Shown here: in pieces, positions 1 to 64,000 of the stretch
Layout: every line of letters begins with the position of its first letter
Position numbering within the stretch: position 1 is the stretch's first letter
From: Belliella baltica DSM 15883
GTDB lineage: Bacteria > Bacteroidota > Bacteroidia > Cytophagales > Cyclobacteriaceae
Length of the DNA: 64,000 bases
Direction of reading: 5' to 3'
Assembly: GCF_000265405.1 (NCBI RefSeq)
Contig: NC_018010.1
Coordinates: 1,054,001-1,118,000 of the forward strand
Position numbers and translations under genes: made by a program
Notes under the pieces: generated by a model
Database searches by the model: none
What the model was told of the DNA's origin: nothing
Seen by the model: only the letters and a program-made list of their open reading frames with translations

Positions 1-296
1 TAAGAAATGACATTACCAAGTTTGGATTTGTTAAGCCCATCACTTTAACTACCAAATCATTATTTTGTGGTTGCAAGTGATAATTGGTAATAGGCAAAGA
101 ACCAATACAGACTTTGCAGAGCTGATTTTCGAAGTCAAATAGACTTCTTTTGCAGACGCAGCAGGTTTTCGGAAAAACCAGAGCCAAAAAATCTTCAAAA
201 AAAGTGAAACGCATATCCAAAAAGGCTTGTTAGAACTGAATGACAGCAAAATACCTGTTATATTTGCTGGTTATATAAATACTTATCTAAAAGTTA
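1..296. other. No gene recognised
   Basis: No convincing gene was found in this first stretch. A + strand reading frame runs open from about position 140 to 350 (ending in the codons for QKSNE and a stop), but it has no start codon, has a stop at about 140, and overlaps the following gene in another frame. It may be the decayed tail of an upstream gene or chance. The sequence is AT-rich and presumably holds the promoter of the gene at 297. Confidence 0.4.
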
Positions 297-653
297 ATGA
301 ATTTAATAGAAGAATTCAACGATTACAGAAGTCGAATGAATGAAAAAATCATGTCGGCTGACAATAAAGTCATAAAGCGTTTCTTTAACCTTGATACCAA
401 TGCTTACTCAGAAGGAGCTGTAGATGTCAAAACAAAAGAAATGATAGGTCTTGCTTGCTCAATGGTGCTCCGCTGTGATGATTGTATCAAATATCATCTT
501 GGCAAATCCTATGAAGCAGGATTAAGTAAAGAAGAAGTTTTTGAAGTATTTTCGATTGCTACACTCATTGGTGGATCTATTGTAATCCCACATTTGAGAA
601 GAGCTGCAGAATATTGGGAACTGTTAGAAGAAGAAGGAAAAAAGCATGTATAA
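297..653 (+). CDS. Carboxymuconolactone decarboxylase (AhpD-like) family protein
   Basis: A 118-residue protein of the CMD/AhpD-like family. Members are small helical proteins, often with a redox-active CxxC that acts in peroxide reduction. The signature CDDCIKYH lies at about residues 60-67: two cysteines followed by a histidine three residues later, the arrangement of the AhpD active site. Length is normal for a single-domain member. Its stop overlaps the next start by 8 bases, so the two are probably translated together. Seen: motif and overlap. Family knowledge: the CxxC chemistry. The physiological substrate is unknown, and a peroxidase role is inference. Confidence 0.8.
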   Translation: MNLIEEFNDYRSRMNEKIMSADNKVIKRFFNLDTNAYSEGAVDVKTKEMIGLACSMVLRCDDCIKYHLGKSYEAGLSKEEVFEVFSIATLIGGSIVIPHLRRAAEYWELLEEEGKKHV

Positions 654-1008
654 AAAAGATCTTGATCTTGAAAAACGTTGGTCCAAACTCCTAGTTGGTA
701 TTCAAGAACTAGTAGGAAAAAAGCCTGCCGATCTTAATGGTGTTTTGTTTTTAATTGGTGTTCAAGAGTTAGGACAGGGAAATAAGACATTTACCAAAGA
801 GCAAAAACAAGACTTGATGCATATCGCAATTTGTAAAGTACTCAGCTCAGCTGGCTTTTATGAATTGGATTATATAGACCAAGATGGTTGGCCACATTGG
901 AAACTTGTGGGAAAGCTCCCTCATTTTGATGTTTTAGAACAAGAAAAACTTCTAAAGCTTCATGTATTGGAATATTTTGAACAAGAATTTGAAATAGAGA
1001 TCAAATAA
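646..1008 (+). CDS. Conserved hypothetical protein
   Basis: A 120-residue protein with no domain I can name. It is charged and soluble, rich in Leu, Lys and Glu, with no signal peptide or membrane segment, and contains a Trp/His-rich stretch (DGWPHWK at about residues 85-91). It overlaps the AhpD-like gene upstream by 8 bases and ends 12 bases before exonuclease III, so it is co-transcribed with both. I believe similar small proteins occur next to exonuclease III in related Bacteroidota, but I cannot verify this here, and I assign no function. Confidence 0.7.
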   Translation: MYKKDLDLEKRWSKLLVGIQELVGKKPADLNGVLFLIGVQELGQGNKTFTKEQKQDLMHIAICKVLSSAGFYELDYIDQDGWPHWKLVGKLPHFDVLEQEKLLKLHVLEYFEQEFEIEIK

Positions 1009-1020
1009 AATCTAAATTCA

Positions 1021-1779
1021 ATGAAAATCGTATCCTATAACGTCAATGGAATAAGAGCTGCCTTGAACAAAGGCTTCGCAGATTGGCTAAAAGCAACTGA
1101 TCCAGACATCATAGGCTTGCAAGAAGTAAAAGCACTCGAAAATCAAATAGACAAAAGCATATTTGAAGATCTAGGCTACCAAATAAGTTGGTTTCCTGCA
1201 GTAAAAAAAGGCTATAGTGGGACAGCTATACTTTCCAAACAAAAACCAAAGCATGTAGAATTTGGAATAGGCTATCAAGATTATGATGATGAAGGAAGAT
1301 TAATTAGAGCAGATTTTGATGAATTCTCATTTATCTCTGCTTATTTTCCTTCAGGAACTACAGGGGATATTAGGCAAGATTTCAAATATAAGTTTTTGGA
1401 TGACATATATGGTTACACACAAGATTTAAGCAGAAAATTTCCTAATTTGATAATAAGTGGAGATTATAACATTTGTCATAAGCCTATAGATATTCACAAT
1501 CCTATCTCCAACAAAAACTCTTCTGGTTTCTTACCAGAAGAAAGAGCATGGATGGACAAATTTACTGAAAGTGGATTTATAGACACTTTTAGAGAACATA
1601 ATCAAGAACCACATCAATATACTTGGTGGAGCTACAGAGCAGGAGCAAGAGCCAAAAACTTAGGTTGGAGAATAGACTATCACATGGCGACGCCATCAAT
1701 AGCATCAAAAGTAAAAAGAGCAATCATATTACCAGAGGCACATCACTCAGATCACTGTCCAATTATGATCGAACTTTAG
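1021..1779 (+). CDS. xth: Exodeoxyribonuclease III
   Basis: A 252-residue AP endonuclease/3'-5' exonuclease of the ExoIII (Xth/APE1) family, which cleaves DNA at abasic sites in base-excision repair. The family blocks are visible in order: the N-terminal MKIVSYNVNGIRAA, the metal-binding QEVK at about residue 34, the catalytic SGDYN at about 146-150, the WRIDYH block near residue 220, and the terminal SDHCPI with the catalytic Asp-His pair. Length matches the family. It lies 12 bases after the upstream small gene on the same strand. Function is confident from the complete motif set. Confidence 0.95.
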   Translation: MKIVSYNVNGIRAALNKGFADWLKATDPDIIGLQEVKALENQIDKSIFEDLGYQISWFPAVKKGYSGTAILSKQKPKHVEFGIGYQDYDDEGRLIRADFDEFSFISAYFPSGTTGDIRQDFKYKFLDDIYGYTQDLSRKFPNLIISGDYNICHKPIDIHNPISNKNSSGFLPEERAWMDKFTESGFIDTFREHNQEPHQYTWWSYRAGARAKNLGWRIDYHMATPSIASKVKRAIILPEAHHSDHCPIMIEL

Positions 1780-1823
1780 ATAAGAATATTTAAGTAAAAC
1801 ATTAATTATACAACAAAAGCTTC

Positions 1824-2225
1824 ATGAAATCTATAAAAATTTCAATCCCTTCTCTAATAGAGAATATTAAAATCATAGAAAGCTTCATTGATAATGCGAA
1901 AGAAAGATTCCACATCGATGATGATATCTATGGAAATATTATGATTTCCGTTACTGAATGCGTGAGTAATGCTATTCTTCACGGAAATAAGGGAGATGCT
2001 TCTAAAAATGTAGATCTGGAGCTACACTTTGATGAAGAAGAAATAAAATTTATCATCAAGGATGAAGGTAGTGGATTTGAATTTGATGAATTGAAAGACC
2101 CAACAGCTCCGGAAAATTTGGAAAAAGCAGGTGGAAGAGGAATATTTATCATGAAGCATCTTGCAGATGATGTGAGTTTTGAAGAAGAAGGAAGAAAAAC
2201 TATTTTAAAATTTTATATGTATTAA
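1824..2225 (+). CDS. RsbW-like serine kinase/ATP-binding protein (HATPase_c_2)
   Basis: A 133-residue stand-alone GHKL ATPase domain of the RsbW/SpoIIAB type. The N box (TECVSNAILHGN, about residues 46-57), the G1 motif (DEGSGFEF, about 80-87) and the G2 motif (GGRGIFIMK, about 103-111) are all present. Proteins of this kind are anti-sigma factors or switch kinases that phosphorylate a STAS-domain antagonist. No STAS partner or sigma factor lies next to it, so the partner is unknown. One base separates it from ybeY, which suggests coupled expression. The fold is confident; the regulatory role is inference. Confidence 0.85.
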   Translation: MKSIKISIPSLIENIKIIESFIDNAKERFHIDDDIYGNIMISVTECVSNAILHGNKGDASKNVDLELHFDEEEIKFIIKDEGSGFEFDELKDPTAPENLEKAGGRGIFIMKHLADDVSFEEEGRKTILKFYMY

Positions 2226-2226
2226 A

Positions 2227-2652
2227 ATGGCAATTCAATTCTTTGATGAAGATTCAGGTTTCAAATTGAAAGATAAAAACCTTCATAAAAAGTGGCTAAA
2301 AGAAATAGCAGCAAAAGAAGGTTACCAAATCGGAGAACTTACTTACATATTTTGTACAGATGAATACCTATTCAATATCAATGTAGAATATCTAAATCAC
2401 GATACTTATACAGACATCATCACTTTTGATAACTCAGAAGATGAAGAAATGATAGAAGGAGATATATTCATCAGTATAGACAGAGTAAAAGAAAATGCCA
2501 TAAAAGAAGATATAGAATTCTACAAAGAACTTCACCGAGTAATGAGTCATGGTGTTTTGCATTTGATGGGATACAAAGACAAAAGCCTAGAAGATATTAA
2601 AATGATGAGAGAAATGGAAGACCAATCTATTTCTCTTTATAAAAATATATAA
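2227..2652 (+). CDS. ybeY: rRNA maturation endoribonuclease YbeY
   Basis: A 141-residue UPF0054/YbeY metalloprotein, a zinc-dependent RNase involved in 16S rRNA 3'-end maturation and ribosome quality control. The signature HGVLHLMGYKDKS lies at about residues 108-120. The first two zinc histidines are present. The third ligand position of the textbook HGxLHLxGYDH motif reads as an Asp/Lys-containing KDKS; I recall this variant as usual in Bacteroidota, so I do not treat it as a defect. The start is one base after the RsbW-like stop. A parS-like site begins two bases after its stop. Confidence 0.92.
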   Translation: MAIQFFDEDSGFKLKDKNLHKKWLKEIAAKEGYQIGELTYIFCTDEYLFNINVEYLNHDTYTDIITFDNSEDEEMIEGDIFISIDRVKENAIKEDIEFYKELHRVMSHGVLHLMGYKDKSLEDIKMMREMEDQSISLYKNI

Positions 2653-2653
2653 A

Positions 2654-2669
2654 CGTTCCACGTGAAACA
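2654..2669 (+). other. parS site (ParB binding), first copy
   Basis: The sequence CGTTCCACGTGAAACA matches the broadly conserved bacterial parS consensus TGTTNCACGTGAAACA at 15 of 16 positions (C for T at position 1). It lies between ybeY and mnmG. A second copy in the opposite orientation begins 30 bases further on. parS sites are normally concentrated near oriC, which fits the proposed origin at 7.2-7.7 kb. Confidence 0.85.
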
Positions 2670-2698
2670 TGTAGAGTTTTAGAATTAAGATTCCAAAC

Positions 2699-2714
2699 TG
2701 TTTCACGTGGAACA
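2699..2714 (-). other. parS site (ParB binding), second copy
   Basis: The + strand reads TGTTTCACGTGGAACA. Its reverse complement TGTTCCACGTGAAACA is a full match to the parS consensus known from Bacillus subtilis. It is inverted relative to the first copy, so the pair also forms a large inverted repeat. It covers position 2707, where a GTG could be read as a start for mnmG. Confidence 0.88.
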
Positions 2715-2727
2715 TCAAAAACAAATT

Positions 2728-4593
2728 ATGTTTCCACAATACGATGTAATAGTAGTAGGGGCAGGTCATGCAGGTTGCGAAGCTGCACATGCTTCAGCAA
2801 AGATGGGTTCTAAGGTACTTCTGTGTACTATGAACATGAACACTATTGCCCAAATGTCATGTAATCCTGCTATGGGAGGGGTTGCAAAAGGACAAATTGT
2901 AAGAGAAATCGATGCTCTTGGAGGAATGTCAGGGATAATTTCAGACAAATCCATGATTCAATTTAGAATGTTAAATAGATCAAAAGGGCCTGCAATGTGG
3001 TCACCAAGAACCCAAAATGATAGAATGCGCTTTGCAGAAGAATGGAGATTAGCCTTAGAGAATACACCAAATGTAGATTTTTGGCAAGAAATGATTACGG
3101 GTCTAATTGTAAAAGATAAACGAGTAACAGGAGTAAGAACAAGCATAGGTCTTGAAATTCTTGCTAAATCAGTAGTACTTACAAACGGGACGTTTTTAAA
3201 CGGATTGATTCATATAGGGGAGAAGCAATTTGGAGGAGGAAGAACAGGGGAAGGAGCAGCAAGAGGAATAACAGAACAATTGGTTCAACTCGGTTTCGAG
3301 GCAGGAAGAATGAAAACAGGAACGCCACCAAGAGTTGATGGTAGATCTCTCGATTATACGAAAATGGAAATTCAATATGGTGACGAAAACCCCGAAAAAT
3401 TCTCCTATTCTGACGAAACAAGACCCTTAGAAAAACAACATACCTGCTGGATTACTTATACAAATAAAGAAGTACATAACACCCTAGAAACTGGATTCAA
3501 TAGATCACCAATGTTTAATGGTAGAATTCAAGGCTTAGGGCCGAGATATTGCCCTTCTATTGAGGATAAAATCAATAGATTTGCTGAAAGAGAAAGACAT
3601 CAAATATTTGTTGAGCCAGAAGGATGGAATACAGTAGAAATGTACGTCAACGGATTTTCTACATCCCTGCCAGAAGATGTACAATATGAAGCCATGCGGA
3701 AAATCCCTGGATTTGAGAATGCTAAAATGTTCCGACCAGGCTACGCGATTGAATATGATTTCTTCCCACCCACTCAACTTAAATTAACCTTAGAAACCCA
3801 ATTAATTGAAAATTTATATTTCGCTGGACAAATCAATGGGACAACAGGATATGAAGAAGCAGCATCTCAAGGTCTCGTTGCAGGAATAAATGCTTCTTTA
3901 AAAGTGGAAGAAAAAGATCCCTTCCTATTGAAAAGATCTGATGCATACATCGGAGTTCTAATAGATGATCTAATCAATAAAGGCACAGAGGAACCCTACC
4001 GAATGTTCACATCAAGAGCAGAATTTAGACTACTACTAAGACAAGATAATGCAGATTTGAGATTAACTGAACTCGGACACAAAATAGGTCTTGCAAGTGA
4101 TCAGAGATTGGAGAAAATGATAGACAAAAAATCAGATACTCAAAAGCTAATTAATGACCTCAAACAGAAAAAACTATCTCCTGAAATAATCAATGAAGGT
4201 TTAGAAAATCTAGAAACAGCAACTATAAAAGAAAAGGTAACTATTGATAAATTGTTAAAAAGACCTCAATTAGGTTTAAAAGATATCATGGAGTTTGATA
4301 ACGAATTCAAACAATATCTATCAAAATACAGCAAAGAAGTGTTAGAACAGGCAGAGATTCAAATCAAATATGAAAGCTACATAGAAAAAGAATCACAAAT
4401 GGTAGAAAAACTTTCTAACATGGAAAATTATAAAATTCCTTTAAGTTTTGATTACTTATCTATAACGGCATTATCAGCAGAAGGAAAGCAAAAACTGAAT
4501 AAAGTAAAGCCAGAAACATTAGGTCAAGCATCAAGAATAAGTGGTGTATCTCCAGCCGATTTATCGATATTGACAGTTTATTTAGGAAGATAA
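2728..4593 (+). CDS. mnmG: tRNA uridine-5-carboxymethylaminomethyl(34) synthesis protein MnmG
   Basis: The FAD-binding subunit (GidA) of the MnmE-MnmG complex, which modifies U34 of certain tRNAs. The Rossmann dinucleotide motif VVGAGHAGCEAA is at the N-terminus, followed by the GidA blocks CNPAMGGVAKGQ, RTGEGAARG, MKTGTPPR and GYEEAASQGLVAG, with a C-terminal GidA-associated region. With the ATG at 2728 the protein is 621 residues, normal for the family. A GTG at 2707 would add seven residues but lies inside the second parS site, so I prefer the ATG. It is followed one base later by a methyltransferase gene. The link of gidA with origin regions is long established in bacteria. Confidence 0.95.
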   Translation: MFPQYDVIVVGAGHAGCEAAHASAKMGSKVLLCTMNMNTIAQMSCNPAMGGVAKGQIVREIDALGGMSGIISDKSMIQFRMLNRSKGPAMWSPRTQNDRMRFAEEWRLALENTPNVDFWQEMITGLIVKDKRVTGVRTSIGLEILAKSVVLTNGTFLNGLIHIGEKQFGGGRTGEGAARGITEQLVQLGFEAGRMKTGTPPRVDGRSLDYTKMEIQYGDENPEKFSYSDETRPLEKQHTCWITYTNKEVHNTLETGFNRSPMFNGRIQGLGPRYCPSIEDKINRFAERERHQIFVEPEGWNTVEMYVNGFSTSLPEDVQYEAMRKIPGFENAKMFRPGYAIEYDFFPPTQLKLTLETQLIENLYFAGQINGTTGYEEAASQGLVAGINASLKVEEKDPFLLKRSDAYIGVLIDDLINKGTEEPYRMFTSRAEFRLLLRQDNADLRLTELGHKIGLASDQRLEKMIDKKSDTQKLINDLKQKKLSPEIINEGLENLETATIKEKVTIDKLLKRPQLGLKDIMEFDNEFKQYLSKYSKEVLEQAEIQIKYESYIEKESQMVEKLSNMENYKIPLSFDYLSITALSAEGKQKLNKVKPETLGQASRISGVSPADLSILTVYLGR

Positions 4594-4594
4594 T

Positions 4595-5491
4595 ATGAAC
4601 AAAAGATTAACCAAATGCCCACTCTGTAAAAGTGGGCTTTTTCTTAATCATTTCTATGCTACAGATCATTCTGTAAGCAAGGAAATTTTTCGTCTATGTA
4701 AATGCAGCAACTGTGAATTAATTTTTACAAACCCAAGACCAGACAAATTATCAATAGGAAAATATTATCAATTTGAAGACTATATATCTCACCAAGACAA
4801 GTCAAATAATATTACCAATAGATTATATAAACAAGTAAGAAAAATAACACTTAACAGTAAAATTAAACTTTTAAAAAAATACACGCTATCCAATTCTAAT
4901 ATTCTTGATTACGGTTGTGGAACAGGCTATTTTCTACAAAAAGCACAAGAAAATGGTTATAAAATAGATGGAATAGAGCCTAACAATAAAGCAAGAGAAA
5001 TAGCAGGATCACTTGGTTTGAAGATATCAAAGCAAATAGATGAAATAGAAGATTCTAAAAAATTTGATACCATTACATTATTTCATGTGTTGGAACATAT
5101 ACATGGTTTGAGAAAAACACTTCAAAGTCTACTAAAAAAATTAAAAAAAGAAGGTACATTAATTATTGCAGTTCCTAACATTGATTCATGGGATGCAAAA
5201 CACTACAAAGAAAACTGGGCAGCATTAGATGTTCCAAGACATCTGTATCATTTTAATCAAAAAAGTATGTCATTTTTAGCAGAAGAAATGAAACTTTCTA
5301 TCGTTGATAAAAAACCAATGCCATTTGACAGCTATTATGTTTCCATATTATCAGAGCAACATATTCATCCAAATGAAAGTACTTTAAAAACTTACCTAAA
5401 AGCTGTAAAGAATGGTTTCATTTCAAACAAATGGGCAAAATCTAATGAAAATAATTACTCTAGTATATTATATATTTTAAAGAAGAAATGA
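4595..5491 (+). CDS. Class I SAM-dependent methyltransferase with N-terminal zinc ribbon
   Basis: A 298-residue protein. An N-terminal CxxC pair (CPLCKSG, about residues 8-14) and a second CxxC (CKCSNC, about 36-41) form a probable zinc ribbon. They are followed by a methyltransferase domain with motif I ILDYGCGTGYFL (about 105-116), an acidic GIEPN and the LFHVLEHI block (about 165). This layout is shared by C-methyltransferase-like and methyltransferase-type-11 proteins of Bacteroidota. The substrate cannot be read from sequence. It starts one base after mnmG ends, and its stop overlaps the next start in an ATGA, so mnmG, this gene and the lipoprotein gene look like one transcription unit. 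Confidence 0.85.
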   Translation: MNKRLTKCPLCKSGLFLNHFYATDHSVSKEIFRLCKCSNCELIFTNPRPDKLSIGKYYQFEDYISHQDKSNNITNRLYKQVRKITLNSKIKLLKKYTLSNSNILDYGCGTGYFLQKAQENGYKIDGIEPNNKAREIAGSLGLKISKQIDEIEDSKKFDTITLFHVLEHIHGLRKTLQSLLKKLKKEGTLIIAVPNIDSWDAKHYKENWAALDVPRHLYHFNQKSMSFLAEEMKLSIVDKKPMPFDSYYVSILSEQHIHPNESTLKTYLKAVKNGFISNKWAKSNENNYSSILYILKKK

Positions 5492-7212
5492 AATTATTAA
5501 TTAAAATATTCTCAATAATTATCATTATAATTTTATATTCTTGTGCAAAACAAAACACTCCAATGGGTGGAGATAAAGATGAAACACCACCAGAATTACT
5601 TTCTATCAAACCAATTAATGAATCAACAAACATTAAACCTGAAACAATAGAACTTGAATTCAACGAATTTATAAAAATTGAAACACCCAATAAACTAATT
5701 ATTGTCACACCAAGAATAAACAAAGATGAAATGATTGTAACTGCTTTAAAAAATAAAGTAGTTATCAAACTTAATCAAGAACTTGAAGACAGTACAACAT
5801 ACGTATTCAATTTTCAAAAAAGTATTCAAGATATTACAGAAAGCAATCCTGCAGAGAATTTGAAGCTTGTGTTTTCCACAGGTGAATATATTGATAGTCT
5901 AAAACTAAAGGGAAATGTTACTTACACATTTCCACCAAAAGAAAAATTCATTAAAGATGTATTAATAGGTCTTTATGAAAAAAATGATACAACAGACGTA
6001 CTCACAGCAGCACCTTATTACATAGCAGCAGCTGATAGTTCTGGCAATTTTGAGATCACCAATATCAAAGCTGGTGAATATAGAGCATATGCTTGGTTTG
6101 ATTCAAATAACAACCTTAAAGCTGAAGATAAATCCGAACCTTATGCCTTTTATGGAGATACAATAACGATTAAAGATAATCTTGAAGGAATAGAATTTAC
6201 ATTATCAAAAGCAGATATTTCAGAATTAAAAATTAACAGATCATCAACAGTAGGACAAAACTACGACCTAGTTTTAAGCAAATATCCTACAGATATCAAA
6301 ATAGAACATCAGGATATAAATCAGAAACTATTTTATAGACAAACAGAAAAAAATCTTAGACTATATCATACAGAATTAAGAAATGACAGCATACAAGCAA
6401 GAATAATACTTAAAGATTCTGTTGGTTTTTCATTAGATACAATGGTCTATCTTAAATTTGAAGAAAGTGATAGAATTAAAGAAAAATTAGAGCAATCTAT
6501 AAATTCAGGATTAGGATTTCTTAATGAAATTAAAGCAGAATTAACATTTAACAAACCTATCTCAGAAATCAATTTAGATTCGCTTTTTGTCAAATATGAT
6601 ACAGCATCTATCATTAAAATAGAAAGAGATTGGATTTATCTAAAGGATAGTACAAATTACACAAAAATCAATATTGATATCCCCATCACAGATAGTTTAA
6701 CGAATTCTACATTTACAATATTTGCAGCAGATTCTACTTTTAAAGATGTTGAAGGACTTTACAATGAAAATAAAATAGAAGCTAATTATAAAAAATTAGC
6801 TTCAGAAACACTAGTGACATCTTTGGACGTAACAATAGATACTGATTTCAGACCTTTATTAATACAACTTTTAGATAAAAATGGATCAAAAGTTTATAAA
6901 GAGGCATATCTAGAAGAAACAAATAAACATTCATTTAAAGATTTTGAAGCAGGAACATACACATTAAGAGTTATACTTGACGAGAATGGAAATAAAAGAT
7001 GGGATCCTTCTAATATGCTACAAAACAAGCAAGCTGAGAAAGTCTATTATTATAGAAATCCAAATGACACTAAATCAATGGATATCATCGTAAAAGCAGG
7101 ATGGACAAATGATATTCTCGTAATAACAAAATCAATTAATAATCTACCATCTGACACTACCGAAAATACAGAAGATATCAAATTAATAAGAGAAGAAAAC
7201 GAAAGAAACTAG
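5488..7212 (+). CDS. Ig-like domain (Big_5) lipoprotein
   Basis: A 574-residue exported protein. The N-terminus is a lipoprotein signal: a hydrophobic run of isoleucines, then LYSC with the lipidated Cys near residue 19. Residues about 30-130 (DETPPELLSIKPINES onward, ending KLVFSTGEYID) resemble the bacterial Ig-like Big_5 fold found in Bacteroidota surface lipoproteins. A prealbumin-like segment with GEYRAYAWFDSNNN follows at about 190-215, and a similar one near the C-terminus (FEAGTYTLRVILDENGNKRWD). It is co-directional and overlapping with the methyltransferase. The proposed oriC region lies directly after its stop. Cell-envelope location is well supported; the function is unknown. Confidence 0.82.
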   Translation: MKLLIKIFSIIIIIILYSCAKQNTPMGGDKDETPPELLSIKPINESTNIKPETIELEFNEFIKIETPNKLIIVTPRINKDEMIVTALKNKVVIKLNQELEDSTTYVFNFQKSIQDITESNPAENLKLVFSTGEYIDSLKLKGNVTYTFPPKEKFIKDVLIGLYEKNDTTDVLTAAPYYIAAADSSGNFEITNIKAGEYRAYAWFDSNNNLKAEDKSEPYAFYGDTITIKDNLEGIEFTLSKADISELKINRSSTVGQNYDLVLSKYPTDIKIEHQDINQKLFYRQTEKNLRLYHTELRNDSIQARIILKDSVGFSLDTMVYLKFEESDRIKEKLEQSINSGLGFLNEIKAELTFNKPISEINLDSLFVKYDTASIIKIERDWIYLKDSTNYTKINIDIPITDSLTNSTFTIFAADSTFKDVEGLYNENKIEANYKKLASETLVTSLDVTIDTDFRPLLIQLLDKNGSKVYKEAYLEETNKHSFKDFEAGTYTLRVILDENGNKRWDPSNMLQNKQAEKVYYYRNPNDTKSMDIIVKAGWTNDILVITKSINNLPSDTTENTEDIKLIREENERN

Positions 7213-7720
7213 AGCAGAAAGCTCTTTGGACAAACGTTAAAATGTGAATAATATCAAGTCGAAATGTGAATAACTGTCAATAACATTTTAATAACTTAAT
7301 AGATATACACAGATAAAACATCTCAAATAAAATATTTGAAACAAAATGAGGATAAGTCTAAAATTATAAACAGAAATCCACATTTTCAAACACATAAAGA
7401 TATAGACAAATAGCAATAAAAAATTATAAACATATAAATCATAACAAATACGTATAAACTTCATTTTCAAAATTTTAAACAAATTATTTTTGTTGGTAAA
7501 AGGTGGATAACATCAATTATAGAGCACTTACCTCAGTGGGGAAATAAAAGACATTTTATTATCCACAAATCCACACCTTAATACCTTTAACTATTTCTTT
7601 TAAATAATTAACCGATTGAAGATAAAGAACGGTGGATAACTCATAAAAAAACGAACCTTGTTTTCTTCACTACATTTTTATAATTTGAATGACCCTAACA
7701 AACCCAAAAACTAAAGGATC
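7213..7720. other. oriC: Putative chromosomal replication origin (oriC)
   Basis: A 508-bp gene-free, strongly AT-rich region with clustered DnaA-box sequences. There is a perfect TTATCCACA at 7559-7567. One-mismatch boxes in reverse orientation lie at 7243-7251 and 7265-7273 (TGTGAATAA), 7502-7510 and 7631-7639 (GGTGGATAA). Between the outer boxes, about 7290-7500 is nearly all A and T, as expected for a DNA unwinding element. Two parS sites lie 4.5 kb upstream. Sampled + strand lines left of this region have C about equal to or above G, while lines to the right have G above C, as expected at an origin. dnaA itself is not in the window. Confidence 0.75.
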
Positions 7721-9475
7721 ATGCAGATTAATCGAATTTTTGATATCATCAATTACCAGATAGCAACTTATGACAAAGAAATAGCTTTGGCTCAAAAACT
7801 AAATGGAGCTTGGAAAACCTATTCTTCTAAGGAATTTAAGTCTATTGTAGACAATTTGAGTTTGGCTTTTATCTCTGCTGGAATAGCACCAAGTGAAAAA
7901 GTAGCTATTATTTCAGACAACAGACCTGAATGGAATTTTATTGATTTGGCACTCCAGCAAATCGGAGCGATATCCGTCCCCATGTATCCGACAATTTCTG
8001 CTGATGATTATAAATATATTTTTGAGCATGCTGAAGTGAAAATGGTATTTGTTGGAAACGATGAAATCTACCAAAAAGCGAAAATTGCTACAGAAGATAC
8101 TGAGATCAAAATTCTTTCTTTTGATCAATTGGATGCTTGTCAGAATTGGGAAGATTTCATGAAATCCGGAGAATCTGGAAACTTGGCTGATCTTGAATCC
8201 AAAAAAGAAAAAATCAAATCTGACGATCTTTTTACTATCATTTATACTTCTGGTACGACTGGCCGACCAAAAGGAGTTATGTTAAGTCACAGAAATATCA
8301 TTCACAACTTAATGGCTGTGGAAGATAGATTAGTTATTCCAAAAGGAACATCAAAAGCATTAAGTTTTTTACCCCTTTGTCATATTTACGAACGTACGGG
8401 ATCATTTTGTTTTATGTATATGGGGGTTTCCATTTACTATGCTGAAAGCATGGAAACAATTGGTGAAAACCTCAAAGAAGTTCAGCCTCAAGTTTTCAAT
8501 ACAGTGCCAAGGCTATTGGAGAAAGTTTATGATAAAATCGTCGCTAAAGGTTATGATTTGACAGGTTTAAAAAGGTCATTATTTTTTTGGGCATTAAATT
8601 TAGGATTAAAGTACGAACCCAATAAGTCCCAAGGATTTTGGTATGATTTCCAACTAAACTTGGCAAATAAAATCATATTCAGCAAATGGAGAGAAGCTTT
8701 AGGTGGTAATATCTTACAAATCAATTCTGGAGCATCAGCTTTGCAACCTCGTTTGGCAAGAGTTTTTTGGAGTGCCGGGATTCCAGTCTGTGAAGGATAT
8801 GGATTGACAGAGACTTCACCTGTGGTTTCAGCTTCTGTTTGTAATCTGAGAGATATTCGAATAGGATATGTTGGGAAATTAGTCAATGAAGTTCAAGTTA
8901 AAATCGCTGAAGACGGAGAAATCCTGGTCAAAGGACCGAATGTCATGCAAGGATACTACAAACAGCCTGATATGACCAACGATGTCATCAAAGATGGTTG
9001 GTTCCATACTGGAGATATTGGAGAGCTTCACGAAGGAGATTACTTGAAAATTACCGATAGGAAAAAAGAGATGTTCAAGACATCTGGTGGAAAATACATT
9101 GCGCCACAGCCAATGGAAAATAAATTCAAGGAATCTTCCCTTATTGAGCAATTGATAGTGGTTGGAGAAAATAAGAATTATCCTGCTGCATTAATTGTCC
9201 CTAGCTTCGATGGTCTGAGAGAATATTGCAAGCATAAGGATATCCCATATACTTCTGACGAAGAAATGATCCAAAAGCCTGATATGATTGAAAAGTATCA
9301 AAGAGAGATCGATCAATTGAACAAGTATTTTGGAAAATGGGAGCAAATCAAAAGATTCAAATTACTTCCAAAGTCTTGGGGAATAGAATCTGGTGAAATG
9401 ACGCCTACAATGAAACTGAAGAGAAAAGTCATTCACAGTAAATTTGAAAAAGAGATCGAGGGACTATATAGTTAA
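7721..9475 (+). CDS. Long-chain fatty acid-CoA ligase (AMP-forming)
   Basis: A 584-residue member of the ANL superfamily that activates fatty acids as acyl-adenylates and then thioesters of CoA. The P-loop-like motif YTSGTTGRPKGV is at about residues 178-189, the A5 motif GYGLTETSP at about 355-363, and the hinge aspartate block WFHTGDIGEL near 430, followed by ITDRKKEMFKTSGGKYI. The size fits long-chain ligases such as FadD/Faa. It supplies acyl-CoA to the fadN-fadA-fadE genes downstream. It starts at the right edge of the proposed oriC, so its promoter must lie within or beside the origin. A perfect hairpin terminator follows its stop. Confidence 0.93.
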   Translation: MQINRIFDIINYQIATYDKEIALAQKLNGAWKTYSSKEFKSIVDNLSLAFISAGIAPSEKVAIISDNRPEWNFIDLALQQIGAISVPMYPTISADDYKYIFEHAEVKMVFVGNDEIYQKAKIATEDTEIKILSFDQLDACQNWEDFMKSGESGNLADLESKKEKIKSDDLFTIIYTSGTTGRPKGVMLSHRNIIHNLMAVEDRLVIPKGTSKALSFLPLCHIYERTGSFCFMYMGVSIYYAESMETIGENLKEVQPQVFNTVPRLLEKVYDKIVAKGYDLTGLKRSLFFWALNLGLKYEPNKSQGFWYDFQLNLANKIIFSKWREALGGNILQINSGASALQPRLARVFWSAGIPVCEGYGLTETSPVVSASVCNLRDIRIGYVGKLVNEVQVKIAEDGEILVKGPNVMQGYYKQPDMTNDVIKDGWFHTGDIGELHEGDYLKITDRKKEMFKTSGGKYIAPQPMENKFKESSLIEQLIVVGENKNYPAALIVPSFDGLREYCKHKDIPYTSDEEMIQKPDMIEKYQREIDQLNKYFGKWEQIKRFKLLPKSWGIESGEMTPTMKLKRKVIHSKFEKEIEGLYS

Positions 9476-9500
9476 TTGAGTTATCAATTGAATAGTTAAA

Positions 9501-9543
9501 AAAGTGATTAAAAGATTCAACATAATCTTTTAATCACTTTTTC
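9501..9543 (+). terminator. Rho-independent terminator
   Basis: A perfect 17-bp inverted repeat (AAAGTGATTAAAAGATT at 9501-9517 and its complement at 9524-9540, with a 6-base loop) followed by a T run. It ends the acyl-CoA ligase transcript. The AT-rich stem is long, and the A-rich 5' flank could let it work in both directions. Confidence 0.85.
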
Positions 9544-9688
9544 TATTTAGTAAAGATTCAAATTTTTTAAGAAACTTATTTTGGTATGATCGGTTTTCTA
9601 TACCATTTTATATTAAAATTCGTAGTAAATAATATTAAATCAGAATAATATTTCTTTATAGTAAAATAAAACATTTTTATATTTCTTC

Positions 9689-9729
9689 TGCATGCATAAC
9701 TTTTTTGAAAAATAGTATGTATGCATAAC
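9689..9729. promoter_or_regulatory. Putative MarR operator repeats
   Basis: Two copies of ATGCATAAC lie 27 bases apart, within TGCATGCATAAC (9689-9700) and TATGTATGCATAAC (9716-9729). Both are centred on palindromes (TGCATGCA; TATGCATA). They lie 35-75 bases before the MarR-family gene. A third copy, CATGCATAAC, occurs before fadE at 14523-14532. The pattern suggests an operator for the MarR regulator. Binding is inference. Confidence 0.5.
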
Positions 9730-9763
9730 AAATTTTTCCTAAATTGTACATGTAAATATCAAT

Positions 9764-10246
9764 ATGCCTATGAAACGTGAAGAAACGGTAGATTTCCATA
9801 TTAAAAGCTCTTGGCATGCGATCTCTAGAATGTACAATCAGAAGGCAGCTTTAGAGGATTTTACTGCGTCTATCGGCTATGTTTTGATCAATATCAATTC
9901 AAAAGATGGAACACCTGCAACTAAAATCGCTCCACTGATGGGACTGGAAGCTCGTAGCTTGACTAGGATGCTTAAGACCATGGAGGAAAAAGGATTGATT
10001 TATAGAAAGCAGGATCCCGTGGACATGAGGTCAGTCAGAATTTATTTGACTGATGAAGGAAAACGAAAGAAAGAAATCTCTGTTGAAACCATAAAGAATT
10101 TCAACGTTCATGTTAGAGAAGAAGTCACTGAAGAAGAATTAGATACATTTTTCAAAGTCTTCCATAAAATCAATCAAACAATAGAAAAAATTCAATTAGA
10201 AACGATAAACCCAAATCAGTACAAGAGTAAAGTGTACGAACTCTAA
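9764..10246 (+). CDS. MarR-family transcriptional regulator
   Basis: A 160-residue winged-helix regulator of the MarR family. The recognition region (TKIAPLMGLEARSLTRMLKTMEEKGLIYRKQ, given here only as the span at about residues 50-80) and the wing with DMRSVRIYLTDEGK at about 85-98 are typical. It is the first gene of the fad cluster, 14 bases before fadN. Members of this family often respond to acyl-CoA or phenolic ligands, so control of beta-oxidation is the likely role (inference). The first ATG is at 9764; a second in-frame ATG two codons on is equally plausible. Repeated ATGCATAAC motifs upstream may be its own operators. Confidence 0.88.
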   Translation: MPMKREETVDFHIKSSWHAISRMYNQKAALEDFTASIGYVLININSKDGTPATKIAPLMGLEARSLTRMLKTMEEKGLIYRKQDPVDMRSVRIYLTDEGKRKKEISVETIKNFNVHVREEVTEEELDTFFKVFHKINQTIEKIQLETINPNQYKSKVYEL

Positions 10247-10260
10247 ACCAATATAATCTT

Positions 10261-12666
10261 ATGAAAAAAACAATTCAAAAAGTTGCCATTTTAGGTTCAG
10301 GAGTGATGGGATCGAGGATTGCTTGCCACTTCGCCAATATCGGTGTGCAGGTCTTGCTTCTTGATATCATTCCACGGGAACTTACTGATGATGAAAAGAA
10401 AAAGGGACTCAGCCTTGAGGACAAAGTAGTAAGGAATAGGCTTGTAGATACCGCTTTGCAAACTACACTGAAGAATAAGCCGGCATCGCTTTATGATTCA
10501 GCCAATGTAGAAAGAATTACAACAGGAAATTTTGAAGACGATTTGCCAAAAATCAAAGATTATGATTGGGTAATGGAAGTTGTCGTAGAAAGATTGGATA
10601 TCAAACAATCACTTTTTGAAAAAGTAGAGAAATACAGAAAGCCTGGGACATTGATTACTTCGAATACTTCTGGAATTCCAATGCAGCTAATGTGTGAAGG
10701 TAGGTCAGAAGATTTTCAAGTCAATTTTGCAGGAACGCATTTTTTCAATCCTCCGAGGTATTTGAGATTATTGGAAATTATCCCTGGGCCAAAAACCAAT
10801 CCTGAAATCATCGATTTTTTGATGGATTATGGAGATAGATTTTTAGGAAAAGAAACCGTTTTGTGTAAAGATACTCCTGCTTTTATTGCCAATAGAATCG
10901 GTGTCTATGCGATAATTTCAGGAATGCATGCCATTGAGAAAATGGGATTGGGTGTCTCTGAGGTAGATAAATTAACTGGTACGATTATCGGTCGTGCAAA
11001 GTCTGCTACTTTCCGAACTATGGATGTTGTTGGCTTGGATACGACAGTAAATGTTGCCAACAATCTCTACAAAACACTCGAACATGATGAATCCAGAGAC
11101 AAATTTAAATTACCAAATATTGTCAAAGTACTTTATGACAACAAATGGTGGGGAGATAAGACAGGCCAAGGTTATTTCAAAATGATCCGTCATGATGATG
11201 GAAGAAAAGAATTGAAAGAGCTTGATCTAAAAACTTTTGAATACAAGGATGCAGAAAAACCAAAATTCAAAGCTTTGGAAGCTTCCAAAGAAATTGAGGA
11301 CCTGAAGAAGAGAATCAAGTTTTTGGTCAATTTCGATGACAGAGCAGGAGAGTTTTATAGAGCATCATTCTATGATCTTTTCAAATATTGTTCACACAGA
11401 ATCCCGGAAATTTCCGATGAAACATACAGGATAGATCAGGCAGTTTGTGCTGGTTTTGGTTGGGAACTTGGACCATTTGAGACATGGGATATTCTTGGAG
11501 TAAAGGAGACTGTAGAGAAAATGGAGGCAGCGGGCGAAAAGGCAGCAGCTTGGGTTCATGATATGCTCAATGCAGGACATGAATCATTCTATAAAGTAGA
11601 AGCTGGACAGAAGAAATTCTACGATGTCAAGTCTAAAGCTTATTTACCGATTCCTGGACAAGAAGAGTTTATCATCCTTGACACGCTCAAAGCGGCAAAT
11701 AAGAAAATTTGGGGCAATGCAGGAGCGACTATTTATGATATCGGAGATGATGTAATTGGCTTGGAATTCCATACCAAAATGAATTCTCTTGGTCAAGAAG
11801 TAATCGAAGGGATCAATACAGCCATTAACATGGCCGAGAAATCTTACAAAGGATTGGTCATTGGAAATGAAGGTGCTAATTTCTCCGCAGGTGCGAACCT
11901 TGCAATGCTGTTTATGTTTGCAGGAGATCAGGAATATGATGAGATCAATCTGATGATAGCAGGATTCCAGAATACGATGATGCGTGCAAGATATTCATCG
12001 ATTCCAGTAGTTGTTGCACCGCACAATATGGCATTGGGTGGCGGATGTGAATTGTCACTTCATGCTGATGCAGTTCAAGCACATGCAGAATTGTATATGG
12101 GTTTGGTTGAATTTGGTGTAGGATTGATTCCAGCAGGAGGTGGTACCAAGGAGATGACTTTGAGATTCTCAAAAGATATCAAAGATGGTGATGTAGAGTT
12201 GAATAGACTTCAAGAGTATTTTATGAATATCGCAACAGCTAAAGTTTCCACTTCAGCAGAAGAAGCAAGAGGATTGGGATACCTACAAGTCAAAGATTCC
12301 ATTACTTTGAACAGAAAACGTCAACTGGCAGAAGCCAAGGCTAAAGTATTGTCATTGTATGATGCTGGATACACTCAACCTATTCAGCAAACGGATATTA
12401 AGGTTCTAGGAAAAACCTCTTTGGCATTGTTTGAAGCTGGAATTACAGGGATGCAATATGGAAAATACATCTCTGACCATGATGCGAAGATTGCAAGAAA
12501 ATTAGCTTGGGTGATGTCTGGCGGTGATCTATCAGCACCAACACTTGTCAGCGAACAATTCCTTCTAGATCTCGAAAGAGAAGCTTTCTTAAGCTTAACA
12601 GGCGAGAAAAAGACACTCGAAAGAATACACAGTATTCTGTTCAAAGGCAAACCGCTGAGGAATTAG
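10261..12666 (+). CDS. fadN: 3-hydroxyacyl-CoA dehydrogenase/enoyl-CoA hydratase (FadN-like)
   Basis: An 801-residue bifunctional beta-oxidation enzyme. The N-terminal part is a 3-hydroxyacyl-CoA dehydrogenase: the NAD-binding GSGVMGSRIACHFAN is at about residues 12-26, the HFFNPPR block at about 160-166, and the 3HCDH C-terminal domain at about 200-400. The C-terminal third is a crotonase/enoyl-CoA hydratase domain with a GANFSAGANL block at about 538-547 and GGGCELSLHAD at about 595-605. This order (dehydrogenase first) is that of Bacillus FadN, not E. coli FadB. The gene order fadN-fadA-fadE is also as in Bacillus. A four-helix-bundle element interrupts the operon after it. Confidence 0.92.
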   Translation: MKKTIQKVAILGSGVMGSRIACHFANIGVQVLLLDIIPRELTDDEKKKGLSLEDKVVRNRLVDTALQTTLKNKPASLYDSANVERITTGNFEDDLPKIKDYDWVMEVVVERLDIKQSLFEKVEKYRKPGTLITSNTSGIPMQLMCEGRSEDFQVNFAGTHFFNPPRYLRLLEIIPGPKTNPEIIDFLMDYGDRFLGKETVLCKDTPAFIANRIGVYAIISGMHAIEKMGLGVSEVDKLTGTIIGRAKSATFRTMDVVGLDTTVNVANNLYKTLEHDESRDKFKLPNIVKVLYDNKWWGDKTGQGYFKMIRHDDGRKELKELDLKTFEYKDAEKPKFKALEASKEIEDLKKRIKFLVNFDDRAGEFYRASFYDLFKYCSHRIPEISDETYRIDQAVCAGFGWELGPFETWDILGVKETVEKMEAAGEKAAAWVHDMLNAGHESFYKVEAGQKKFYDVKSKAYLPIPGQEEFIILDTLKAANKKIWGNAGATIYDIGDDVIGLEFHTKMNSLGQEVIEGINTAINMAEKSYKGLVIGNEGANFSAGANLAMLFMFAGDQEYDEINLMIAGFQNTMMRARYSSIPVVVAPHNMALGGGCELSLHADAVQAHAELYMGLVEFGVGLIPAGGGTKEMTLRFSKDIKDGDVELNRLQEYFMNIATAKVSTSAEEARGLGYLQVKDSITLNRKRQLAEAKAKVLSLYDAGYTQPIQQTDIKVLGKTSLALFEAGITGMQYGKYISDHDAKIARKLAWVMSGGDLSAPTLVSEQFLLDLEREAFLSLTGEKKTLERIHSILFKGKPLRN

Positions 12667-12693
12667 AGATGTTAGACGTGGTCAAAGAAATAG

Positions 12694-12728
12694 GAAGCGA
12701 GAGACGAGAAGCGAGAAACAAGATACGA
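12694..12728 (+). repeat. Heptad repeat array, left arm (GANNYRA x5)
   Basis: Five consecutive 7-bp units: GAAGCGA, GAGACGA, GAAGCGA, GAAACAA and GATACGA, consensus GANNYRA. An inverted array of the same unit lies at 13151-13178, after the four-helix-bundle gene, so the two arrays bracket that gene. Confidence 0.75.
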
Positions 12729-12769
12729 AATATAAATATTTTCAGAATATTCAAAAAAACAGCAACTCA

Positions 12770-13141
12770 ATGAAACTAAGACATAATTTCAAAAATCTGA
12801 CAGTATGGAATAAGGCAGTTGACTTAGCAGTGAAAGTATATGAAACTACTGGGTCATTTACAACTGATGAAAAGTTCGGAATGACTTCTCAAATGAGAAG
12901 AGCTAGTGTTTCAATACCATCAAACATTGCAGAAGGTTCAGCACGAAATTCGTCTAAAGCATTTTCAAATTGTTTAGACATTAGTTTGGGTGAAAGTTTT
13001 GAGCTAGAAACACAAGCTATCATAGCTAGTAGAGTAGGTTTATTAAAATTCAATGATTTTGAATCTCTCAATAAAGACCTTGATGAAATCCAAAAAATGA
13101 TCATAGGTCTAAAATCTAGTATTGAGTCTAATCCATACTAA
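12770..13141 (+). CDS. Four-helix-bundle protein (S23/IVP family)
   Basis: A 123-residue protein of the family first seen as ORFs in 23S rRNA intervening sequences and related to diversity-generating-retroelement accessory proteins. It shows the family features: FKNLTVWNKAVDLAV at the N-terminus, MRRASVSIPSNIAEGSAR at about residues 44-61 and a helical C-terminus. It sits between fadN and fadA, has no role in fatty acid metabolism that I know of, and is bracketed by inverted heptad arrays. This suggests a mobile or once-mobile insertion in the operon. The function of the family is unsettled; nucleic-acid binding is often proposed. Transposition here is inference. Confidence 0.85.
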   Translation: MKLRHNFKNLTVWNKAVDLAVKVYETTGSFTTDEKFGMTSQMRRASVSIPSNIAEGSARNSSKAFSNCLDISLGESFELETQAIIASRVGLLKFNDFESLNKDLDEIQKMIIGLKSSIESNPY

Positions 13142-13150
13142 GGTTAAGTC

Positions 13151-13178
13151 TAATCTCTCGCATCTTGCATCTCGACTC
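13151..13178 (-). repeat. Heptad repeat array, right arm (inverted)
   Basis: Read on the minus strand this is GAGTCGA, GATGCAA, GATGCGA, GAGATTA. It is the same GANNYRA heptad pattern as the left arm but in opposite orientation. It starts nine bases after the four-helix-bundle stop. Confidence 0.72.
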
Positions 13179-13237
13179 TTAACTATTTAGGACCTCAAGG
13201 ATATCATATTAAAAAAATCATTAAAAGAAACAAAAAA

Positions 13238-14413
13238 ATGGAAGCTTATATAGTAAATGGATATAGATCGGCGGTAGGAAAGGCCAAAAAAGGTGGCTTT
13301 AGATTCTATCGACCGGATGATTTGGCTGCTGATGTGATCAAGCATCTTGTTGCCAACACACCTGGATTAGAAAACAAAATGGTCGATGACTTGATCGTTG
13401 GAAATGCAATACCTGAAGGAGAACAAGGCATGCAGATGGGAAGAATGATTTCTCTCTTGGCTTTGGGCGTTGACAATCCTGGTTTTATCATCAATAGATA
13501 TTGTGGATCAGGATTGGAGGCGATTGCCTTGGCAGTAGGGAAAATCAAAGCTGGTATGGCGGACTGCATCATTGCAGGAGGAACAGAATCGATGTCTCTA
13601 CTCCCGATGATGGGCTACAAAACTGCATTGAATTGGAAAATTGCTTCACAGAATCCTGATTACTATCTAAGTATGGGATTGACTGCTGAGGAATTGGCCA
13701 AGGAATATGAAATCACACGCGAACAAGCAGATGAATTCTCAGTAAGATCACATGATAAAGCTTTGGCTGCTATTGCCAAAGGTAAATTCAAAGATCAGAT
13801 CGTACCAATCGAAGTAGAAGAAACTTACTTGGACGAAAATGGGAAAAGAAAAACAAGAAAACATGTAGTAGATACTGACGAAGGACCTAGAAAAGGCACT
13901 TCTCTTGAAGGTTTGGCAAATCTAAGACCTGCCTTCAAGCAAGGTGGTCAAGTTACAGCTGGGAATTCTTCGCAAACTTCAGATGGAGCTGCTTTCGTAG
14001 TAGTGATGTCAGAGAGAATGGTAAAAGAATTGAATTTGGAGCCAATAGCAAGATTAATGTCTTATTCTGTAGCAGGTGTAGAGCCGCGTATCATGGGAAT
14101 TGGTCCAAAAGAAGCTGTTCCAAAAGCACTGAAGCAAGCTGGATTGACTTTGAATGATATTGATTTGATTGAACTGAACGAGGCATTTGCTGCGCAAGGA
14201 TTGGCAGTGATGAAATCACTCGACATGAATCCTGATATCGTCAATGTCAATGGTGGTGCAGTGGCTTTAGGTCACCCACTTGGTTGCACGGGAGCAAAAC
14301 TATCCGTTCAGCTCTTCAGCGAACTTCGTCGTCAAAACAAAAAACACGGTCTCGTTACCGCCTGCGTCGGAGGAGGACAAGGAGTAGCGGGAGTGTTTGA
14401 GTTGTTGAGGTAG
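13238..14413 (+). CDS. fadA: Acetyl-CoA C-acyltransferase (thiolase, FadA-like)
   Basis: A 391-residue thiolase for the last step of beta-oxidation. The nucleophilic cysteine lies in NRYCGSGLEAIALAV (about residues 86-100), the NEAFAAQGLAV block at about 312-322, the GGAVALGHPLGCTGAK block with the active-site His at about 337-352, and the second catalytic Cys in VTACVGGGQG at about 375-384. Length and motifs are complete. It is the second fad gene, separated from fadN by the four-helix-bundle insertion and from fadE by an inverted heptad pair. It probably works with FadN on 3-ketoacyl-CoA. Confidence 0.93.
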   Translation: MEAYIVNGYRSAVGKAKKGGFRFYRPDDLAADVIKHLVANTPGLENKMVDDLIVGNAIPEGEQGMQMGRMISLLALGVDNPGFIINRYCGSGLEAIALAVGKIKAGMADCIIAGGTESMSLLPMMGYKTALNWKIASQNPDYYLSMGLTAEELAKEYEITREQADEFSVRSHDKALAAIAKGKFKDQIVPIEVEETYLDENGKRKTRKHVVDTDEGPRKGTSLEGLANLRPAFKQGGQVTAGNSSQTSDGAAFVVVMSERMVKELNLEPIARLMSYSVAGVEPRIMGIGPKEAVPKALKQAGLTLNDIDLIELNEAFAAQGLAVMKSLDMNPDIVNVNGGAVALGHPLGCTGAKLSVQLFSELRRQNKKHGLVTACVGGGQGVAGVFELLR

Positions 14414-14443
14414 GTATGAGATTGTCTTGATCCTTATTGTTTT

Positions 14444-14476
14444 TTAGACTTAAGACTCAAGACACAAGATATAAGA
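14444..14476 (+). repeat. Heptad repeat array, second pair, left arm
   Basis: Units GACTTAA, GACTCAA, GACACAA, GATATAA and a partial GA, preceded by TTA. These fit the same GANNYRA consensus as the arrays around the four-helix-bundle gene. The inverted partner is at 14605-14637; 27 of 33 positions agree when one arm is reverse-complemented. Confidence 0.75.
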
Positions 14477-14522
14477 AGAAAGCATTAAGTATTTTAGTTT
14501 TTAGTAAATCAAAATGTAAAAA

Positions 14523-14532
14523 CATGCATAAC
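14523..14532. promoter_or_regulatory. Third ATGCATAAC motif (putative MarR operator)
   Basis: CATGCATAAC is identical over ten bases to the copy at 9691-9700 upstream of the MarR gene. It lies about 110 bases before fadE, between the two heptad arms, and suggests separate control of fadE by the same regulator. No experimental support. Confidence 0.4.
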
Positions 14533-14604
14533 TACAAAGAATGCTTTACGCATTAATTCTAAAATTCGAAAAAAAATAGTGACTTGGTCGTGGGCTTAAG
14601 CTTG

Positions 14605-14637
14605 TCTTATGTCTTACGTCTTGGGTCTAACGTCTAA
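14605..14637 (-). repeat. Heptad repeat array, second pair, right arm
   Basis: On the minus strand the units are GACGTTA, GACCCAA, GACGTAA, GACATAA after an initial TTA. This is the inverted counterpart of 14444-14476. The 128 bp between the arms hold no gene. An in-frame ATG at 14609 inside this arm would add eleven repeat-encoded residues to fadE and is probably not the real start. Confidence 0.72.
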
Positions 14638-14641
14638 AATT

Positions 14642-16441
14642 ATGAACACAATAACAAAACAATCAATCAATGGGGGTGAGTTTCTAATTAAAGAAACTGA
14701 GGCCCAGGAGATCTTCATTTTTGAGGAATTTAATGAAGAACAAAAGATGATGGCGCAGGCTTGTCAAGATTTTATCGATACGGAAATCACTCCGAATGTC
14801 GAGGAAATTGACAGCATGAAAAACCCTGAAATTATCCCAAATATTTTCAGAAAAGCAGGTGATCTTGGACTATTAGGTATTGCAGTACCTCAAGAATATG
14901 GAGGAATGGGCATGAGCTTCAATACCTCTATGCTGATGGCAGATATCATCGGTTCTGCAGGATCTTTTTCTACCACGTACGGAGCCCATACAGGTATTGG
15001 TACATTGCCGATTTTGTACTATGGTACAGAAGAGCAGAAGGCGAAGTATCTTCCTAAACTTGCAACAGGTGAATGGGCCGCTTGCTATTGTTTGACTGAG
15101 CCAGATGCCGGTTCAGATGCCAATAGTGGCAAGACCAAAGCTACCCTGACGGCAGATGGAAAACATTATCTGATCAATGGTCAGAAAATGTGGATTTCGA
15201 ATGCGGGATTTGCAGATATCTTTATTGTTTTTGCCAAGATAGAGGATGATAAGAACCTAACTGCCTTTGTGGTAGAAAAAGGCTTCGGTGGGATCAGCAT
15301 GAATGAGGAGGAGAAAAAGATGGGTATCAAAGGATCCTCTACCCGTCAGGTATTCTTCAATGACTGTAAGGTTCCAGTAGAAAACATGCTTTCTGACAGA
15401 GGCAATGGTTTCAAGATCGCTGTGAATATATTGAATATCGGTAGGATCAAGTTAGGAGCAGGTATTTTGAATGGAGCAAGAGAAGTGATATCTCAAGCAA
15501 TCAAATACTCTACAGAAAGAAAGCAATTTGGCGTGAGCATCAATACTTTTGGAGCGATCAAATCCAAATTGGCAGAAATGGCGATCAGAACGTATGTGTC
15601 AGAATCTTTGACTTACAGAGCTGGACAAGATATAGAAGACCGAATCAATGACCTGGTATCAGGAGGAATGGAAGATGCCGTAGCCAAGCTGAAAGGTGTG
15701 GAAGAATTTGCGATCGAATGTGCAATTTCTAAGGTTCATGGATCAGAGGTGTTGGATTATGTGGTGGATCAAGGTGTGCAAGTCTATGGAGGAATGGGCT
15801 ACTCGGCCGATGCCCCAATGGAGCGTGCTTATAGAGATGCCAGAATCGTAAGAATCTACGAAGGAACCAACGAAATCAACAGAATGCTGATGGTGGGCAT
15901 GGTTCTCAAGAGAGCAATGAAAGGTGAGATTAACCTTTTTGAGCCGGCAATGGCAGTTTCTCAAGAACTGACTTCAGTTCCAAGTTTCGAAACGGTAGAT
16001 ACTTCGGAGCTTTTTGCAGCGGAAAAAGAAGTAATCAAGAAACTGAAGAAAGTCTTCTTAATGGTCGGTGGCAAAGCTGCCATGGCATTGCAGGATAAGA
16101 TCGAATCGGAGCAAGAGATCATGATGAATCTAGCTGATGTGATGATCGAAATCTATGCAGCAGAATCAGCTATTCTTCGAACCGAAAAATTGGTAAGTAT
16201 GAAAGGCGAGGAAGCTTGTAAAAATCAGATAGCTATGTCACAAGTTTATCTTTCTACTGCAGTAGATAAAATCAATGCAGCTGCCAAAGAAGCAATTGGT
16301 TCTTTCACCAAAGGCGACGAGCAGAAAGTGATGTTGATGGGCTTGAAGCGCTTTACCAAGATGGATTTGGTAGATACAAAAACCTTGAGAAGAGAGATAG
16401 CAGACTATATGATTGCGAAAGGGAAATATCCTTTTTCTTAA
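14642..16441 (+). CDS. fadE: Acyl-CoA dehydrogenase (FadE-like)
   Basis: A 599-residue flavin enzyme for the first step of beta-oxidation. The N-terminal, middle and C-terminal acyl-CoA dehydrogenase domains are visible: YCLTEPDAGSDANSGKT at about residues 152-168, KMWISNAGFAD at about 184-194, the FAD-binding ERKQFG near 297, and VYGGMGYSADAPMERAYRD with REGTNE-like YEGTNEINRM at about 380-415. A C-terminal extension of about 170 residues is typical of the longer FadE class in Bacillus and Bacteroidota. I chose the ATG at 14642 because the upstream ATG at 14609 lies in a repeat arm. A terminator follows. Confidence 0.93.
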   Translation: MNTITKQSINGGEFLIKETEAQEIFIFEEFNEEQKMMAQACQDFIDTEITPNVEEIDSMKNPEIIPNIFRKAGDLGLLGIAVPQEYGGMGMSFNTSMLMADIIGSAGSFSTTYGAHTGIGTLPILYYGTEEQKAKYLPKLATGEWAACYCLTEPDAGSDANSGKTKATLTADGKHYLINGQKMWISNAGFADIFIVFAKIEDDKNLTAFVVEKGFGGISMNEEEKKMGIKGSSTRQVFFNDCKVPVENMLSDRGNGFKIAVNILNIGRIKLGAGILNGAREVISQAIKYSTERKQFGVSINTFGAIKSKLAEMAIRTYVSESLTYRAGQDIEDRINDLVSGGMEDAVAKLKGVEEFAIECAISKVHGSEVLDYVVDQGVQVYGGMGYSADAPMERAYRDARIVRIYEGTNEINRMLMVGMVLKRAMKGEINLFEPAMAVSQELTSVPSFETVDTSELFAAEKEVIKKLKKVFLMVGGKAAMALQDKIESEQEIMMNLADVMIEIYAAESAILRTEKLVSMKGEEACKNQIAMSQVYLSTAVDKINAAAKEAIGSFTKGDEQKVMLMGLKRFTKMDLVDTKTLRREIADYMIAKGKYPFS

Positions 16442-16445
16442 GTAA

Positions 16446-16481
16446 GTGGTTGTGCCACGAAGGCGCTAAGACACAAAGATT
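16446..16481. repeat. Octad-like repeat relic
   Basis: After the fadE stop the bases CACGAAGG, CGCTAAGA, CACAAAGA read as three 8-bp units of a degenerate repeat. I recall similar sequences in many Gram-negative genomes near S23-type four-helix-bundle genes. Only one arm is seen here and no gene accompanies it. Confidence 0.4.
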
Positions 16482-16488
16482 GTATATG

Positions 16489-16521
16489 AAAATAGCCTCT
16501 GAGAGATCAGGGGCTATTTTT
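16489..16521 (+). terminator. Rho-independent terminator after fadE
   Basis: AAAATAGCCTCTGA pairs with TCAGGGGCTATTTT (13 of 14 positions) around a short loop and is followed by T residues. It ends the fad transcript and separates it from the integrase. Confidence 0.82.
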
Positions 16522-16553
16522 GGTTGAGGTGTAAGAGAGAGGCCTAGGCGGAT

Positions 16554-16567
16554 ATTAAACGTTTAAT
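16554..16567. promoter_or_regulatory. 14-bp palindrome upstream of integrase
   Basis: ATTAAACGTTTAAT is a perfect palindrome 83 bases before the integrase start. It could be an operator for a dimeric regulator. No regulator is identified, and LexA involvement cannot be judged because I know no reliable LexA box for this group. Confidence 0.35.
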
Positions 16568-16639
16568 TTAGATCAATCATTTTTACTTGGTTTTGATTTA
16601 AGGTATTTTAGAAAGTAGCTTTTGTTTTTTTGGCAATAA

Positions 16640-16651
16640 ATAAGCGCTTAT
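16640..16651. promoter_or_regulatory. Perfect palindrome overlapping the integrase start codon
   Basis: ATAAGCGCTTAT is a perfect 12-bp palindrome that includes the first two bases of the integrase ATG at 16650. It might be an autoregulatory operator or a small RNA hairpin limiting translation. Both are inference. Confidence 0.4.
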
Positions 16652-18017
16652 GGAGCAAAGACCCATATCAATCGAAATCATTGGGAGAAAAATAATTCTA
16701 AGGATTCCCAAGAATGAGGATGACATAAAATTTATTCGCAGTATCCGATATTCTCGCTGGAATAAGGAGGGTTTTTTTTGGGAGATTCCCCATTATCCCG
16801 GAAACGTTGAGCTGTTGAAAGGATATCTTGGAGATCGCTTGCATCAAATCACCGAACGACCATTGATTGAAATTCCGCAGAAAGATGAGGTAGTTTTATT
16901 AGATAATAACCAAGTATTGATGGTCAAGACAGCTAAGGCGCGACTTCGCTTGTATTTTGGATTTCATGCTGAGCTGATGAAAGTGCTTAAGAGCTTTCCG
17001 TATTATAAGTGGGACAGTAAGAGCAAGTCTTGGAGTATTCCTTATTCTGAGCAGTTTTTGGAGGAGATAAAAAAAAGGATTGTAGAATTTGGGATGGAAT
17101 TGATTTATCAGGAAGAAAAGAATGAAGATAGAGTTAAGCGAAAAAGCCAAGAGAAGATACCGAACTATAGAAAGTGTCCCGAAGAATACATCTACAAGTT
17201 GGAAGAAAGGAGGTATAGTCCAAGTACAGTTAGGGCATATGTTCCCCTTTTTGAAGAATTTATCAATCATTTTCCATCAACATTAATTGAAGAAATGGGT
17301 GAAAAAGAGGTGATGGAGTTTTCAAGATATTTAGTGACGGAGAGAAAAGTATCTAGTTCCCATCAGAATCAGGCTATTAATGCTATTAAGTTCTATTTCG
17401 AGAAGGTAAAAGGAGGAGAGCGAAAATACTATCATGTGGATAGGCCAGTAAGAGAAAAGATATTGCCTGAGGTCTTGAGTGAAGAGGAGGTTTCGGCAAT
17501 TCTAAAAGCAACAATTAATTTGAAGCACAGAGCAATATTAATGACAATTTATTCGGCGGGATTGAGAATTAGCGAATTAATTAATCTTAAAATTAAAGAT
17601 ATAGACTCTAATCGAATGCAGATAAGGATAGAGCAAGGAAAAGGTAAAAAAGATAGATACACTTTATTATCTTCGAAGGCGTTAGAAATTTTGCGCATAT
17701 ATATCAAACAGGAACGGCCCCATTATTATTTATTTGAGGGTCAGGGAAGTAAAATTGAGAAACCTCTTAAATACTCTGCAAGGAGTATTCAAAGTATTCT
17801 CAAACAATCATTGCAAAGAACAGAAATTAAGAAAAAGATCACAGTTCATACATTACGCCATTCTTTTGCTACCCATCTTTTGGAAAATGGTACAGACTTA
17901 AGGTATATTCAAAGTTTGTTAGGTCATGAGAGCCCAAAAACTACTCAAATCTATACTCATATAACTACCAAAGGGTTTGATCAAATTAAAAGTCCTTTAG
18001 ATGGATTGGATATTTAG
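16650..18017 (+). CDS. Tyrosine recombinase with two N-terminal HARP-like repeats
   Basis: A 455-residue site-specific recombinase. The C-terminal catalytic domain carries Arg306 (SAGLRISE), His400-xx-Arg403 (HTLRHSF), His426 (LLGHES) and Tyr435 (IYTH), so it should be active. A SAM-like core-binding domain lies at about 170-265. The N-terminal 160 residues hold two related segments, each ending in a Trp-rich signature (SRWNKEGFFWEIP at about 33-45, YKWDSKSKSWSIP at about 118-130). They resemble the HARP module of annealing helicases (by-eye similarity only). I see no extra segment between Arg306 and His400 like the one that marks IntI integrases; the C-terminal SPLD is shared with IntI but also with the IS91-associated recombinase here. 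It reads towards the array. Confidence 0.85.
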   Translation: MEQRPISIEIIGRKIILRIPKNEDDIKFIRSIRYSRWNKEGFFWEIPHYPGNVELLKGYLGDRLHQITERPLIEIPQKDEVVLLDNNQVLMVKTAKARLRLYFGFHAELMKVLKSFPYYKWDSKSKSWSIPYSEQFLEEIKKRIVEFGMELIYQEEKNEDRVKRKSQEKIPNYRKCPEEYIYKLEERRYSPSTVRAYVPLFEEFINHFPSTLIEEMGEKEVMEFSRYLVTERKVSSSHQNQAINAIKFYFEKVKGGERKYYHVDRPVREKILPEVLSEEEVSAILKATINLKHRAILMTIYSAGLRISELINLKIKDIDSNRMQIRIEQGKGKKDRYTLLSSKALEILRIYIKQERPHYYLFEGQGSKIEKPLKYSARSIQSILKQSLQRTEIKKKITVHTLRHSFATHLLENGTDLRYIQSLLGHESPKTTQIYTHITTKGFDQIKSPLDGLDI

Positions 18018-18051
18018 AAATTAGTTTTATGTTTAGATAATTTAAAAATAT

Positions 18052-18116
18052 ACGCAACAGTTGCGCAATACATTCCATATGGAACAAATAGCGCAATGGT
18101 TGCGTGAAGAAAACCG
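18052..18116 (+). other. Candidate attI-like primary recombination site
   Basis: Between the integrase stop and the first cassette, ACGCAACAGTTGCGC (18052-18066) and GCGCAATGGTTGCGT (18091-18105) form inverted arms (13 of 15 match). They surround the 12-bp palindrome TTCCATATGGAA (18073-18084). The insertion-type sequence CC-GTTAGCAG follows, with the expected crossover after G18116. The arrangement suits a recombinase binding site at the array head. It could instead be a diverged attC. Confidence 0.6.
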
Positions 18117-18170
18117 TTAGCAGTCACCCTAAAACTGACACTAAATAATGAAAAGTAACTTTTAATAAGT

Positions 18171-19382
18171 ATGAACGAATTAAAACAAGGCAGACGAATA
18201 CTCACGAAAATTTCTTTAGCGATAAATATTGTTTTCATCTGTGGGACAATTTTTATTGCGTATAAATTTTATCCAAAAATCAAATCAAATTTCTTTCCAA
18301 ACAAACAAGAAATCACAGCTATTCAAGAAGCAAAACTTAAAGACACGGACACTATTCCGACAGTTTTTTATGATGCTTCTGAATTTGAAATCATCGGACA
18401 ACTGCCAAACACAAAAACGTACATAAGACTTCCAGATAATGCTGAGAAAATTGTTCGAGAACCTGTTTGGAAACTATCAAAAAACTCAGCAGGAATTTCT
18501 GTTCGTTTTTCTTCCAACTCTTCTAAAATTAAAATTCGTTGGACTTTAAACAGTAATTCAAATGCTACCAATCAGACACCTATTGCTTCCAAAGGTTTTG
18601 ACTTGTATGCTTATGTGGAAAGCAAATGGCAATTTGTAGGTGTTGCACAGCCAAAAGGGACAATTCAAAATGAAGCGACTGTAATTGTCGGAATGGAGGC
18701 GAAAAATCGTGAATACTTATTAAACTTACCTTTGTATAACGGAATTAGTTCGCTTGAAATCGGTATTGATAAAGGAACTTCTATTGACAAACCAACTCAA
18801 AAAATCATTGACACTTCAAGCCCTATCGTTTTTTATGGAACAAGTATAACACAAGGGGCATCGGCTTCACGTCCGGGATTAACATACGCAGCACTATTAG
18901 AAAGACATTTTAACAAAGAAGTAATAAACTTGGGGTTTAGTGGTAACGGCAGATTTGAAAAGGAAATTGGCAAATACTTTATGACCTCTAAACCTTCTGT
19001 AATTGTTTTGGACTGCACACCAAATTCACCTGCCGACACTATCAGAAAAAATCTTCCCGAACTTCTTGACTATATTCTTTCCTTAAATGATACAATTCCA
19101 ATAATACTTGTAGAAAGTATTATGAGAGATTTTGCGTTCTTCAAAAAAGACGACAAAACAGTTTTTGGAACAATTTCATTCATAAACGAACAAAACAAAG
19201 CGTTGAAAGATGTCTATGAAAAAAAATCAAAAACGAATAAAAATATAATCTACGTTAGTAATCATAATCTTGTTGGACAAGACCACGAAGCGACAATAGA
19301 CGGAACACATTTTAACGACTTAGGACATTACAGAGCTTACGAACGTTTACGACAAGAAATTGAAAAATATCTATTAAAATAA
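18171..19382 (+). CDS. SGNH/GDSL hydrolase family protein (cassette C1)
   Basis: A 403-residue membrane-anchored or secreted hydrolase. One membrane segment near residues 15-37 (NIVFICGTIFIAYKF region) precedes a beta-rich domain of about 150 residues. The SGNH catalytic domain has block I VFYGTSITQGAS at about 220-231, the block II Gly in NLGFSGNG, and block V DGTHFNDLGH with the catalytic Asp and His at about 377-386. Some relatives act as carbohydrate esterases; the substrate is not known. It is the only gene of the first cassette, starts 54 bases after the crossover point, and probably relies on an upstream promoter or one in the short leader. Confidence 0.85.
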   Translation: MNELKQGRRILTKISLAINIVFICGTIFIAYKFYPKIKSNFFPNKQEITAIQEAKLKDTDTIPTVFYDASEFEIIGQLPNTKTYIRLPDNAEKIVREPVWKLSKNSAGISVRFSSNSSKIKIRWTLNSNSNATNQTPIASKGFDLYAYVESKWQFVGVAQPKGTIQNEATVIVGMEAKNREYLLNLPLYNGISSLEIGIDKGTSIDKPTQKIIDTSSPIVFYGTSITQGASASRPGLTYAALLERHFNKEVINLGFSGNGRFEKEIGKYFMTSKPSVIVLDCTPNSPADTIRKNLPELLDYILSLNDTIPIILVESIMRDFAFFKKDDKTVFGTISFINEQNKALKDVYEKKSKTNKNIIYVSNHNLVGQDHEATIDGTHFNDLGHYRAYERLRQEIEKYLLK

Positions 19383-19395
19383 ACATAAGGGCGAA

Positions 19396-19529
19396 CTGCT
19401 AACACGGGTTTTGCGTCAGGCGGGGTGATGTGCAAACTTGGAGCTTTGTGCTTCGTATCAAGTGTAGTGCAGGTTGACAGTTTTGTGCTCCGAAACCCGC
19501 CCGAACGCAAAGCCCGAAAACGTTATCGC
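19396..19529 (+). other. attC site 1 (end of cassette C1)
   Basis: R'' box CTGCTAAC (19396-19403), a long imperfect inverted repeat (GGGTTTTGCG arm from 19406, pairing with CGCAAAGCCC ending at 19515), and R' box GTTATCGC (19522-19529). The R'' box is the exact complement of GTTAGCAG at the start of C1 (18116-18123). Total 134 bp. Confidence 0.85.
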
Positions 19530-19610
19530 TCAGTGTAGAAAAACCCGAACAACAATATGACATTGGGAAAAAGAGTAAATTTGAAGCTAAGACACAATTA
19601 ATTATAGGTA

Positions 19611-20942
19611 GTGACATCAGAATCGCAAAATATTGAATTCAAAGTAAATTGGAGAGACGAATATCTTAAATGGATCTGTGGTTTTGCTAATGCCTATGGC
19701 GGTACTCTTTTCATTGGAAAAGATGATGCAGGAAATGTGGTTGACTTGAAAGATGCTAAAAAACTATTAGAAGAAATCCCTAACAAGGTTAGAGACACTT
19801 TGGGGATTTTGGTCGATGTTAATCTGCACCAAAATGACCAAGGAAGTTTTATTGAAATTCTTGTTGAGCAATACCCTTACCCTGTCAATTATAAGGGACA
19901 ATATCATTATAGAAGTGGAAGCACCAAACAAGAATTAAAAGGTCCTTCACTTGACAAGTTTCTCCTTCAGAAAAAAGGGAAAAGATGGGATGGGGTACCT
20001 GTTCCGAATGTTTCAACAAATGACCTTAAGCAAGAAACATTTGATTTTTTTCGTAAACGAGCTTTCAGAAGCCAAAGAATTGATGAAGAAAGTTTAGCTG
20101 ATAGTAATGAACACCTTATTGAGAACCTTCAACTCAAAGAAGGTAAATTTCTTAAGCGGGCATCTATTCTGCTGTTTCACCCTAATCCTGAAAAATATAT
20201 AACAGGAGCTTACATAAAAATAGGTTTTTTCGAAAGTGATAGTGATTTGAGATATCAAGACGAAATCCACGGAAATCTTTTTGAACAAATTGAAAAAACA
20301 ACAGAATTATTATTCACAAAGTACATCAAGGCATTTATTAGCTATGAAGGTTTGAATCGAGTGGAGACCTATGAATATCCGAGAGAAGCAATTAGAGAAG
20401 CATTATTGAATGCTCTTGCCCATAAAGACTATTCGGGTGGCGTTCCCATTCAAATAAGTGTTTATAAGGATAAGTTAATGATTTGGAATGAAGGGCATCT
20501 TCCTGATGATTGGACCATTCAAACACTTCTAGATAAGCACTCATCAAAGCCATTCAACCCAGATATTGCAAATGCACTTTTTCGCAGCGGATACATTGAA
20601 TCTTGGGGTCGGGGTATTTCGAAAATGACAGAGCAGTGCTTTAATTTTGGACTCCCTGCGCCCTTGTTCTTTTTTAAAAGTTCGGGTTTTTGGGTAGAAT
20701 TTAGAAAAGACATATATACATACGACCAACTTAAAGAGCTTGGGCTAAATGAACGACAGATTAAAGCTGTACTTTTCGTAAAGGAGAATGGTAAAATTAA
20801 TAACAGTGACTACCAGACTTTAAATAATGTATCAAAAGCAACTGCCACAAGAGACCTTACTGAACTTGTTGAAAAATTCAAGGTATTGGTCAGAAGTGGA
20901 GAAGTTGGAGCAGGAACAACCTATGTTTTGATTGGCTCATAA
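19611..20942 (+). CDS. AlbA_2/Schlafen-like ATP-binding protein (cassette C2)
   Basis: A 443-residue protein. The N-terminal AlbA_2 (Schlafen core-like) domain spans about residues 5-120, with the hallmark ESQNIEFK start and FANAYGGTLFIGKDDAGNV at about 24-42. A GHKL-type ATP-binding domain (HATPase_c_4) follows, with REALLNALAHKDYS at about 262-275 and the SWGRGISKM block at about 330-338. The C-terminus looks like a winged helix (about 375-443). Such proteins are variously annotated as regulators or candidate anti-phage factors; the role here is unknown. The start is GTG, chosen because the conserved ESQNIEFK begins three codons later. It is the sole gene of C2. Confidence 0.82.
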   Translation: MTSESQNIEFKVNWRDEYLKWICGFANAYGGTLFIGKDDAGNVVDLKDAKKLLEEIPNKVRDTLGILVDVNLHQNDQGSFIEILVEQYPYPVNYKGQYHYRSGSTKQELKGPSLDKFLLQKKGKRWDGVPVPNVSTNDLKQETFDFFRKRAFRSQRIDEESLADSNEHLIENLQLKEGKFLKRASILLFHPNPEKYITGAYIKIGFFESDSDLRYQDEIHGNLFEQIEKTTELLFTKYIKAFISYEGLNRVETYEYPREAIREALLNALAHKDYSGGVPIQISVYKDKLMIWNEGHLPDDWTIQTLLDKHSSKPFNPDIANALFRSGYIESWGRGISKMTEQCFNFGLPAPLFFFKSSGFWVEFRKDIYTYDQLKELGLNERQIKAVLFVKENGKINNSDYQTLNNVSKATATRDLTELVEKFKVLVRSGEVGAGTTYVLIGS

Positions 20943-21007
20943 TTGGCTCAATTGGCTCATAGGGCAAAACAAAAAAGAGAAGTAAATGAACGGAGAAAAA
21001 CACCGAA

Positions 21008-21141
21008 GCGATAACAGCGTGTATGAAAAATAGCGGGAAAAGTGCTAAATCAAAGGTCAGTGCTTTTAATAAATGTCAATGCCAAACTGAAAGTGAAGTG
21101 CTTTTTTATCCGCTACTTCTCGTACACGCAAAACGTTAGGC
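21008..21141 (+). other. attC site 2 (end of cassette C2)
   Basis: R'' box GCGATAAC (21008-21015) exactly complements GTTATCGC at the start of C2 (19522). The arms AGCGTGTATG...TAGCGG and CCGCTA...CGTACACGC pair closely, and the R' box is GTTAGGC (21135-21141). Total 134 bp, with spacing like attC site 1. Confidence 0.88.
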
Positions 21142-21166
21142 AACATGCTAAAAGAGCCAACGCACA

Positions 21167-21228
21167 TTCAAGCACATTTGGTTTTTGCCGACACGCAAAG
21201 CCCTGACAAAAAACCAAAAGAGCTTGAA
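21167..21228 (+). other. Hairpin in the leader of cassette C3
   Basis: TTCAAGC and TTTGGTTTTTG (21167-21187) pair with CAAAAAACCAAA and GCTTGAA (21207-21228), making a long stem just before hsdR. It is not an attC site because R boxes are absent at the right spacing. It may affect hsdR expression. Confidence 0.5.
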
Positions 21229-21266
21229 TTTTTGCCAACGCTCGGACGACATAGAAAAGATAAAGA

Positions 21267-23660
21267 ATGAATAAAAAAGACCTTTCAGAAAGGGACATAT
21301 GTACAAAATTCATAACTCCAGCCATTGAGAAAGCAGGCTGGGACAGGCTGACTCAGCTCTTAGAGGAAGTGACTTTTACTGATGGTAAAATCTATGTTCG
21401 TGGGAAATTGACTGCTAGAGGAGCTAGAAAAAGAGCAGACTATATTCTTTACTATAAGCCCAATATTCCAATAGCTATAATTGAAGCTAAAGACAATAAA
21501 CATACTGTTAGAGCTGGAATTCAACAGGCTTTAGAATATGCAAAAATTCTTGATATCCCTTTTGTGTTCAGTAGCAATGGAGATGGATTTGTTTTCCACG
21601 ACAAGACCAAGCAAAGTGAAGCCATTGAAACCGAATTGGATTTAGACAGCTTTCCATCACCTGAAACCTTGTGGAACAAATTAAACCAATTCAGAGGTAT
21701 AGTAACAGAAGAAGCGGAAAAGGTTGTTGGTCAAGATTATTATTTTGATGGAAGCGGAAGAAATCCAAGATACTACCAACAAATTGCTGTAAATCGTGCT
21801 GTAGAGGCAATAGCTAAAGGTCAAGACAGGATTTTGCTCGTAATGGCGACAGGAACAGGCAAAACTTACACAGCTTTTCAAATCATACACCGACTTTGGA
21901 AAAGTGGTGCGAAAAAGCGAATCCTTTTTCTTGCAGACAGAAACGCTTTGATTGACCAAACTCGAAGAGGAGATTTTAAACATTTCAAAGATAAAATGAC
22001 GGTTGTAAAAAACCGTATGATTGACAAAAGCTATGAAGTCTATTTAGCTTTATACCAAGGTTTATCTGGTTCGGATGAAGAAGCCAATGCATACAAACAG
22101 TTTTCACCTGAATTCTTTGACTTGATTGTAATTGATGAGTGCCACAGAGGAAGTGCCAAAGAAGATAGTTCTTGGAGAGAAATACTCAACTATTTCAAAA
22201 AAGCTACTCACATTGGTTTAACGGCTACTCCGAAAGAAACAAACGAAGTTTCTAACAGTGAATATTTCGGAGACCCAATTTACACTTACTCATTAAAACA
22301 AGGAATTGATGATGGCTTTCTTGCCCCTTACCGTGTAGTTCGAGTGAATTTGAATATAGATGCAGAAGGCTGGCGACCTGAGGTAGGTAAAAAAGACAAA
22401 GATGGAAATGAGGTTGAAGACAGGGTTTACAACCGTAAAGACTTTGATAGAAACTTAGTAATTGAAGAAAGAACACAAGCGGTTGCAAGAAAGCTTACTG
22501 AGTTTTTGAAAGGATATGACCGCTTTGCAAAAACCATAGTATTCTGTTCAGACATTGACCATGCAGAACGAATGCGAACAGCTTTATCAAACCTGAATGC
22601 TGATTTGGTTTCAAAGAACCACAAATACATCATGCAGATTACAGGCGACAATGATGAAGGTAAACGAGAACTGGACAACTTCATTAATCCAGAAGAAATT
22701 TATCCCGTTATTGCGACAACATCCGAATTAATGACCACTGGTGTGGATGCCCAAACCTGCAAAGTCATTGTGTTGGATGCAGAAATAAAATCAATGACAA
22801 AATTCAAACAGATTGTGGGTCGTGGCACTAGAATAAATGAAGAGTTCGGGAAAATGTACTTTACCATTCTTGATTTCAGAAACGTCACAGACTTATTTGC
22901 TGATAAAGATTTTGATGGAGACCCCATTCGAGTTAAACCAGTTTCGGAAGATACAGACTTGGGTGGTATTGTTGACGAAGAAGAAAATATTGAAACACCC
23001 ATTATTGATGAGGAATCTGGAGAGGAAATAGAAATTAAACCAACAATTAGATATCCTGAAACTGAATTTCAACCCGGAATGGTGAGTGAACCAAGGCAAA
23101 AAGTGTATGTAAATGGTGTTGATGTTTCAGTTTTGATAAGTCGGGAAATGTATTTTGACAACAATGGAAAACCGATTACAACAAGCTTAAAAGACCATAC
23201 AAAAGACCTGATAAAAGGCCAATACGCTTCAATGGACGACTTCTTGACAAGATGGAATAGCAGTGATAAGAAAGAGGTCATAATCAAGGAACTTGAAGAA
23301 CAAGGTGTAATGGTTGAAGCTTTGCGTGATGCAGTAAACTGGGAAGTTGACTTATTTGATTTAATCTGTCACGTTGCATTTGACCAACCACCACTAACAA
23401 GAATGGAACGTGCAAACAACGTGAAAAAAAGAAATTACTTTACCAAGTACGGTGACCAAGCCAAAAAAGTCTTGGAAGCACTTTTGGACAAATATGCCGA
23501 TGAGGGCGTAACGAACATTGAAAGCATGGATGTACTAAAAGTCAAACCACTCAATGAATTTGGTTCACCCCTTGAAATCATCAAAGAATTTGGTAGTAAA
23601 GCCAAATACTTGGAAGCAATCAAAGAATTAGAACAAGAACTTTATAAAACTGGAGCTTAA
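21267..23660 (+). CDS. hsdR: Type I restriction enzyme, HsdR subunit
   Basis: A 797-residue motor/nuclease subunit of a type I restriction-modification system of the EcoEI/EcoR124-like size class. An N-terminal nuclease domain lies at about residues 20-140, with ARGARKRADYILYY and the PIAIIEAKDNKH block (PD-(D/E)xK-type D and ExK). The superfamily 2 helicase has Walker A MATGTGKT at about 192-199, DECH at about 289-292, LTATP at about 319-323 and GRGTRINEE near 525. A C-terminal EcoEI_R_C-like domain follows. It is the first gene of the operon in C3, and its stop shares one base with the hsdM start. It cleaves unmodified DNA after translocation when complexed with HsdM and HsdS. Confidence 0.92.
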   Translation: MNKKDLSERDICTKFITPAIEKAGWDRLTQLLEEVTFTDGKIYVRGKLTARGARKRADYILYYKPNIPIAIIEAKDNKHTVRAGIQQALEYAKILDIPFVFSSNGDGFVFHDKTKQSEAIETELDLDSFPSPETLWNKLNQFRGIVTEEAEKVVGQDYYFDGSGRNPRYYQQIAVNRAVEAIAKGQDRILLVMATGTGKTYTAFQIIHRLWKSGAKKRILFLADRNALIDQTRRGDFKHFKDKMTVVKNRMIDKSYEVYLALYQGLSGSDEEANAYKQFSPEFFDLIVIDECHRGSAKEDSSWREILNYFKKATHIGLTATPKETNEVSNSEYFGDPIYTYSLKQGIDDGFLAPYRVVRVNLNIDAEGWRPEVGKKDKDGNEVEDRVYNRKDFDRNLVIEERTQAVARKLTEFLKGYDRFAKTIVFCSDIDHAERMRTALSNLNADLVSKNHKYIMQITGDNDEGKRELDNFINPEEIYPVIATTSELMTTGVDAQTCKVIVLDAEIKSMTKFKQIVGRGTRINEEFGKMYFTILDFRNVTDLFADKDFDGDPIRVKPVSEDTDLGGIVDEEENIETPIIDEESGEEIEIKPTIRYPETEFQPGMVSEPRQKVYVNGVDVSVLISREMYFDNNGKPITTSLKDHTKDLIKGQYASMDDFLTRWNSSDKKEVIIKELEEQGVMVEALRDAVNWEVDLFDLICHVAFDQPPLTRMERANNVKKRNYFTKYGDQAKKVLEALLDKYADEGVTNIESMDVLKVKPLNEFGSPLEIIKEFGSKAKYLEAIKELEQELYKTGA

Positions 23661-25096
23661 TGGCGAACATAAAAGGAATAGTAGATGGTATTCGTAAAAT
23701 CATGTGGCAAGACACAGGATTGAATGGTGATGCACAAAGAATTGAGCAGCTGGGATGGATGCTGTTTTTAAAAATCTTCTCTGATAAGGACAAAGAACTT
23801 GAAACTCTAAAAGATGATTACGTTAGCCCCATACCTGCTGAGCTTCATTGGGATGCCTGGGCTGGAGATGATGAGGGGATGACTGGGGATAAACTTCAAG
23901 AATTCGTTGACCGTGAACTTTTTCCAAAACTCAGAAATCTGAAAGTTGGTGTAACGAATGATTTGCCCAACAAACGAGCTTTAATTGTTCGTGAAGTGTT
24001 TCAGGGCAATAACAACTACATGAAAAGCGGCATCAATATCCGCAAGGTGTTGAACAAGCTCAACGAAATAGATTTTAATATTGCCAAAGACCGCCATGCA
24101 TTTGGTGAGATTTATGAAACCATTCTGAAAGAACTCCAAAGTGCTGGTAAAAGTGGCGAATTCTACACGCCTAGAGCGATTACCGAGTTTATCACAGAAA
24201 TGATTAACCCGCAATTGGGAGAAAAGATTTTAGACCCGAGTTGTGGTACAGGTGGTTATTTAACAGCTGCTATAGAGCATTTGAAAAAACAAGCCAACAG
24301 CGTTGAGGAATTAGAAAGTATCTCAAACAACATCATTGGTTGGGAATACAAACCACTTCCTTATTTGTTGGCAACCACTAATTTGATTCTCCATGATGTT
24401 GAAGTGCCCAACATCACATTTAGAGATTCTTTAGAACAGCCCCTGAGTGCTTACACAGAAAAGAACAGGGTGAATGTGATATTAGCCAATCCACCATTTG
24501 GCGGCATAGTAGCCAATAACAACGAAAAAAACTTTCCTCAAAACTATCGTACCAAGGAAAGTGCTGACCTGTTTTTGGTTTTAATGGTTCATCTTTTGAA
24601 AAAAGTTGGTCGGGCTGGTATAGTTTTACCTGATGGTTCTTTAACCGGTGGCGGAATTAAAGAAAGAGTTCGTCAAAAACTTTTGGAAGAATGCAATCTG
24701 CATACAATAATTAGATTACCTAACTCAGTATTTCAACCTTATGCAACCGTAGCCACCAACTTGCTTTTTTTCACCAAGGGTGAAAAAACCAAAGAAGTTT
24801 GGTATTACGAGCACAGATTACCTGAAGATCAAAAAGCATACAGCAAAACGAAGCCTTTGCAATTAGATGAACTTGACCCTATCAAAACTTGGTGGAATGA
24901 TAGAAAGGAAAGTGAAATCAGTTGGAAGGTGGATATTAAAACCATTATTGAACGCAATTATGATTTAGATATCAAAAACCCAACTAAGGTTGAAGAAAGC
25001 GTTGAACATAGCAGCGAAGATTTGATAAAGATGCTTGAAGCTTCTTTTCAAAAAAGCAATGAATTGTTTAATCAATTAAAAGCTGCGGTAAAATGA
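23660..25096 (+). CDS. hsdM: Type I DNA methyltransferase, HsdM subunit
   Basis: A 478-residue N6-adenine methyltransferase subunit. It has an N-terminal HsdM_N bundle (about residues 5-130), the GEFYTPRAITEF block at about 167-178, the SAM-binding motif LDPSCGTGGYL at about 190-200, and the catalytic NPPFGG at about 277-282. Length is typical. It overlaps hsdR by one base and hsdS by four (ATGA), so the three subunits are translationally coupled. With HsdS it methylates the bipartite target and protects the host. Confidence 0.93.
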   Translation: MANIKGIVDGIRKIMWQDTGLNGDAQRIEQLGWMLFLKIFSDKDKELETLKDDYVSPIPAELHWDAWAGDDEGMTGDKLQEFVDRELFPKLRNLKVGVTNDLPNKRALIVREVFQGNNNYMKSGINIRKVLNKLNEIDFNIAKDRHAFGEIYETILKELQSAGKSGEFYTPRAITEFITEMINPQLGEKILDPSCGTGGYLTAAIEHLKKQANSVEELESISNNIIGWEYKPLPYLLATTNLILHDVEVPNITFRDSLEQPLSAYTEKNRVNVILANPPFGGIVANNNEKNFPQNYRTKESADLFLVLMVHLLKKVGRAGIVLPDGSLTGGGIKERVRQKLLEECNLHTIIRLPNSVFQPYATVATNLLFFTKGEKTKEVWYYEHRLPEDQKAYSKTKPLQLDELDPIKTWWNDRKESEISWKVDIKTIIERNYDLDIKNPTKVEESVEHSSEDLIKMLEASFQKSNELFNQLKAAVK

Positions 25097-26649
25097 GTTT
25101 AGTCAAAATTAAAGACTTATTTCACTTTGAAAAGGGAACGCTTCAAAGCACCAAGGCAACTCCTGGTGAGTATGACTTTATAACAGCAGCAGCTGATTGG
25201 AAAACACATAATGAATATACCCATGATTGTGAAGCATTGATTTTTGCGGCAGCTGCTTCGGGTTCATTGGGCAGAACACATTATGTAAATGGCAAATTCA
25301 TTTCGAGTGATCTTTGTTTCATTCTTACTCCAAAAGACGAAGAAAAATATCCAATAGACATAAAGTTTTATCACCTGATTTTTAATGCATTTAAAGACGA
25401 TATAGTACGCAATACCAAATCAGGCACATCAAAAGAAGCTATCGGATTAACTGTTTTTGGCAATTACAAACTACCTTATTTTGAAATTGAAAAACAGCAA
25501 AATACTAAAGAAGCATTCCTGAAAGCACAGGAACTGTCTCAATCATTAGATAAAGAGCTTTCCAATCAATTAGAATTAATCAAAAATCTTCGACAAGCTT
25601 TTTTAAAAGATGCTATGCAAGGTAAGCTGGTGGAACAAGACCCCAATGATGAACCAGCATCGAGTCTTCTTGAAAGAATCAATGCCGAAAAAGAACGTTT
25701 GATTAAGGAAAAGAAAATTAAAAAAGAGAAAGAGCCACCTGCTATCTTAGAAGAAGAAATCCCTTTTGATATACCAGAGAAGTGGGCTTGGTGTAGATTA
25801 GGTTCAATTTCAGAATTTATTTCAGGAAATAATTTTAATAGTGGAGACTTTTTTAAGGGAGCGGGTGTAAAGTGCATTAAAATTACAAATGCAGGGGTAA
25901 ATGAGATTATTGAAACAGACGATGTTTTGCCACAAACTTTTGTAAGTAAATATTCTCAATATCTTGTTTATGAAGGTGACTTAGTTTTAGCCTTGACTAG
26001 ACCATACATTTCAGATGGTCTAAAAATAAGTAAATGTCCTCAATCATATGACAAATCCTTACTTAATCAAAGGGTTGCAGTTATTAGACCATTTTTAAAA
26101 TCGCAAACTGATTACATCTTCACTTTTTTGAAGTCTGATTTTGTTTTGAAGCGTTATAAATCGATGTTTGAAGGTAAGGGACAACAGCCAAATCTAAAAA
26201 AAGAGCATGTAACCAATTTATTAATCCCAATTGCTCCTGAGGCAGAGCTAGAAAGGATTGTCGCCAGATTGGAAGAGCTAATGCATATTTGTGACAAGAT
26301 GGAGGCAAGCATCAGAGAATTTAAAATGCAGAGTGAATCACTTTTGCAACAAACTTTACGAGAAGCTCTAGGTATAAATCCTTCTAAAAAACTAATCGAA
26401 AATAATAATCCAATACAATCAAAGAATGTCCATTCCAAATTTGATTCAAACACACTCCTAATGGAAATACAAGAACTTTTAAAAATTCACGGCAAGCTCC
26501 AAGCATTGGAACTTTGGCAAATGTCCAAATTCTATGGCAAGTCCGAAGAAGAAAGAAATATTGATGGCTTTTATGCAGAATTAAAAAAACTAATCGAGAA
26601 AGATAAATTGATTAAAGAAACCGAAAAAGGCTATTTGGAATTAGTATGA
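25093..26649 (+). CDS. hsdS: Type I restriction enzyme specificity subunit HsdS
   Basis: A 518-residue DNA-recognition subunit. Two target-recognition regions lie at about residues 1-135 and 225-385, each followed by a coiled-coil spacer (EKQQNTKEAFLKAQELSQSLDKEL at about 138-165, and AELERIVARLEELMHICDKME near 390-410). The motif IPEKWAWCRLGSISEFISGNN-like start of the second TRD is at about 230 (IPEKWAWCRLG). A tail of about 90 residues beyond the second spacer (KIHGKLQALELWQMSKFY) is longer than in the commonest HsdS. The target sequence cannot be predicted. It overlaps both neighbours by four bases. Confidence 0.9.
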   Translation: MSLVKIKDLFHFEKGTLQSTKATPGEYDFITAAADWKTHNEYTHDCEALIFAAAASGSLGRTHYVNGKFISSDLCFILTPKDEEKYPIDIKFYHLIFNAFKDDIVRNTKSGTSKEAIGLTVFGNYKLPYFEIEKQQNTKEAFLKAQELSQSLDKELSNQLELIKNLRQAFLKDAMQGKLVEQDPNDEPASSLLERINAEKERLIKEKKIKKEKEPPAILEEEIPFDIPEKWAWCRLGSISEFISGNNFNSGDFFKGAGVKCIKITNAGVNEIIETDDVLPQTFVSKYSQYLVYEGDLVLALTRPYISDGLKISKCPQSYDKSLLNQRVAVIRPFLKSQTDYIFTFLKSDFVLKRYKSMFEGKGQQPNLKKEHVTNLLIPIAPEAELERIVARLEELMHICDKMEASIREFKMQSESLLQQTLREALGINPSKKLIENNNPIQSKNVHSKFDSNTLLMEIQELLKIHGKLQALELWQMSKFYGKSEEERNIDGFYAELKKLIEKDKLIKETEKGYLELV

Positions 26650-28244
26650 GAATAGACAAGGTTTATATAGAGCAATTTAAAAATCTGAATCAATTTACGA
26701 TTGATTTGGATGAGACCAAAATGCAGACAGTGCTTTTGGGTGAAAACGCTGCTGGTAAATCAAACTTTTTGGAAGCCTTGGTAATTATCTTTAGAGATTT
26801 AGACCTTGAGGAACAAACAAGTTTCAATTACACCATTGAATACAAATGCAAAGGCAACTTGATAAAAGTAAATGGTGGTCCAGATGTTAAAAACAAGTAT
26901 GGTTTATTCCTTGGTGAGAATAAAGGAGATGAAATTATTTACTCCACAATTGTATCCAAGGCTGCGGTCAAAAAGAATAAGGAGCTTTATTTGCCAAAAT
27001 ATGTTTTTTCATACTACTCAGGAGTTAGCAACCGACTATTAGAACATTTTGACAAACATCAATTCAGGTTTTATAGAGACCTTTTAAAAGGCATAGATTC
27101 CCCTCCTCGCCCGCTTTTTTATGCTAGACTAATTCACAGCCATTTCGTGTTAATGGCTTTTTACGGATTCCCCAACGAAAAAATCAATACGTTCCTAGAA
27201 GATTATCTGAATATCGTTGGACTAGAATCAGTACTGTTTGTTTTGAAAAAGCCGAATTGGAAAGGAGATACAGAAGAAGGAGACCCGAAATTTTGGTATT
27301 CAAAAGGAGTAGTAAAAGAATTCCTAAATGACTTGTGGGATGCCTCAATTGCTCCAATCTACCATAGAGACAAAGTAAGAGAGGATTTCAACAAACATCC
27401 AGACCAAGAACATTTGTATTTGTACATTTCCAATGAAGAAAAACTAAAAAAAATAGCTGAGAAGTATGGGACAAATACAGAATTCTTTAAAAGTCTTGAA
27501 AGCACTTACATATCAGATTTAATTCAGGAAGTACGAGTAAAAGTCAAGAAGAAAAATATTGATGGTGAAATAACCTTTAAAGAATTATCTGAAGGCGAAC
27601 AACAGTTATTGACTGTCTTGGGTTTGTTGCGATTCACAAAAGAAGAGGAATCCTTAATCCTATTAGATGAGCCTGACACTCATCTTAATCCTTTGTGGAA
27701 ATGGAAATATATGAATTTGTTGGAAGATGTGGTAGAAAGACCCGAAACAAGTCAAATCATCATGACCACTCATGACCCATTGGTAATTGGGGGGCTAACC
27801 AAAGAAGAAATCAGAATATTCTATACCGAGAAAGGTAAAGACCAAGAAGGTAAAGACATTATGCTTGTCAAAACAATCGCACCCGATTTTGACCCGAAAG
27901 GACTGGGTGTTGCCGGAATTTTAACGAGTGAGTTTTTTAAGTTGCCAAGTACTCTTGATGAAGATACTCTTGATATTTTAAATAGAAGAAATGAGTTAAT
28001 CGCTAAGCAAGATGACAACAAACTAACTGATAAAGAGTCTTTAGAGCTTAAAGAAATATTTTATTATCTAAACAATCTTGGAATTAATACAACTGACAGA
28101 GACCCACTCTATGAGAAATTTATTGTGGCTTTGTCAAAATTGGAGAAACCAGAGAACATAAAAAGCTCTCCTGTTGAGTTGAAAAAGCAAAACGAAATAG
28201 CTTTTGACATTTTGAAACGAATAATTAATGAGTCAGAGAAATGA
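26646..28244 (+). CDS. AAA (ABC/SMC-type) ATPase of the C3 defence operon
   Basis: A 532-residue OLD/SMC-type ATPase. The N-terminal IEQFKNLNQFTIDL leads to Walker A GENAAGKSN at about residues 33-41. The signature-like LSEGEQQLL is at about 313-321, Walker B LILLDEPDTHLNP at about 336-348 and the H-loop TTHDPLVI at about 372-379. It overlaps hsdS and the HNH gene by four bases each. ATPases of this kind occur beside type I R-M systems and, paired with HNH nucleases, in Septu (PtuA-PtuB). The position before an HNH gene makes a PtuA-like sensor/driver role likely; this is inference. Confidence 0.85.
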   Translation: MRIDKVYIEQFKNLNQFTIDLDETKMQTVLLGENAAGKSNFLEALVIIFRDLDLEEQTSFNYTIEYKCKGNLIKVNGGPDVKNKYGLFLGENKGDEIIYSTIVSKAAVKKNKELYLPKYVFSYYSGVSNRLLEHFDKHQFRFYRDLLKGIDSPPRPLFYARLIHSHFVLMAFYGFPNEKINTFLEDYLNIVGLESVLFVLKKPNWKGDTEEGDPKFWYSKGVVKEFLNDLWDASIAPIYHRDKVREDFNKHPDQEHLYLYISNEEKLKKIAEKYGTNTEFFKSLESTYISDLIQEVRVKVKKKNIDGEITFKELSEGEQQLLTVLGLLRFTKEEESLILLDEPDTHLNPLWKWKYMNLLEDVVERPETSQIIMTTHDPLVIGGLTKEEIRIFYTEKGKDQEGKDIMLVKTIAPDFDPKGLGVAGILTSEFFKLPSTLDEDTLDILNRRNELIAKQDDNKLTDKESLELKEIFYYLNNLGINTTDRDPLYEKFIVALSKLEKPENIKSSPVELKKQNEIAFDILKRIINESEK

Positions 28245-29047
28245 TTTTTATTGATTTAGAAAACAATCCACCACCTCAAGATTGGATAGACAGAGCAGAT
28301 GCTTTAACTCAACAATTAATAGCGGCACCGACAATTGTGGCTAAAAACGTAATAATTGATGCAAACCAAGCCTTGTGGAATGAGTTGAAAGATCATTTGT
28401 CTGCATTAAGTAATCAGAAATGTTGGTATACAGAATCTATTAATGCAGGTGCTCATTGCCATGTTGACCATTTTCGTCCAAAAAAAGAAGTAGTTGAAGA
28501 AGACGGCAATATAACAGATGGGTATTGGTGGCTTGCTTTTGATTGGATGAATTATAGGTTTTCTGGCCCTGCTCCAAATGTGAGGAAAAGGTCATATTTT
28601 CAGGTCGTTGCTAATAGAGCATTAATTTATGGAGACAATTGCAACATAGAGGATATATTATTTATTGACCCAATAAAAGTACGTGATCCAGAATGCCTAG
28701 CTTTTGATAATGAGGGTAGAGTAAAACCCAAGGAAACAGTTAAAACTGCAAGGAATTATAAGCGGGCAGATTATTCAATCCGAAGACTAAATCTCAACGC
28801 ACCAAGTTTAATTGATCAGCGAAAGGATAAATTTAGAAAAGCTTCAATTCTCTTAATGCAATTGGATAAAAAAATACAACTGCAATCTGTTACATGGGAT
28901 CAGTCAAGAGAAAATGAAATTGAAATAGGATTTAGGGAGTTAATTCAGATGTGTTCTAAGAACTCTGAATTTTCTGCGGCTGTAAAATTCTGCTTAAAAA
29001 GTTCTACCTATGCTTGGGCTTTGGAAATTGTAAATGCAGCCGCCTAA
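28241..29047 (+). CDS. HNH endonuclease family protein (PtuB-like)
   Basis: A 268-residue protein with an HNH-type nuclease core: KCWYTE at about residues 60-65 and AHCHVDHFRPK at about 71-81, then GYWWLAFDWMNYRF at about 92-105. This resembles the family containing the Septu nuclease PtuB and retron-associated HNH effectors. The usual KCxYCE is here CWYTE, so the second zinc-type cysteine is replaced by Thr; catalysis by the His-Asp-His part may remain. It overlaps the ATPase gene by four bases and the PLD gene by one (TAATG). Confidence 0.8.
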   Translation: MIFIDLENNPPPQDWIDRADALTQQLIAAPTIVAKNVIIDANQALWNELKDHLSALSNQKCWYTESINAGAHCHVDHFRPKKEVVEEDGNITDGYWWLAFDWMNYRFSGPAPNVRKRSYFQVVANRALIYGDNCNIEDILFIDPIKVRDPECLAFDNEGRVKPKETVKTARNYKRADYSIRRLNLNAPSLIDQRKDKFRKASILLMQLDKKIQLQSVTWDQSRENEIEIGFRELIQMCSKNSEFSAAVKFCLKSSTYAWALEIVNAAA

Positions 29048-30291
29048 TGATTGTTCATGCTAACATAAAATCACAATTAGAAATTGAATTGCAGAATTCA
29101 TCATCTGTTTGGATTGCATCAGCAATGATAAGTTATAGCGGTTGGGATTTTATTCAAAAAGCTATTCCTCCCACAGCAACTCAGTTTTATTTAATAGGTA
29201 TTGATTTGGCGACAGAACCGAAGGTTTTTGAATCGATTCTTTCAAAGTCAGAAATAAATGCAAGAATATATGAATCTCAATTCACTTTTCACCCCAAAGT
29301 TTATCTTATTAAAAAAATTGATGGCACATTCACAGCATTCATAGGTTCATCGAACACTACAAAATGGGGTTTGGAGAAGAATGTTGAAATGAACTTTCAG
29401 GTAAATGACCAAAAAGAATGTCGTAAACTTCTTGATTGGTTTAATAGTCTTTATATAGATGGATACATCATTACTGATGATTTCATCAAAGATTACAAAG
29501 CCCGTTTTGTCAAGACAAATATCAAGGTCAAAGAAATTAAGAAAGAAGCAGAGGACTTTAAAAAAGAGATTTCAAAAAACAAAGGACAATTCTTTTCGAA
29601 AAATCATCACGAAATATTTAAGGAGAAATTCCACAGAGTAAACAGCTTGGATTTACAAAGAATCAGGAAAGAGGTTCGTGATAAATTTCGTGAGTTGCAT
29701 TTCAATATATATCCTCAGTTTTCCGCATGCGGTTTAACCGATTTGCAGTGTCATCATCAATCAAGAGAAGTAGTAAGCAGACACTTTTTCAACCAGTATA
29801 GCGGTAATTATATAAATGCAATGTGGCTTCACTATGGTAAGTCTCTGCAACAATTGAAAAAGTATGCAACAAAGGACAAGTCAATAAACAAGCCTGACTC
29901 ATTTATTAATAATTTACGCATTCAGGTTATCATTCATGAAGACAGTTTAGGAATCTGGCTTGTATTAGGCAGAAACAATGGAAGCAAAATTGACAGAGAT
30001 CATTTCAGAAAACAAATGACTAATCTAAAAATCAGAAACGACTTTTTTGACGGTGTAAAAAAACTGGGTAGTGATTATTGGTTAAATGTTTCTAAAACAC
30101 CACTTGACAAAATAAATACTACTGATGAGCTTTGGAAAGAAACTCAAAAAGAAACTATTGATGAATACTTTATTATTGGATGTGACATCAATTGGCTAGA
30201 CAAAAGACTTTCAAGTAGCAACATATCAAAGACTATATTAGAGGAGTTTCAAAAATTATATACTCTATATGAAATAATGAGACATAAATGA
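29047..30291 (+). CDS. Phospholipase D-like domain nuclease
   Basis: A 414-residue protein whose N-terminal 130 residues look like a single PLD-type nuclease domain: FHPKVYLIKK at about 81-90 (HxK) and FIGSSNTTKWGLEKNVEMNF at about 97-116, as in BfiI-like and other PLD nucleases. The remaining 280 residues have no domain I recognise. I chose the ATG at 29047, which overlaps the HNH stop by one base; an upstream in-frame ATG at 29014 would overlap the HNH gene more. It is the last gene of the six-gene operon in C3. A role as a second nuclease in defence is inference. Confidence 0.78.
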   Translation: MIVHANIKSQLEIELQNSSSVWIASAMISYSGWDFIQKAIPPTATQFYLIGIDLATEPKVFESILSKSEINARIYESQFTFHPKVYLIKKIDGTFTAFIGSSNTTKWGLEKNVEMNFQVNDQKECRKLLDWFNSLYIDGYIITDDFIKDYKARFVKTNIKVKEIKKEAEDFKKEISKNKGQFFSKNHHEIFKEKFHRVNSLDLQRIRKEVRDKFRELHFNIYPQFSACGLTDLQCHHQSREVVSRHFFNQYSGNYINAMWLHYGKSLQQLKKYATKDKSINKPDSFINNLRIQVIIHEDSLGIWLVLGRNNGSKIDRDHFRKQMTNLKIRNDFFDGVKKLGSDYWLNVSKTPLDKINTTDELWKETQKETIDEYFIIGCDINWLDKRLSSSNISKTILEEFQKLYTLYEIMRHK

Positions 30292-30312
30292 AAATACCCT
30301 TCCCTTACAGCC

Positions 30313-30372
30313 ACACACATTGCCAAGCCGCACAAGCCAACGCTAATACCCAAGCTTGGCAAAGAGTGTGTC
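30313..30372 (+). other. Hairpin after the C3 operon
   Basis: ACACACATTGCCAAGC (30313-30328) pairs with GCTTGGCAAAGAGTGTGT (30354-30372 region), a strong stem with a 25-base loop, 22 bases after the last stop of C3. No T run follows, so it may be an RNA-stabilising 3' structure rather than a terminator. Confidence 0.5.
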
Positions 30373-30430
30373 TGTCCCAACGCTCGACAAAACCGACAGA
30401 AAATCGAGCGGACGAAGAAGAAGCACGATT

Positions 30431-30564
30431 GCCTAACATCACCTATACGCAAGCAGGGGTTTCGTACTTCGTAGGACAGGAAAGTGGTATATTTGAAGTT
30501 CAGTTCTTCGTAGGAAGTTCAGTGGTAAAATGCCCTGCCTGCGTATAGCTGCAAAACGTTGTGC
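30431..30564 (+). other. attC site 3 (end of cassette C3)
   Basis: R'' box GCCTAAC (30431-30437) exactly complements GTTAGGC at the start of C3 (21135). The arms CTATACGCAAGCAGGG and CCCTGCCTGCGTATAG are near-perfect complements, and the R' box is GTTGTGC (30558-30564). 134 bp. Its stem is almost the same as that of attC site 5. Confidence 0.92.
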
Positions 30565-30585
30565 TTCATTAGAAAAAAATCGACC

Positions 30586-31470
30586 TTGAAGGAAAAAGAA
30601 ATAAAAGACTGCTCAATAATTGATATTGTTGATTTTAGATCGTTAAACCAATCTAAAACGAATCAATTTTATTTCCTGTCGGAAATCCCAAGCATTTTCG
30701 AACCCTATTCTATCAATCCTAATTATTATAGCTTTGGCTTAATTACAGAAGGCTCATTAACGATTGAGATAGATAGTAACGTTTGTGATTTAACAAAAAA
30801 TACCTTAATGGTTTATAGGCCAAAAGAAATATTTAGACTTGTTGACATAGCCCCTAAAACAAAAGGTGTTTTTGTTTTATTCACCAAAGAATTCGTAAAT
30901 AAGTTAGCAGAAAATATTTTTACATTGAAAAACAAATCTTTTCTTAGTTATGGGGCAAAGTTTTTTTTTAATTTAAATAATACCGATAGAGATTCTTTAC
31001 TAAGTGTTTTTAACACTATATTCTTCTTATTAAACAAACCTATGGGACCACAATGGGAATCCATGGCAAGAAATTTGACTTCCGCATTAATTTTTCAAAC
31101 AGAATTTATTTTAAAAAAATATATTGATTTAGAAAAAATACATATTAGCAAAGATGAGATGATTTTTAGGTTGTTTAAGAATGAAGTTATGCGAAATTTT
31201 ACAAAAGAAAGAAGTTTAAAGTTTTATGCCGAAAAACTTAATATTAATCATAATCAATTGGGTGTTATAATAAAAAGAGTATCTGGAAAAAGCCCTAAAA
31301 AAATTATTAATGCTCTTTTAATAAATGAAGCGAAACGATTATTAAAAACCACCAACGATACTGTCGGCATAATCGCTTACACCTTGAACTATGCCGACAT
31401 CTACACTTTTAGTAAATTCTTTAAGAAAGAAACTGGCTTATCTCCTACCACGTTTAGAACTATGGCGTAA
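30586..31470 (+). CDS. AraC-family transcriptional regulator (cassette C4)
   Basis: A regulator of about 294 residues. A cupin-like ligand-binding N-terminus (about residues 1-160) is followed by the AraC double helix-turn-helix (about 195-290), with LKFYAEKLNINHNQLGVIIKRVSGKSP-type first HTH and the second HTH ending FSKFFKKETGLSPTTFR. There is no good ATG. A TTG at 30586 is the most plausible start; an earlier TTG at 30559 lies in the attC R' box. It precedes an SDR gene in the same cassette by 93 bases and probably activates it, as in many AraC/SDR pairs (inference). Confidence 0.82.
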   Translation: MKEKEIKDCSIIDIVDFRSLNQSKTNQFYFLSEIPSIFEPYSINPNYYSFGLITEGSLTIEIDSNVCDLTKNTLMVYRPKEIFRLVDIAPKTKGVFVLFTKEFVNKLAENIFTLKNKSFLSYGAKFFFNLNNTDRDSLLSVFNTIFFLLNKPMGPQWESMARNLTSALIFQTEFILKKYIDLEKIHISKDEMIFRLFKNEVMRNFTKERSLKFYAEKLNINHNQLGVIIKRVSGKSPKKIINALLINEAKRLLKTTNDTVGIIAYTLNYADIYTFSKFFKKETGLSPTTFRTMA

Positions 31471-31563
31471 TCAAAACTGACAAAAAATACAAGTTTTCTG
31501 ACAAGTAAATATCCAACTTAAATATGGAAATTTGCATCATTATACAATTAAAAAAATTGAAAA

Positions 31564-32322
31564 ATGAATAGATTAGAAAACAAAGTTGCATTAATCACTG
31601 GTGCATCAAGAGGTATGGGTGAAGCTCACGCCAGAGAATTTGTAAAACAAGGCGCTAAAGTAATTTTAGCCGATATTCGTGTAGAAATGGGACAAGCCTT
31701 AGCTGACGAATTGGGAGAAAACGCATTGTTTGTAAAATTAGATGTTGCAAGTGCTGATGATTGGAAAAATGCTGTTGAAGCAGGCGAAAGTAAATTTGGA
31801 AATGTAAATGTATTGGTGAACAATGCTGGTATTTTGGGTCCAGTAGCTGGATTGTTAGAAATAAAGCACGAAGATTATTTAAAAGTAATAGATATTAATC
31901 AGCACAGTATTCTTTTAGGTATGCAAGCGGTTATCCCTTCTATGCTCAAAGCAGGTGTTGGTTCTATTATTAATGTTTCTTCAATTGCTGGTATTGTAGC
32001 TTGTTTTGGTTTCCCAAATGTGGGTTATATGGCGAGTAAGTTTGCTATCAGAGGAATGACAAAAGCTGCGGCTTTTGAATTTGGGCCCAAAAACATTAGA
32101 GTAAATTCTATGCACCCAGGTTTTGTACTTACTCCTATGATGATAGAAGCAACCGATGAAGACGCATCTAAAGAAGGTAAAAATGCATTGGATGAAATTC
32201 CTTTAGGCAGAATTTCTGAAACAAGTGAGCTGACAGGTATTGTTGTTTTCTTAGCATCAGACGAAGCCTCATTTGTTACAGGTCAAGAACATATAGTCGA
32301 TGGTGGAATGACTATACATTAA
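31564..32322 (+). CDS. SDR-family NAD(P)-dependent oxidoreductase (cassette C4)
   Basis: A 252-residue classical short-chain dehydrogenase/reductase. The cofactor motif TGASRGMG is at about residues 14-21, NNAG at about 86-89, the catalytic Ser in NVSSIAG near 137-143, and YMASK (Tyr/Lys) at about 156-160. The C-terminal block FVTGQEHIVDGG is typical. The Asp in LADIR after beta-2 suggests NAD preference. The substrate is unknown; hydroxysteroid, sugar or alcohol dehydrogenases share this pattern. It is the second gene of C4, behind an AraC regulator. Confidence 0.88.
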   Translation: MNRLENKVALITGASRGMGEAHAREFVKQGAKVILADIRVEMGQALADELGENALFVKLDVASADDWKNAVEAGESKFGNVNVLVNNAGILGPVAGLLEIKHEDYLKVIDINQHSILLGMQAVIPSMLKAGVGSIINVSSIAGIVACFGFPNVGYMASKFAIRGMTKAAAFEFGPKNIRVNSMHPGFVLTPMMIEATDEDASKEGKNALDEIPLGRISETSELTGIVVFLASDEASFVTGQEHIVDGGMTIH

Positions 32323-32343
32323 TCTTGACAAAAAGTAACGAAA

Positions 32344-32473
32344 GCACAACAAAGTGTATAGTTAATGGCGGTTTTGTGTTAAAATTCAAAGTTTTACAAA
32401 AAAACAAACCAAGTGTCAAGCTGAAAATTAAGCACCTATAAATCCGCCACTAACCATACACAGACCGTTATAG
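32344..32473 (+). other. attC site 4 (end of cassette C4)
   Basis: R'' box GCACAAC (32344-32350) exactly complements GTTGTGC at the start of C4 (30558). The arms GTGTATAGTTAATGGCGG and CCGCCACTAACCATACAC pair well, and the R' box is GTTATAGC (32467-32474). About 130 bp. Confidence 0.9.
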
Positions 32474-32638
32474 CCCATTGTGAGAACGACAACCGAAATA
32501 TTAACGATTAAACATAAAAACAATGAACAATCAAAACATTTTTGGATTCAGAAGACTTCATAGTGACCCAACAAAAGAAAGACCACCACAATTAAGACAG
32601 GAATAGTTCATTAAACTGTGTCTAAGGTTTAATCTTTC

Positions 32639-32690
32639 TTTCAGCCTACTGTCTTAGTTGCCTTAAGGCAACTAAGACAGTAGGCTGAAA
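32639..32690. terminator. 52-bp perfect palindrome downstream of the transposase
   Basis: The arms are each 24 bases (starting TTTCAGCCTACTGTCTTAG) around a central TTAA. It ends two bases before the transposase stop codon on the minus strand. It should form a very stable hairpin and could stop transcription in either direction, although no long T run follows on either strand. Confidence 0.6.
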
Positions 32691-32692
32691 AT

Positions 32693-33931
32693 TCAGTTTT
32701 TTTGTGGCACCCTATCCGGGTACAGCTCCATGATTTCACGCTGGATGGAAGTCCATCCCCTTGCATTTTTCTTCCATGACTTTTCGTTCCGACTGATCGA
32801 TAAATAGAGCTGCTTTAACAGTGCTGTTTCCGATGCCCATGCAGCTTTGCTTTTTATCAGTTTTCGCATGATCCGATGTAGGGCCTCTACCGGATTTGTT
32901 GTATAGATCATCTTCCGCATCCCTACAGGAAAATCCAGGAATGCCATCAGCTCAGTCCAGTTGTCACGCCATTGCCGTACTATATACTTATATTTCTTGC
33001 CCCATGTGGCTTCAAAGGCTGACAATGCTGTTTTCGCACCTTCTTCAGTGGTGGAGGTGTATACCTGACGTAAGTCCTTTATTAAAGCCTTCTTATCAGC
33101 TTCATCCACATATTTCAGCGAATTCCTCATTTGATGAACAATGCACTTTTGGACAACTGAAGCAGGGAACACTTCCTGAATCTGTTCGGAAAATCCCTGT
33201 AGATCATCCGTGCAGACCACCAAAATATCGGCTACTCCTCTTGATTTAAGATCTTCCATTACCAGGCCCCATTTTTTAGCTCCTTCTCCGCCCGAGTTGA
33301 TGTAAAGACCTAATACGTCCCTATTCCCTTCCCAATCCACCGAATATACTGTATAGAAGGCGCTACTGATGTATTTGCCCTCCTGGCGTACTTTGAAGTG
33401 TATGGCATCCAGGTACACGATGGGATAAAAGCTTTGAAGGCTTCTTGTACGCCATTCCTGAATCTCAGGGAGCACCTTATCGGTAATCTGGGAGATACGG
33501 CCTGCTGAGATACTCACCCCGTAAATCTCCTCCAGCAGACGTCTTACGTCTTCCACTGAATTACCCTGCGCATACAGCGCCAGTATCTGATCATCAAGGC
33601 CGCTGCTCAGTTCACGTTCACGTTTGCCTACCAGTTCGGGCTCAAAGTCTCCATTACGGTCTCTGGGAGTAGAAATATCCAGAAAACCGGCATCGCTCAC
33701 CACTCGCTTGGGAGTCCTGCCATTACGCTTATTAACATGGCCAGAGGCCCGCTCTTCTAATAGAAAACTCTCAATCTCTCCCTCAAGCATGGTATTCACC
33801 ATTTGTTGTAAAATCTCACTAAAGGGGCTCTCTTTGCCCAGCAAGCCCTTCTTGCTGTATAACCGCTCTTTTAGACGGTCACTCATCTTTGGATCATTTA
33901 ATAAATCCTCAATTGTCTTTTTCTTGTTCAT
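32693..33931 (-). CDS. IS256-family transposase
   Basis: A 412-residue DDE transposase of the mutator/IS256 group. The acidic triad is visible in YLDAIHFKVR (first Asp), VVCTDDLQGF (second Asp) and TTNPVEALHRIMRK (Glu). The C/D-x2-H motif region KCIVHQMRNS lies between. I chose the start at 33931 (MNKKKTIEDLL); an in-frame ATG at 33955 would reach further into the terminal repeat. The gene is intact, so the element may still be mobile. Confidence 0.92.
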   Translation of the reverse strand: MNKKKTIEDLLNDPKMSDRLKERLYSKKGLLGKESPFSEILQQMVNTMLEGEIESFLLEERASGHVNKRNGRTPKRVVSDAGFLDISTPRDRNGDFEPELVGKRERELSSGLDDQILALYAQGNSVEDVRRLLEEIYGVSISAGRISQITDKVLPEIQEWRTRSLQSFYPIVYLDAIHFKVRQEGKYISSAFYTVYSVDWEGNRDVLGLYINSGGEGAKKWGLVMEDLKSRGVADILVVCTDDLQGFSEQIQEVFPASVVQKCIVHQMRNSLKYVDEADKKALIKDLRQVYTSTTEEGAKTALSAFEATWGKKYKYIVRQWRDNWTELMAFLDFPVGMRKMIYTTNPVEALHRIMRKLIKSKAAWASETALLKQLYLSISRNEKSWKKNARGWTSIQREIMELYPDRVPQKN

Positions 33932-34140
33932 CTTGTGTAAAGTTAGCAGACACACTTAAATGAACAGTCTCTTAAGACAATATAAAATAATTGATAATTA
34001 TCAAATCTATCAATCAGATTTCAATCAATTAGTATTTGTTATCCATGACGAAGAAAATGATTTATATTATCGACTTGAAAGAACTAATACAGAAATTGAA
34101 AAGACCGATTTGAATCTACGAAAATGGATTGAAATATTGT

Positions 34141-34464
34141 TTAAAATGTGAGTCTAACATTAATACTATCAATGTTTTTCAATGAAATAGGTTTTGTATC
34201 ATCTTTTAATATAACATCATAAGGGTGTGACATTTTACCATCACCAATCTTATCGTTATACTTGAAAGACTTAACAATAACACCATCATTGGGAACTACA
34301 ACAAATTCAAATTCCTCAACACATAATGGGTCAAGATAATGTTGTAAAAGAATTTGAAATTTACTATTTGTCACATCAGACCTCACGTAGTATGAACTCA
34401 TTCCGACATTTTTACCGAACTCATTATTGAGTGTGGTTAATAATTCACTAAAATCTAATTTCAT
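34141..34464 (-). CDS. Hypothetical protein (cassette C5, reverse strand)
   Basis: A 107-residue soluble protein with no domain I recognise, mixed alpha/beta in appearance, with a central FEFVVVPNDGVIVKSFKYND segment (about residues 53-72). It is convergent with the IS-split small gene and overlaps its last 11 bases. It is one of the few cassette genes on the minus strand and so would need its own promoter, which could lie in the AT-rich stretch 34465-34500. No function is proposed. Confidence 0.6.
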   Translation of the reverse strand: MKLDFSELLTTLNNEFGKNVGMSSYYVRSDVTNSKFQILLQHYLDPLCVEEFEFVVVPNDGVIVKSFKYNDKIGDGKMSHPYDVILKDDTKPISLKNIDSINVRLTF

Positions 34465-34525
34465 AATTTATATATTTAATTTAATTTTAACTAATTGACT
34501 AACAATACGAAAGACAATAACAACG

Positions 34526-34663
34526 GGCTATAACAGCACCTATACGCAAGCAGGGGTTTCATCTCTCGTAGGACAGTTTTGTGGTTTATCAATTGTTTGT
34601 TCTTCGTATAAACATTCTTGCTAATAATTCCCTGCCTGACGTATAGCTGCAAAACGTTATCGC
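34526..34663 (+). other. attC site 5 (end of cassette C5)
   Basis: R'' box GGCTATAAC (34526-34534) exactly complements GTTATAGCC at the start of C5 (32467). The arms CTATACGCAAGCAGGG and CCCTGCCTGACGTATAG pair, and the R' box is GTTATCGC (34656-34663). The stem and part of the loop are nearly identical to attC site 3. Confidence 0.92.
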
Positions 34664-34754
34664 TCAGTGTAAAAAAACAACGACAGTGAATAAAATGAAA
34701 GACAGAAATAAAATGCCAAACGTACAAGATGAACCTCTTAAATAGAAGTAATTA

Positions 34755-36440
34755 ATGCGAATCCCTTTAAATGAATTTGAGCAATTAATAGATGAAACTA
34801 TCCTCAAAAGAGGCTTGGCTTACTTTAAGGGCGGTGCAATAACCGATTTTTCAGAAATTTCAAATGGAGAATATGAAGCTATTGTATCAGGTACAGAGGA
34901 TTACACTGTTCAATTAGAAGTTGAAAACAACGCAATAATTGAACACAATTGTGATTGTCCTTATGATATGGGGGCTGTTTGTAAACACGTAGTTGCGGTT
35001 ATCTTCCATTTGCAACAAGATGAATTGGAGTTAAACGAATCCTCTCCCAATAGTCCGGAGAAGAAGAAAAAAACAAAGTCTGTCAATCAACAAGTCAAAG
35101 AGTTATTAAAAGCTATTTCGCACAATGAATTGATAGAGTTTGTAGAAGAAAACTGCAAAAAGGACAAGAAATTTAGAAACTATTTTTTAGCATCATTCGG
35201 GCATTTAAATCAAAATCAATCAAAAGAATTTTATCAAAAACAAATCCACTCTATACTGCAAACAGCAGCAGGTAGAGACGGTTGGATTGGTTGGTCTGAT
35301 ATGAAATATGTGGTGAAAGCTACCGAGCCATTTTTAGAAAATGCCGAAAAATATTTGCAAAAGAAGAATTTTGAAAATGTGTTTTTCATCAGTACTGCTT
35401 TATTGGAAGAAATAACCAAAGCTTTCCAATTTGGAGATGACAGTAACGGTGATTTAGGCTATTTTGTTGAATCGGCAATGGAGCTACTTTCAAAACTATC
35501 AAAAGAGGAAATTTCATCAGCACTAAAACAAGAAACTTTTGAATACTGTATTTCAGCTTTTAAACAAAAACTTTTTGAAGGTTGGGATTGGCATTTAGGC
35601 ATACTCCACATTGCAGGCGATTTAATAGATAATGAAAATGAAGCCGATATTATTTTGAATTGTTTGGAATCTGTGAATGGAGAATATGAACGAGAATACG
35701 CTCAATCATATAAATTGGAATTACTAAGGCAGTATAAAAACCAAAAAGATGTAGAGGAATTCATCAATAAAAATATTTCAAATTCAAAAATCAGAAAACA
35801 AGAAATTGAAAAAGCCTTTGAAAACCAAAACTTTGAAAGAGCAATAGCATTAGCTAAAGACGGAATTACTTGTGATGAACAAAGCAAACCAGGCTTAGCA
35901 AAAGATTGGTATGATTGGCTGTTGAAAATTGCATTAGTTCAGAATGACAAGCCCAAGATTATTGAATATGCTCGTTTCAGGCTGATTGAAAATTTTGGGG
36001 CAACACAAGATTATTACCAGATACTGAAAAACAATATTGAACCTGAAAAATGGCATCCTTTTTTAGAAGAAATAATCAAGGAGGTTACACCTAAAAACAG
36101 ATGGACTTATACGGAGCTAATACGCAAGGTTTATATTAAAGAGGAATGGTGGGACAGGTTGTTTTTGATGCTAAAACAGAATTTGTCTTTAGAGAACATT
36201 CAGGAAAACGAACAGTACTTAGCTAAAGATTATTCCGCTGAACTAATTGAATTGTATAGTGAAAGACTAACGAATTATGTTGAAAAATATGTCGGTCGAA
36301 ATAATTATCAAACGGCTTGCAGGTATTTACGAAGAATGAAAAAACTTGGGGGCAACGACAAAGTAAATGAATTAATCGAATTGTTTAGAAAGCAATACCC
36401 ACAGCGTAAAGCATTAATGGACGAATTAACAAGAGTATAA
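34755..36440 (+). CDS. SWIM zinc-finger domain protein (cassette C6)
   Basis: A 561-residue protein. A SWIM zinc finger (CDCPYDMGAVCKHV, CxCx7CxH, about residues 66-79) is followed by a charged linker (EKKKKTKS) and about 440 residues of helical, TPR-like sequence. SWIM fingers bind DNA or proteins. Similar SWIM-plus-helical proteins occur in bacteria, sometimes beside SNF2 helicases, but none is here. It is the only gene in C6. A role in defence or stress is possible but not supported by motifs. Confidence 0.8.
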   Translation: MRIPLNEFEQLIDETILKRGLAYFKGGAITDFSEISNGEYEAIVSGTEDYTVQLEVENNAIIEHNCDCPYDMGAVCKHVVAVIFHLQQDELELNESSPNSPEKKKKTKSVNQQVKELLKAISHNELIEFVEENCKKDKKFRNYFLASFGHLNQNQSKEFYQKQIHSILQTAAGRDGWIGWSDMKYVVKATEPFLENAEKYLQKKNFENVFFISTALLEEITKAFQFGDDSNGDLGYFVESAMELLSKLSKEEISSALKQETFEYCISAFKQKLFEGWDWHLGILHIAGDLIDNENEADIILNCLESVNGEYEREYAQSYKLELLRQYKNQKDVEEFINKNISNSKIRKQEIEKAFENQNFERAIALAKDGITCDEQSKPGLAKDWYDWLLKIALVQNDKPKIIEYARFRLIENFGATQDYYQILKNNIEPEKWHPFLEEIIKEVTPKNRWTYTELIRKVYIKEEWWDRLFLMLKQNLSLENIQENEQYLAKDYSAELIELYSERLTNYVEKYVGRNNYQTACRYLRRMKKLGGNDKVNELIELFRKQYPQRKALMDELTRV

Positions 36441-36508
36441 AATGCCAACCCTTCACAGCAACACGACCAAAATGACCAACAAACAAACGGACGAAAAAGA
36501 ACACCGAA

Positions 36509-36605
36509 GCGATAACATTAAGCCCACTAGAGAAAAGCCCTTTGAAAAAAAGCCCTGATTGATGTAAAATCTATCAGGGCTTTTTGCTAGTGGCTGTTGA
36601 CTGAC
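36509..36605 (+). other. attC-like site 6 (end of cassette C6), atypical
   Basis: R'' box GCGATAAC (36509-36516) exactly complements GTTATCGC at the start of C6 (34656). The stem differs from the others: AGCCCACTAG pairs with CTAGTGGCT, and inside it lies a terminator-like hairpin (AAAGCCCTGAT with ATCAGGGCTTT). The presumed R' box GTTGACTG (36596-36603) fits GTTRRRY imperfectly. The right half may have been remodelled when the IS91-type element arrived. Confidence 0.6.
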
Positions 36606-36801
36606 AACTGGAGGGTGAAGTGTTTGCTAGGTGTATTAGTACTCTTTTTATGGGTTTAATTATTTTTCATTAGTTACGATTTCTACTATTATTTGACCAA
36701 TCCTTGTGGAAAAGGCATAAAATCCCCTACCCAAAATTGGGGTATTCTGCTTTAGAGATGTCTTGGACCCAACCATTGTTTTCTTAGATCCTGAATACAT
36801 G

Positions 36802-37956
36802 TCAGGAAGGGGCTGGATTTGGATTGAAAGATTTTTGTTTTCTGGCTGATCTATCCCTTGTATCAAAGATTGTTTCCATTCTTCCGTGATCGCAGCAAGG
36901 GCATTTTAAAATATCCCTGCCGTATTTTTCGAGCATTCTGATCTGGAATGGAATTGTGACTTTGGGTTTGGTTGGTTGCATATCGAGAGAAGACCGTATC
37001 ATAGCCAACCGTTCAGTTTTGCCCTGTATTCTCAAGTATCCGAAGTGGCGGATCTTGACAAACCTTTTTGGTAGGATATGCTGCTCAAACCTTCTAAGGA
37101 ATTCCTGATGAGTAAGCCACATCTGTTTTGTTTTGGAACCGTCTGCATAGTCTTTATAGCTGAACTTGATATGTGTTGCGTTGACCTCAAGGATTCGGTG
37201 TTTGGTGATGGCAATCTTGTGGGTATAGCGTCCAAGGTACTCGACGACTCTATCGGGTGAACCGAAAGGAGCTTTGGCGTATACGTTCCATTTTTTGAAC
37301 CTTACAGCTTTAATTACGCTGTTTTTACTGCCAATCCAGCTAATTGAGGGATCTTTTTCCATCCCTTCCATGAATATGGCTTTGAACATACTTGCCAGAC
37401 TTTTTTGAGGAAAAAGGAATCGGTTGTTTTTGCGTTTGGCATCTACCCAACGCTTTCCGTCGAAGCCACCTGCACTGACGATACAATGTACATGTGGATG
37501 GAAAGAAAGATCCTGTCCCCAAGTGTGGAGAACCATTGTAATACCTGGTTCAGCTCCCAGGAATTCAGGCATTCGACCGTGTTTGAGTAATGTTTGGGAA
37601 GCTGCCTGAAACAGCAAGTTAAATAGCCTGTTTCTGTTGCCCATGATCACAACATTGAGTTCATGGGGCAAAGTGAATACTACATGATAGTATGCTGTAG
37701 GTAGTAGTTCGTCCATCCTTCCCTGAATCCAAGCGTCCCTTTTCATACTTCCACAGTTGGGACAGTGTCTGTTACCGCAGCAATGGTAGCGATGGGCGAT
37801 GTTGCCACATTGTTGATCATTGCATCTGCTAATGTGATAGCCCTTAGCAGCGGTATGACATGCTACAAGATCAGCAAAAACAGCTTTGCTATAAGTATTG
37901 AAGCTGTGGATGGATTGATGTCTGAATAGGGATTGGAAAGAAGAGTCAGTTTCCAT
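36802..37956 (-). CDS. IS91-family transposase
   Basis: A 384-residue HUH-type rolling-circle transposase. An N-terminal zinc-binding region is rich in Cys/His (residues about 33-65, CHTAAKGYHISRCNDQQCG and CCGNRHCPNCG), then the HUH motif SFHPHVHCIVSAGG at about 172-185. The tyrosine motif lies in EYLGRYTHKIAITKHR at about 244-259. Length and motif order match IS91/IS801/IS1294-type proteins. The start overlaps the recombinase gene by 11 bases, as in the Bacteroidota group where IS91 transposase and tyrosine recombinase travel together. Confidence 0.9.
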   Translation of the reverse strand: METDSSFQSLFRHQSIHSFNTYSKAVFADLVACHTAAKGYHISRCNDQQCGNIAHRYHCCGNRHCPNCGSMKRDAWIQGRMDELLPTAYYHVVFTLPHELNVVIMGNRNRLFNLLFQAASQTLLKHGRMPEFLGAEPGITMVLHTWGQDLSFHPHVHCIVSAGGFDGKRWVDAKRKNNRFLFPQKSLASMFKAIFMEGMEKDPSISWIGSKNSVIKAVRFKKWNVYAKAPFGSPDRVVEYLGRYTHKIAITKHRILEVNATHIKFSYKDYADGSKTKQMWLTHQEFLRRFEQHILPKRFVKIRHFGYLRIQGKTERLAMIRSSLDMQPTKPKVTIPFQIRMLEKYGRDILKCPCCDHGRMETIFDTRDRSARKQKSFNPNPAPS

Positions 37957-38782
37957 CAGCTAGCAAATCAAGTGGAGATACTAGTTTTTCCCTACGTTGT
38001 TTGGTAAGGTGAAGATAGATCATAGTAGTCTCTATCTTTGAGTGTCCAAGAAGCTGTTTGATGGTATGAATATCTGTTCCCGCATCAAGCAGATGTGTGG
38101 CAAAGGAATGCCTGATAGAATGTGCGGAAAAACCATACTGTTCAAAGCCCGCCTGTTTCATGGCCATGCGGATGGCGTGCTGTATGGAGCGGTCGTTCAT
38201 AGCTTTTCCCGGGATCTGTCCTTCAAAGAGAAAAACTTTCGGCTTGTGTACTCTGTAGTAAGCTTCAAGCAAAGGGAGAACAGCAGCTGGAAGGATAGTA
38301 AATCTGTCCCTGCTACCCTTTCCTGCCACAACTTTGAGCTGCATTTCGGCTCTTGAGATATGTTTCATTTCCAAGAATCGAAGTTCGCTCAACCTGATAC
38401 CTGTTCCATAAAACAAAGCAATGATGGCTTTATGCTTGATATTGGTTGTGGATTGGATTACATGGCTGATCTGATCTTGGGTTAGAATTTCCGGAAGTCT
38501 GAAGTCTTTCCGGGGATAAAGTGCGTGGGGGACTACATAAGGTGAAGGTAAAATGTGTTTAAAAAAGAAGCTACAGCTTTGAGCCGTCATCCTGCATTTG
38601 TCCCTACCGACAGCATGCTCTTTTTTGATGTAATTGATGTAAGAGGCAATGTGATCTTGGGTGAGCTGCTCAGGATTAAGGTGATTGAAATAGGCGAAAA
38701 TATAGCGCATCTCGGCCATATAGTTGCGGATGGTCATATGGGAATATGCTTTGGCTTCTAGGAAAGAAGATAGTTTTAGCAA
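37946..38782 (-). CDS. Tyrosine recombinase of the IS91-type element
   Basis: A 278-residue XerD-like recombinase. A core-binding SAM-like domain (about residues 1-95) precedes the catalytic domain with GTGIRLSELRFLEM (Arg), HSIRHSFATHLLD (His-x-x-Arg), LLGHSKIETTMIYLHLT (His and Tyr) and a SPLDLL tail. It overlaps the transposase gene. The first good codon in this frame is TTG at 38782, but the frame stays open upstream to an A8 run (38826-38833). An ATG at 38843 would join it if the run had seven A residues, so the full protein may need slippage or carry a frameshift. Confidence 0.85.
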   Translation of the reverse strand: MLKLSSFLEAKAYSHMTIRNYMAEMRYIFAYFNHLNPEQLTQDHIASYINYIKKEHAVGRDKCRMTAQSCSFFFKHILPSPYVVPHALYPRKDFRLPEILTQDQISHVIQSTTNIKHKAIIALFYGTGIRLSELRFLEMKHISRAEMQLKVVAGKGSRDRFTILPAAVLPLLEAYYRVHKPKVFLFEGQIPGKAMNDRSIQHAIRMAMKQAGFEQYGFSAHSIRHSFATHLLDAGTDIHTIKQLLGHSKIETTMIYLHLTKQRREKLVSPLDLLADGN

Positions 38783-38910
38783 ATACTCCTTAGCGGAATC
38801 ATTGAGGGCAACAGTGCCCAGCGTGTTTTTTTTGAGTTTTCATGATCTAAGATTTTGATATAAATAAAAATAAGCAGAATTTAGGTAAATCGCTCACCCG
38901 TAGGGTGTCA

Positions 38911-39044
38911 GTTCAACAGGCGTTTGGCAAAAAAGCAGGTTCAGTGGTTAAATGAAGCTTTGTTCTTCGTATCAAGTTCAGTGCTGGCAGACAGTCTAGT
39001 GCTTCGAAATCCGCTTCTTCGCCAAGCGCCAAACCGTTAGCTGC
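38911..39044 (+). other. attC site 7 (end of cassette C7)
   Basis: R'' box GTTCAAC (38911-38917, a perfect RYYYAAC), the arms GGCGTTTGGCAAAAAAGC and CGCTTCTTCGCCAAGCGCC pair, and the R' box is GTTAGCTGC (39036-39044). The loop resembles that of attC site 1. The R'' box abuts the IS91-type end and pairs only partly with the presumed start box of C7. Confidence 0.85.
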
Positions 39045-39064
39045 AATTTGCAGAAAAAATACTT

Positions 39065-39436
39065 TTAATCCGAATGTTTGAATGTAGATTTTCTATGAGA
39101 AACACCCCAATCAACCATTGCATCAAGGACTGTAAGAATATTTTTACCTGATTCGGTCATTTTGTATTCAATACGAACTGGCGTTGAATCATAAACGTTT
39201 CTTGTTATAACGCCATTTAGTTCTAATTCTTTTAACTCCTTAGACAACATTCTAGGTGTAATTTTATCGATATTGGCCTGTATGTCTTTGTACCTATAAT
39301 TACCGTAAAGAATAGAAGCAAGTATAGGTAACTTCCATTTACCACTTATCACGTTCAAAGTATCATTAATCGCCAAAACATATTGTACAGGGCATTTTTT
39401 TATCTCAGAAATATTTTGTAAACCATTCATTATCAT
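39065..39436 (-). CDS. HxlR-family transcriptional regulator (cassette C8)
   Basis: A 123-residue winged-helix regulator. The family hallmarks are CPVQYVLAINDTLNVISGKWKLPIL-like N-terminus (Cys near residue 14, GKW), YRYKDIQANIDKITPRMLSKELKELE at about 52-77, and YKMTESGK at about 99-106. HxlR regulators such as YodB and QorR use this conserved N-terminal Cys to sense quinones or electrophiles. I chose ATG 39436 (39430 is equally good); the longer frame to 39526 would cross the operator. It is divergent from an NmrA-like gene with two matched operators between. Confidence 0.88.
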   Translation of the reverse strand: MIMNGLQNISEIKKCPVQYVLAINDTLNVISGKWKLPILASILYGNYRYKDIQANIDKITPRMLSKELKELELNGVITRNVYDSTPVRIEYKMTESGKNILTVLDAMVDWGVSHRKSTFKHSD

Positions 39437-39454
39437 GCAGTTTAAATTTTTACT

Positions 39455-39523
39455 ATACAAAAGTATATCAATATAAATTAACAACCAACTATACTTTATA
39501 TAGCAAATGTAATACTTTTGTAT
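39455..39523. promoter_or_regulatory. Paired HxlR operators
   Basis: ATACAAAAGTAT at 39455-39466 recurs as its exact reverse complement, ATACTTTTGTAT, at 39512-39523. The two 12-mers lie 45 bases apart in the divergent region between the HxlR gene and the NmrA-like gene. This is where an HxlR dimer would repress both promoters. Binding is inference. Confidence 0.65.
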
Positions 39524-39551
39524 CATTATTAACGATCAAAAATTTTAAAAC

Positions 39552-40421
39552 ATGATATTAGTAACAGGAGCAACAGGCGAATTTGGTAAACATGCCGTTC
39601 AGCAATTAAGAGAAAAAGGTGTAAGCACTTCTGATATTTCGGTACTTTCTAGAAGCGAGGAAAAGGCAATCAGCTATAAAGAAGATGGAATAACCGTAAA
39701 AACAGGAGATTACACCAACTATGACTCTTTAGTAAAAGCCTTTGAAGGCGTAGATAAACTGTTATTTGTTTCTAGCAGCGAAATAGAAAACCGAGCAGAG
39801 CAACATCAAAATGTGGTTAAAGCAGCAAAAGCCACTGGAGTAAAGAATATTGTCTATACTTCGTTTATGAGAAAACAGGAGACCGATAATTCTGCAATTG
39901 CATTTTTAATGGATTCGCATCTAAAAACCGAAAACTGGATAAAAGATAGTGGTATAAACTATACAATTTTGCAAAATGCCACTTATTTGGATATGCTACC
40001 TATTTTTATAGGAGAGCAAGTTTTGGAGACCGGTGTAATTATGCAACCAGCAGAAAATGGAAAATCCAGTTCAGTGTTAAGACAAGAATTGGCAGAAGCA
40101 GCAGCTGTGGTATTGACTTCTGAAGGGCATGAAAATAAAGCCTATCCACTAGTGAACAATCAAGCGATTTCATACAATGAAGTAGCTGAACTAATTGCTG
40201 AGATAAGTGGTAAAAACATCACCTATAAATCGCCTTCACCAGAAGAGTATCAGGCTACACTAAAAACGTATGGTGTTCCAGATGAATACATTGGATTATT
40301 TACCGCATTTTCGGTAGCACAAGCCAATGGCGAATTAGAAATGTCAGACAATTCATTAGAGAAGTTATTGGGAAGAAAACCAACAACCGCTAAAGAATTT
40401 TTGACCAAAGTATACGTTTAA
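39552..40421 (+). CDS. NmrA/QorB-like NAD(P)H-binding oxidoreductase (cassette C8)
   Basis: A 289-residue atypical SDR. The cofactor motif TGATGEFGKHAV (GxxGxxG) is at about residues 5-16, a VSSSE block near 75 and YTSFMRKQ at about 97-104. It lacks the YxxxK dyad of classical SDRs, as QorB and NmrA do. QorB-type proteins are NADPH:quinone oxidoreductases and are often controlled by a divergent HxlR regulator (QorR), exactly the arrangement here. A quinone substrate is likely by context. A dioxygenase gene follows 54 bases later. Confidence 0.85.
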   Translation: MILVTGATGEFGKHAVQQLREKGVSTSDISVLSRSEEKAISYKEDGITVKTGDYTNYDSLVKAFEGVDKLLFVSSSEIENRAEQHQNVVKAAKATGVKNIVYTSFMRKQETDNSAIAFLMDSHLKTENWIKDSGINYTILQNATYLDMLPIFIGEQVLETGVIMQPAENGKSSSVLRQELAEAAAVVLTSEGHENKAYPLVNNQAISYNEVAELIAEISGKNITYKSPSPEEYQATLKTYGVPDEYIGLFTAFSVAQANGELEMSDNSLEKLLGRKPTTAKEFLTKVYV

Positions 40422-40475
40422 TATGCAGCGTAAAGAGTTTTAAAGGTAGCTGGACTAACCACATTAAGTATTCCT

Positions 40476-41309
40476 ATGATGTCAACATTAAACAAATTAG
40501 AAAACATAACAGATTCTTTTGAATCTTCTAAGCGAATGCCTGTCCTATTTTTAGGGCATGGCTCGCCTATGAATGGTATTGAAGACAATGAATTTGTTAG
40601 AGAGTTTAAAAAACAAGGACAACAATTGGATAAACCCAATGCTATTATTGTGGTTTCTGCTCATTGGGAAACAAATGGAACTTTTGTAACAGCCATGCAA
40701 AACCCAAGAACAATTCATGATTTTGGTGGATTCCCAAAAGAGCTTTATGAGGTACAATATCCAGCACCTGGACACCCAGAACTGGCTAAAGAGATATCAG
40801 AATATGTTAATCCAGCAGGAACCGTTCACTTAGATGATAAATGGGGATTAGACCATGGAGCTTGGACTGTAGTTAAGCATTTATTTCCAAAAGCAGATGT
40901 ACCTGTTATTCAACTTAGTTTGGATTATAAAATGACGCCACAGCAACACTACGAGTTGGCACAACAATTAAAAAAGCTAAGGGAAAAAGGCGTGCTTATA
41001 GTTGGTAGTGGTAATATGGTTCATAATTTAAGAAAAGTTGATTTTAGAAAAATTAATGAAAACTACGGCTATGATTGGGCAATAGAAGCTGATAGCAAAA
41101 TGAAGAAGTGGATTTTGGAAGGAAATCACCGAAATTTAATTGACTTTAATAAGCAAGGTAAAGCTTTTAACCTAGCGATTCCAACGCCAGAGCACTATTT
41201 GCCCTTATTATACACCTTAGGATTAAAAGACGAAAAGGACAATACCACAATCTTTAATGATAATCCTTTAGGTGGTTCTCTGACTATGACAAGTGTAAAA
41301 TTTGGATAA
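40476..41309 (+). CDS. ygiD: Extradiol dioxygenase of the DODA/YgiD class (cassette C8)
   Basis: A 277-residue class III extradiol ring-cleavage dioxygenase, related to plant 4,5-DOPA dioxygenase and E. coli YgiD. Candidate metal ligands are in FLGHGSPMNG (about residues 23-32), VSAHWET (about 61-67) and GLDHGAWTV (about 128-136). These enzymes open catechol rings. With a quinone reductase and a redox-sensing HxlR regulator, the cassette looks like a self-contained catechol/quinone detoxification module. The ATG at 40479 is an equally good start. The symbol is by similarity only. Confidence 0.87.
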   Translation: MMSTLNKLENITDSFESSKRMPVLFLGHGSPMNGIEDNEFVREFKKQGQQLDKPNAIIVVSAHWETNGTFVTAMQNPRTIHDFGGFPKELYEVQYPAPGHPELAKEISEYVNPAGTVHLDDKWGLDHGAWTVVKHLFPKADVPVIQLSLDYKMTPQQHYELAQQLKKLREKGVLIVGSGNMVHNLRKVDFRKINENYGYDWAIEADSKMKKWILEGNHRNLIDFNKQGKAFNLAIPTPEHYLPLLYTLGLKDEKDNTTIFNDNPLGGSLTMTSVKFG

Positions 41310-41315
41310 AAAAAA

Positions 41316-41447
41316 GCAGGTAACAAGGTATAAAAGCAATAGCGGTTTGGGTTTAAACTCAAACCGATTTGCATTTAAATAAGTATATTATAATTCGAAA
41401 GGTAAGTTTAATAATCCTGCTACTGCTCTTATACAGTACGTTGGCAT
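41316..41447 (+). other. attC site 8 (end of cassette C8)
   Basis: R'' box GCAGGTAAC (41316-41324) complements GTTAGCTGC at the start of C8 (39036) at 8 of 9 positions. The arms GTATAAAAGCAATAGC and TGCTACTGCTCTTATAC pair, and the R' box is GTTGGCAT (41440-41447). 132 bp. Confidence 0.85.
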
Positions 41448-41476
41448 TCATTATAAAAAAACGACACGAATAAAAT

Positions 41477-43213
41477 ATGGACTTTTACAGGAAAACAACT
41501 TTAGGGCTTTTTGATAGCTCGCAAAAATCATTTGAAATACCAGTATATCAAAGAGCCTACTCTTGGGAGAAAGACCAGTGGCAAACTTTTCTTAACGACT
41601 TGTTGGAACAAATTGAAGGAGAGAATAACTACTTCTATGGAAATATCCTTTTAGAAACTGTCAAGAAAGATGTTAAGTATGAAATTATTGACGGACAACA
41701 GAGATTAACTACTTTGACCATTTTCATACGCTCAATTCTGAACGTATTGAAAAAGCGAGAAAAAGAGCTAGAAGATTTCGACTTTCAAACTAAAGAAAAC
41801 ATTTTCCTTAAAAACGGTGGGAATATAAAATTACGCCCAGTCGAATATGATAGGGCTTGCTTTGATTCACTAATTATTGACAATCAGAAGAAATTTGAAA
41901 CAAATACACCATCACAAGTAAGAATAAAGGAGGCTAAAACATTTTTTGTCACAGAATTGGAAAAGTTGAAGACAGATATTTTGCTACGAGTTCTTACAAA
42001 AATTGAGACGACTGACCTAACGATTATCGAACTAGAGGGCAAAAAGGATTCTGCGTTAATGTTTGAATTGGAGAATAATAGAGGCAAAGATTTGACAAAT
42101 ATGGAAAAAATCAAATCTTACTTTATGTATCAAATGTACGTTTACAGCGACCCTGAACAAACAGAATCAAATATTGAAAATGTGTCAAATATTTTCAAGC
42201 TGATTTATTTAATAATCAATGATTTCAAAAGACTCAACGAAGATAGTGTGCTAATCTATCACAACAACGCTTATATCAAAGGCTATAATTACAGGACACT
42301 AGAAGATGTTAAAGAAGTTTTCAAGAAATCAGAAGACAAGATAGATTGGATTAAAAAATACATTTCTGAACTTCATACTTCCTTCTCAAATATGAAGAAG
42401 TTTGAAAGCTCAGATAATTTTTATGCAAAAAAACTTTCTAAAATAAATGCACCTGCCTTTATCTACCCTTTTGTAATTAGAGGATATAAATACTTTGGAG
42501 ATGATAGCAAGAAACTGAATACACTTTTTAATATACTTGAAGTTTTAACCTTTCGTGCAAGATTGATAAATAGCAGAGCCAATATTCAAGAGCGTTTAAA
42601 TTCAATTCTTCTCAATTTTAAAGGAGATTTAATAAACCTTAAACAAGAGATTAAAAGCAAATTGAATGAATCTTGGTATTGGAGCGATACAAACACAAAA
42701 AACTATCTGAATGGTGGAATGTATGGAAATAAGGTTTTAAACTATTTGCTTTGGGAGTATGAAAATTCAATTCAGAATAAAGGGTATAGTATCAAAAACT
42801 TTAGCTTAGAGAATGAACAAATAGAGCATATTTCACCACAAACACCAACAGACGGAGAGCCAATAGCGACAGGCTATGACCTGAATGAAGACCGCGAATA
42901 TTCTGAAGATTTTGTGTCTGAGCACTTAAACAGCTTGGGAAATCTAATGTTAATCTCAGGCTCACATAATGCTTCAATTGGAAATAAGGCATTTAAAGAT
43001 AAACTTGACTCATACAAAGCAAATCCTCTTTTAAATCAACAAGCAGAGATTAAAGATTTTGCAAATTCTGAAAATGAAGCAGTTTTTTGGAAAACAGAAT
43101 CAATCGAAAAACGACATAAGAAAATAGTGGATTTTGCAATCCAAAAATGGAGTTTTGATAAAGTAGAAACAACATATCTAGAAAAAGAATTAATAGAGGA
43201 CGAAAAAAAATAA
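41477..43213 (+). CDS. DUF262 and DUF1524 domain protein, GmrSD-like (cassette C9)
   Basis: A 578-residue protein. The N-terminal DUF262 (ParB/sulfiredoxin-like nucleotidase) has FEIPVYQRAYSWEKDQW at about residues 19-35, YGNILL near 55 and IIDGQQRLTTLTIF at about 70-83. The C-terminal DUF1524 HNH-type region has QIEHISPQ at about 450-457 and LNSLGNLMLISGSHNASIGNKAF at about 479-501. This is the fused layout of GmrSD-like type IV restriction enzymes, which cleave modified phage DNA. Anti-phage activity is inferred from the family. Sole gene of C9. Confidence 0.87.
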   Translation: MDFYRKTTLGLFDSSQKSFEIPVYQRAYSWEKDQWQTFLNDLLEQIEGENNYFYGNILLETVKKDVKYEIIDGQQRLTTLTIFIRSILNVLKKREKELEDFDFQTKENIFLKNGGNIKLRPVEYDRACFDSLIIDNQKKFETNTPSQVRIKEAKTFFVTELEKLKTDILLRVLTKIETTDLTIIELEGKKDSALMFELENNRGKDLTNMEKIKSYFMYQMYVYSDPEQTESNIENVSNIFKLIYLIINDFKRLNEDSVLIYHNNAYIKGYNYRTLEDVKEVFKKSEDKIDWIKKYISELHTSFSNMKKFESSDNFYAKKLSKINAPAFIYPFVIRGYKYFGDDSKKLNTLFNILEVLTFRARLINSRANIQERLNSILLNFKGDLINLKQEIKSKLNESWYWSDTNTKNYLNGGMYGNKVLNYLLWEYENSIQNKGYSIKNFSLENEQIEHISPQTPTDGEPIATGYDLNEDREYSEDFVSEHLNSLGNLMLISGSHNASIGNKAFKDKLDSYKANPLLNQQAEIKDFANSENEAVFWKTESIEKRHKKIVDFAIQKWSFDKVETTYLEKELIEDEKK

Positions 43214-43217
43214 CGAA

Positions 43218-43351
43218 ATGCCAACAATGGTTATACGTAATGCGGGTTAAAGTGCTGATATGAAAGTAATTACATTAAACAAGCCTTTCGGTAAGCGGAC
43301 AGTGAAGTGCCTTGAAATCCCGCACTACGCATAGCCGAGACCGTTAGTGGC
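43218..43351 (+). other. attC site 9 (end of cassette C9)
   Basis: R'' box ATGCCAAC (43218-43225) exactly complements GTTGGCAT at the start of C9 (41440). The arms GGTTATACGTAATGCGGG and CCCGCACTACGCATAGCC pair, and the R' box is GTTAGTGGC (43343-43351). 134 bp. Confidence 0.9.
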
Positions 43352-43457
43352 AAGCAAAACAAAAAAACTGCCACGTGCAATTCATGTTTTATTTGCACGT
43401 GCTATAAATTTGGATTAATTTTACACGTATAAAAACTTTAAATTGGAGGAGTGTAAA

Positions 43458-43706
43458 ATGAATACTAAACTGACACTTACAATAGAGCAATCTATAATTG
43501 AGAAAGCAAAGAAGTACGCATCAGGAAAAGGCAGAAGTCTTTCTGATATAATTGAGAATTATCTGAAAATTATAACGAAAGAAGAGCAAGCCAAGGAGGT
43601 TGAATTGACGCCCATTGTGAAATCTCTAAAGGGGACATTTAAAGAACCCAGAAACTTTGATTATAAAACGGAGCTCTCAAAGAGACTTGCAGAAAAACAC
43701 CTGTAA
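43458..43706 (+). CDS. Antitoxin, DUF6364/ribbon-helix-helix-like (cassette C10)
   Basis: An 82-residue protein. The start MNTKLTLTIEQSIIEKAKKYA has one beta strand followed by a helix, as in ribbon-helix-helix antitoxins, and GRSLSDIIENYL at about residues 28-39 is the second helix. The C-terminal 35 residues probably wrap the toxin. The start is the ATG at 43458, seven bases after GGAGGAG, an unusually strong Shine-Dalgarno for this genome. The PIN toxin gene starts two bases after its stop. Confidence 0.82.
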   Translation: MNTKLTLTIEQSIIEKAKKYASGKGRSLSDIIENYLKIITKEEQAKEVELTPIVKSLKGTFKEPRNFDYKTELSKRLAEKHL

Positions 43707-43708
43707 GA

Positions 43709-44146
43709 ATGAAAAGAATATTGATTGACACCGACGTTATTCTGGATTTCTTTTTCGACAGAGAACCATTTTCAGACAATGCAGCTAAAGTATTAGCCCT
43801 TTGCGAATCTAAAGCTATTTCGGGCCATATTACTTCAGTGATTATAAGTAATGTTTATTATTTGTTGAGACAGAATGCTAAGCACGAAAAAGTTGTTGAT
43901 AAATTGAATCAATTAATATCCATTACTGAAGTATTGACTACCGATAAAGAAGCAATTTTGCGAGCCCTAAACTCACCTTTTAAAGACTTTGAAGATGCTT
44001 TACAGAACTTCTCCGCAGAAATGATTGGAGACATAGATGTGATAGTCACCCGGAATACTAAAGATTTTAAAAACAGTGCATTAGGAGTTATGACTCCGGA
44101 GAATTATTTAAAGGTATTAATTGCCAGCCACCAACACGCGTTATAG
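43709..44146 (+). CDS. PIN-domain toxin, VapC-like (cassette C10)
   Basis: A 145-residue PIN-domain RNase. The acidic residues expected at the active site are visible: IDTDVILDFF (Asp at about 7 and 9), a central DFEDALQ (about 91-97), and DIDVIVTRNTKDF (about 107-119). With the small antitoxin upstream it forms a VapBC-like pair, of the kind that stabilises cassette arrays. Its TAG stop is formed by bases of the shortened attC site, and its last few residues (SHQHAL) are encoded by the R'' region, so the C-terminus may differ from the ancestor. Confidence 0.85.
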   Translation: MKRILIDTDVILDFFFDREPFSDNAAKVLALCESKAISGHITSVIISNVYYLLRQNAKHEKVVDKLNQLISITEVLTTDKEAILRALNSPFKDFEDALQNFSAEMIGDIDVIVTRNTKDFKNSALGVMTPENYLKVLIASHQHAL

Positions 44147-44149
44147 TGC
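44127..44149 (+). other. attC site 10, collapsed to 23 bp (end of cassette C10)
   Basis: GCCACCAAC (44127-44135) complements GTTAGTGGC at the start of C10 (43343) at 8 of 9 positions. Only four bases (ACGC) separate it from an R'-type box, GTTATAGTGC (44140-44149). The roughly 100-bp folded centre seen in the other sites is missing. Confidence 0.65.
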
Positions 44150-44229
44150 ATATTAAGAACCCCAAACCTAGCACAATCAGTTTTTTAATTTTGAAAATAG
44201 TAACTTTTAAGTTACATTTACGTTATCGA

Positions 44230-44593
44230 TAAAATCAGGGAAGTTATAGCCTATCAAGACCACTTTGAGAACTTTCTGAAAAAGCAAACAGTCAAAGTTC
44301 AAAACAAGATTTAAAAAGTCATTGAGGCTATTGAAACTTTTGAAAGAGTTCCGGAGACTTACCTAAAACCCATAAAAACAAAGAAAGGCCTATATGAAGC
44401 CAGGGTTCAGTTGGCAAGTAACATTTGGAGGGTGTTTTGTTTTTTTGATGAAGGCAAATTGGTGATTTTGCTCAATGGCTTTCAAAAAAAAACCCAAAAA
44501 ACACCAACCAAGGAAATTGAAAAGGCTGCCAGACTGATGGATGAATATTATGCTGAAAAGGAAGTTCAAAAAGGTAAAAAGAAAAAGAAATGA
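44230..44593 (+). pseudogene. RelE/HigB-like toxin, broken by a stop codon (cassette C11)
   Basis: A continuous frame reads IDKIREVIAYQDHFENFLKK, then has an in-frame TAA at 44312-44314, then continues KVIEAIETFERVPETYLKPI through LYEARVQLASNIWRVFCFF to the end at 44593. The two halves together look like a RelE-superfamily toxin of about 120 residues with an intact C-terminal core. No ATG is found in frame before the first half. The second half alone could start at a TTG (44411) but would lack the N-terminal strand. The toxin is therefore probably inactive. Its stop overlaps the antitoxin start by four bases. Confidence 0.7.
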
Positions 44594-44880
44594 ATACTAA
44601 GAGCTGGAAAGATATCAAAGATGATGTGTATGGAGTCAAAGGAACCGAACGCAGGGATGAATTAGAAAGGGATTTTGAGTCTTTCAAAATTGGTTTGCTA
44701 TTAAAAAAGGCAAGAGAGGATAAGAATCTAACACAGGAGCAATTAGCAGAATTAGTTGATAAAAAGAGAACTTATATTTCAAGAGTTGAAAACAATGGAA
44801 GTAATCTGACACTGAAAACCCTTTATGAAATAGTTGAAAAGGGATTAGGTGGGAAGGTAAAAATCTCCATTGAACTCTGA
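44590..44880 (+). CDS. XRE-family antitoxin, HigA-like (cassette C11)
   Basis: A 96-residue helix-turn-helix protein. The HTH_3 region is LLLKKAREDKNLTQEQLAEL to TYISRVENNGSNLTLKTLYEI (about residues 35-83). It is toxin-first in order, as in HigBA, with a four-base overlap (ATGA) with the broken toxin. It is intact and may still repress its own promoter or neutralise related toxins, although its own toxin appears dead. Confidence 0.85.
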   Translation: MNTKSWKDIKDDVYGVKGTERRDELERDFESFKIGLLLKKAREDKNLTQEQLAELVDKKRTYISRVENNGSNLTLKTLYEIVEKGLGGKVKISIEL

Positions 44881-44892
44881 AAAAGGAATAAC

Positions 44893-45020
44893 GCACTCTA
44901 ACATCACCTTGGATACAGCGGGCGGTTCCGAGTAAATAGAAAGTTTAGTATCTTTAAAAAGTTAGGAGTAGGCTGGAAGAGAAGTGCTCCGAATGCCTAA
45001 CTGCTGTAATATAGACCAGC
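44893..45020 (+). other. attC site 11, degenerate (end of the array)
   Basis: R'' box GCACTCTAAC (44893-44902) complements GTTATAGTGC at the start of C11 (44140) at 9 of 10 positions. Arm pairing is weak (ATACAGC with GCTGTAAT), and the R' position reads AGACC-AGCCC where other sites read AGACC-GTT, as if GTT were lost. It marks the distal end of the array. Confidence 0.55.
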
Positions 45021-45048
45021 CCTATTATAGCTGAATTAATTCCCAACC

Positions 45049-45498
45049 ATGAAAAAATCAGAGGCCCCCATCCTAGTCCGAGAAACTTTTGATCTGTCAA
45101 TTGAGCTGCTTTGGTCATACCTGACCGAGCGTGAATTGATGATTCAGTGGTATTTCGAAAACATACCAGAATTTCAAGCAATGCTTGGATTTGAGACTGA
45201 ATTTGAGGTTGAAAACGAAGGAAGGGTTTTTCCACATAATTGGAAGGTAATGGCAGTAACTCCCTTCAGGAAAATCAGCTATAACTGGAAATATAAAGGG
45301 TTTGCAGGTGACTCCACTGTAACATTTGAATTGAGAGATTTGGGTGGTAAGACCGAGTTGAGCTTGACACATGAAGTTCTAGAAGACTTTAATGATGAGA
45401 TTCCTGAGTTTAGTAGAGCAAGTTGCCAAGCAGGCTGGACGTATTTTATCAAAGAAAGATTAACGAGACTGGTAAATCAAAAATCCGGTAAGGAGTAG
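45049..45498 (+). CDS. SRPBCC (AHSA1-like) domain protein
   Basis: A 149-residue single-domain START/SRPBCC protein. The start (LVRETFDLSIELLWSYLTERELMIQWYFENI, about residues 8-38) and the C-terminal helix with AGWTYFIKERLTRLV (about 128-142) are typical of the Aha1 domain family, which binds hydrophobic ligands. It lies just outside the array, and I see no attC after it, so I treat it as chromosomal. A hairpin follows that could serve it and the convergent amidohydrolase gene. Confidence 0.8.
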   Translation: MKKSEAPILVRETFDLSIELLWSYLTERELMIQWYFENIPEFQAMLGFETEFEVENEGRVFPHNWKVMAVTPFRKISYNWKYKGFAGDSTVTFELRDLGGKTELSLTHEVLEDFNDEIPEFSRASCQAGWTYFIKERLTRLVNQKSGKE

Positions 45499-45530
45499 AT
45501 TTTTAAGTACCTTTCAATCAAGTAAATGAA

Positions 45531-45558
45531 AAAAGGGGTCTGATTAGAACCCCCTTAA
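45531..45558. terminator. Convergent hairpin between two genes
   Basis: AAAAGGGGT and ACCCCCTTAAAA form a short GC-rich stem between the + strand SRPBCC gene and the - strand amidohydrolase gene. A-rich and T-rich flanks suit a bidirectional terminator. Confidence 0.5.
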
Positions 45559-45579
45559 AATCAATTTTGTATGATGTGA

Positions 45580-47283
45580 TTATTCTGCCTTGAAGACGGT
45601 TTTCCCACCTACTACGGTCATCATTACCTTGGTGTTGAGAATTTCGTTTTCTGGTATCTCCATGATATTTTGGTCAAAAACCGTGAAATCAGCCGCTTTG
45701 CCAACTTTAATTGAGCCTTTAAAGTCTTCTTCAAATTCTGCATAAGCGCCTGCCAAGGTATAAGATTTCAAAGCCTGATCTCTGGTCAGTTTTTGATCTG
45801 GTTCGTAGCCTCCTTCAGGCGTCATTTTCAATGTTTTTCTGGAAACAGATGCATAGAAGGATGGCAGGGCATCCACTGGCTCAACTGGCGCATCAGTACC
45901 ATTGGAGATCACAGCACCTGAACCAAGCAATTTTTGCCATACATAAGCTCCATCTTTGATTCTTTTTACTCCCAAACGACCGATTGCCCAAGGCCTATCA
46001 GAGCTTAAGTGAATTGCTTGAATAGCTGCGATTACTCCTAGTTCTCCAAACCTACTGATATCATCTGGATGGAGGTGCTGTGCGTGTTCTATGCGAAATC
46101 TATGATCTTTTGCTTCAGGAAATTTTGCAAAAGCTGCCTCATATCTATCTAGTACTTCTCTGTTTGTTCTATCCCCTATAGCATGCGAATTTACTTGAAA
46201 CCCAAGTTCTAAGCCTTTTTCAGCAACTTGAGTAACCAAGTCTATTGGCATAGTTTCATGCCCTCGACTTCCTGGCTTATCTTCATAGTCTTCCAATAAC
46301 CACGCACCCCATGGCCCAAGAGCACCATCCATGTTGAGTTTAATAGAGCGCACAGTCACCATGTGATCTGGGTCTATTTTTGGGCCTTTCTTGTACCAGG
46401 CTTCGATAAGTTCGGGAATTCTGCTGGATAGCATGACATACATTCTTGCGGTTAGCTTACCTTCAGCTTTGAATTTTTCTAATAAATCAATTAAATCTTG
46501 ATTTCCACCAGCATCATGAAAAGAAGTAATTCCTTTTTCCGCCAATTCTTTCAAAGCTAATTCCAATGCTTTTTCTGCTCTTTCGGGTGTGTCTTTTGGA
46601 ATTAATCTGCTGACTAACCCTGAAGCCCTTTCTACTAAAACACCTGTCGGATTTCCTATTTCATCACGGATGACTTCTCCACCTTCCACTTCTTGCTTAA
46701 GATTTTCACTTCCTAATGGAGTAATGCCAGCAAGTTCCATAGCTTTTTTGTTTACAAAAGACGCATGACCTGATGCATGTGCCAAATAAACAGGGTTTTC
46801 AGGAGTAACTGCGCTCAGTTCATCGTGCGTTTGAAAACCATTTACGGTTTGATTAGGCATCTCTATCCATTTATCCTGATGCCATCCTCTGCCCGTGATC
46901 CATTCTCCTGGTTCAGCTTTGCTTGCAGCTTCGGCTACTTTTTCGACCAGCTCGTCATAGGTTTTTACATACATCAGGTCAATATCCAGTTTATTGTAAC
47001 CTATACCCATCAGGTGTGCATGAGATTCTATCAATCCTGGTGTCATAGTTTTACCTTGTAGGTCAATTGTTTCTGTTTCATTTCCTACGAAAGCTTCAAT
47101 TTCTTCAGTAGTACCTACAGCTAGGATAATTCCATCTTTTATAGCTACTGCCTCAGCAGTTGGTTGATCGTCTTCTACAGTGTAGATAAAACCATTTACA
47201 AACACCTTATCAGCTGTTTCTTTATTTCCACTACAGGAAAAAAGGAAGAAGAAGGCAAAGCCTAGAAATATTGTATTTTTCAT
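45580..47283 (-). CDS. Amidohydrolase-family lipoprotein (YtcJ-like)
   Basis: A 567-residue exported metal-dependent hydrolase. The lipoprotein signal is MKNTIFLGFAFFFLFSCSG with Cys near residue 17. The amidohydrolase_3 fold shows TPGLIESHAHLMG (metal-binding HxH) at about 82-94, HAIGDRTNREVLDRY near 365 with the catalytic-type His, RIEHAQHLHPDD at about 395 and NGTDAPVEPVD at about 450. I chose the start at 47283; an upstream ATG at 47355 would put 24 residues before the signal peptide. YtcJ-type proteins hydrolyse amide bonds, but the substrate is unknown. Confidence 0.88.
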   Translation of the reverse strand: MKNTIFLGFAFFFLFSCSGNKETADKVFVNGFIYTVEDDQPTAEAVAIKDGIILAVGTTEEIEAFVGNETETIDLQGKTMTPGLIESHAHLMGIGYNKLDIDLMYVKTYDELVEKVAEAASKAEPGEWITGRGWHQDKWIEMPNQTVNGFQTHDELSAVTPENPVYLAHASGHASFVNKKAMELAGITPLGSENLKQEVEGGEVIRDEIGNPTGVLVERASGLVSRLIPKDTPERAEKALELALKELAEKGITSFHDAGGNQDLIDLLEKFKAEGKLTARMYVMLSSRIPELIEAWYKKGPKIDPDHMVTVRSIKLNMDGALGPWGAWLLEDYEDKPGSRGHETMPIDLVTQVAEKGLELGFQVNSHAIGDRTNREVLDRYEAAFAKFPEAKDHRFRIEHAQHLHPDDISRFGELGVIAAIQAIHLSSDRPWAIGRLGVKRIKDGAYVWQKLLGSGAVISNGTDAPVEPVDALPSFYASVSRKTLKMTPEGGYEPDQKLTRDQALKSYTLAGAYAEFEEDFKGSIKVGKAADFTVFDQNIMEIPENEILNTKVMMTVVGGKTVFKAE

Positions 47284-47588
47284 ATGTATCATGTTCTCAA
47301 CCAAATCTAGGGATTTTCTTGATGCCAATCCAACCATTGCTGTAAAGCTCTTCATAAAAAGAGCTGAAGGGAATACGAATGAGTTCTTTTAAGTCAAAAT
47401 TTTCATTTAAAAACTTGATTATGGATTAAATCTCTACCTCAATGTCTTTAATTAAAATATAAAACTGAGAATCAGATGGATACAAAAGTATTCTAAAATG
47501 GGGGCACTATTTTTTTGTTAATGCATGGTAATCCTACCATTATTTTTTTAACTTATTGACAGCTAACAACCATTAAAATTTTCAACCT

Positions 47589-48935
47589 ATGCCTAGAGCT
47601 AAATCCGATAAAGATTGTAAAATCTTTGTGCTCGATACCTCAGTTATTTTGTATGCGCACAACAGCATCATGAATTTTGCAGAGCATGATGTAGTCATCC
47701 CGATTACCGTATTGGAAGAGCTCGATCAGTTTAAAAAAGGAAATGATACCAAAAACTTTGAAGCTCGTGAATTCATTCGTCTTTTGGATAATTTATCCAA
47801 AGATAATATGATCCACAATTGGACTCCACTTAATGGAAAAACAAAAGGCTATTTTAGGATATTGATGAATCCTGATAATAATATCAATGCTAACGAGATT
47901 TTTGGTGAGGAAAAAAATGATCATAAAATCCTCAATGCAGCCCTTCATCTCAAGCAAACAGAAAAAGGAAGAAAAGTGATTTTAGTAAGTAAGGACATCA
48001 ATCTTCGTCTCAAAGCTAAATCACTCGATATTTATGCAGAGGATTATGAAACAGGCAAAATTAAAAACCTTGACGAACTAGAAAATACCGGAAAGTTCTT
48101 AATCGAAAATGTAGATATTGACGTCATCAACAAGCTTTATGATGCGCACCATGTGGATGGGAAATTGATTTTCGGAAGAAAAAAAATCAAGTCAAATGGT
48201 TACTATATTCTGAAAAATGAGAAAACCTCCGTGTTGACCTATTTCAACTCTGAAGACAATACCATGGAGCGAGTGGATAAACAACTTGCCTATAATGTAA
48301 AACCAAAAAATGCAGAGCAGACCTTTGCTCTTCATGCAATCATGAACCCTAGAGTCAAGTTAGTTTCTATCCAAGGAGTTGCGGGTACTGGAAAAACACT
48401 ATTAGCTTTAGCAGGAGCACTTGAGCAAAGAAGAGATTATAAACAAGTATATTTAGCAAGACCAATCGTACCTTTGAGTAATAAAGATATTGGATTTCTT
48501 CCTGGCGATATCAAATCCAAACTGAATCCTTATATGGAGCCACTTTGGGATAATTTGAAATTTATCCAAAATCAGTTCAAAGAATCAGACAAAGAATATC
48601 AGAAAATCACAGAATTGGTCAATCAAGAGAAGTTGGTGATTCAGCCATTGGCCTATATTCGAGGAAGATCTTTGTCAAATATATTCTTTATAGTCGATGA
48701 AGCACAGAACCTTACACCTCATGAAGTCAAGACGATTATCAGTAGAGCTGGAGAAAACACCAAAATCATCTTTACTGGAGATGTTTTTCAAATTGACACG
48801 CCGTATCTAGATTCTCAGAGTAACGGCCTATCCTATTTGATTGATAGGGTAAAGGAACATCCGCTTTATGCACATATTAAATTGGAAAAAGGAGAACGCT
48901 CTGACTTGGCTAATTTAGCCAACGAGCTACTTTGA
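47589..48935 (+). CDS. PhoH-family protein with N-terminal PIN domain
   Basis: A 448-residue two-domain protein. The PIN nuclease domain has FVLDTSVILYAHN at about residues 9-21, LEELDQFKKG near 45 and SKDINLRLKA at about 136-145. The PhoH ATPase domain has Walker A GVAGTGKT at about 263-270 and Walker B FFIVDEAQN at about 364-372. PIN-PhoH proteins combine RNase with helicase-like activity and are linked to RNA metabolism. It is monocistronic, with a clear terminator downstream. Confidence 0.9.
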   Translation: MPRAKSDKDCKIFVLDTSVILYAHNSIMNFAEHDVVIPITVLEELDQFKKGNDTKNFEAREFIRLLDNLSKDNMIHNWTPLNGKTKGYFRILMNPDNNINANEIFGEEKNDHKILNAALHLKQTEKGRKVILVSKDINLRLKAKSLDIYAEDYETGKIKNLDELENTGKFLIENVDIDVINKLYDAHHVDGKLIFGRKKIKSNGYYILKNEKTSVLTYFNSEDNTMERVDKQLAYNVKPKNAEQTFALHAIMNPRVKLVSIQGVAGTGKTLLALAGALEQRRDYKQVYLARPIVPLSNKDIGFLPGDIKSKLNPYMEPLWDNLKFIQNQFKESDKEYQKITELVNQEKLVIQPLAYIRGRSLSNIFFIVDEAQNLTPHEVKTIISRAGENTKIIFTGDVFQIDTPYLDSQSNGLSYLIDRVKEHPLYAHIKLEKGERSDLANLANELL

Positions 48936-48958
48936 TATTTTCAGATCTTTTGCCCCGG

Positions 48959-48997
48959 ACCTGCCACAAAACTTAAAGTTTTGGCAGGTCTTTTTTT
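48959..48997 (+). terminator. Rho-independent terminator after the PhoH-like gene
   Basis: ACCTGCCACAAAACTT pairs with AGTTTTGGCAGGT over a short loop and is followed by seven T residues. Confidence 0.9.
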
Positions 48998-49167
48998 GGA
49001 TTTTTAACATACTTAGAAGCAACCTTTTTAGCGAACTATTTACTTCATTTCTGTATCATTCTCAATTATTTATTGTTCAATAACGAACAGTGCCACCCTT
49101 GTTGTTTTTTCATAAAAAATTGATAATCAAATTATTAAAAAAAAAGGATCAAATTTTGGCATATGGT

Positions 49168-49194
49168 ATTTGTCCGCATTTGAATTGGACAAAT
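49168..49194. promoter_or_regulatory. 8-bp inverted repeat in the leader of a secreted protein gene
   Basis: ATTTGTCC (49168-49175) and GGACAAAT (49187-49194) are perfect inverted repeats 28 bases before the start at 49222. This is either an operator or an mRNA leader hairpin. The stretch 48998-49167 holds nothing else I can support. Confidence 0.35.
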
Positions 49195-49221
49195 CTTAAA
49201 AAAACCTTACAATAAAAAAAT

Positions 49222-49575
49222 ATGAATACTTCAATTTTAACTCAGAAAAATGTGTGTGCCTTTTTAGGATTAATCATGGCACTTACGATTGTTTTTAGTG
49301 CGAGTGCACAAGAAAACAAAGTACTTGGTGAGCAACTGACAGCTGTCCTTGCTAATGAAATTACGGAGGAAAAAGAGGCATTAGAGATGATTGTAAATGT
49401 GGAATTGCCGGAATTAAAAGCTGAACCAATTGCCACTTTTATCAATAAACAAGGAGAGGTGATTGCCGAGTTTTATGGAGAAAAATCAGATTTGGAAATC
49501 AAATTTTCTGAGCTTTTCAAAAAATGTAAATTTTTGACTGCATCAGGCAAACAAGAATTTTATCTAGTGAGCTAG
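49222..49575 (+). CDS. Hypothetical secreted protein
   Basis: A 117-residue protein with a signal peptide of about 29 residues (hydrophobic FLGLIMALTIVFSASA followed by QEN, probable signal peptidase I cleavage after ASA). The mature 88 residues are acidic with no domain I recognise; a Cys lies near residue 108. It stands alone between two terminators. Periplasmic or extracellular location is likely; function is unknown. Confidence 0.7.
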   Translation: MNTSILTQKNVCAFLGLIMALTIVFSASAQENKVLGEQLTAVLANEITEEKEALEMIVNVELPELKAEPIATFINKQGEVIAEFYGEKSDLEIKFSELFKKCKFLTASGKQEFYLVS

Positions 49576-49601
49576 TATAATTAAAAGTTTTGGTTTAACG
49601 A

Positions 49602-49637
49602 TAAAAAAGAAGGTGAGTCATGCTCACCTTTTTTTTA
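49602..49637. terminator. Bidirectional terminator
   Basis: AAAAAAGAAGGTGAG pairs with CTCACCTTTTTTTT, flanked by A and T runs on the two sides. It serves the secreted protein gene on + and overlaps the last codon of the LytTR regulator gene on -. Confidence 0.88.
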
Positions 49638-50390
49638 ACTTTCAGTAATGGTATTCAGCTTAGCTAAGAAGCTATTGTAATACTGCCTTCCGACTTGTAC
49701 TACTGCACCTGATTCAAGTGCTATTTCTTTAGTGTTGAAATTTTCAATTTGACCAAGTTGTACGATAAATGATTTTTGAACCCTTAAGAAAAGATTGGAA
49801 GGTAGTTTTTCTTCCATGTCCTTCATTGATTTGCGAATGGTATAGTTTCTATGTCTTGTGAAGATGGTCACCATATTTCCATTGGCTTCTACGTAGTAGA
49901 TATCCACATAAGGAACTTTTTCATAAGCATTGTCTGCTTTGATATAGACTGCGTCTGTTACTAAGTATGGGCTTTCGTCTTTTGATTTGACAGAAGCTTG
50001 ATCTGATACTGGATTGATCCGCTTATTGTAGAGAACGATCTCAACAATAGCATGGATATCATTGGTATTGAAGGGTTTTACTATAAACCCTGCTGGGTTT
50101 ATTCTTTTTGCTCTTTCGATGATCGTAGGATCACTATAAGAAGTCACAAAAACCAATGGTACATCAACCATTTGTTTGAGAATCTCACCCAATTCTATTC
50201 CATCCTTATCCCCCTTTAGTTTGATATCCATAAATATCATATCAGGGCGATATTTTTTTACAATTTTGATTGCCTGATTTGCAGAGTTTGCGATATCTAT
50301 GTTGACATAGCCTAAAAGTTCTAAGATCTCCTCGATATTTTCGGCAATATTTACATCGTCCTCAACGATCAGAATTCTTTCCTCTTTCAT
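49635..50390 (-). CDS. LytTR-family response regulator
   Basis: A 251-residue two-domain regulator. The receiver domain (about 1-122) has ILIVEDDVNIAE (acidic pair), MIFMDIKL (phospho-acceptor Asp near 55), a VTSYSD block and FIVKPF (Lys near 105). The LytTR DNA-binding domain (about 150-250) has VDIYYVEANGNMVTIFT and FLRVQKSFIVQL. No kinase is adjacent. It is a distinct unit from the LytTR-kinase pair 150 bases upstream, which is the likelier partner of that kinase. Confidence 0.9.
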   Translation of the reverse strand: MKEERILIVEDDVNIAENIEEILELLGYVNIDIANSANQAIKIVKKYRPDMIFMDIKLKGDKDGIELGEILKQMVDVPLVFVTSYSDPTIIERAKRINPAGFIVKPFNTNDIHAIVEIVLYNKRINPVSDQASVKSKDESPYLVTDAVYIKADNAYEKVPYVDIYYVEANGNMVTIFTRHRNYTIRKSMKDMEEKLPSNLFLRVQKSFIVQLGQIENFNTKEIALESGAVVQVGRQYYNSFLAKLNTITES

Positions 50391-50540
50391 AAGTGGTTTA
50401 TGGGAAATGTTGCGTTATTAGGATTAACAAGTAGGTTTTTATGTATATAAAAACCTTTATAAGATTCTATTTACAAAAATATGTTTGTAGAATCAATAAT
50501 TTTGAACTTTTTTATTCTCTTTTGAAATATTGTAAAAGAA

Positions 50541-51278
50541 TTAAAGACTCATCATGTCTTTGAATCTCGCTGCTTGCCTTCTGCTGACTTCAATTCTGTC
50601 GCCACCTTTGAGTGTGACTACCAAACCGCCGTTGAACCAAGGTTCAATGGCTTCTACCCAGCTAAGGTTAATGATATGTTTCCTGCTTGCTCTAAAGAAT
50701 GCTTTTTCATCTAACCTTTCATCAAGTGCATTCAGAGATTTATGAATCATTGGTTTATTATTTTCAAAATAAACTTTTATATAATTTCCATCAGATTCAA
50801 AAAGCCTTACATTGACTAGTTTTACAAACCAACATCTATCTCCATCTTTGACAAAAACCTGATCATCCAAGGTTAATTTTTTGTCCCCTCCTTTGGTTGT
50901 GGATTCTTCGCTTTTTTGGGTTTGATCCTGAAGCTTTTTTTGAAGCCTTTCTATAGCTTCAGAAAGCCTTTTTGGCTCTATGGGCTTCAGTAGATAATCC
51001 AATGCATTGACTTGGAAAGCTTTCAATGCATATTCGTCATACGCGGTGGTAAATATCACATGAGGAACATTATCCAACTCTTCTAGAAGATCAAAACCAG
51101 TTTTTTCTGGCATTTGAATATCTAAGAAAACCACATCTGGCAAGAGCGCATCTATTTTCTCTTTTGCATCATCTACATTGGCTGCCTCTCCCACAACTTC
51201 TACATGATCATATTGAGATAATAAATTGATTAGCTCTTTTCTTGCTAATCTTTCATCGTCGATTACTAGTGCTCTCAT
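50541..51278 (-). CDS. LytTR-family response regulator, partner of the LytS-type kinase
   Basis: A 245-residue regulator with receiver domain (ALVIDDERLARKEL at about residues 3-16, VVFLDIQMP at about 54-62 with the phospho-acceptor Asp, YLLKP at about 95-99), a charged linker (about 117-133, QTQKSEESTTKGGDKK) and a LytTR domain (about 135-245) with FFRASRKHIINLSWV. It lies 12 bases downstream of the histidine kinase gene, so the two form a LytS/LytR-type two-component system. Target genes are not evident. Confidence 0.92.
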   Translation of the reverse strand: MRALVIDDERLARKELINLLSQYDHVEVVGEAANVDDAKEKIDALLPDVVFLDIQMPEKTGFDLLEELDNVPHVIFTTAYDEYALKAFQVNALDYLLKPIEPKRLSEAIERLQKKLQDQTQKSEESTTKGGDKKLTLDDQVFVKDGDRCWFVKLVNVRLFESDGNYIKVYFENNKPMIHKSLNALDERLDEKAFFRASRKHIINLSWVEAIEPWFNGGLVVTLKGGDRIEVSRRQAARFKDMMSL

Positions 51279-51290
51279 TGTTTTTAAATT

Positions 51291-52352
51291 TTAACCTAAT
51301 GTAAGGTTTTGTTTTGGAATTTTTATTTCAGTTATGACAAAATCGTTACCAGAATTGAATATTTTAAAGGTTGCTCGCTCTCCATAGATCAATTTTAGCC
51401 TTTGAATGGTGTTTGCGATACCATGTCCCTCTCCATTTTTCTTCTTAGCAAAAGGTTGACTTTTAAGTTGTCCACTGTTTTTAACTTGAATGTATAAGTC
51501 GTCTGTCAATCCTTCATAACATTTTATGATAATTTCACCTCCTTTTACTCGATTTGAAATACCATGTTTGATGGCATTTTCTACAATAGTCTGAAGCATC
51601 ATTGGAGGTATTCTATAGTCGTATGCTTCATTTTCTATCTCATATTTTACGTTTAATCTCTCTTCAAACCTGATCGTCTCTAAATTAAGATAATCTTTAA
51701 CTGTGTTGAATTCATTTTCAAAATCAATCACACGTTTTTTGTCCATCATTAATGAAAACCTCAGAATATTTGATAGTTGGGTAATTGCTGATTTAGCTTT
51801 TTTAGGATCTTCATCTACAAGTGCACGCACGCTATTGAGTGCATTGAAAATAAAATGTGGATTGAGCTGACTTTTGAGATGATTCAGCTGTATTTCGTTG
51901 ATTTTGGCTTGATACTTTAAGCTTTGATTGTAATTGTCCAAAAAATGAAAAAGAAAATAAAGCATGACCCAAAGTGCATAAAACAAAAAGCTGACAAAAA
52001 TATTTCCTGCAATACTTGCTGGCCTGAAATCAGCAGAAGGATTTAGGATATCAAATACCCAATTGATGATGATTTGAGCAATTGTATTGGAAAACCCTAG
52101 TACCAATAATGCTAGAAAAGTATTCCAGATTAGTTGACCAAAGGAAAGGTTGAACCAGCCATATTTTTTGATTACATACCTCAGCCCGTGGGTCGATACC
52201 AGATAAAAAGCGGCTAAAGTAAAAAAGGCTCTAATCTGAACAGAAGAAATACCGCGTTCTAAGGATACAAGAAATAGGTTGATCAAGGCAAAGCCTAACC
52301 AACCTAGCACTTGAAGTATCCAATATAGTCTTGTCTTGTTCATGTTCAACAT
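51291..52352 (-). CDS. LytS-type sensor histidine kinase
   Basis: A membrane kinase of about 353 residues. Four hydrophobic segments fill the first 150 residues (WILQVLGWLGFALINLFLV, FFTLAAFYLVST, LIWNTFLALLVLGFS, FVSFLFYALWVMLYFLFHF). A His_kinase (PF06580) region follows, with LKSQLNPHFIFNALNSVRAL (phospho-acceptor His near 170) and an HATPase domain with IVENAIKHGI (N box) and GHGIANTIQRL. It has no extracellular sensor domain, so it may sense membrane state. The start is ATG 52352 or 52343; a TTG at 52355 is less likely. It pairs with the downstream LytTR regulator. Confidence 0.9.
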   Translation of the reverse strand: MLNMNKTRLYWILQVLGWLGFALINLFLVSLERGISSVQIRAFFTLAAFYLVSTHGLRYVIKKYGWFNLSFGQLIWNTFLALLVLGFSNTIAQIIINWVFDILNPSADFRPASIAGNIFVSFLFYALWVMLYFLFHFLDNYNQSLKYQAKINEIQLNHLKSQLNPHFIFNALNSVRALVDEDPKKAKSAITQLSNILRFSLMMDKKRVIDFENEFNTVKDYLNLETIRFEERLNVKYEIENEAYDYRIPPMMLQTIVENAIKHGISNRVKGGEIIIKCYEGLTDDLYIQVKNSGQLKSQPFAKKKNGEGHGIANTIQRLKLIYGERATFKIFNSGNDFVITEIKIPKQNLTLG

Positions 52353-52433
52353 CAAAGATAATGATGCTAAAGTAAGACCTTAAAGCAATTATATCAATGG
52401 ATACATAGCCTGTTTGATAGCTAAATCATTATT

Positions 52434-55262
52434 TTAGGATAATTCTTCTTTTAAGAATTTTGCAGTGTAGCTACTTTTGTGTTTGGCAACTTGTTCTGGA
52501 GTTCCTTGGGTGACTATTTCTCCGCCTTTTTGACCACCTTCAGGTCCTAAGTCAATGATATGATCCGCAACTTTGATTATGTCCATGTTGTGCTCAATGA
52601 CGAGTACAGAATTCCCTTTATCCACCAATTTATTTAAAACCTCGAGTAAGTGCTCAATATCTTGAAAATGTAGTCCAGTAGTAGGTTCATCAAGAATATA
52701 GAAAGTTTTTCCTGTATCTTTTTTAGAAAGCTCAGTGGCTAGCTTCACCCTTTGAGCTTCCCCTCCAGAGAGCGTGGTTGCATGTTGGCCAAGGGTGATA
52801 TATCCAAGTCCTACTTCATTAAGTGTCTGAATTTTTCTAAGAATTTTAGGCTGAAACTCGAAGAATTCCACTGCTTGCTCCACAGTCATGTCCAAAACAT
52901 CAGAGATAGACTTTCCTTTAAATCGTACTTCTAATGTTTCTCTATTGTAGCGTTTCCCTTTGCATGTTTCGCAAGGAATATGTACATCTGGTAAGAAGTC
53001 CATTTCGATAAGCTTCATGCCGGCGCCTTCACAATCTTCACATCTTCCACCCTTGACATTAAAGCTAAATCTACCAGGCTTATAGCCTCTGATTTTTGAT
53101 TCTGGTAACTCAGTAAATAAAGCTCTGATATCGGTAAATACTCCTGTGTAGGTTGCTGGGTTTGATCTAGGAGTTCTACCTATTGGTGACTGGTCTACTT
53201 CTATGACTTTATCTAGCAAGTCAAGCCCAATTATTTCTTTATGTTCTAAAGGCTCTTTTTTGGAGTTGTAGAAATGTCGATTTAGTAATGGAAATAAGGT
53301 TTCGTGAATCAAAGAACTCTTGCCAGATCCAGAGACACCAGTTACGCAAATCATGCTGCCCAGTGGGAGTTTGAGATCCACGTTTTTTAAGTTATTTCCT
53401 TTGGCACCTTTTAATGTTAAAAACTCACCATTTCCTTTTCTTCTTTTCTCAGGCGTTTTGATTTTTAGCTCTCCGGAAAGATATTTTGCAGTGATACTTT
53501 TTTGCTTCAAAAATTCTGTGGGAGTTCCTGATGCTACTACTTGACCACCATGACGACCAGCACCTGGACCTATATCTACTACAAAATCTGCATCCAACAT
53601 CATGTCTTTGTCATGTTCCACCACAATGACTGAATTCCCCAAATCTCTCAAATCTTGAAGAGCTTTGATCAGTTTGACATTATCTCTTTGGTGGAGGCCA
53701 ATACTTGGTTCGTCCAAAATATAGAGTACTCCTACCAGCTGCGTACCGATTTGAGTGGCTAATCTAATTCGCTGTGCTTCTCCACCTGAAAGTGTTCGCA
53801 AAGGACGATTTAAAGAAAGGTAATCCAAGCCGATGTCCAAAAGAAAGCCTATTCGCTTTCTGATTTCTTTGAGTACTTCTTTGCCTATAAGATTTTGTCT
53901 TTCTGTCATTCTAGACTCAATATCCTCAAACCAATTGCCAAGTGTAGTGATATCCATCACAGCGAGCTCACCTATGTGCTTTTCGGCAATTTTGAAGTGT
54001 AGCGCTTCTTTTTTGAGCCTATATCCTTCACATTCAGGACAGACTTTGGTAGTAGTAAATTCACTTACCCATTGCTGAAGCTTATCAGAGCTCCCTTCTT
54101 GCTGTTTGGTTAAGAAATTGACAATTCCTTCAAAAGTTGTCGTCCAGGTAGTGCCAGGATACTTGACAGAACTCACTTCGACCTCCATCTTATCCCCATA
54201 AAGCAAAATATCTACAACCTCTTCAGGTAACTTTCCTATAGGAGTAGTGATGCTGCATTTATATTGTTTCAGTATAGCCTCTATTTTTTTGAAAATCCAA
54301 ATATCTCGAAATTCTCCCAAAGGAGCTATCCCTCCTCTACTGATGCTGAGCTTTGGGTCTGGAATGATATTTTCCTTGGTAATTTCTTCAATGATTCCTA
54401 GCCCATTACATGAAGGGCAAGCCCCATAGGGACTGTTAAAAGAAAAAGTATTGGGTGCAGGTTCATCGTAAGAAAGCCCTGTTGTCGGGTCCATCAAGTA
54501 TTTTGAGAAATGGTGGATATGTCCCTCCTCGTCTCTTAACATGATGATTCCTTTTCCATGCTGAAGTGCAGTTTTCAAAGACTGGGTAATTCTAAATCTA
54601 TCTTCCTCTTCTGCGATAATTCGATCAACGACGATTTCGATATCATGAATTTTGTAACGATCAACCTGCATTTTTGGGATCACATCCATCACCACACCGT
54701 CCACGCGTACTTTTGAGAATCCCATTTTTCGGATTTGCTCAAAAAGTTCTCGATAATGTCCTTTTCTACCCTTTACGACGGGTGCAAGGATATATAATTT
54801 TTTTCCTCCAAAACTTTCAAAAAGTTGCTCGACAATCTGATCCTCAGTTTGACGAATCATTTTTTTACCTGACAAATAAGAATAAGCTTCACCCGCTCTT
54901 GCATAAAGCAAGCGCATAAAATCGTAAATTTCAGTTACAGTACCTACTGTTGATCTTGGGTTTTTGGAAGTGGTTTTTTGTTCGATTGAGATTACCGGAG
55001 AAAGTCCATTGATTTTATCCACATCTGGTCTTTCCATTCCTCCTAAAAATGAACGTGCGTAAGCGGAAAAACTTTCCATATATCGTCTTTGACCTTCAGC
55101 ATAAATGGTGTCAAAGGCTAAGGAACTCTTTCCACTTCCACTTAGGCCTGTGATCACGACAAGCTTATTACGTGGAATATCAATATCTATGTTTTTGAGA
55201 TTGTGCTCGCGGGCACCATAAATCTCAATGTATTCTTGTTTTTCGGTGATTGGTTCTGTCAT
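52434..55262 (-). CDS. uvrA: Excinuclease ABC subunit UvrA
   Basis: A 942-residue DNA-damage recognition ATPase of nucleotide excision repair. Two ABC modules are present: Walker [10 protein letters not shown] at about residues 38-46 and GVSGSGKSS at about 645-653, signature [18 protein letters not shown], and the Walker B strings [13 protein letters not shown] and [13 protein letters not shown]. Zinc fingers are formed by [16 protein letters not shown], and CEDCEGAG with CETCKGKR. Length and domain order are normal for the family. Confidence 0.97.
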
Positions 55263-55397
55263 GGAGGGCTAAACCTTTATTTATCAAGCTTGCAAAAATA
55301 GGGATTTAAATCGGTGCTTCCCAAGTGGATTACAGATTCATAAACCAGATTCAGCCTATTTGGTTTGGCAGATTTGGTAGAACTTCATATTTTAACT

Positions 55398-57086
55398 TTA
55401 CTTTGATGCAGCGGAAGTTTCATTTGCACTTTTTATCATGGCTTCTCTGTCTTCGCCAGTTACTGTGGATTTTATGCCAGAAAAAATCAGCTGCCACCAA
55501 TAATTAAAATCTGATTTATGTTGAATTCGCTTGGCATAGACAGTTCCTTTTTGGAGGTCGCCATTTTTCCTAGGGTTTTGAGATTTGATGATCATTTTAC
55601 TCGCAATAAAGGAACCAATTCTTCTTAACAAGTTCTTATCCTTTACAAAGTCATCGTTTAGTAGCTCGATTTCCAAATTGTCATATCTAACAATGACTTC
55701 ACCTTCACCTTCTAGGTCGTTTGCAAAAATGTTAAAGTCCAGACGGTTTATGACTCCTGATTTGATTCGAACTTTTGCTTCTGGCTCTACCATCGTATTG
55801 ATTTCTTGGAGATTGATTCTTCCCAAACTGCCTCGAATATTAAAATTTCCCAAGGAGTCATCTAAAATATAATTGATCTCTATGTTGACTTTTCCTTTGC
55901 CCATCAACATAGCTTCAGCATTTATTTTGAGATTATTTTCTTCTTGGTGTTCATCATTTTTATGATTGCTGATACTTCCAATGCTGGCATTTAGGTCAGA
56001 AAAAAAGATAGTTCCTGATCGTGGTGCAGCATTATCGGGACGTTCTTCAATAAGTATGTGGGCATTTTTCAGTTGGGTGTTTTTGATATGAATGCTGGTG
56101 TTGACATTTTCAAAGATTTCGTGAACCATTGCTGGTCGCTTTTCAAAATTTTCAGGGACTCTTTTATTTGTGAAAGATTCCAATTCAATATTGCTGGCAA
56201 TCAATGAATCTATTTCGAAAATGCCTTCTCTCAAGTATGAATCAAAATCCATCCCTTTTACTTCGAGTTTCCCATTTTTGAGTTGAATCCAGCCTTTTCT
56301 TTTTTCGAAAGAAGTGGTGTAGGCATATTTATCGAGTTTGTTCAACAAATTGAAATTCTCGATATGCATTGTTTTATCTTTGGTATCGAAAACTAGATTT
56401 TTCAGCGAAGCAACTTGTCTAAAATCGTCAAAATGAAGATTAATGTCATCAATTTCACCATGTACAAGTGCGACATCAAAAAGCGAAGCTGGATTTAAAA
56501 TGTCTTCTTTACTCAAAGCAAAATCGTGAGCTGTAACTGAAAGATTATTAATATCAAGGCGAGTAGAGTCGTTCCGGCTGTCTCGATTTTCAAGATTGAA
56601 GTTTTTCAACGATATACATTTTGCTCCAATGATATCATAATCCTTGTTTAGCTTTTTCTTCTTGTTTTCAGATTTTTCTAAGTTCAGGGAATCTATTGGA
56701 GGAGTTAAGGTCAATACCTCCAAGTTTTCAAGGCTTGCTGAGTCTATTTTGATAGAATTGTCCAATAAAAAACTTGCCCATCTGAAGCCTGTGATTTTTG
56801 CTTCTTTCAGATGAAGATTTACTTTGACCTGATCAGTTGGGATTTCTTCAGTAGGTTCAATTTTGATGTCAGCAATCTCAAGGTATGTTCCGAAATAATT
56901 ATAATCCAACTTGATGTTTCCGAATGTCACTTCGTGATTACCAAAACCACTTGTTCGAGTAATCATGCCGCTGACGATTCTGTCAGCATTGTTGTTTAGA
57001 TAACTGTTGATAAGTAGGGGAACTCCTCTGAGTACTAAAACAATGACCACAATAAGTCCAAGTAGGGCAATAATGATCTTCTTCAT
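55398..57086 (-). CDS. AsmA/DUF748-like envelope protein (hypothetical)
   Basis: A 562-residue protein with one N-terminal membrane helix (IIIALLGLIVVIVLVLRGV, about residues 4-22) and a long beta-rich periplasmic part without cysteines. Repeated short strands such as LEIADIKIEP, INNLSVTAHDF and LEVKGMDFDS recall AsmA/YhdP-like bridge proteins of the envelope, but the likeness is general. A KSENKKKKLNKD linker lies at about 138-149. It may act in lipid or outer-membrane homeostasis; this is a guess from fold type. Confidence 0.65.
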   Translation of the reverse strand: MKKIIIALLGLIVVIVLVLRGVPLLINSYLNNNADRIVSGMITRTSGFGNHEVTFGNIKLDYNYFGTYLEIADIKIEPTEEIPTDQVKVNLHLKEAKITGFRWASFLLDNSIKIDSASLENLEVLTLTPPIDSLNLEKSENKKKKLNKDYDIIGAKCISLKNFNLENRDSRNDSTRLDINNLSVTAHDFALSKEDILNPASLFDVALVHGEIDDINLHFDDFRQVASLKNLVFDTKDKTMHIENFNLLNKLDKYAYTTSFEKRKGWIQLKNGKLEVKGMDFDSYLREGIFEIDSLIASNIELESFTNKRVPENFEKRPAMVHEIFENVNTSIHIKNTQLKNAHILIEERPDNAAPRSGTIFFSDLNASIGSISNHKNDEHQEENNLKINAEAMLMGKGKVNIEINYILDDSLGNFNIRGSLGRINLQEINTMVEPEAKVRIKSGVINRLDFNIFANDLEGEGEVIVRYDNLEIELLNDDFVKDKNLLRRIGSFIASKMIIKSQNPRKNGDLQKGTVYAKRIQHKSDFNYWWQLIFSGIKSTVTGEDREAMIKSANETSAASK

Positions 57087-57166
57087 GAAAATTTAAGAAA
57101 AATATATATTGTGCTGATTAAGATATCAACAAAAAGCGAATAAGAAAAATCATTTTAGATCTATAA

Positions 57167-58111
57167 TCAAACAGGAAGCTGAATCAGGTATTCTTTACCT
57201 CTTGCAGTCCTTAATTTACCTGACCTCAGCCAAGGATTAAGAATTTTTAAATCTTTGTAACTGCTGTTATGCTTTATTGCCCATTCTGCAAGATCGTTTA
57301 TATTTTGATCAACCTTTATTTCTCGGGTTATTGGAAGTTTATAATAATCTTCTTCTTTTAGATTGAAGCCAAATTTTTCGGGTTGTTCAAAAATTTCCTT
57401 AAATGCCAAGACTCTAAATACGTAACGACTTGTCTCATCATTAAGCAAAAGATCATAATAATTGCTTTGTTTTTGATCATTTTTTCTTCTTGAGAGTCCG
57501 CTCATACCCATATTGTAACTTGCGGCTACAGAAGTCCAACTGCCAAATCTTGCATAAGCTGCCTTGATGTATTTGCAAGCCGCGTGAGTTGACTTTTCCA
57601 AATGATACCTTTCATCGACATCATTGCTGACCTCTAAATCATATTCTTTGGCAGTAGCTGGCATAAACTGCCAAAAACCTTTTGCACCAGCAGCCGAGGT
57701 TACGTGAAGTAGGCCTGACTCAGCAATAGCTAAATATTTGAAATCCTCTGGAATGTTATGCTCTTTCAATATTCTTTCTATAGTTGGAAGATATTTGGCA
57801 GATCTTTTCATCAAAAGGATCATATTTGACTGCCAATAGGCATTGACATAGATTTCCCTCTCATACCTTTCTCTAACCTCTTCAATCTCAAGAGGGACAT
57901 TTTCTCCAGCAAAATCAATTTTTTCGGGAAGAGCAAAAAGTTTTGCTCGACTATCGGGAATCATCATTCGAAGATGCTCTCCACCTTCTTGCTCAACCAA
58001 AACTTCATCATAATTGATATCAGTTTGTTTGCTCTCTATTTGATAGAGAAAGAATAAACCGAAAAGTAGGAGAAGAAGTCCATATATGATATAGAGATGG
58101 AATTTTTGCAA
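57167..58111 (-). CDS. Membrane-anchored lytic transglycosylase (MltD/Slt-like)
   Basis: A murein hydrolase of about 314 residues with an N-terminal membrane anchor (YIIYGLLLLLFGLFFLY). The SLT domain shows the catalytic Glu in AIAESGLLHV, GAKGFWQFMPATA, a DERYHLEKSTHAACKYIK block and SWTSVAASYNMG, in the usual order. The C-terminal SGKLRTARGKEYLIQLPV may be a LysM-like remnant. It has no ATG before the anchor; a TTG at 58111, four bases after the LOG gene, is likely, and another TTG at 58159 would overlap that gene by 44 bases. It cleaves peptidoglycan in the periplasm. Confidence 0.85.
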   Translation of the reverse strand: MQKFHLYIIYGLLLLLFGLFFLYQIESKQTDINYDEVLVEQEGGEHLRMMIPDSRAKLFALPEKIDFAGENVPLEIEEVRERYEREIYVNAYWQSNMILLMKRSAKYLPTIERILKEHNIPEDFKYLAIAESGLLHVTSAAGAKGFWQFMPATAKEYDLEVSNDVDERYHLEKSTHAACKYIKAAYARFGSWTSVAASYNMGMSGLSRRKNDQKQSNYYDLLLNDETSRYVFRVLAFKEIFEQPEKFGFNLKEEDYYKLPITREIKVDQNINDLAEWAIKHNSSYKDLKILNPWLRSGKLRTARGKEYLIQLPV

Positions 58112-58115
58112 GTTT

Positions 58116-58847
58116 TTAATAGTTTGGAGAAAGAAGGTATTTACTGTAGAATTCGTCAATCACTTTTACCGCCTCTGAAGCATCTTCTACTACAGAGAAT
58201 AATTCTAAATCTTCTTCATTGATGTTTTTATTTTCTAACATGGTTGCTTTTAGCCAATCTACTAATCCTGACCAATAAGATTTGCCCACCAAGACAATTG
58301 GAAATCTTCCTATTTTATTCGTTTGAATTAATGTCAAAGCTTCAAATAATTCGTCTAAAGTTCCGAATCCTCCAGGTAAAACGACAAAGCCTTGTGCATA
58401 TTTGGTAAACATCACTTTTCTCACAAAAAAATAATTGAAAGTGATCAACTTATCAGGGTCAATGTAAATATTATTGAACTGCTCAAAAGGTAGAACAATA
58501 TTGACCCCTACAGACTTCCCATTTTCTGAATGTGCGCCTTTATTTCCTGCTTCCATAATGCCCGGACCACCTCCTGTGATGACACCGTAGCCATGCCTTA
58601 CGAGTTTGGCAGCAATTTCTTCAGCCATTTTATAATAGCGGTGTTCTCTTGGTGTCCTTGCCGAACCAAAGATTGACACACAAGGCCCAATTCTTGACAA
58701 TTTTTCAAATCCTTCAACAAACTCAGACATGACCTTGAAAATGGCCCATGAATCAGCACTTTTGATTTCATTCCAATCTCTTTCTTTGAAAGCTTTTCTT
58801 ATTCTTTCTTCTTGCTTAGGATCGATATTTCCGTTTTGATCACTCAT
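58116..58847 (-). CDS. LOG-family protein (TIGR00730, Rossmann fold)
   Basis: A 243-residue member of the LOG/cytokinin phosphoribohydrolase-like family. The signature FGSARTPREHRYY is at about residues 60-72, GGGPGIMEAGNKGA at about 93-106 and VVLPGGFGTLDELFEALTLIQ at about 156-176 (PGGxGTxxE). Relatives hydrolyse nucleoside monophosphates to base and ribose phosphate; the bacterial role is mostly unclear. It is followed closely by the lytic transglycosylase gene. Confidence 0.9.
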   Translation of the reverse strand: MSDQNGNIDPKQEERIRKAFKERDWNEIKSADSWAIFKVMSEFVEGFEKLSRIGPCVSIFGSARTPREHRYYKMAEEIAAKLVRHGYGVITGGGPGIMEAGNKGAHSENGKSVGVNIVLPFEQFNNIYIDPDKLITFNYFFVRKVMFTKYAQGFVVLPGGFGTLDELFEALTLIQTNKIGRFPIVLVGKSYWSGLVDWLKATMLENKNINEEDLELFSVVEDASEAVKVIDEFYSKYLLSPNY

Positions 58848-59045
58848 ATTTTTTGACTTTATCTAAAAAACGATTTTATTAAAAGGCTTAAAAATTTTAT
58901 TAAGCCTTCAAAGTTAGATTTTTCTTTTACACATCGAAAATTTACACTAGTAATAATCAATATCACGAATAAAAAGTTGCAGAAAAAAACTTTTTGCTTT
59001 AGATCAGAACTGGAGTTACCTTCGCAAACTTTTGTTGAGTTGTAT

Positions 59046-59639
59046 ATGAATTTACGTGAAAAGTCGCTGGAAGTCAGACAGGTATTTGCTGAACTGGATA
59101 TTGAAATAAAAGTATTTATGGAGGAAAGTCAACTGTCTTGTATCAGTGGCTGCGGTGCATGCTGTGCCAATCCAAATGTACATGCTTCAGTGTTGGAGTT
59201 TTTACCTTTAGCATTTGACCTTTATGAAAAGGGCAAGGCAGAAAAGGCACTTGAGCTTCTTGAAGAAGTGGGCGAAGAGGCATTTTGTATTATTTACAAA
59301 TCCTTCAGCCAAGATGCAAAATCTGGTTTTTGTTCTGATTATGCAAATAGGGGGATGATTTGTAGACTTTTTGGAAGTGCTGCCAGAAGAAATAAAGAAG
59401 GGAAAAAGGAACTGATTACTTGTAAAATCATCAAAGAACAAAAAGCAGATCTATACCAAAGAACTGTACAAGTTATCAAAGAAGGTGCGGTAGTTCCATC
59501 AAGTGGAGACGCTTATTCCCAGTTATATAATATAGATTTTCAGCTTACAAAAGAGCAGTTTCCAATCAATGTTGCTATTAAAAAGGCATTGGAAGCAGTC
59601 TTAACTTACATGTTTTATACAGAAAACAATGAGGTATGA
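59046..59639 (+). CDS. YkgJ-family cysteine-cluster protein
   Basis: A 198-residue protein with a cysteine cluster, CISGCGACC, at about residues 34-42 and further cysteines in FCSDYANRGMICRLFG (about 98-113) and LITCKII (about 126-132). These positions match the zinc- or iron-binding cluster of the YkgJ/CxxCxxCC family. The first ATG is at 59046. An in-frame TTG at 58977 would add 23 residues (MQKKTFCFRSELE) and cannot be excluded. Function unknown. Confidence 0.75.
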   Translation: MNLREKSLEVRQVFAELDIEIKVFMEESQLSCISGCGACCANPNVHASVLEFLPLAFDLYEKGKAEKALELLEEVGEEAFCIIYKSFSQDAKSGFCSDYANRGMICRLFGSAARRNKEGKKELITCKIIKEQKADLYQRTVQVIKEGAVVPSSGDAYSQLYNIDFQLTKEQFPINVAIKKALEAVLTYMFYTENNEV

Positions 59640-59718
59640 CCCTTGAATCTTTTTGTAGCCAGCTTTTTGCCGTATATTGTAATATTAAATCAAATATTGA
59701 ATTTTTAAAATTACGATT

Positions 59719-60060
59719 ATGCTGAATGTTTCAGAAATCATACAGACAATCAAGCAATTGATTGAAGTTCGAGTTGAAATAGTAAAAAGTGAAATCCAGG
59801 ATCATTTTTCTGATATGTTTTCTAGGATATTCATTTTGGTATTGATGGGGTTAGCGTCTTTGATGATTTTGCTCTTTGCCAGTATTTCACTGGCTTTTTA
59901 TCTTGGAGAGATTTTGTATTCTCCATTCAAAGGGTTTCTCTACGTAGCTTTACTTTATCTCTTGTTATTTGTTTTTTTATACTTGATAAGAGAATCAAAA
60001 AGTTTGGTTGATTCCTTTAAGCAATTTTTTAAAACATTTATTTTCAGAGGTAAAAAATAG
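59719..60060 (+). CDS. Phage holin family (holin-X-like) membrane protein
   Basis: A 113-residue membrane protein. An amphipathic N-terminus (residues 1-35) is followed by two long membrane segments (ILVLMGLASLMILLFASISLAFYL and FLYVALLYLLLFVFLYLI). This is the architecture of the PF07332 holin-X family, which despite the name is common on ordinary chromosomes. It is probably co-transcribed with the next small gene. No phage genes are nearby. Confidence 0.75.
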   Translation: MLNVSEIIQTIKQLIEVRVEIVKSEIQDHFSDMFSRIFILVLMGLASLMILLFASISLAFYLGEILYSPFKGFLYVALLYLLLFVFLYLIRESKSLVDSFKQFFKTFIFRGKK

Positions 60061-60065
60061 GTGTT

Positions 60066-60443
60066 ATGAAAGAAGATCTCAAGAAAAAAGCAGAAGAGCT
60101 AGAAGAAACGCTGCAAGCACAATTGAATCTAATCAAGTCAGACTCTCAAGATTGGTTGAAGGTAGGTTCTGGTATTTTGGCAGGAGGCTTACTCGCATTT
60201 GGATTGGTTAAATTGATCAAAGGCAAAAAGGAAAGCAAAAATAAAAAAATCCTGTCTGTTCTTGAAAAAGAAGGATTGCTAGATGACGATATTGTAGCAA
60301 AGCTGAATGCTAAAAAACAATCTGGATTTGTAGGTAGAATGGCTGCAATCTTACTTCCAATGGCTATAGGTTATGGAAGAGAGCAGCTTATCAAAGGATA
60401 TTTTTCTTCTTCCGAAGAAGTGAAAAGTGAAGATGAGGAATAA
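60066..60443 (+). CDS. Small membrane-associated hypothetical protein
   Basis: A 125-residue protein with a coiled-coil-like N-terminus (LKKKAEELEETLQAQLNLIK), one glycine-rich membrane segment (VGSGILAGGLLAFGLVKLI, about 33-51) and a second hydrophobic stretch (MAAILLPMAIGYG). It resembles YtxH/DUF883-like companions of holin-X proteins in a general way. It starts five bases after the holin-like gene and overlaps the GGGP synthase frame by 11 bases. Function unknown. Confidence 0.65.
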   Translation: MKEDLKKKAEELEETLQAQLNLIKSDSQDWLKVGSGILAGGLLAFGLVKLIKGKKESKNKKILSVLEKEGLLDDDIVAKLNAKKQSGFVGRMAAILLPMAIGYGREQLIKGYFSSSEEVKSEDEE

Positions 60444-61203
60444 GATTGAACAAAAGTTAAAAGCACTTTCCAAAGAAGGCAAAAAGGCACTAGCTTGGTT
60501 GATAGATCCCGACAAAATAGTCGAGGATTTCTCTTTTTTAGAGCAAGTAAGAGAGATGTCTCAACTCAATCTTGACTTTATTTTTATTGGAGGAAGTCTG
60601 ATTGAAAAAAATGATCTTGATAGGATTATTAAGATGATCAAGGAAGTAGATTCGGACTTGCCTGTAATTTTGTTTCCTGGGAGTGTGATCCAGTTTTCTA
60701 ATCATGCAGATGGAATATTGTTTTTATCACTTATTTCGGGAAGGAATCCTGATTTGTTGATAGGTCAGCATGTGACAATAGCGCCACTTTTAGCTAAATC
60801 AAAATTAGAAGTCTTGCCTACCGGCTATATGTTGGTAGATGGTGGGGTGGCTACAAGTGTAAATTATATTAGTCAGACCATTCCATTGCCTAATCACAAG
60901 CCCGAACTTGCAGTAGCTACAGCCTTAGCGGGAGCATTTTTGGGTCTGCAATATTTTTATTTAGATGCCGGAAGTGGAGCCAAAATCCCTGTTTCACCAA
61001 AGATTATCGACAGTATTAAAAAATCTATCCAAGCTCCGTTGATTGTAGGTGGAGGGCTAGATACTTTACAAAAAGTCAAAGACACTTTTCATGCTGGAGC
61101 AGATGTCGTAGTGATTGGCAATGGGGCAGAAAAAAACCTCAGTTTGTTGACTGAGGTTTTGGAATATATTCATGTCTTGAATTTATCACTGAACATTAAT
61201 TAG
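60433..61203 (+). CDS. Geranylgeranylglyceryl/heptaprenylglyceryl phosphate synthase family
   Basis: A 256-residue TIM-barrel prenyltransferase of the GGGPS/PcrB family, which joins sn-glycerol-1-phosphate with a polyprenyl diphosphate. The phosphate-binding and substrate motifs are visible: IDPDK near residue 24, FIGGSL at about 50-55, FPGS near 79, PTGYMLVDGG at about 132-141, YLDAGSGAK near 180 and LIVGGGL/VVIGNGAEKN at the C-terminus. ATG 60433 is chosen over GTG 60427. Family members occur in archaea and a few bacterial groups including Bacteroidota; the bacterial product is less well known. Confidence 0.88.
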   Translation: MRNKIEQKLKALSKEGKKALAWLIDPDKIVEDFSFLEQVREMSQLNLDFIFIGGSLIEKNDLDRIIKMIKEVDSDLPVILFPGSVIQFSNHADGILFLSLISGRNPDLLIGQHVTIAPLLAKSKLEVLPTGYMLVDGGVATSVNYISQTIPLPNHKPELAVATALAGAFLGLQYFYLDAGSGAKIPVSPKIIDSIKKSIQAPLIVGGGLDTLQKVKDTFHAGADVVVIGNGAEKNLSLLTEVLEYIHVLNLSLNIN

Positions 61204-62115
61204 AGACTCTCTTCTTCTCATTTTTCCAGCCGGAAGTCCATACATCATCTTAAATCTTCTACAGAAATATGCGGTGTCTTTATAACCAACTTCTTTTCCG
61301 ATATCACGGATACTTTTCTTGGATGTCCTTAGCAATTCTACTGCAGCTTCCATTCTTTGATATTCAATGTAATCTTGAGGATTGATGCTTGTTAGCATTT
61401 TGAAGTATTGCCCAACATAATCTTCTGAAACGTTGGCAACTTTTGCCAAAACTTTGTTGGAAAGATCTCCACCGATGTTCTTTTTGATATAATTGAACAT
61501 GTCTATAAGCCTAGGATCTTTGAAATAGGTGCTATTTGTAGATAGCTCTTCTACAAAAAGTCTATTTTTCAAAATGTGTCTGACTATTTCTATTACCAAA
61601 AGCTCAGTATGCAATTTGATTACTCTTTCTTTACCTGGAGTACTTTGTTCGTTTTCTTTAACAATATCTTCTATGACAGTAGCGATCCGGTCATTGAATC
61701 GAATGACAAATGGTGGAATTCCAAGAGAATTAAAGAAATTTACTACATCAAAAACCTTAGCGTCAAAATTGACTATTGTGATACAATCCTCCTCTAGGGA
61801 TTTAATATCTTTAAAACTAATTGTTTGAAGGTATTTTCTTTTGTTGTCTAAAAAAGCCTCGTTGGTTAGGTCAGTTTTTTTGGTAACTGAGCCAAAAGTA
61901 ACATTGCTTTTTCTTCCAGCTGGAATGAATAAAATTTCACCTTCATTGACACCTTCTCCATCTTCTGAGAATTTGAGAGATCCTTGATGAAGTAAGATGA
62001 CAGTATTTTCTGAGTCGCTAAAATCAGCAACACTTACAGATTTGTCAATTTTATAATTGTTGCCTTTCAAAAAGCGAACACCTACGGATTCTATGACTTT
62101 ATTGTAATATTCCAT
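61186..62115 (-). CDS. AraC-family transcriptional regulator
   Basis: A 309-residue regulator. A cupin-like N-terminal part (VILLHQGSLKFSEDGEGVNEGEILFIPAG, about residues 40-68) and a helical linker precede the AraC double HTH (about 210-305), with VLAKVANVSEDYVGQYFKML and IRDIGKEVGYKDTAYFCRRFKMMYGLPAGK. It overlaps the GGGP synthase gene by 18 bases tail-to-tail. Target genes cannot be inferred from position. Confidence 0.88.
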   Translation of the reverse strand: MEYYNKVIESVGVRFLKGNNYKIDKSVSVADFSDSENTVILLHQGSLKFSEDGEGVNEGEILFIPAGRKSNVTFGSVTKKTDLTNEAFLDNKRKYLQTISFKDIKSLEEDCITIVNFDAKVFDVVNFFNSLGIPPFVIRFNDRIATVIEDIVKENEQSTPGKERVIKLHTELLVIEIVRHILKNRLFVEELSTNSTYFKDPRLIDMFNYIKKNIGGDLSNKVLAKVANVSEDYVGQYFKMLTSINPQDYIEYQRMEAAVELLRTSKKSIRDIGKEVGYKDTAYFCRRFKMMYGLPAGKMRRRESLINVQ

Positions 62116-62204
62116 GAAAGAAGTCTTTGTGGTTTTGTTGTAAAACTAGGATAAATTTCCAGATATTACTGTACTTATCTAATAAAAATTTCATCTAAAA
62201 AAGA

Positions 62205-62240
62205 AAAAGGGTAAAAAAATTTAATTTTTACCCTTCTTTT
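62205..62240 (-). terminator. Terminator of the acyl-CoA dehydrogenase gene
   Basis: AAAGGGTAAAAA pairs with TTTTTACCCTT around an AT loop, between the minus-strand acyl-CoA dehydrogenase gene and the AraC gene. On the minus strand a T-rich run follows the stem. Confidence 0.8.
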
Positions 62241-62256
62241 CAAACGTTTGATTGGA

Positions 62257-63396
62257 TTATCTTAAAATACTACGTGATATAACTATTTTCTGAATCTCAC
62301 TAGTTCCTTCGTAGATTTGGGTAATTTTTGCATCCCGCATAAGGCGCTCTACATGGTATTCTTTGACATATCCATAACCACCATGCACTTGCACTGCCTC
62401 TACCGTGACGTCCATAGCGACTTGCGATGCATATAATTTTGCCATTGCCGATGCATAAGCATAATCTTTTCCTTGGTCTTTGAGAACAGCAGATTTGTAA
62501 ACTAGCAATCTTGCAGCTTCTATACTTGTGGCCATATCTGCTAATTTAAATTGGATTGCTTGATGTTGACTGATCGTTTTTCCAAAAGCTTTTCTTTCTT
62601 TTGAATATGCTAAGGCCAATTCGTAAGCGCCGGAAGCGATGCCTAATGCCTGTGCAGCAATACCGATTCTACCTCCATTTAAAGTTTCCATTGCAAAAGT
62701 AAACCCGAAGCCTTCCTCACCGATTCTATTTGCTACTGGAACTTTCACATCGGTAAACATTAATGAATGTGTATCCGAACCTCTAATTCCTAGCTTATCT
62801 TCCTTTTTCCCAACGATAAAACCATCAAGACCTTTTTCAACGATAAACGCTGAAATTCCTTTATGGCCTTTTGAAACATCTGTTTGAGCGATTACTAAAT
62901 AGACACTCGCAGTGTTTCCGTTTGTGATCCAGTTTTTTGTTCCATTGAGAATATAATGATCGCCATCTAGAACGGCTTCAGTTTTTTGAGAAGTAGCATC
63001 TGATCCAGCTTCGGGTTCAGAAAGACAAAAAGCTCCAATGATTTCTCCTGATGCCAATGGTTTTAAATATTTTTCTTTTTGCTCTTCGTTTCCATATTTC
63101 TCAAGCCCCCAGCACACCAAAGAATTATTGACAGACATAGAGACAGAAGCTGATGCGTCGATTTTAGAGATCTCTTCCATTGCCAAGACATAAGACACCG
63201 TATCCATGCCTCCCCCATTGTATTTGGGATCCACCATCATACCCATGAAACCCAATTCACCCATTTTTTTAATCTGTTCTGTGGGAAATTTCGCCTCAGT
63301 ATCTCTTTCAATTACTCCAGGAAGTAGTTCTGCCTGAGCAAATTCTCTCGCTGCATCTCGCACTGCCAAGTGCTCCTCTGTATATTCAAAATTCAT
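62257..63396 (-). CDS. Acyl-CoA dehydrogenase (short/medium-chain class)
   Basis: A 379-residue flavoprotein with the standard three-domain layout: FCLSEPEAGSDATSQKTEA at about residues 122-140, NGTKNWITNG near 152, SKERKAFGK at about 265-273, VHGGYGYVKEYHVERLMRDAK at about 334-354, and the C-terminal IYEGTSEIQK. The catalytic Glu is in YEGTSE. It is shorter than the FadE protein at 14642 and is the size of butyryl/short-branched-chain dehydrogenases, so it may act in amino-acid or short-chain acyl oxidation. It is monocistronic. Confidence 0.93.
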   Translation of the reverse strand: MNFEYTEEHLAVRDAAREFAQAELLPGVIERDTEAKFPTEQIKKMGELGFMGMMVDPKYNGGGMDTVSYVLAMEEISKIDASASVSMSVNNSLVCWGLEKYGNEEQKEKYLKPLASGEIIGAFCLSEPEAGSDATSQKTEAVLDGDHYILNGTKNWITNGNTASVYLVIAQTDVSKGHKGISAFIVEKGLDGFIVGKKEDKLGIRGSDTHSLMFTDVKVPVANRIGEEGFGFTFAMETLNGGRIGIAAQALGIASGAYELALAYSKERKAFGKTISQHQAIQFKLADMATSIEAARLLVYKSAVLKDQGKDYAYASAMAKLYASQVAMDVTVEAVQVHGGYGYVKEYHVERLMRDAKITQIYEGTSEIQKIVISRSILR

Positions 63397-63444
63397 ATCA
63401 ATATTTGGGTTATTTGTTTTCGGCCTGAAAGATAATTCAAAAAA

Positions 63445-63474
63445 ATAAGAGGCACAATTACTTGCGCCTCTTAT
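63445..63474. terminator. Hairpin terminator
   Basis: ATAAGAGGCACAA pairs with TTGCGCCTCTTAT (12 of 13 positions), with an A run on the left and a T-poor right side. It lies after the minus-strand zinc peptidase gene and before the acyl-CoA dehydrogenase gene, and fits minus-strand termination. Confidence 0.75.
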
Positions 63475-63511
63475 GTAAACTCAAAATCAATGTTTTGGTT
63501 TCCAGAATTTT

Positions 63512-64000
63512 TTAATCTCTATTTCCGAAGAAAATAAATATGTAATATGCTAATGTAGCCAACGAGGCTAAAGCTGCAACCACATAAGTCATTGCTGCCC
63601 ATTTCAATGCATCTTTTGACATTGCATATTCTGAGCGCGTGACGATATTTCTTTGATCGACCCAAGCCAATGCTCTTCTACTCGCATCAAATTCGACTGG
63701 TAAGGTTACTAATGTGAAGAGTGTCATAATTCCGTAAGCACCCACTACTATAAACCCAATTATCTCGTAGGGAAGATTGATCAAAAACCCGCCTAACAAA
63801 GAGGCAATAAGGACAACATTAAGAATTTTGCCACTTGCATTTTGTAAAGGAACCATGGCGGATCTCATTTGTAGCCAAGAGTATGCTGTGGCATGTTGTA
63901 CCGCATGACCACATTCGTGGGCAGAAACAGCTGTAGCAGCTGCATTTCTTCCGTAATAGACGTCAGGGCTCAGGTTTACAGTTTTATTTGCTGGATTGTA
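63512..64000 (-). CDS. YugP-family zinc metallopeptidase, partial
   Basis: The 3' part of a membrane zinc peptidase gene that runs off the right edge, so the N-terminus is missing. The visible 162 or so residues include SAHECGHAVQHA, the HExxH zinc motif, followed by hydrophobic segments (ILNVVLIASLLGGFLINLPY, IIGFIVVGAYGIMTLFTLV, MTYVVAALASLATLAYYIF) and the family string PVEFDASRRAL. These match the YugP/PF04298 family. The frame is open from 63868 back to the window end, so the ATG at 63868 is internal. Confidence 0.88.
   Translation of the reverse strand, partial: YNPANKTVNLSPDVYYGRNAAATAVSAHECGHAVQHATAYSWLQMRSAMVPLQNASGKILNVVLIASLLGGFLINLPYEIIGFIVVGAYGIMTLFTLVTLPVEFDASRRALAWVDQRNIVTRSEYAMSKDALKWAAMTYVVAALASLATLAYYIFIFFGNRD

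What the first reader, a model, noticed from the sequence alone, without database searches (positions are those of the whole stretch)
16650..45020. A 28-kb integron-like cassette array in a Bacteroidota chromosome
After a tyrosine recombinase gene come eleven tandem units; nine end in a long inverted-repeat attC-like site (R''/R' boxes, mostly 130-138 bp apart) and two in degenerate ones. The cargo is what integrons carry (toxin-antitoxin pairs, defence genes, enzymes with their own regulators, unknown genes). Integrons and attC clusters are best known from Proteobacteria, and I believe them to be uncommon in Bacteroidota. Box and stem structure is seen directly; the mobile behaviour is inferred.
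Basis: partly seen in the sequence, partly recalled or inferred. Interest (0 to 1): 0.95.

Follow-up and report, generated by a model that had tools for sequence, protein, structure and literature searches.

The report
Overlooked integron family in Bacteroidota
A bacterial gene-swapping platform (an integron) with an unusual recombinase was found in a Bacteroidota chromosome; its recombination sites appear in most Bacteroidota genomes sampled and around known antibiotic-resistance genes, so a major route of gene exchange may have been overlooked.

Summary
The array is real and is an integron in layout and logic, but not the textbook kind. Eight strong attC-like sites and one degenerate one (not eleven) end nine units. 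A covariance model built only from relatives finds the eight at E 9e-24 to 4e-11 and part of the ninth at 7e-5. In Belliella aquatica the same locus agrees up to the predicted attI crossover GTT, then carries other cassettes. Unit starts are complementary to unit ends, as integron recombination requires.

The recombinase lacks the IntI-specific stretch, scores below the IntI cut-off and has a long N-terminus that weakly resembles HARP. Relatives head such arrays in 14 of 20 neighbourhoods. The sites occur in 216 of 295 sampled genomes of the class, canonical IntI in 1.

On plasmids the sites bound tet(X), erm(F), ere(D), aadS, estT, blaOXA-347, lnu(H) and lnu(I); tet(X) units share sequence up to GTT and have different neighbours. 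The 'xerD' beside tet(X3) is a 3' part of this recombinase family.

Recombination itself is inferred. I found no description of the system in the open-access papers searched.

The parts
16650..18017 (+). integrase (455 aa tyrosine recombinase), same direction as the array
   Evidence: Pfam Phage_integrase 275-439 and SAM_4 183-255; TIGR02249 216.9 bits, below the cut-off of 265; IntI-specific stretch absent
16650..17130 (+). N-terminal extension, two predicted repeats; weak HARP / XPB damage-recognition / MutS domain I resemblance
18052..18118 (+). attI region: inverted repeat 18052-18105 and crossover GTT with G at 18116
   Evidence: imperfect palindrome; identity to Belliella aquatica ends at this GTT; first-unit start found 9/9 in 22 of 22 loci picked
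18117..19522 (+). unit 1: GDSL-type esterase 18171-19382; attC 19396-19529
   Evidence: 107 bits
19523..21135 (+). unit 2: SLFN_AlbA_2 / HATPase_c_4 protein 19611-20942; attC 21008-21142
   Evidence: 102 bits
21136..30558 (+). unit 3: type I restriction-modification R, M, S, PtuA/PtuB-like pair and PLD-type protein, 21267-30291; attC 30430-30565
   Evidence: 94 bits
30559..32467 (+). unit 4: AraC-type regulator and short-chain dehydrogenase; attC 32343-32474
   Evidence: 73 bits
32468..34656 (+). unit 5: Mutator-family transposase 32693-33955 (-) and small ORF 34141-34464 (-); attC 34527-34663
   Evidence: 77 bits
34657..39036 (+). unit 6: SWIM zinc-finger protein 34755-36440; its attC (stem and R' at 38910-39043) is interrupted by an IS91-family element
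   Evidence: (114 bits, with the element's end read as R'')
36514..38918 (-). IS91-family insertion: Y2 transposase 36802-37956 and accessory tyrosine recombinase 37946-38782
   Evidence: 100% copy and further partial copies elsewhere in the genome
39037..41440 (+). unit 7: HxlR regulator (-), NmrA-like reductase, LigB/DOPA-extradiol-dioxygenase-like enzyme; attC 41317-41447
   Evidence: 57 bits
41441..43343 (+). unit 8: GmrSD-type endonuclease 41477-43213; attC 43218-43350
   Evidence: 93 bits
43344..45033 (+). unit 9: DUF6364/PIN pair and HTH protein; degenerate attC 44896-45033
   Evidence: partial R1 match 44924-44994, 29 bits, E 7e-5; fold z +0.6

Best explanation
This is a sedentary chromosomal integron of a separate lineage that is widespread in Bacteroidota. 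Shown by comparison: (1) the recombinase heads a tandem array of units; (2) the first unit begins at a GTT about 100 nt after its stop codon (attI); (3) a unit's first 9 nt match the reverse complement of its last 9 nt, so a circular cassette would carry one folded attC; (4) homology between genomes and between plasmids breaks at that GTT. Inferred: the recombinase cuts at G^TT of the folded bottom strand of attC and of attI, and so inserts and excises circular cassettes, as IntI does. Strand choice would rest on G.T wobbles in the folded bottom strand (A.C mismatches in the top strand). The extended N-terminus would help bind the folded site in place of the missing IntI-specific domain.
For: Array. 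Cassette rule: of 59 units from window, relatives and plasmids, 38 match 9/9, 12 match 8/9, 4 match 7/9, 5 fewer; other pairings reach 9/9 in 1.2%. attI: first-unit start 9/9 in 22 of 22 loci picked, 16 of 22 within 92-144 nt of the integrase end. Homology ends at the attI GTT in B. aquatica, with flanks conserved. Linkage: of 20 integrase neighbourhoods, 14 have sites downstream in array orientation, 53 of 54 sites; 124 of 130 integrase-positive genomes have sites against 92 of 165 others, p = 5e-16. Plasmids: a tet(X2) unit of 1327 nt is identical in Bacteroides and Sphingobacterium, with a different left neighbour (45% in 60 nt; shuffled mean 43%) but the same right neighbour; a Riemerella tet(X) unit, 92.5% identical, differs from both on both sides (left 54% and 48%, right 45%); a tet(X3) unit follows attI in one plasmid and an attC in another, 97.3% from GTT on, 48% before. 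Bottom strand more stable than top in 63 of 80 sites, random 135-mers 31 of 80. 18 of 23 stem pairs show double changes. Catalytic R, K, HxxR, H, Y are kept in the alignment (roles recalled).
Against: No recombination was observed; no strains of one species were compared. Two of 20 neighbourhoods with room downstream (L173, L178) have no site, L168 has one upstream only, and three more without a site end within 0.9 kb of the integrase. A plasmid integrase (L092) has only two weak matches, E 0.002-0.005. 92 genomes have sites without a recombinase at the strict threshold. Two of this genome's own clusters (2.17 and 3.18 Mb) have no intact close integrase beside them, only a fragment, IS91-type recombinases and a 37% partial match at the second. 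Five of 59 units fall below 7/9; two of three units of L091, the one of L095, both blaOXA units and the estT-floR unit break the rule. The outer T.G pair is a conserved motif, not covariation: the unit-start base is A in 54 of 54. The IntI-specific domain that published surveys require is missing.
Confidence: 0.92

Rival explanations
1. A canonical integron whose IntI has simply diverged, so that nothing but sequence drift separates it from known ones.
For: TIGR02249 is still the best NCBIfam match by E-value (216.9 bits); IntI4 is among the best fold matches; attI/attC logic is shared.
Against: A 31-aa IntI stretch and a second of 6 (10 in one) are absent in the three Bacteroidota integrases aligned; XerA aligns straight through. 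The 16 IntI form one clade (100/99) on a long branch. R1 finds no site in a class 1 integron stretch and only E 0.0017 beside a canonical Bacteroidota IntI.
Confidence: 0.2
2. A cluster of attC-like repeats moved passively by transposons (IS91/ISCR, IS256), the recombinase being an unrelated neighbour.
For: IS91-family copies sit at R'' boxes of attC in this genome; ISCR2 is reported to move the tet(X3) segment (PMC8635130, passages).
Against: GTT boundaries of units, the start/end rule and the integrase linkage are not explained.
Confidence: 0.05
3. The inverted repeats are terminator-like or REP-like repeats between operons, not recombination sites.
For: They lie between genes and fold.
Against: Spacing of 118-124 nt in 80 of 88 detected sites, complementary unit ends, variation at the exact boundary.
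Confidence: 0.02

Closest known systems
Canonical integrons (IntI / attI / attC)
   Same: Integrase followed by attI, tandem cassettes with terminal attC, GTT crossover, complementary unit ends, more stable bottom strand, many single-gene units
   Different: Integrase lacks the IntI-specific stretch and has a long N-terminus; here it is transcribed towards the array (L088 shows the divergent layout; canonical layout recalled); complementarity of unit ends runs to about 14 nt with a T.G pair at position 11, against a 7-nt R box (recalled); no conserved single-base bulge in the consensus stem
XerA / XerC-like tyrosine recombinases
   Different: Xer acts on double-stranded dif sites (recalled); this one heads cassette arrays
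IS91-family accessory tyrosine recombinases
   Same: 32-33% identical in this genome
   Different: Short (278 aa), linked to a Y2 transposase
xerD-tet(X3)-res-ISCR2 module of Acinetobacter plasmids (PMC7758954, PMC8635130; passages)
   Same: Its xerD/tnpF is 65% identical to residues 213-455 here and sits before tet(X3), which is followed by the first part of an attC of this type
   Different: Integrase and attC are both incomplete; the passages read do not call it an integron
Salinibacter ruber M1 integron (PMC9024848, passages)
   Same: Bacteroidetes host
   Different: The complete Bacteroidetes integron named there, found with IntI and attC models

Membership tests
Integron (IntI-based definition) | Tyrosine recombinase with the IntI-specific additional domain | tested here: not met
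   31-aa stretch, and a second of 6, of IntI1 and of a canonical Bacteroidota IntI absent; alignment to IntI4 splits, 26 aa against 64. Criterion from PMC9668308, passages
Integron (IntI-based definition) | NCBIfam integrase_gron over its cut-off | tested here: not met
   216.9 bits against 265
Integron (IntI-based definition) | attI next to the integrase, crossover at GTT | tested here: met
Integron (IntI-based definition) | attC: R''/R' boxes (AAC...GTT) around an imperfect stem, cassette ends complementary | tested here: met
Integron (IntI-based definition) | Extrahelical bases that set strand choice | tested here: inconclusive
   No conserved single-base bulge in the 49-site consensus; G.T wobble at column 27/118 in 45 of 49; the one at 9/133 (49 of 49) follows partly from how sites were picked
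Integron (IntI-based definition) | Units vary between genomes at the boundary | tested here: met
   B. aquatica at attI; plasmid units
Integron (IntI-based definition) | Integrase-dependent excision and insertion | not testable with these tools
   needs experiment
Integron (IntI-based definition) | Cassette promoter Pc | not tested
   none
HARP domain (PF07443) | Match over the curated cut-off | tested here: not met
   17.9-19.6 bits against 25
HARP / XPB damage-recognition / MutS domain I fold | Structural match | tested here: inconclusive

The most novel reading that the evidence does not exclude
Integron-type cassette capture exists in a second form: a Xer-like recombinase without the IntI domain, whose N-terminal HARP/MutS-I-like repeats read the G.T wobbles of the folded bottom strand, so that strand and structure are recognised by mismatch sensing instead of extrahelical bases. 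It is the prevailing integron of Bacteroidota, and the platform that assembled tet(X), erm(F), ere(D), aadS, estT and blaOXA-347 as cassettes before other elements carried some of them into Acinetobacter and Salmonella.
Probability: 0.35. Interest if true: 0.98.

Novelty: new variant of a known kind. Interest (0 to 1): 0.95.

Why it matters
Surveys define integrons by the IntI-specific domain and by attC models (PMC9024848, PMC9668308, passages). A lineage without that domain would be missed, and the distribution fits: sites in 216 of 295 sampled genomes, canonical IntI in 1. If right, Bacteroidota are rich in integrons, not poor. Several clinically important resistance genes of that phylum (tet(X) among them) are gene cassettes, and the xerD beside tet(X3) has an identity. 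The integrase also gives a direct test of which parts of IntI are needed for single-strand site recognition.

Tried and rejected
Rejected: 'attC6' at 36509-36604 (IS91 end hairpin); detector hits on minus strands of L010 and L072 lie where the same IS end matches. Rfam at gathering level gave no match, which says nothing about attC. MAFFT on seven window sites misaligned two of them, so the model was built from relatives. A Pfam HARP search of 60 genomes found none at E 1e-3; too insensitive, as the family's own members score weakly. Fold searches of the whole protein were filled by the catalytic half; on the N-terminus alone Foldseek gave no match at E<=0.001, and the best VIA rows are eIF1-type folds. 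The tree does not resolve where this family joins IntI or IS91 recombinases. 'Class' and 'phylum' are the tool's own unnamed draws. I could not run IntegronFinder, compare strains of one species, or search preprints. Genome searches scored at most 11 or 16 sites per genome, so site counts per genome are lower bounds. R1 E-values are rough by the tool's own statement. One search kept only the best 5000 records. The 20 neighbourhoods were picked by me from the matches, and the 22 loci from loci with sites; for two of these 22 I set the integrase end by hand. Error mended on review: one search compared the right flank of the Bacteroides tet(X2) unit where my stretch ended about 10 nt later, with a longer stretch, shows that the right flank is shared with Sphingobacterium, so only the left boundary is a breakpoint in that pair. 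Odds left as they were, since the Riemerella pair and B. aquatica carry the point.
Full report
What was checked. The window lies in a 4.2-Mb single-contig genome; the closest named integrase is from Belliella aquatica, 93% identical. A recombinase at 16650-18017 is followed on the same strand by genes separated by long inverted repeats. Eight of these score 39-52.5 with a simple stem-and-motif detector; the next best in 64 kb on both strands is 25.5. A ninth, at 44896-45033, is degenerate. A covariance model (R1) built from 49 sites of other genomes (alignment A2) finds the eight at E 9e-24 to 4e-11 and part of the ninth at 7e-5, and nothing else in the window below 1e-3.

Cassette logic. In an integron the start of a unit and its end must together form the attC of the circular cassette (established knowledge, recalled). 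In the window, unit starts match the reverse complement of their own ends at 9,9,9,9,10,9,5,8,9,2 of 10 positions, against a mean of 4.7 for wrong pairings (p = 5e-6). The 5 is the IS91 false unit, and the 2 was registered one base off. In 59 units from the window, 80 related loci and six plasmid loci (sites scoring 34 or more, 117-126 nt spacing), 38 match 9/9, 12 match 8/9, 4 match 7/9 and 5 fewer; wrong pairings reach 9/9 in 1.2%. The detector does not use this rule. Agreement above wrong pairings runs on to about position 14; position 15 is hardly better than wrong pairings. In the 54 units with 7 or more matches, the base at position 11 of the start is A in 54, and a T.G pair results in the bottom strand in 51, if the register after position 9 may be shifted by one (0 in 39, 1 in 15). 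So this is a conserved motif, not covariation.

Sites. AAC-to-GTT spacing is 118-124 nt in 80 of 88 sites (mode 121). The consensus stem has 23 pairs, 18 with changes on both sides in some sequence. Pair 27/118 is a G.T wobble in 45 of 49; pair 9/133 is 49 of 49, but follows partly from the AACA requirement of my detector. The bottom strand folds better than the top in 63 of 80 sites (p = 1e-9), random 135-mers in 31 of 80. I saw no conserved single-base bulge.

Linkage and spread. In 80 related loci (215 relatives were found, 80 kept), 80 detector hits lie on the integrase strand, in 34 loci, and 10 on the other; many contigs end soon after the integrase. In 20 integrase neighbourhoods that I picked (39-53% identity), 54 R1 sites were found; 53 lie downstream in array orientation, in 14 loci. 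Six loci have none there: four contigs end within 0.9 kb of the integrase (L168, L175, L181, L183; L168 has one site upstream), and L173 and L178 have room but no site. In a sample of 295 genomes of the class, sites occur in 216, a close recombinase (E<=1e-60) in 130, and canonical IntI over its cut-off in 1. Of the 130, 124 have sites; of the other 165, 92 do. In a phylum sample, 113 of 198 have sites. R1 finds nothing below 1e-3 in 40 kb of E. coli K-12, in a 9-kb class 1 integron stretch, or in 14 kb beside the canonical Bacteroidota IntI. This genome itself has 24 matches at E<=0.01 in three clusters and two single places.

Mobility by comparison. In B. aquatica the flanks are conserved (window 6909-16526 in three pieces, 86-92%; 45572-47347, 82%). 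Identity through the integrase (94%) ends at 18118; both genomes read ...GAAGAAAACCGTT and then differ. No match of 150 nt or more lies in the array between (about 27 kb here, 7.5 kb there). In 22 loci picked, the first unit's start was found with 9/9 agreement in 22, in 16 within 92-144 nt of the integrase end.

Resistance genes. A tblastn of plasmids showed a 65% identical 3' part of this integrase on Acinetobacter plasmids, directly before tet(X3). The gene is followed by what reads as the first part of an attC of this type, broken off shortly before a resolvase gene. Neither detector nor R1 calls that remnant, but its 85 nt are identical to part of a site on an Empedobacter plasmid that R1 does call (L102, 69.6 bits). 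Two papers on this module (PMC7758954, PMC8635130; passages) describe xerD-tet(X3)-res-ISCR2 and ISCR2 transposition; attC does not occur in either main text. Two site queries found further plasmids, and R1 finds sites in each of the ten loci fetched from these (L093-L102), none in L089 and L090, and two weak ones in L092. In six of them (L094, L097, L098, L100, L101, L102), 16 of 20 units obey the rule 9/9: estT, erm(F) twice (once with an IS5), ere(D) twice, aadS, tet(X) three times, blaOXA-347, lnu(H), lnu(I), a RelE/HTH pair, an efflux operon, a MarR unit and an unknown gene. Exceptions: blaOXA twice (4/9), estT-floR (4/9), tet(X3) of L102 (6/9). In L091 the three units give 8, 2 and 3, and in L095 one unit gives 4. 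A tet(X2) unit of 1327 nt is identical between a Bacteroides and a Sphingobacterium plasmid; the 60 nt to its left differ (45%; shuffled mean 43%, maximum 55%), those to its right are the same. A Riemerella tet(X) unit, 92.5% identical, differs from both on the left (54% and 48%) and on the right (45%). The tet(X3) unit follows attI in Acinetobacter and an attC in Empedobacter, 97.3% identical over 1200 nt from GTT on and 48% in the 60 nt before. A Salmonella IncC plasmid of 175 kb has three sites, one of them just before estT-floR.

Mechanism. Shown by sequence: layout, attI, attC, unit logic, boundaries of exchange, linkage. Inferred: catalysis by this recombinase, folded bottom-strand substrate, circular intermediates. 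Speculative: that the N-terminal repeats read wobble pairs.

Known or not. No listing or passage that I saw described Bacteroidota integrons with such an integrase, or tet(X) as an attC cassette. I searched eight papers for terms and saw passages of seven (one search had no hit); none was read in full. PMC9024848 (passages) names a complete integron in Bacteroidetes, in Salinibacter ruber M1, and only integrases without cassettes there before. Most subscription journals and preprints were not searched, so priority is not established.

Noticed in passing
window 36514-38918; L162, L163, L164: IS91-family element with an accessory tyrosine recombinase. At three of the four left ends read, the flank is R''-like and joins AAC, so it may target attC sites (R''-likeness judged by eye).
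   Followed up: partly
window 32639-32690: Perfect 26-bp inverted repeat with no spacer, right beside a Mutator-family transposase inside unit 5.
   Followed up: no
own genome 2172892-2186459 and 3178946-3208739: Two further clusters of attC sites without an intact close integrase beside them; a 111-residue fragment 48% identical lies at 3173562.
   Followed up: partly
L088: Array on the opposite strand, upstream of the integrase: a divergent layout like canonical integrons (canonical layout recalled).
   Followed up: no
L091, 14552-15868: A group II intron maturase gene between attC sites of a Chryseobacterium plasmid array.
   Followed up: no
plasmid loci L094, L095, L097, L098, L101, L102: A second, longer class of sites of about 195-198 nt.
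   Followed up: no
window 26646-29047: PtuA/PtuB-like pair placed directly after a type I restriction system in one large unit.
   Followed up: no
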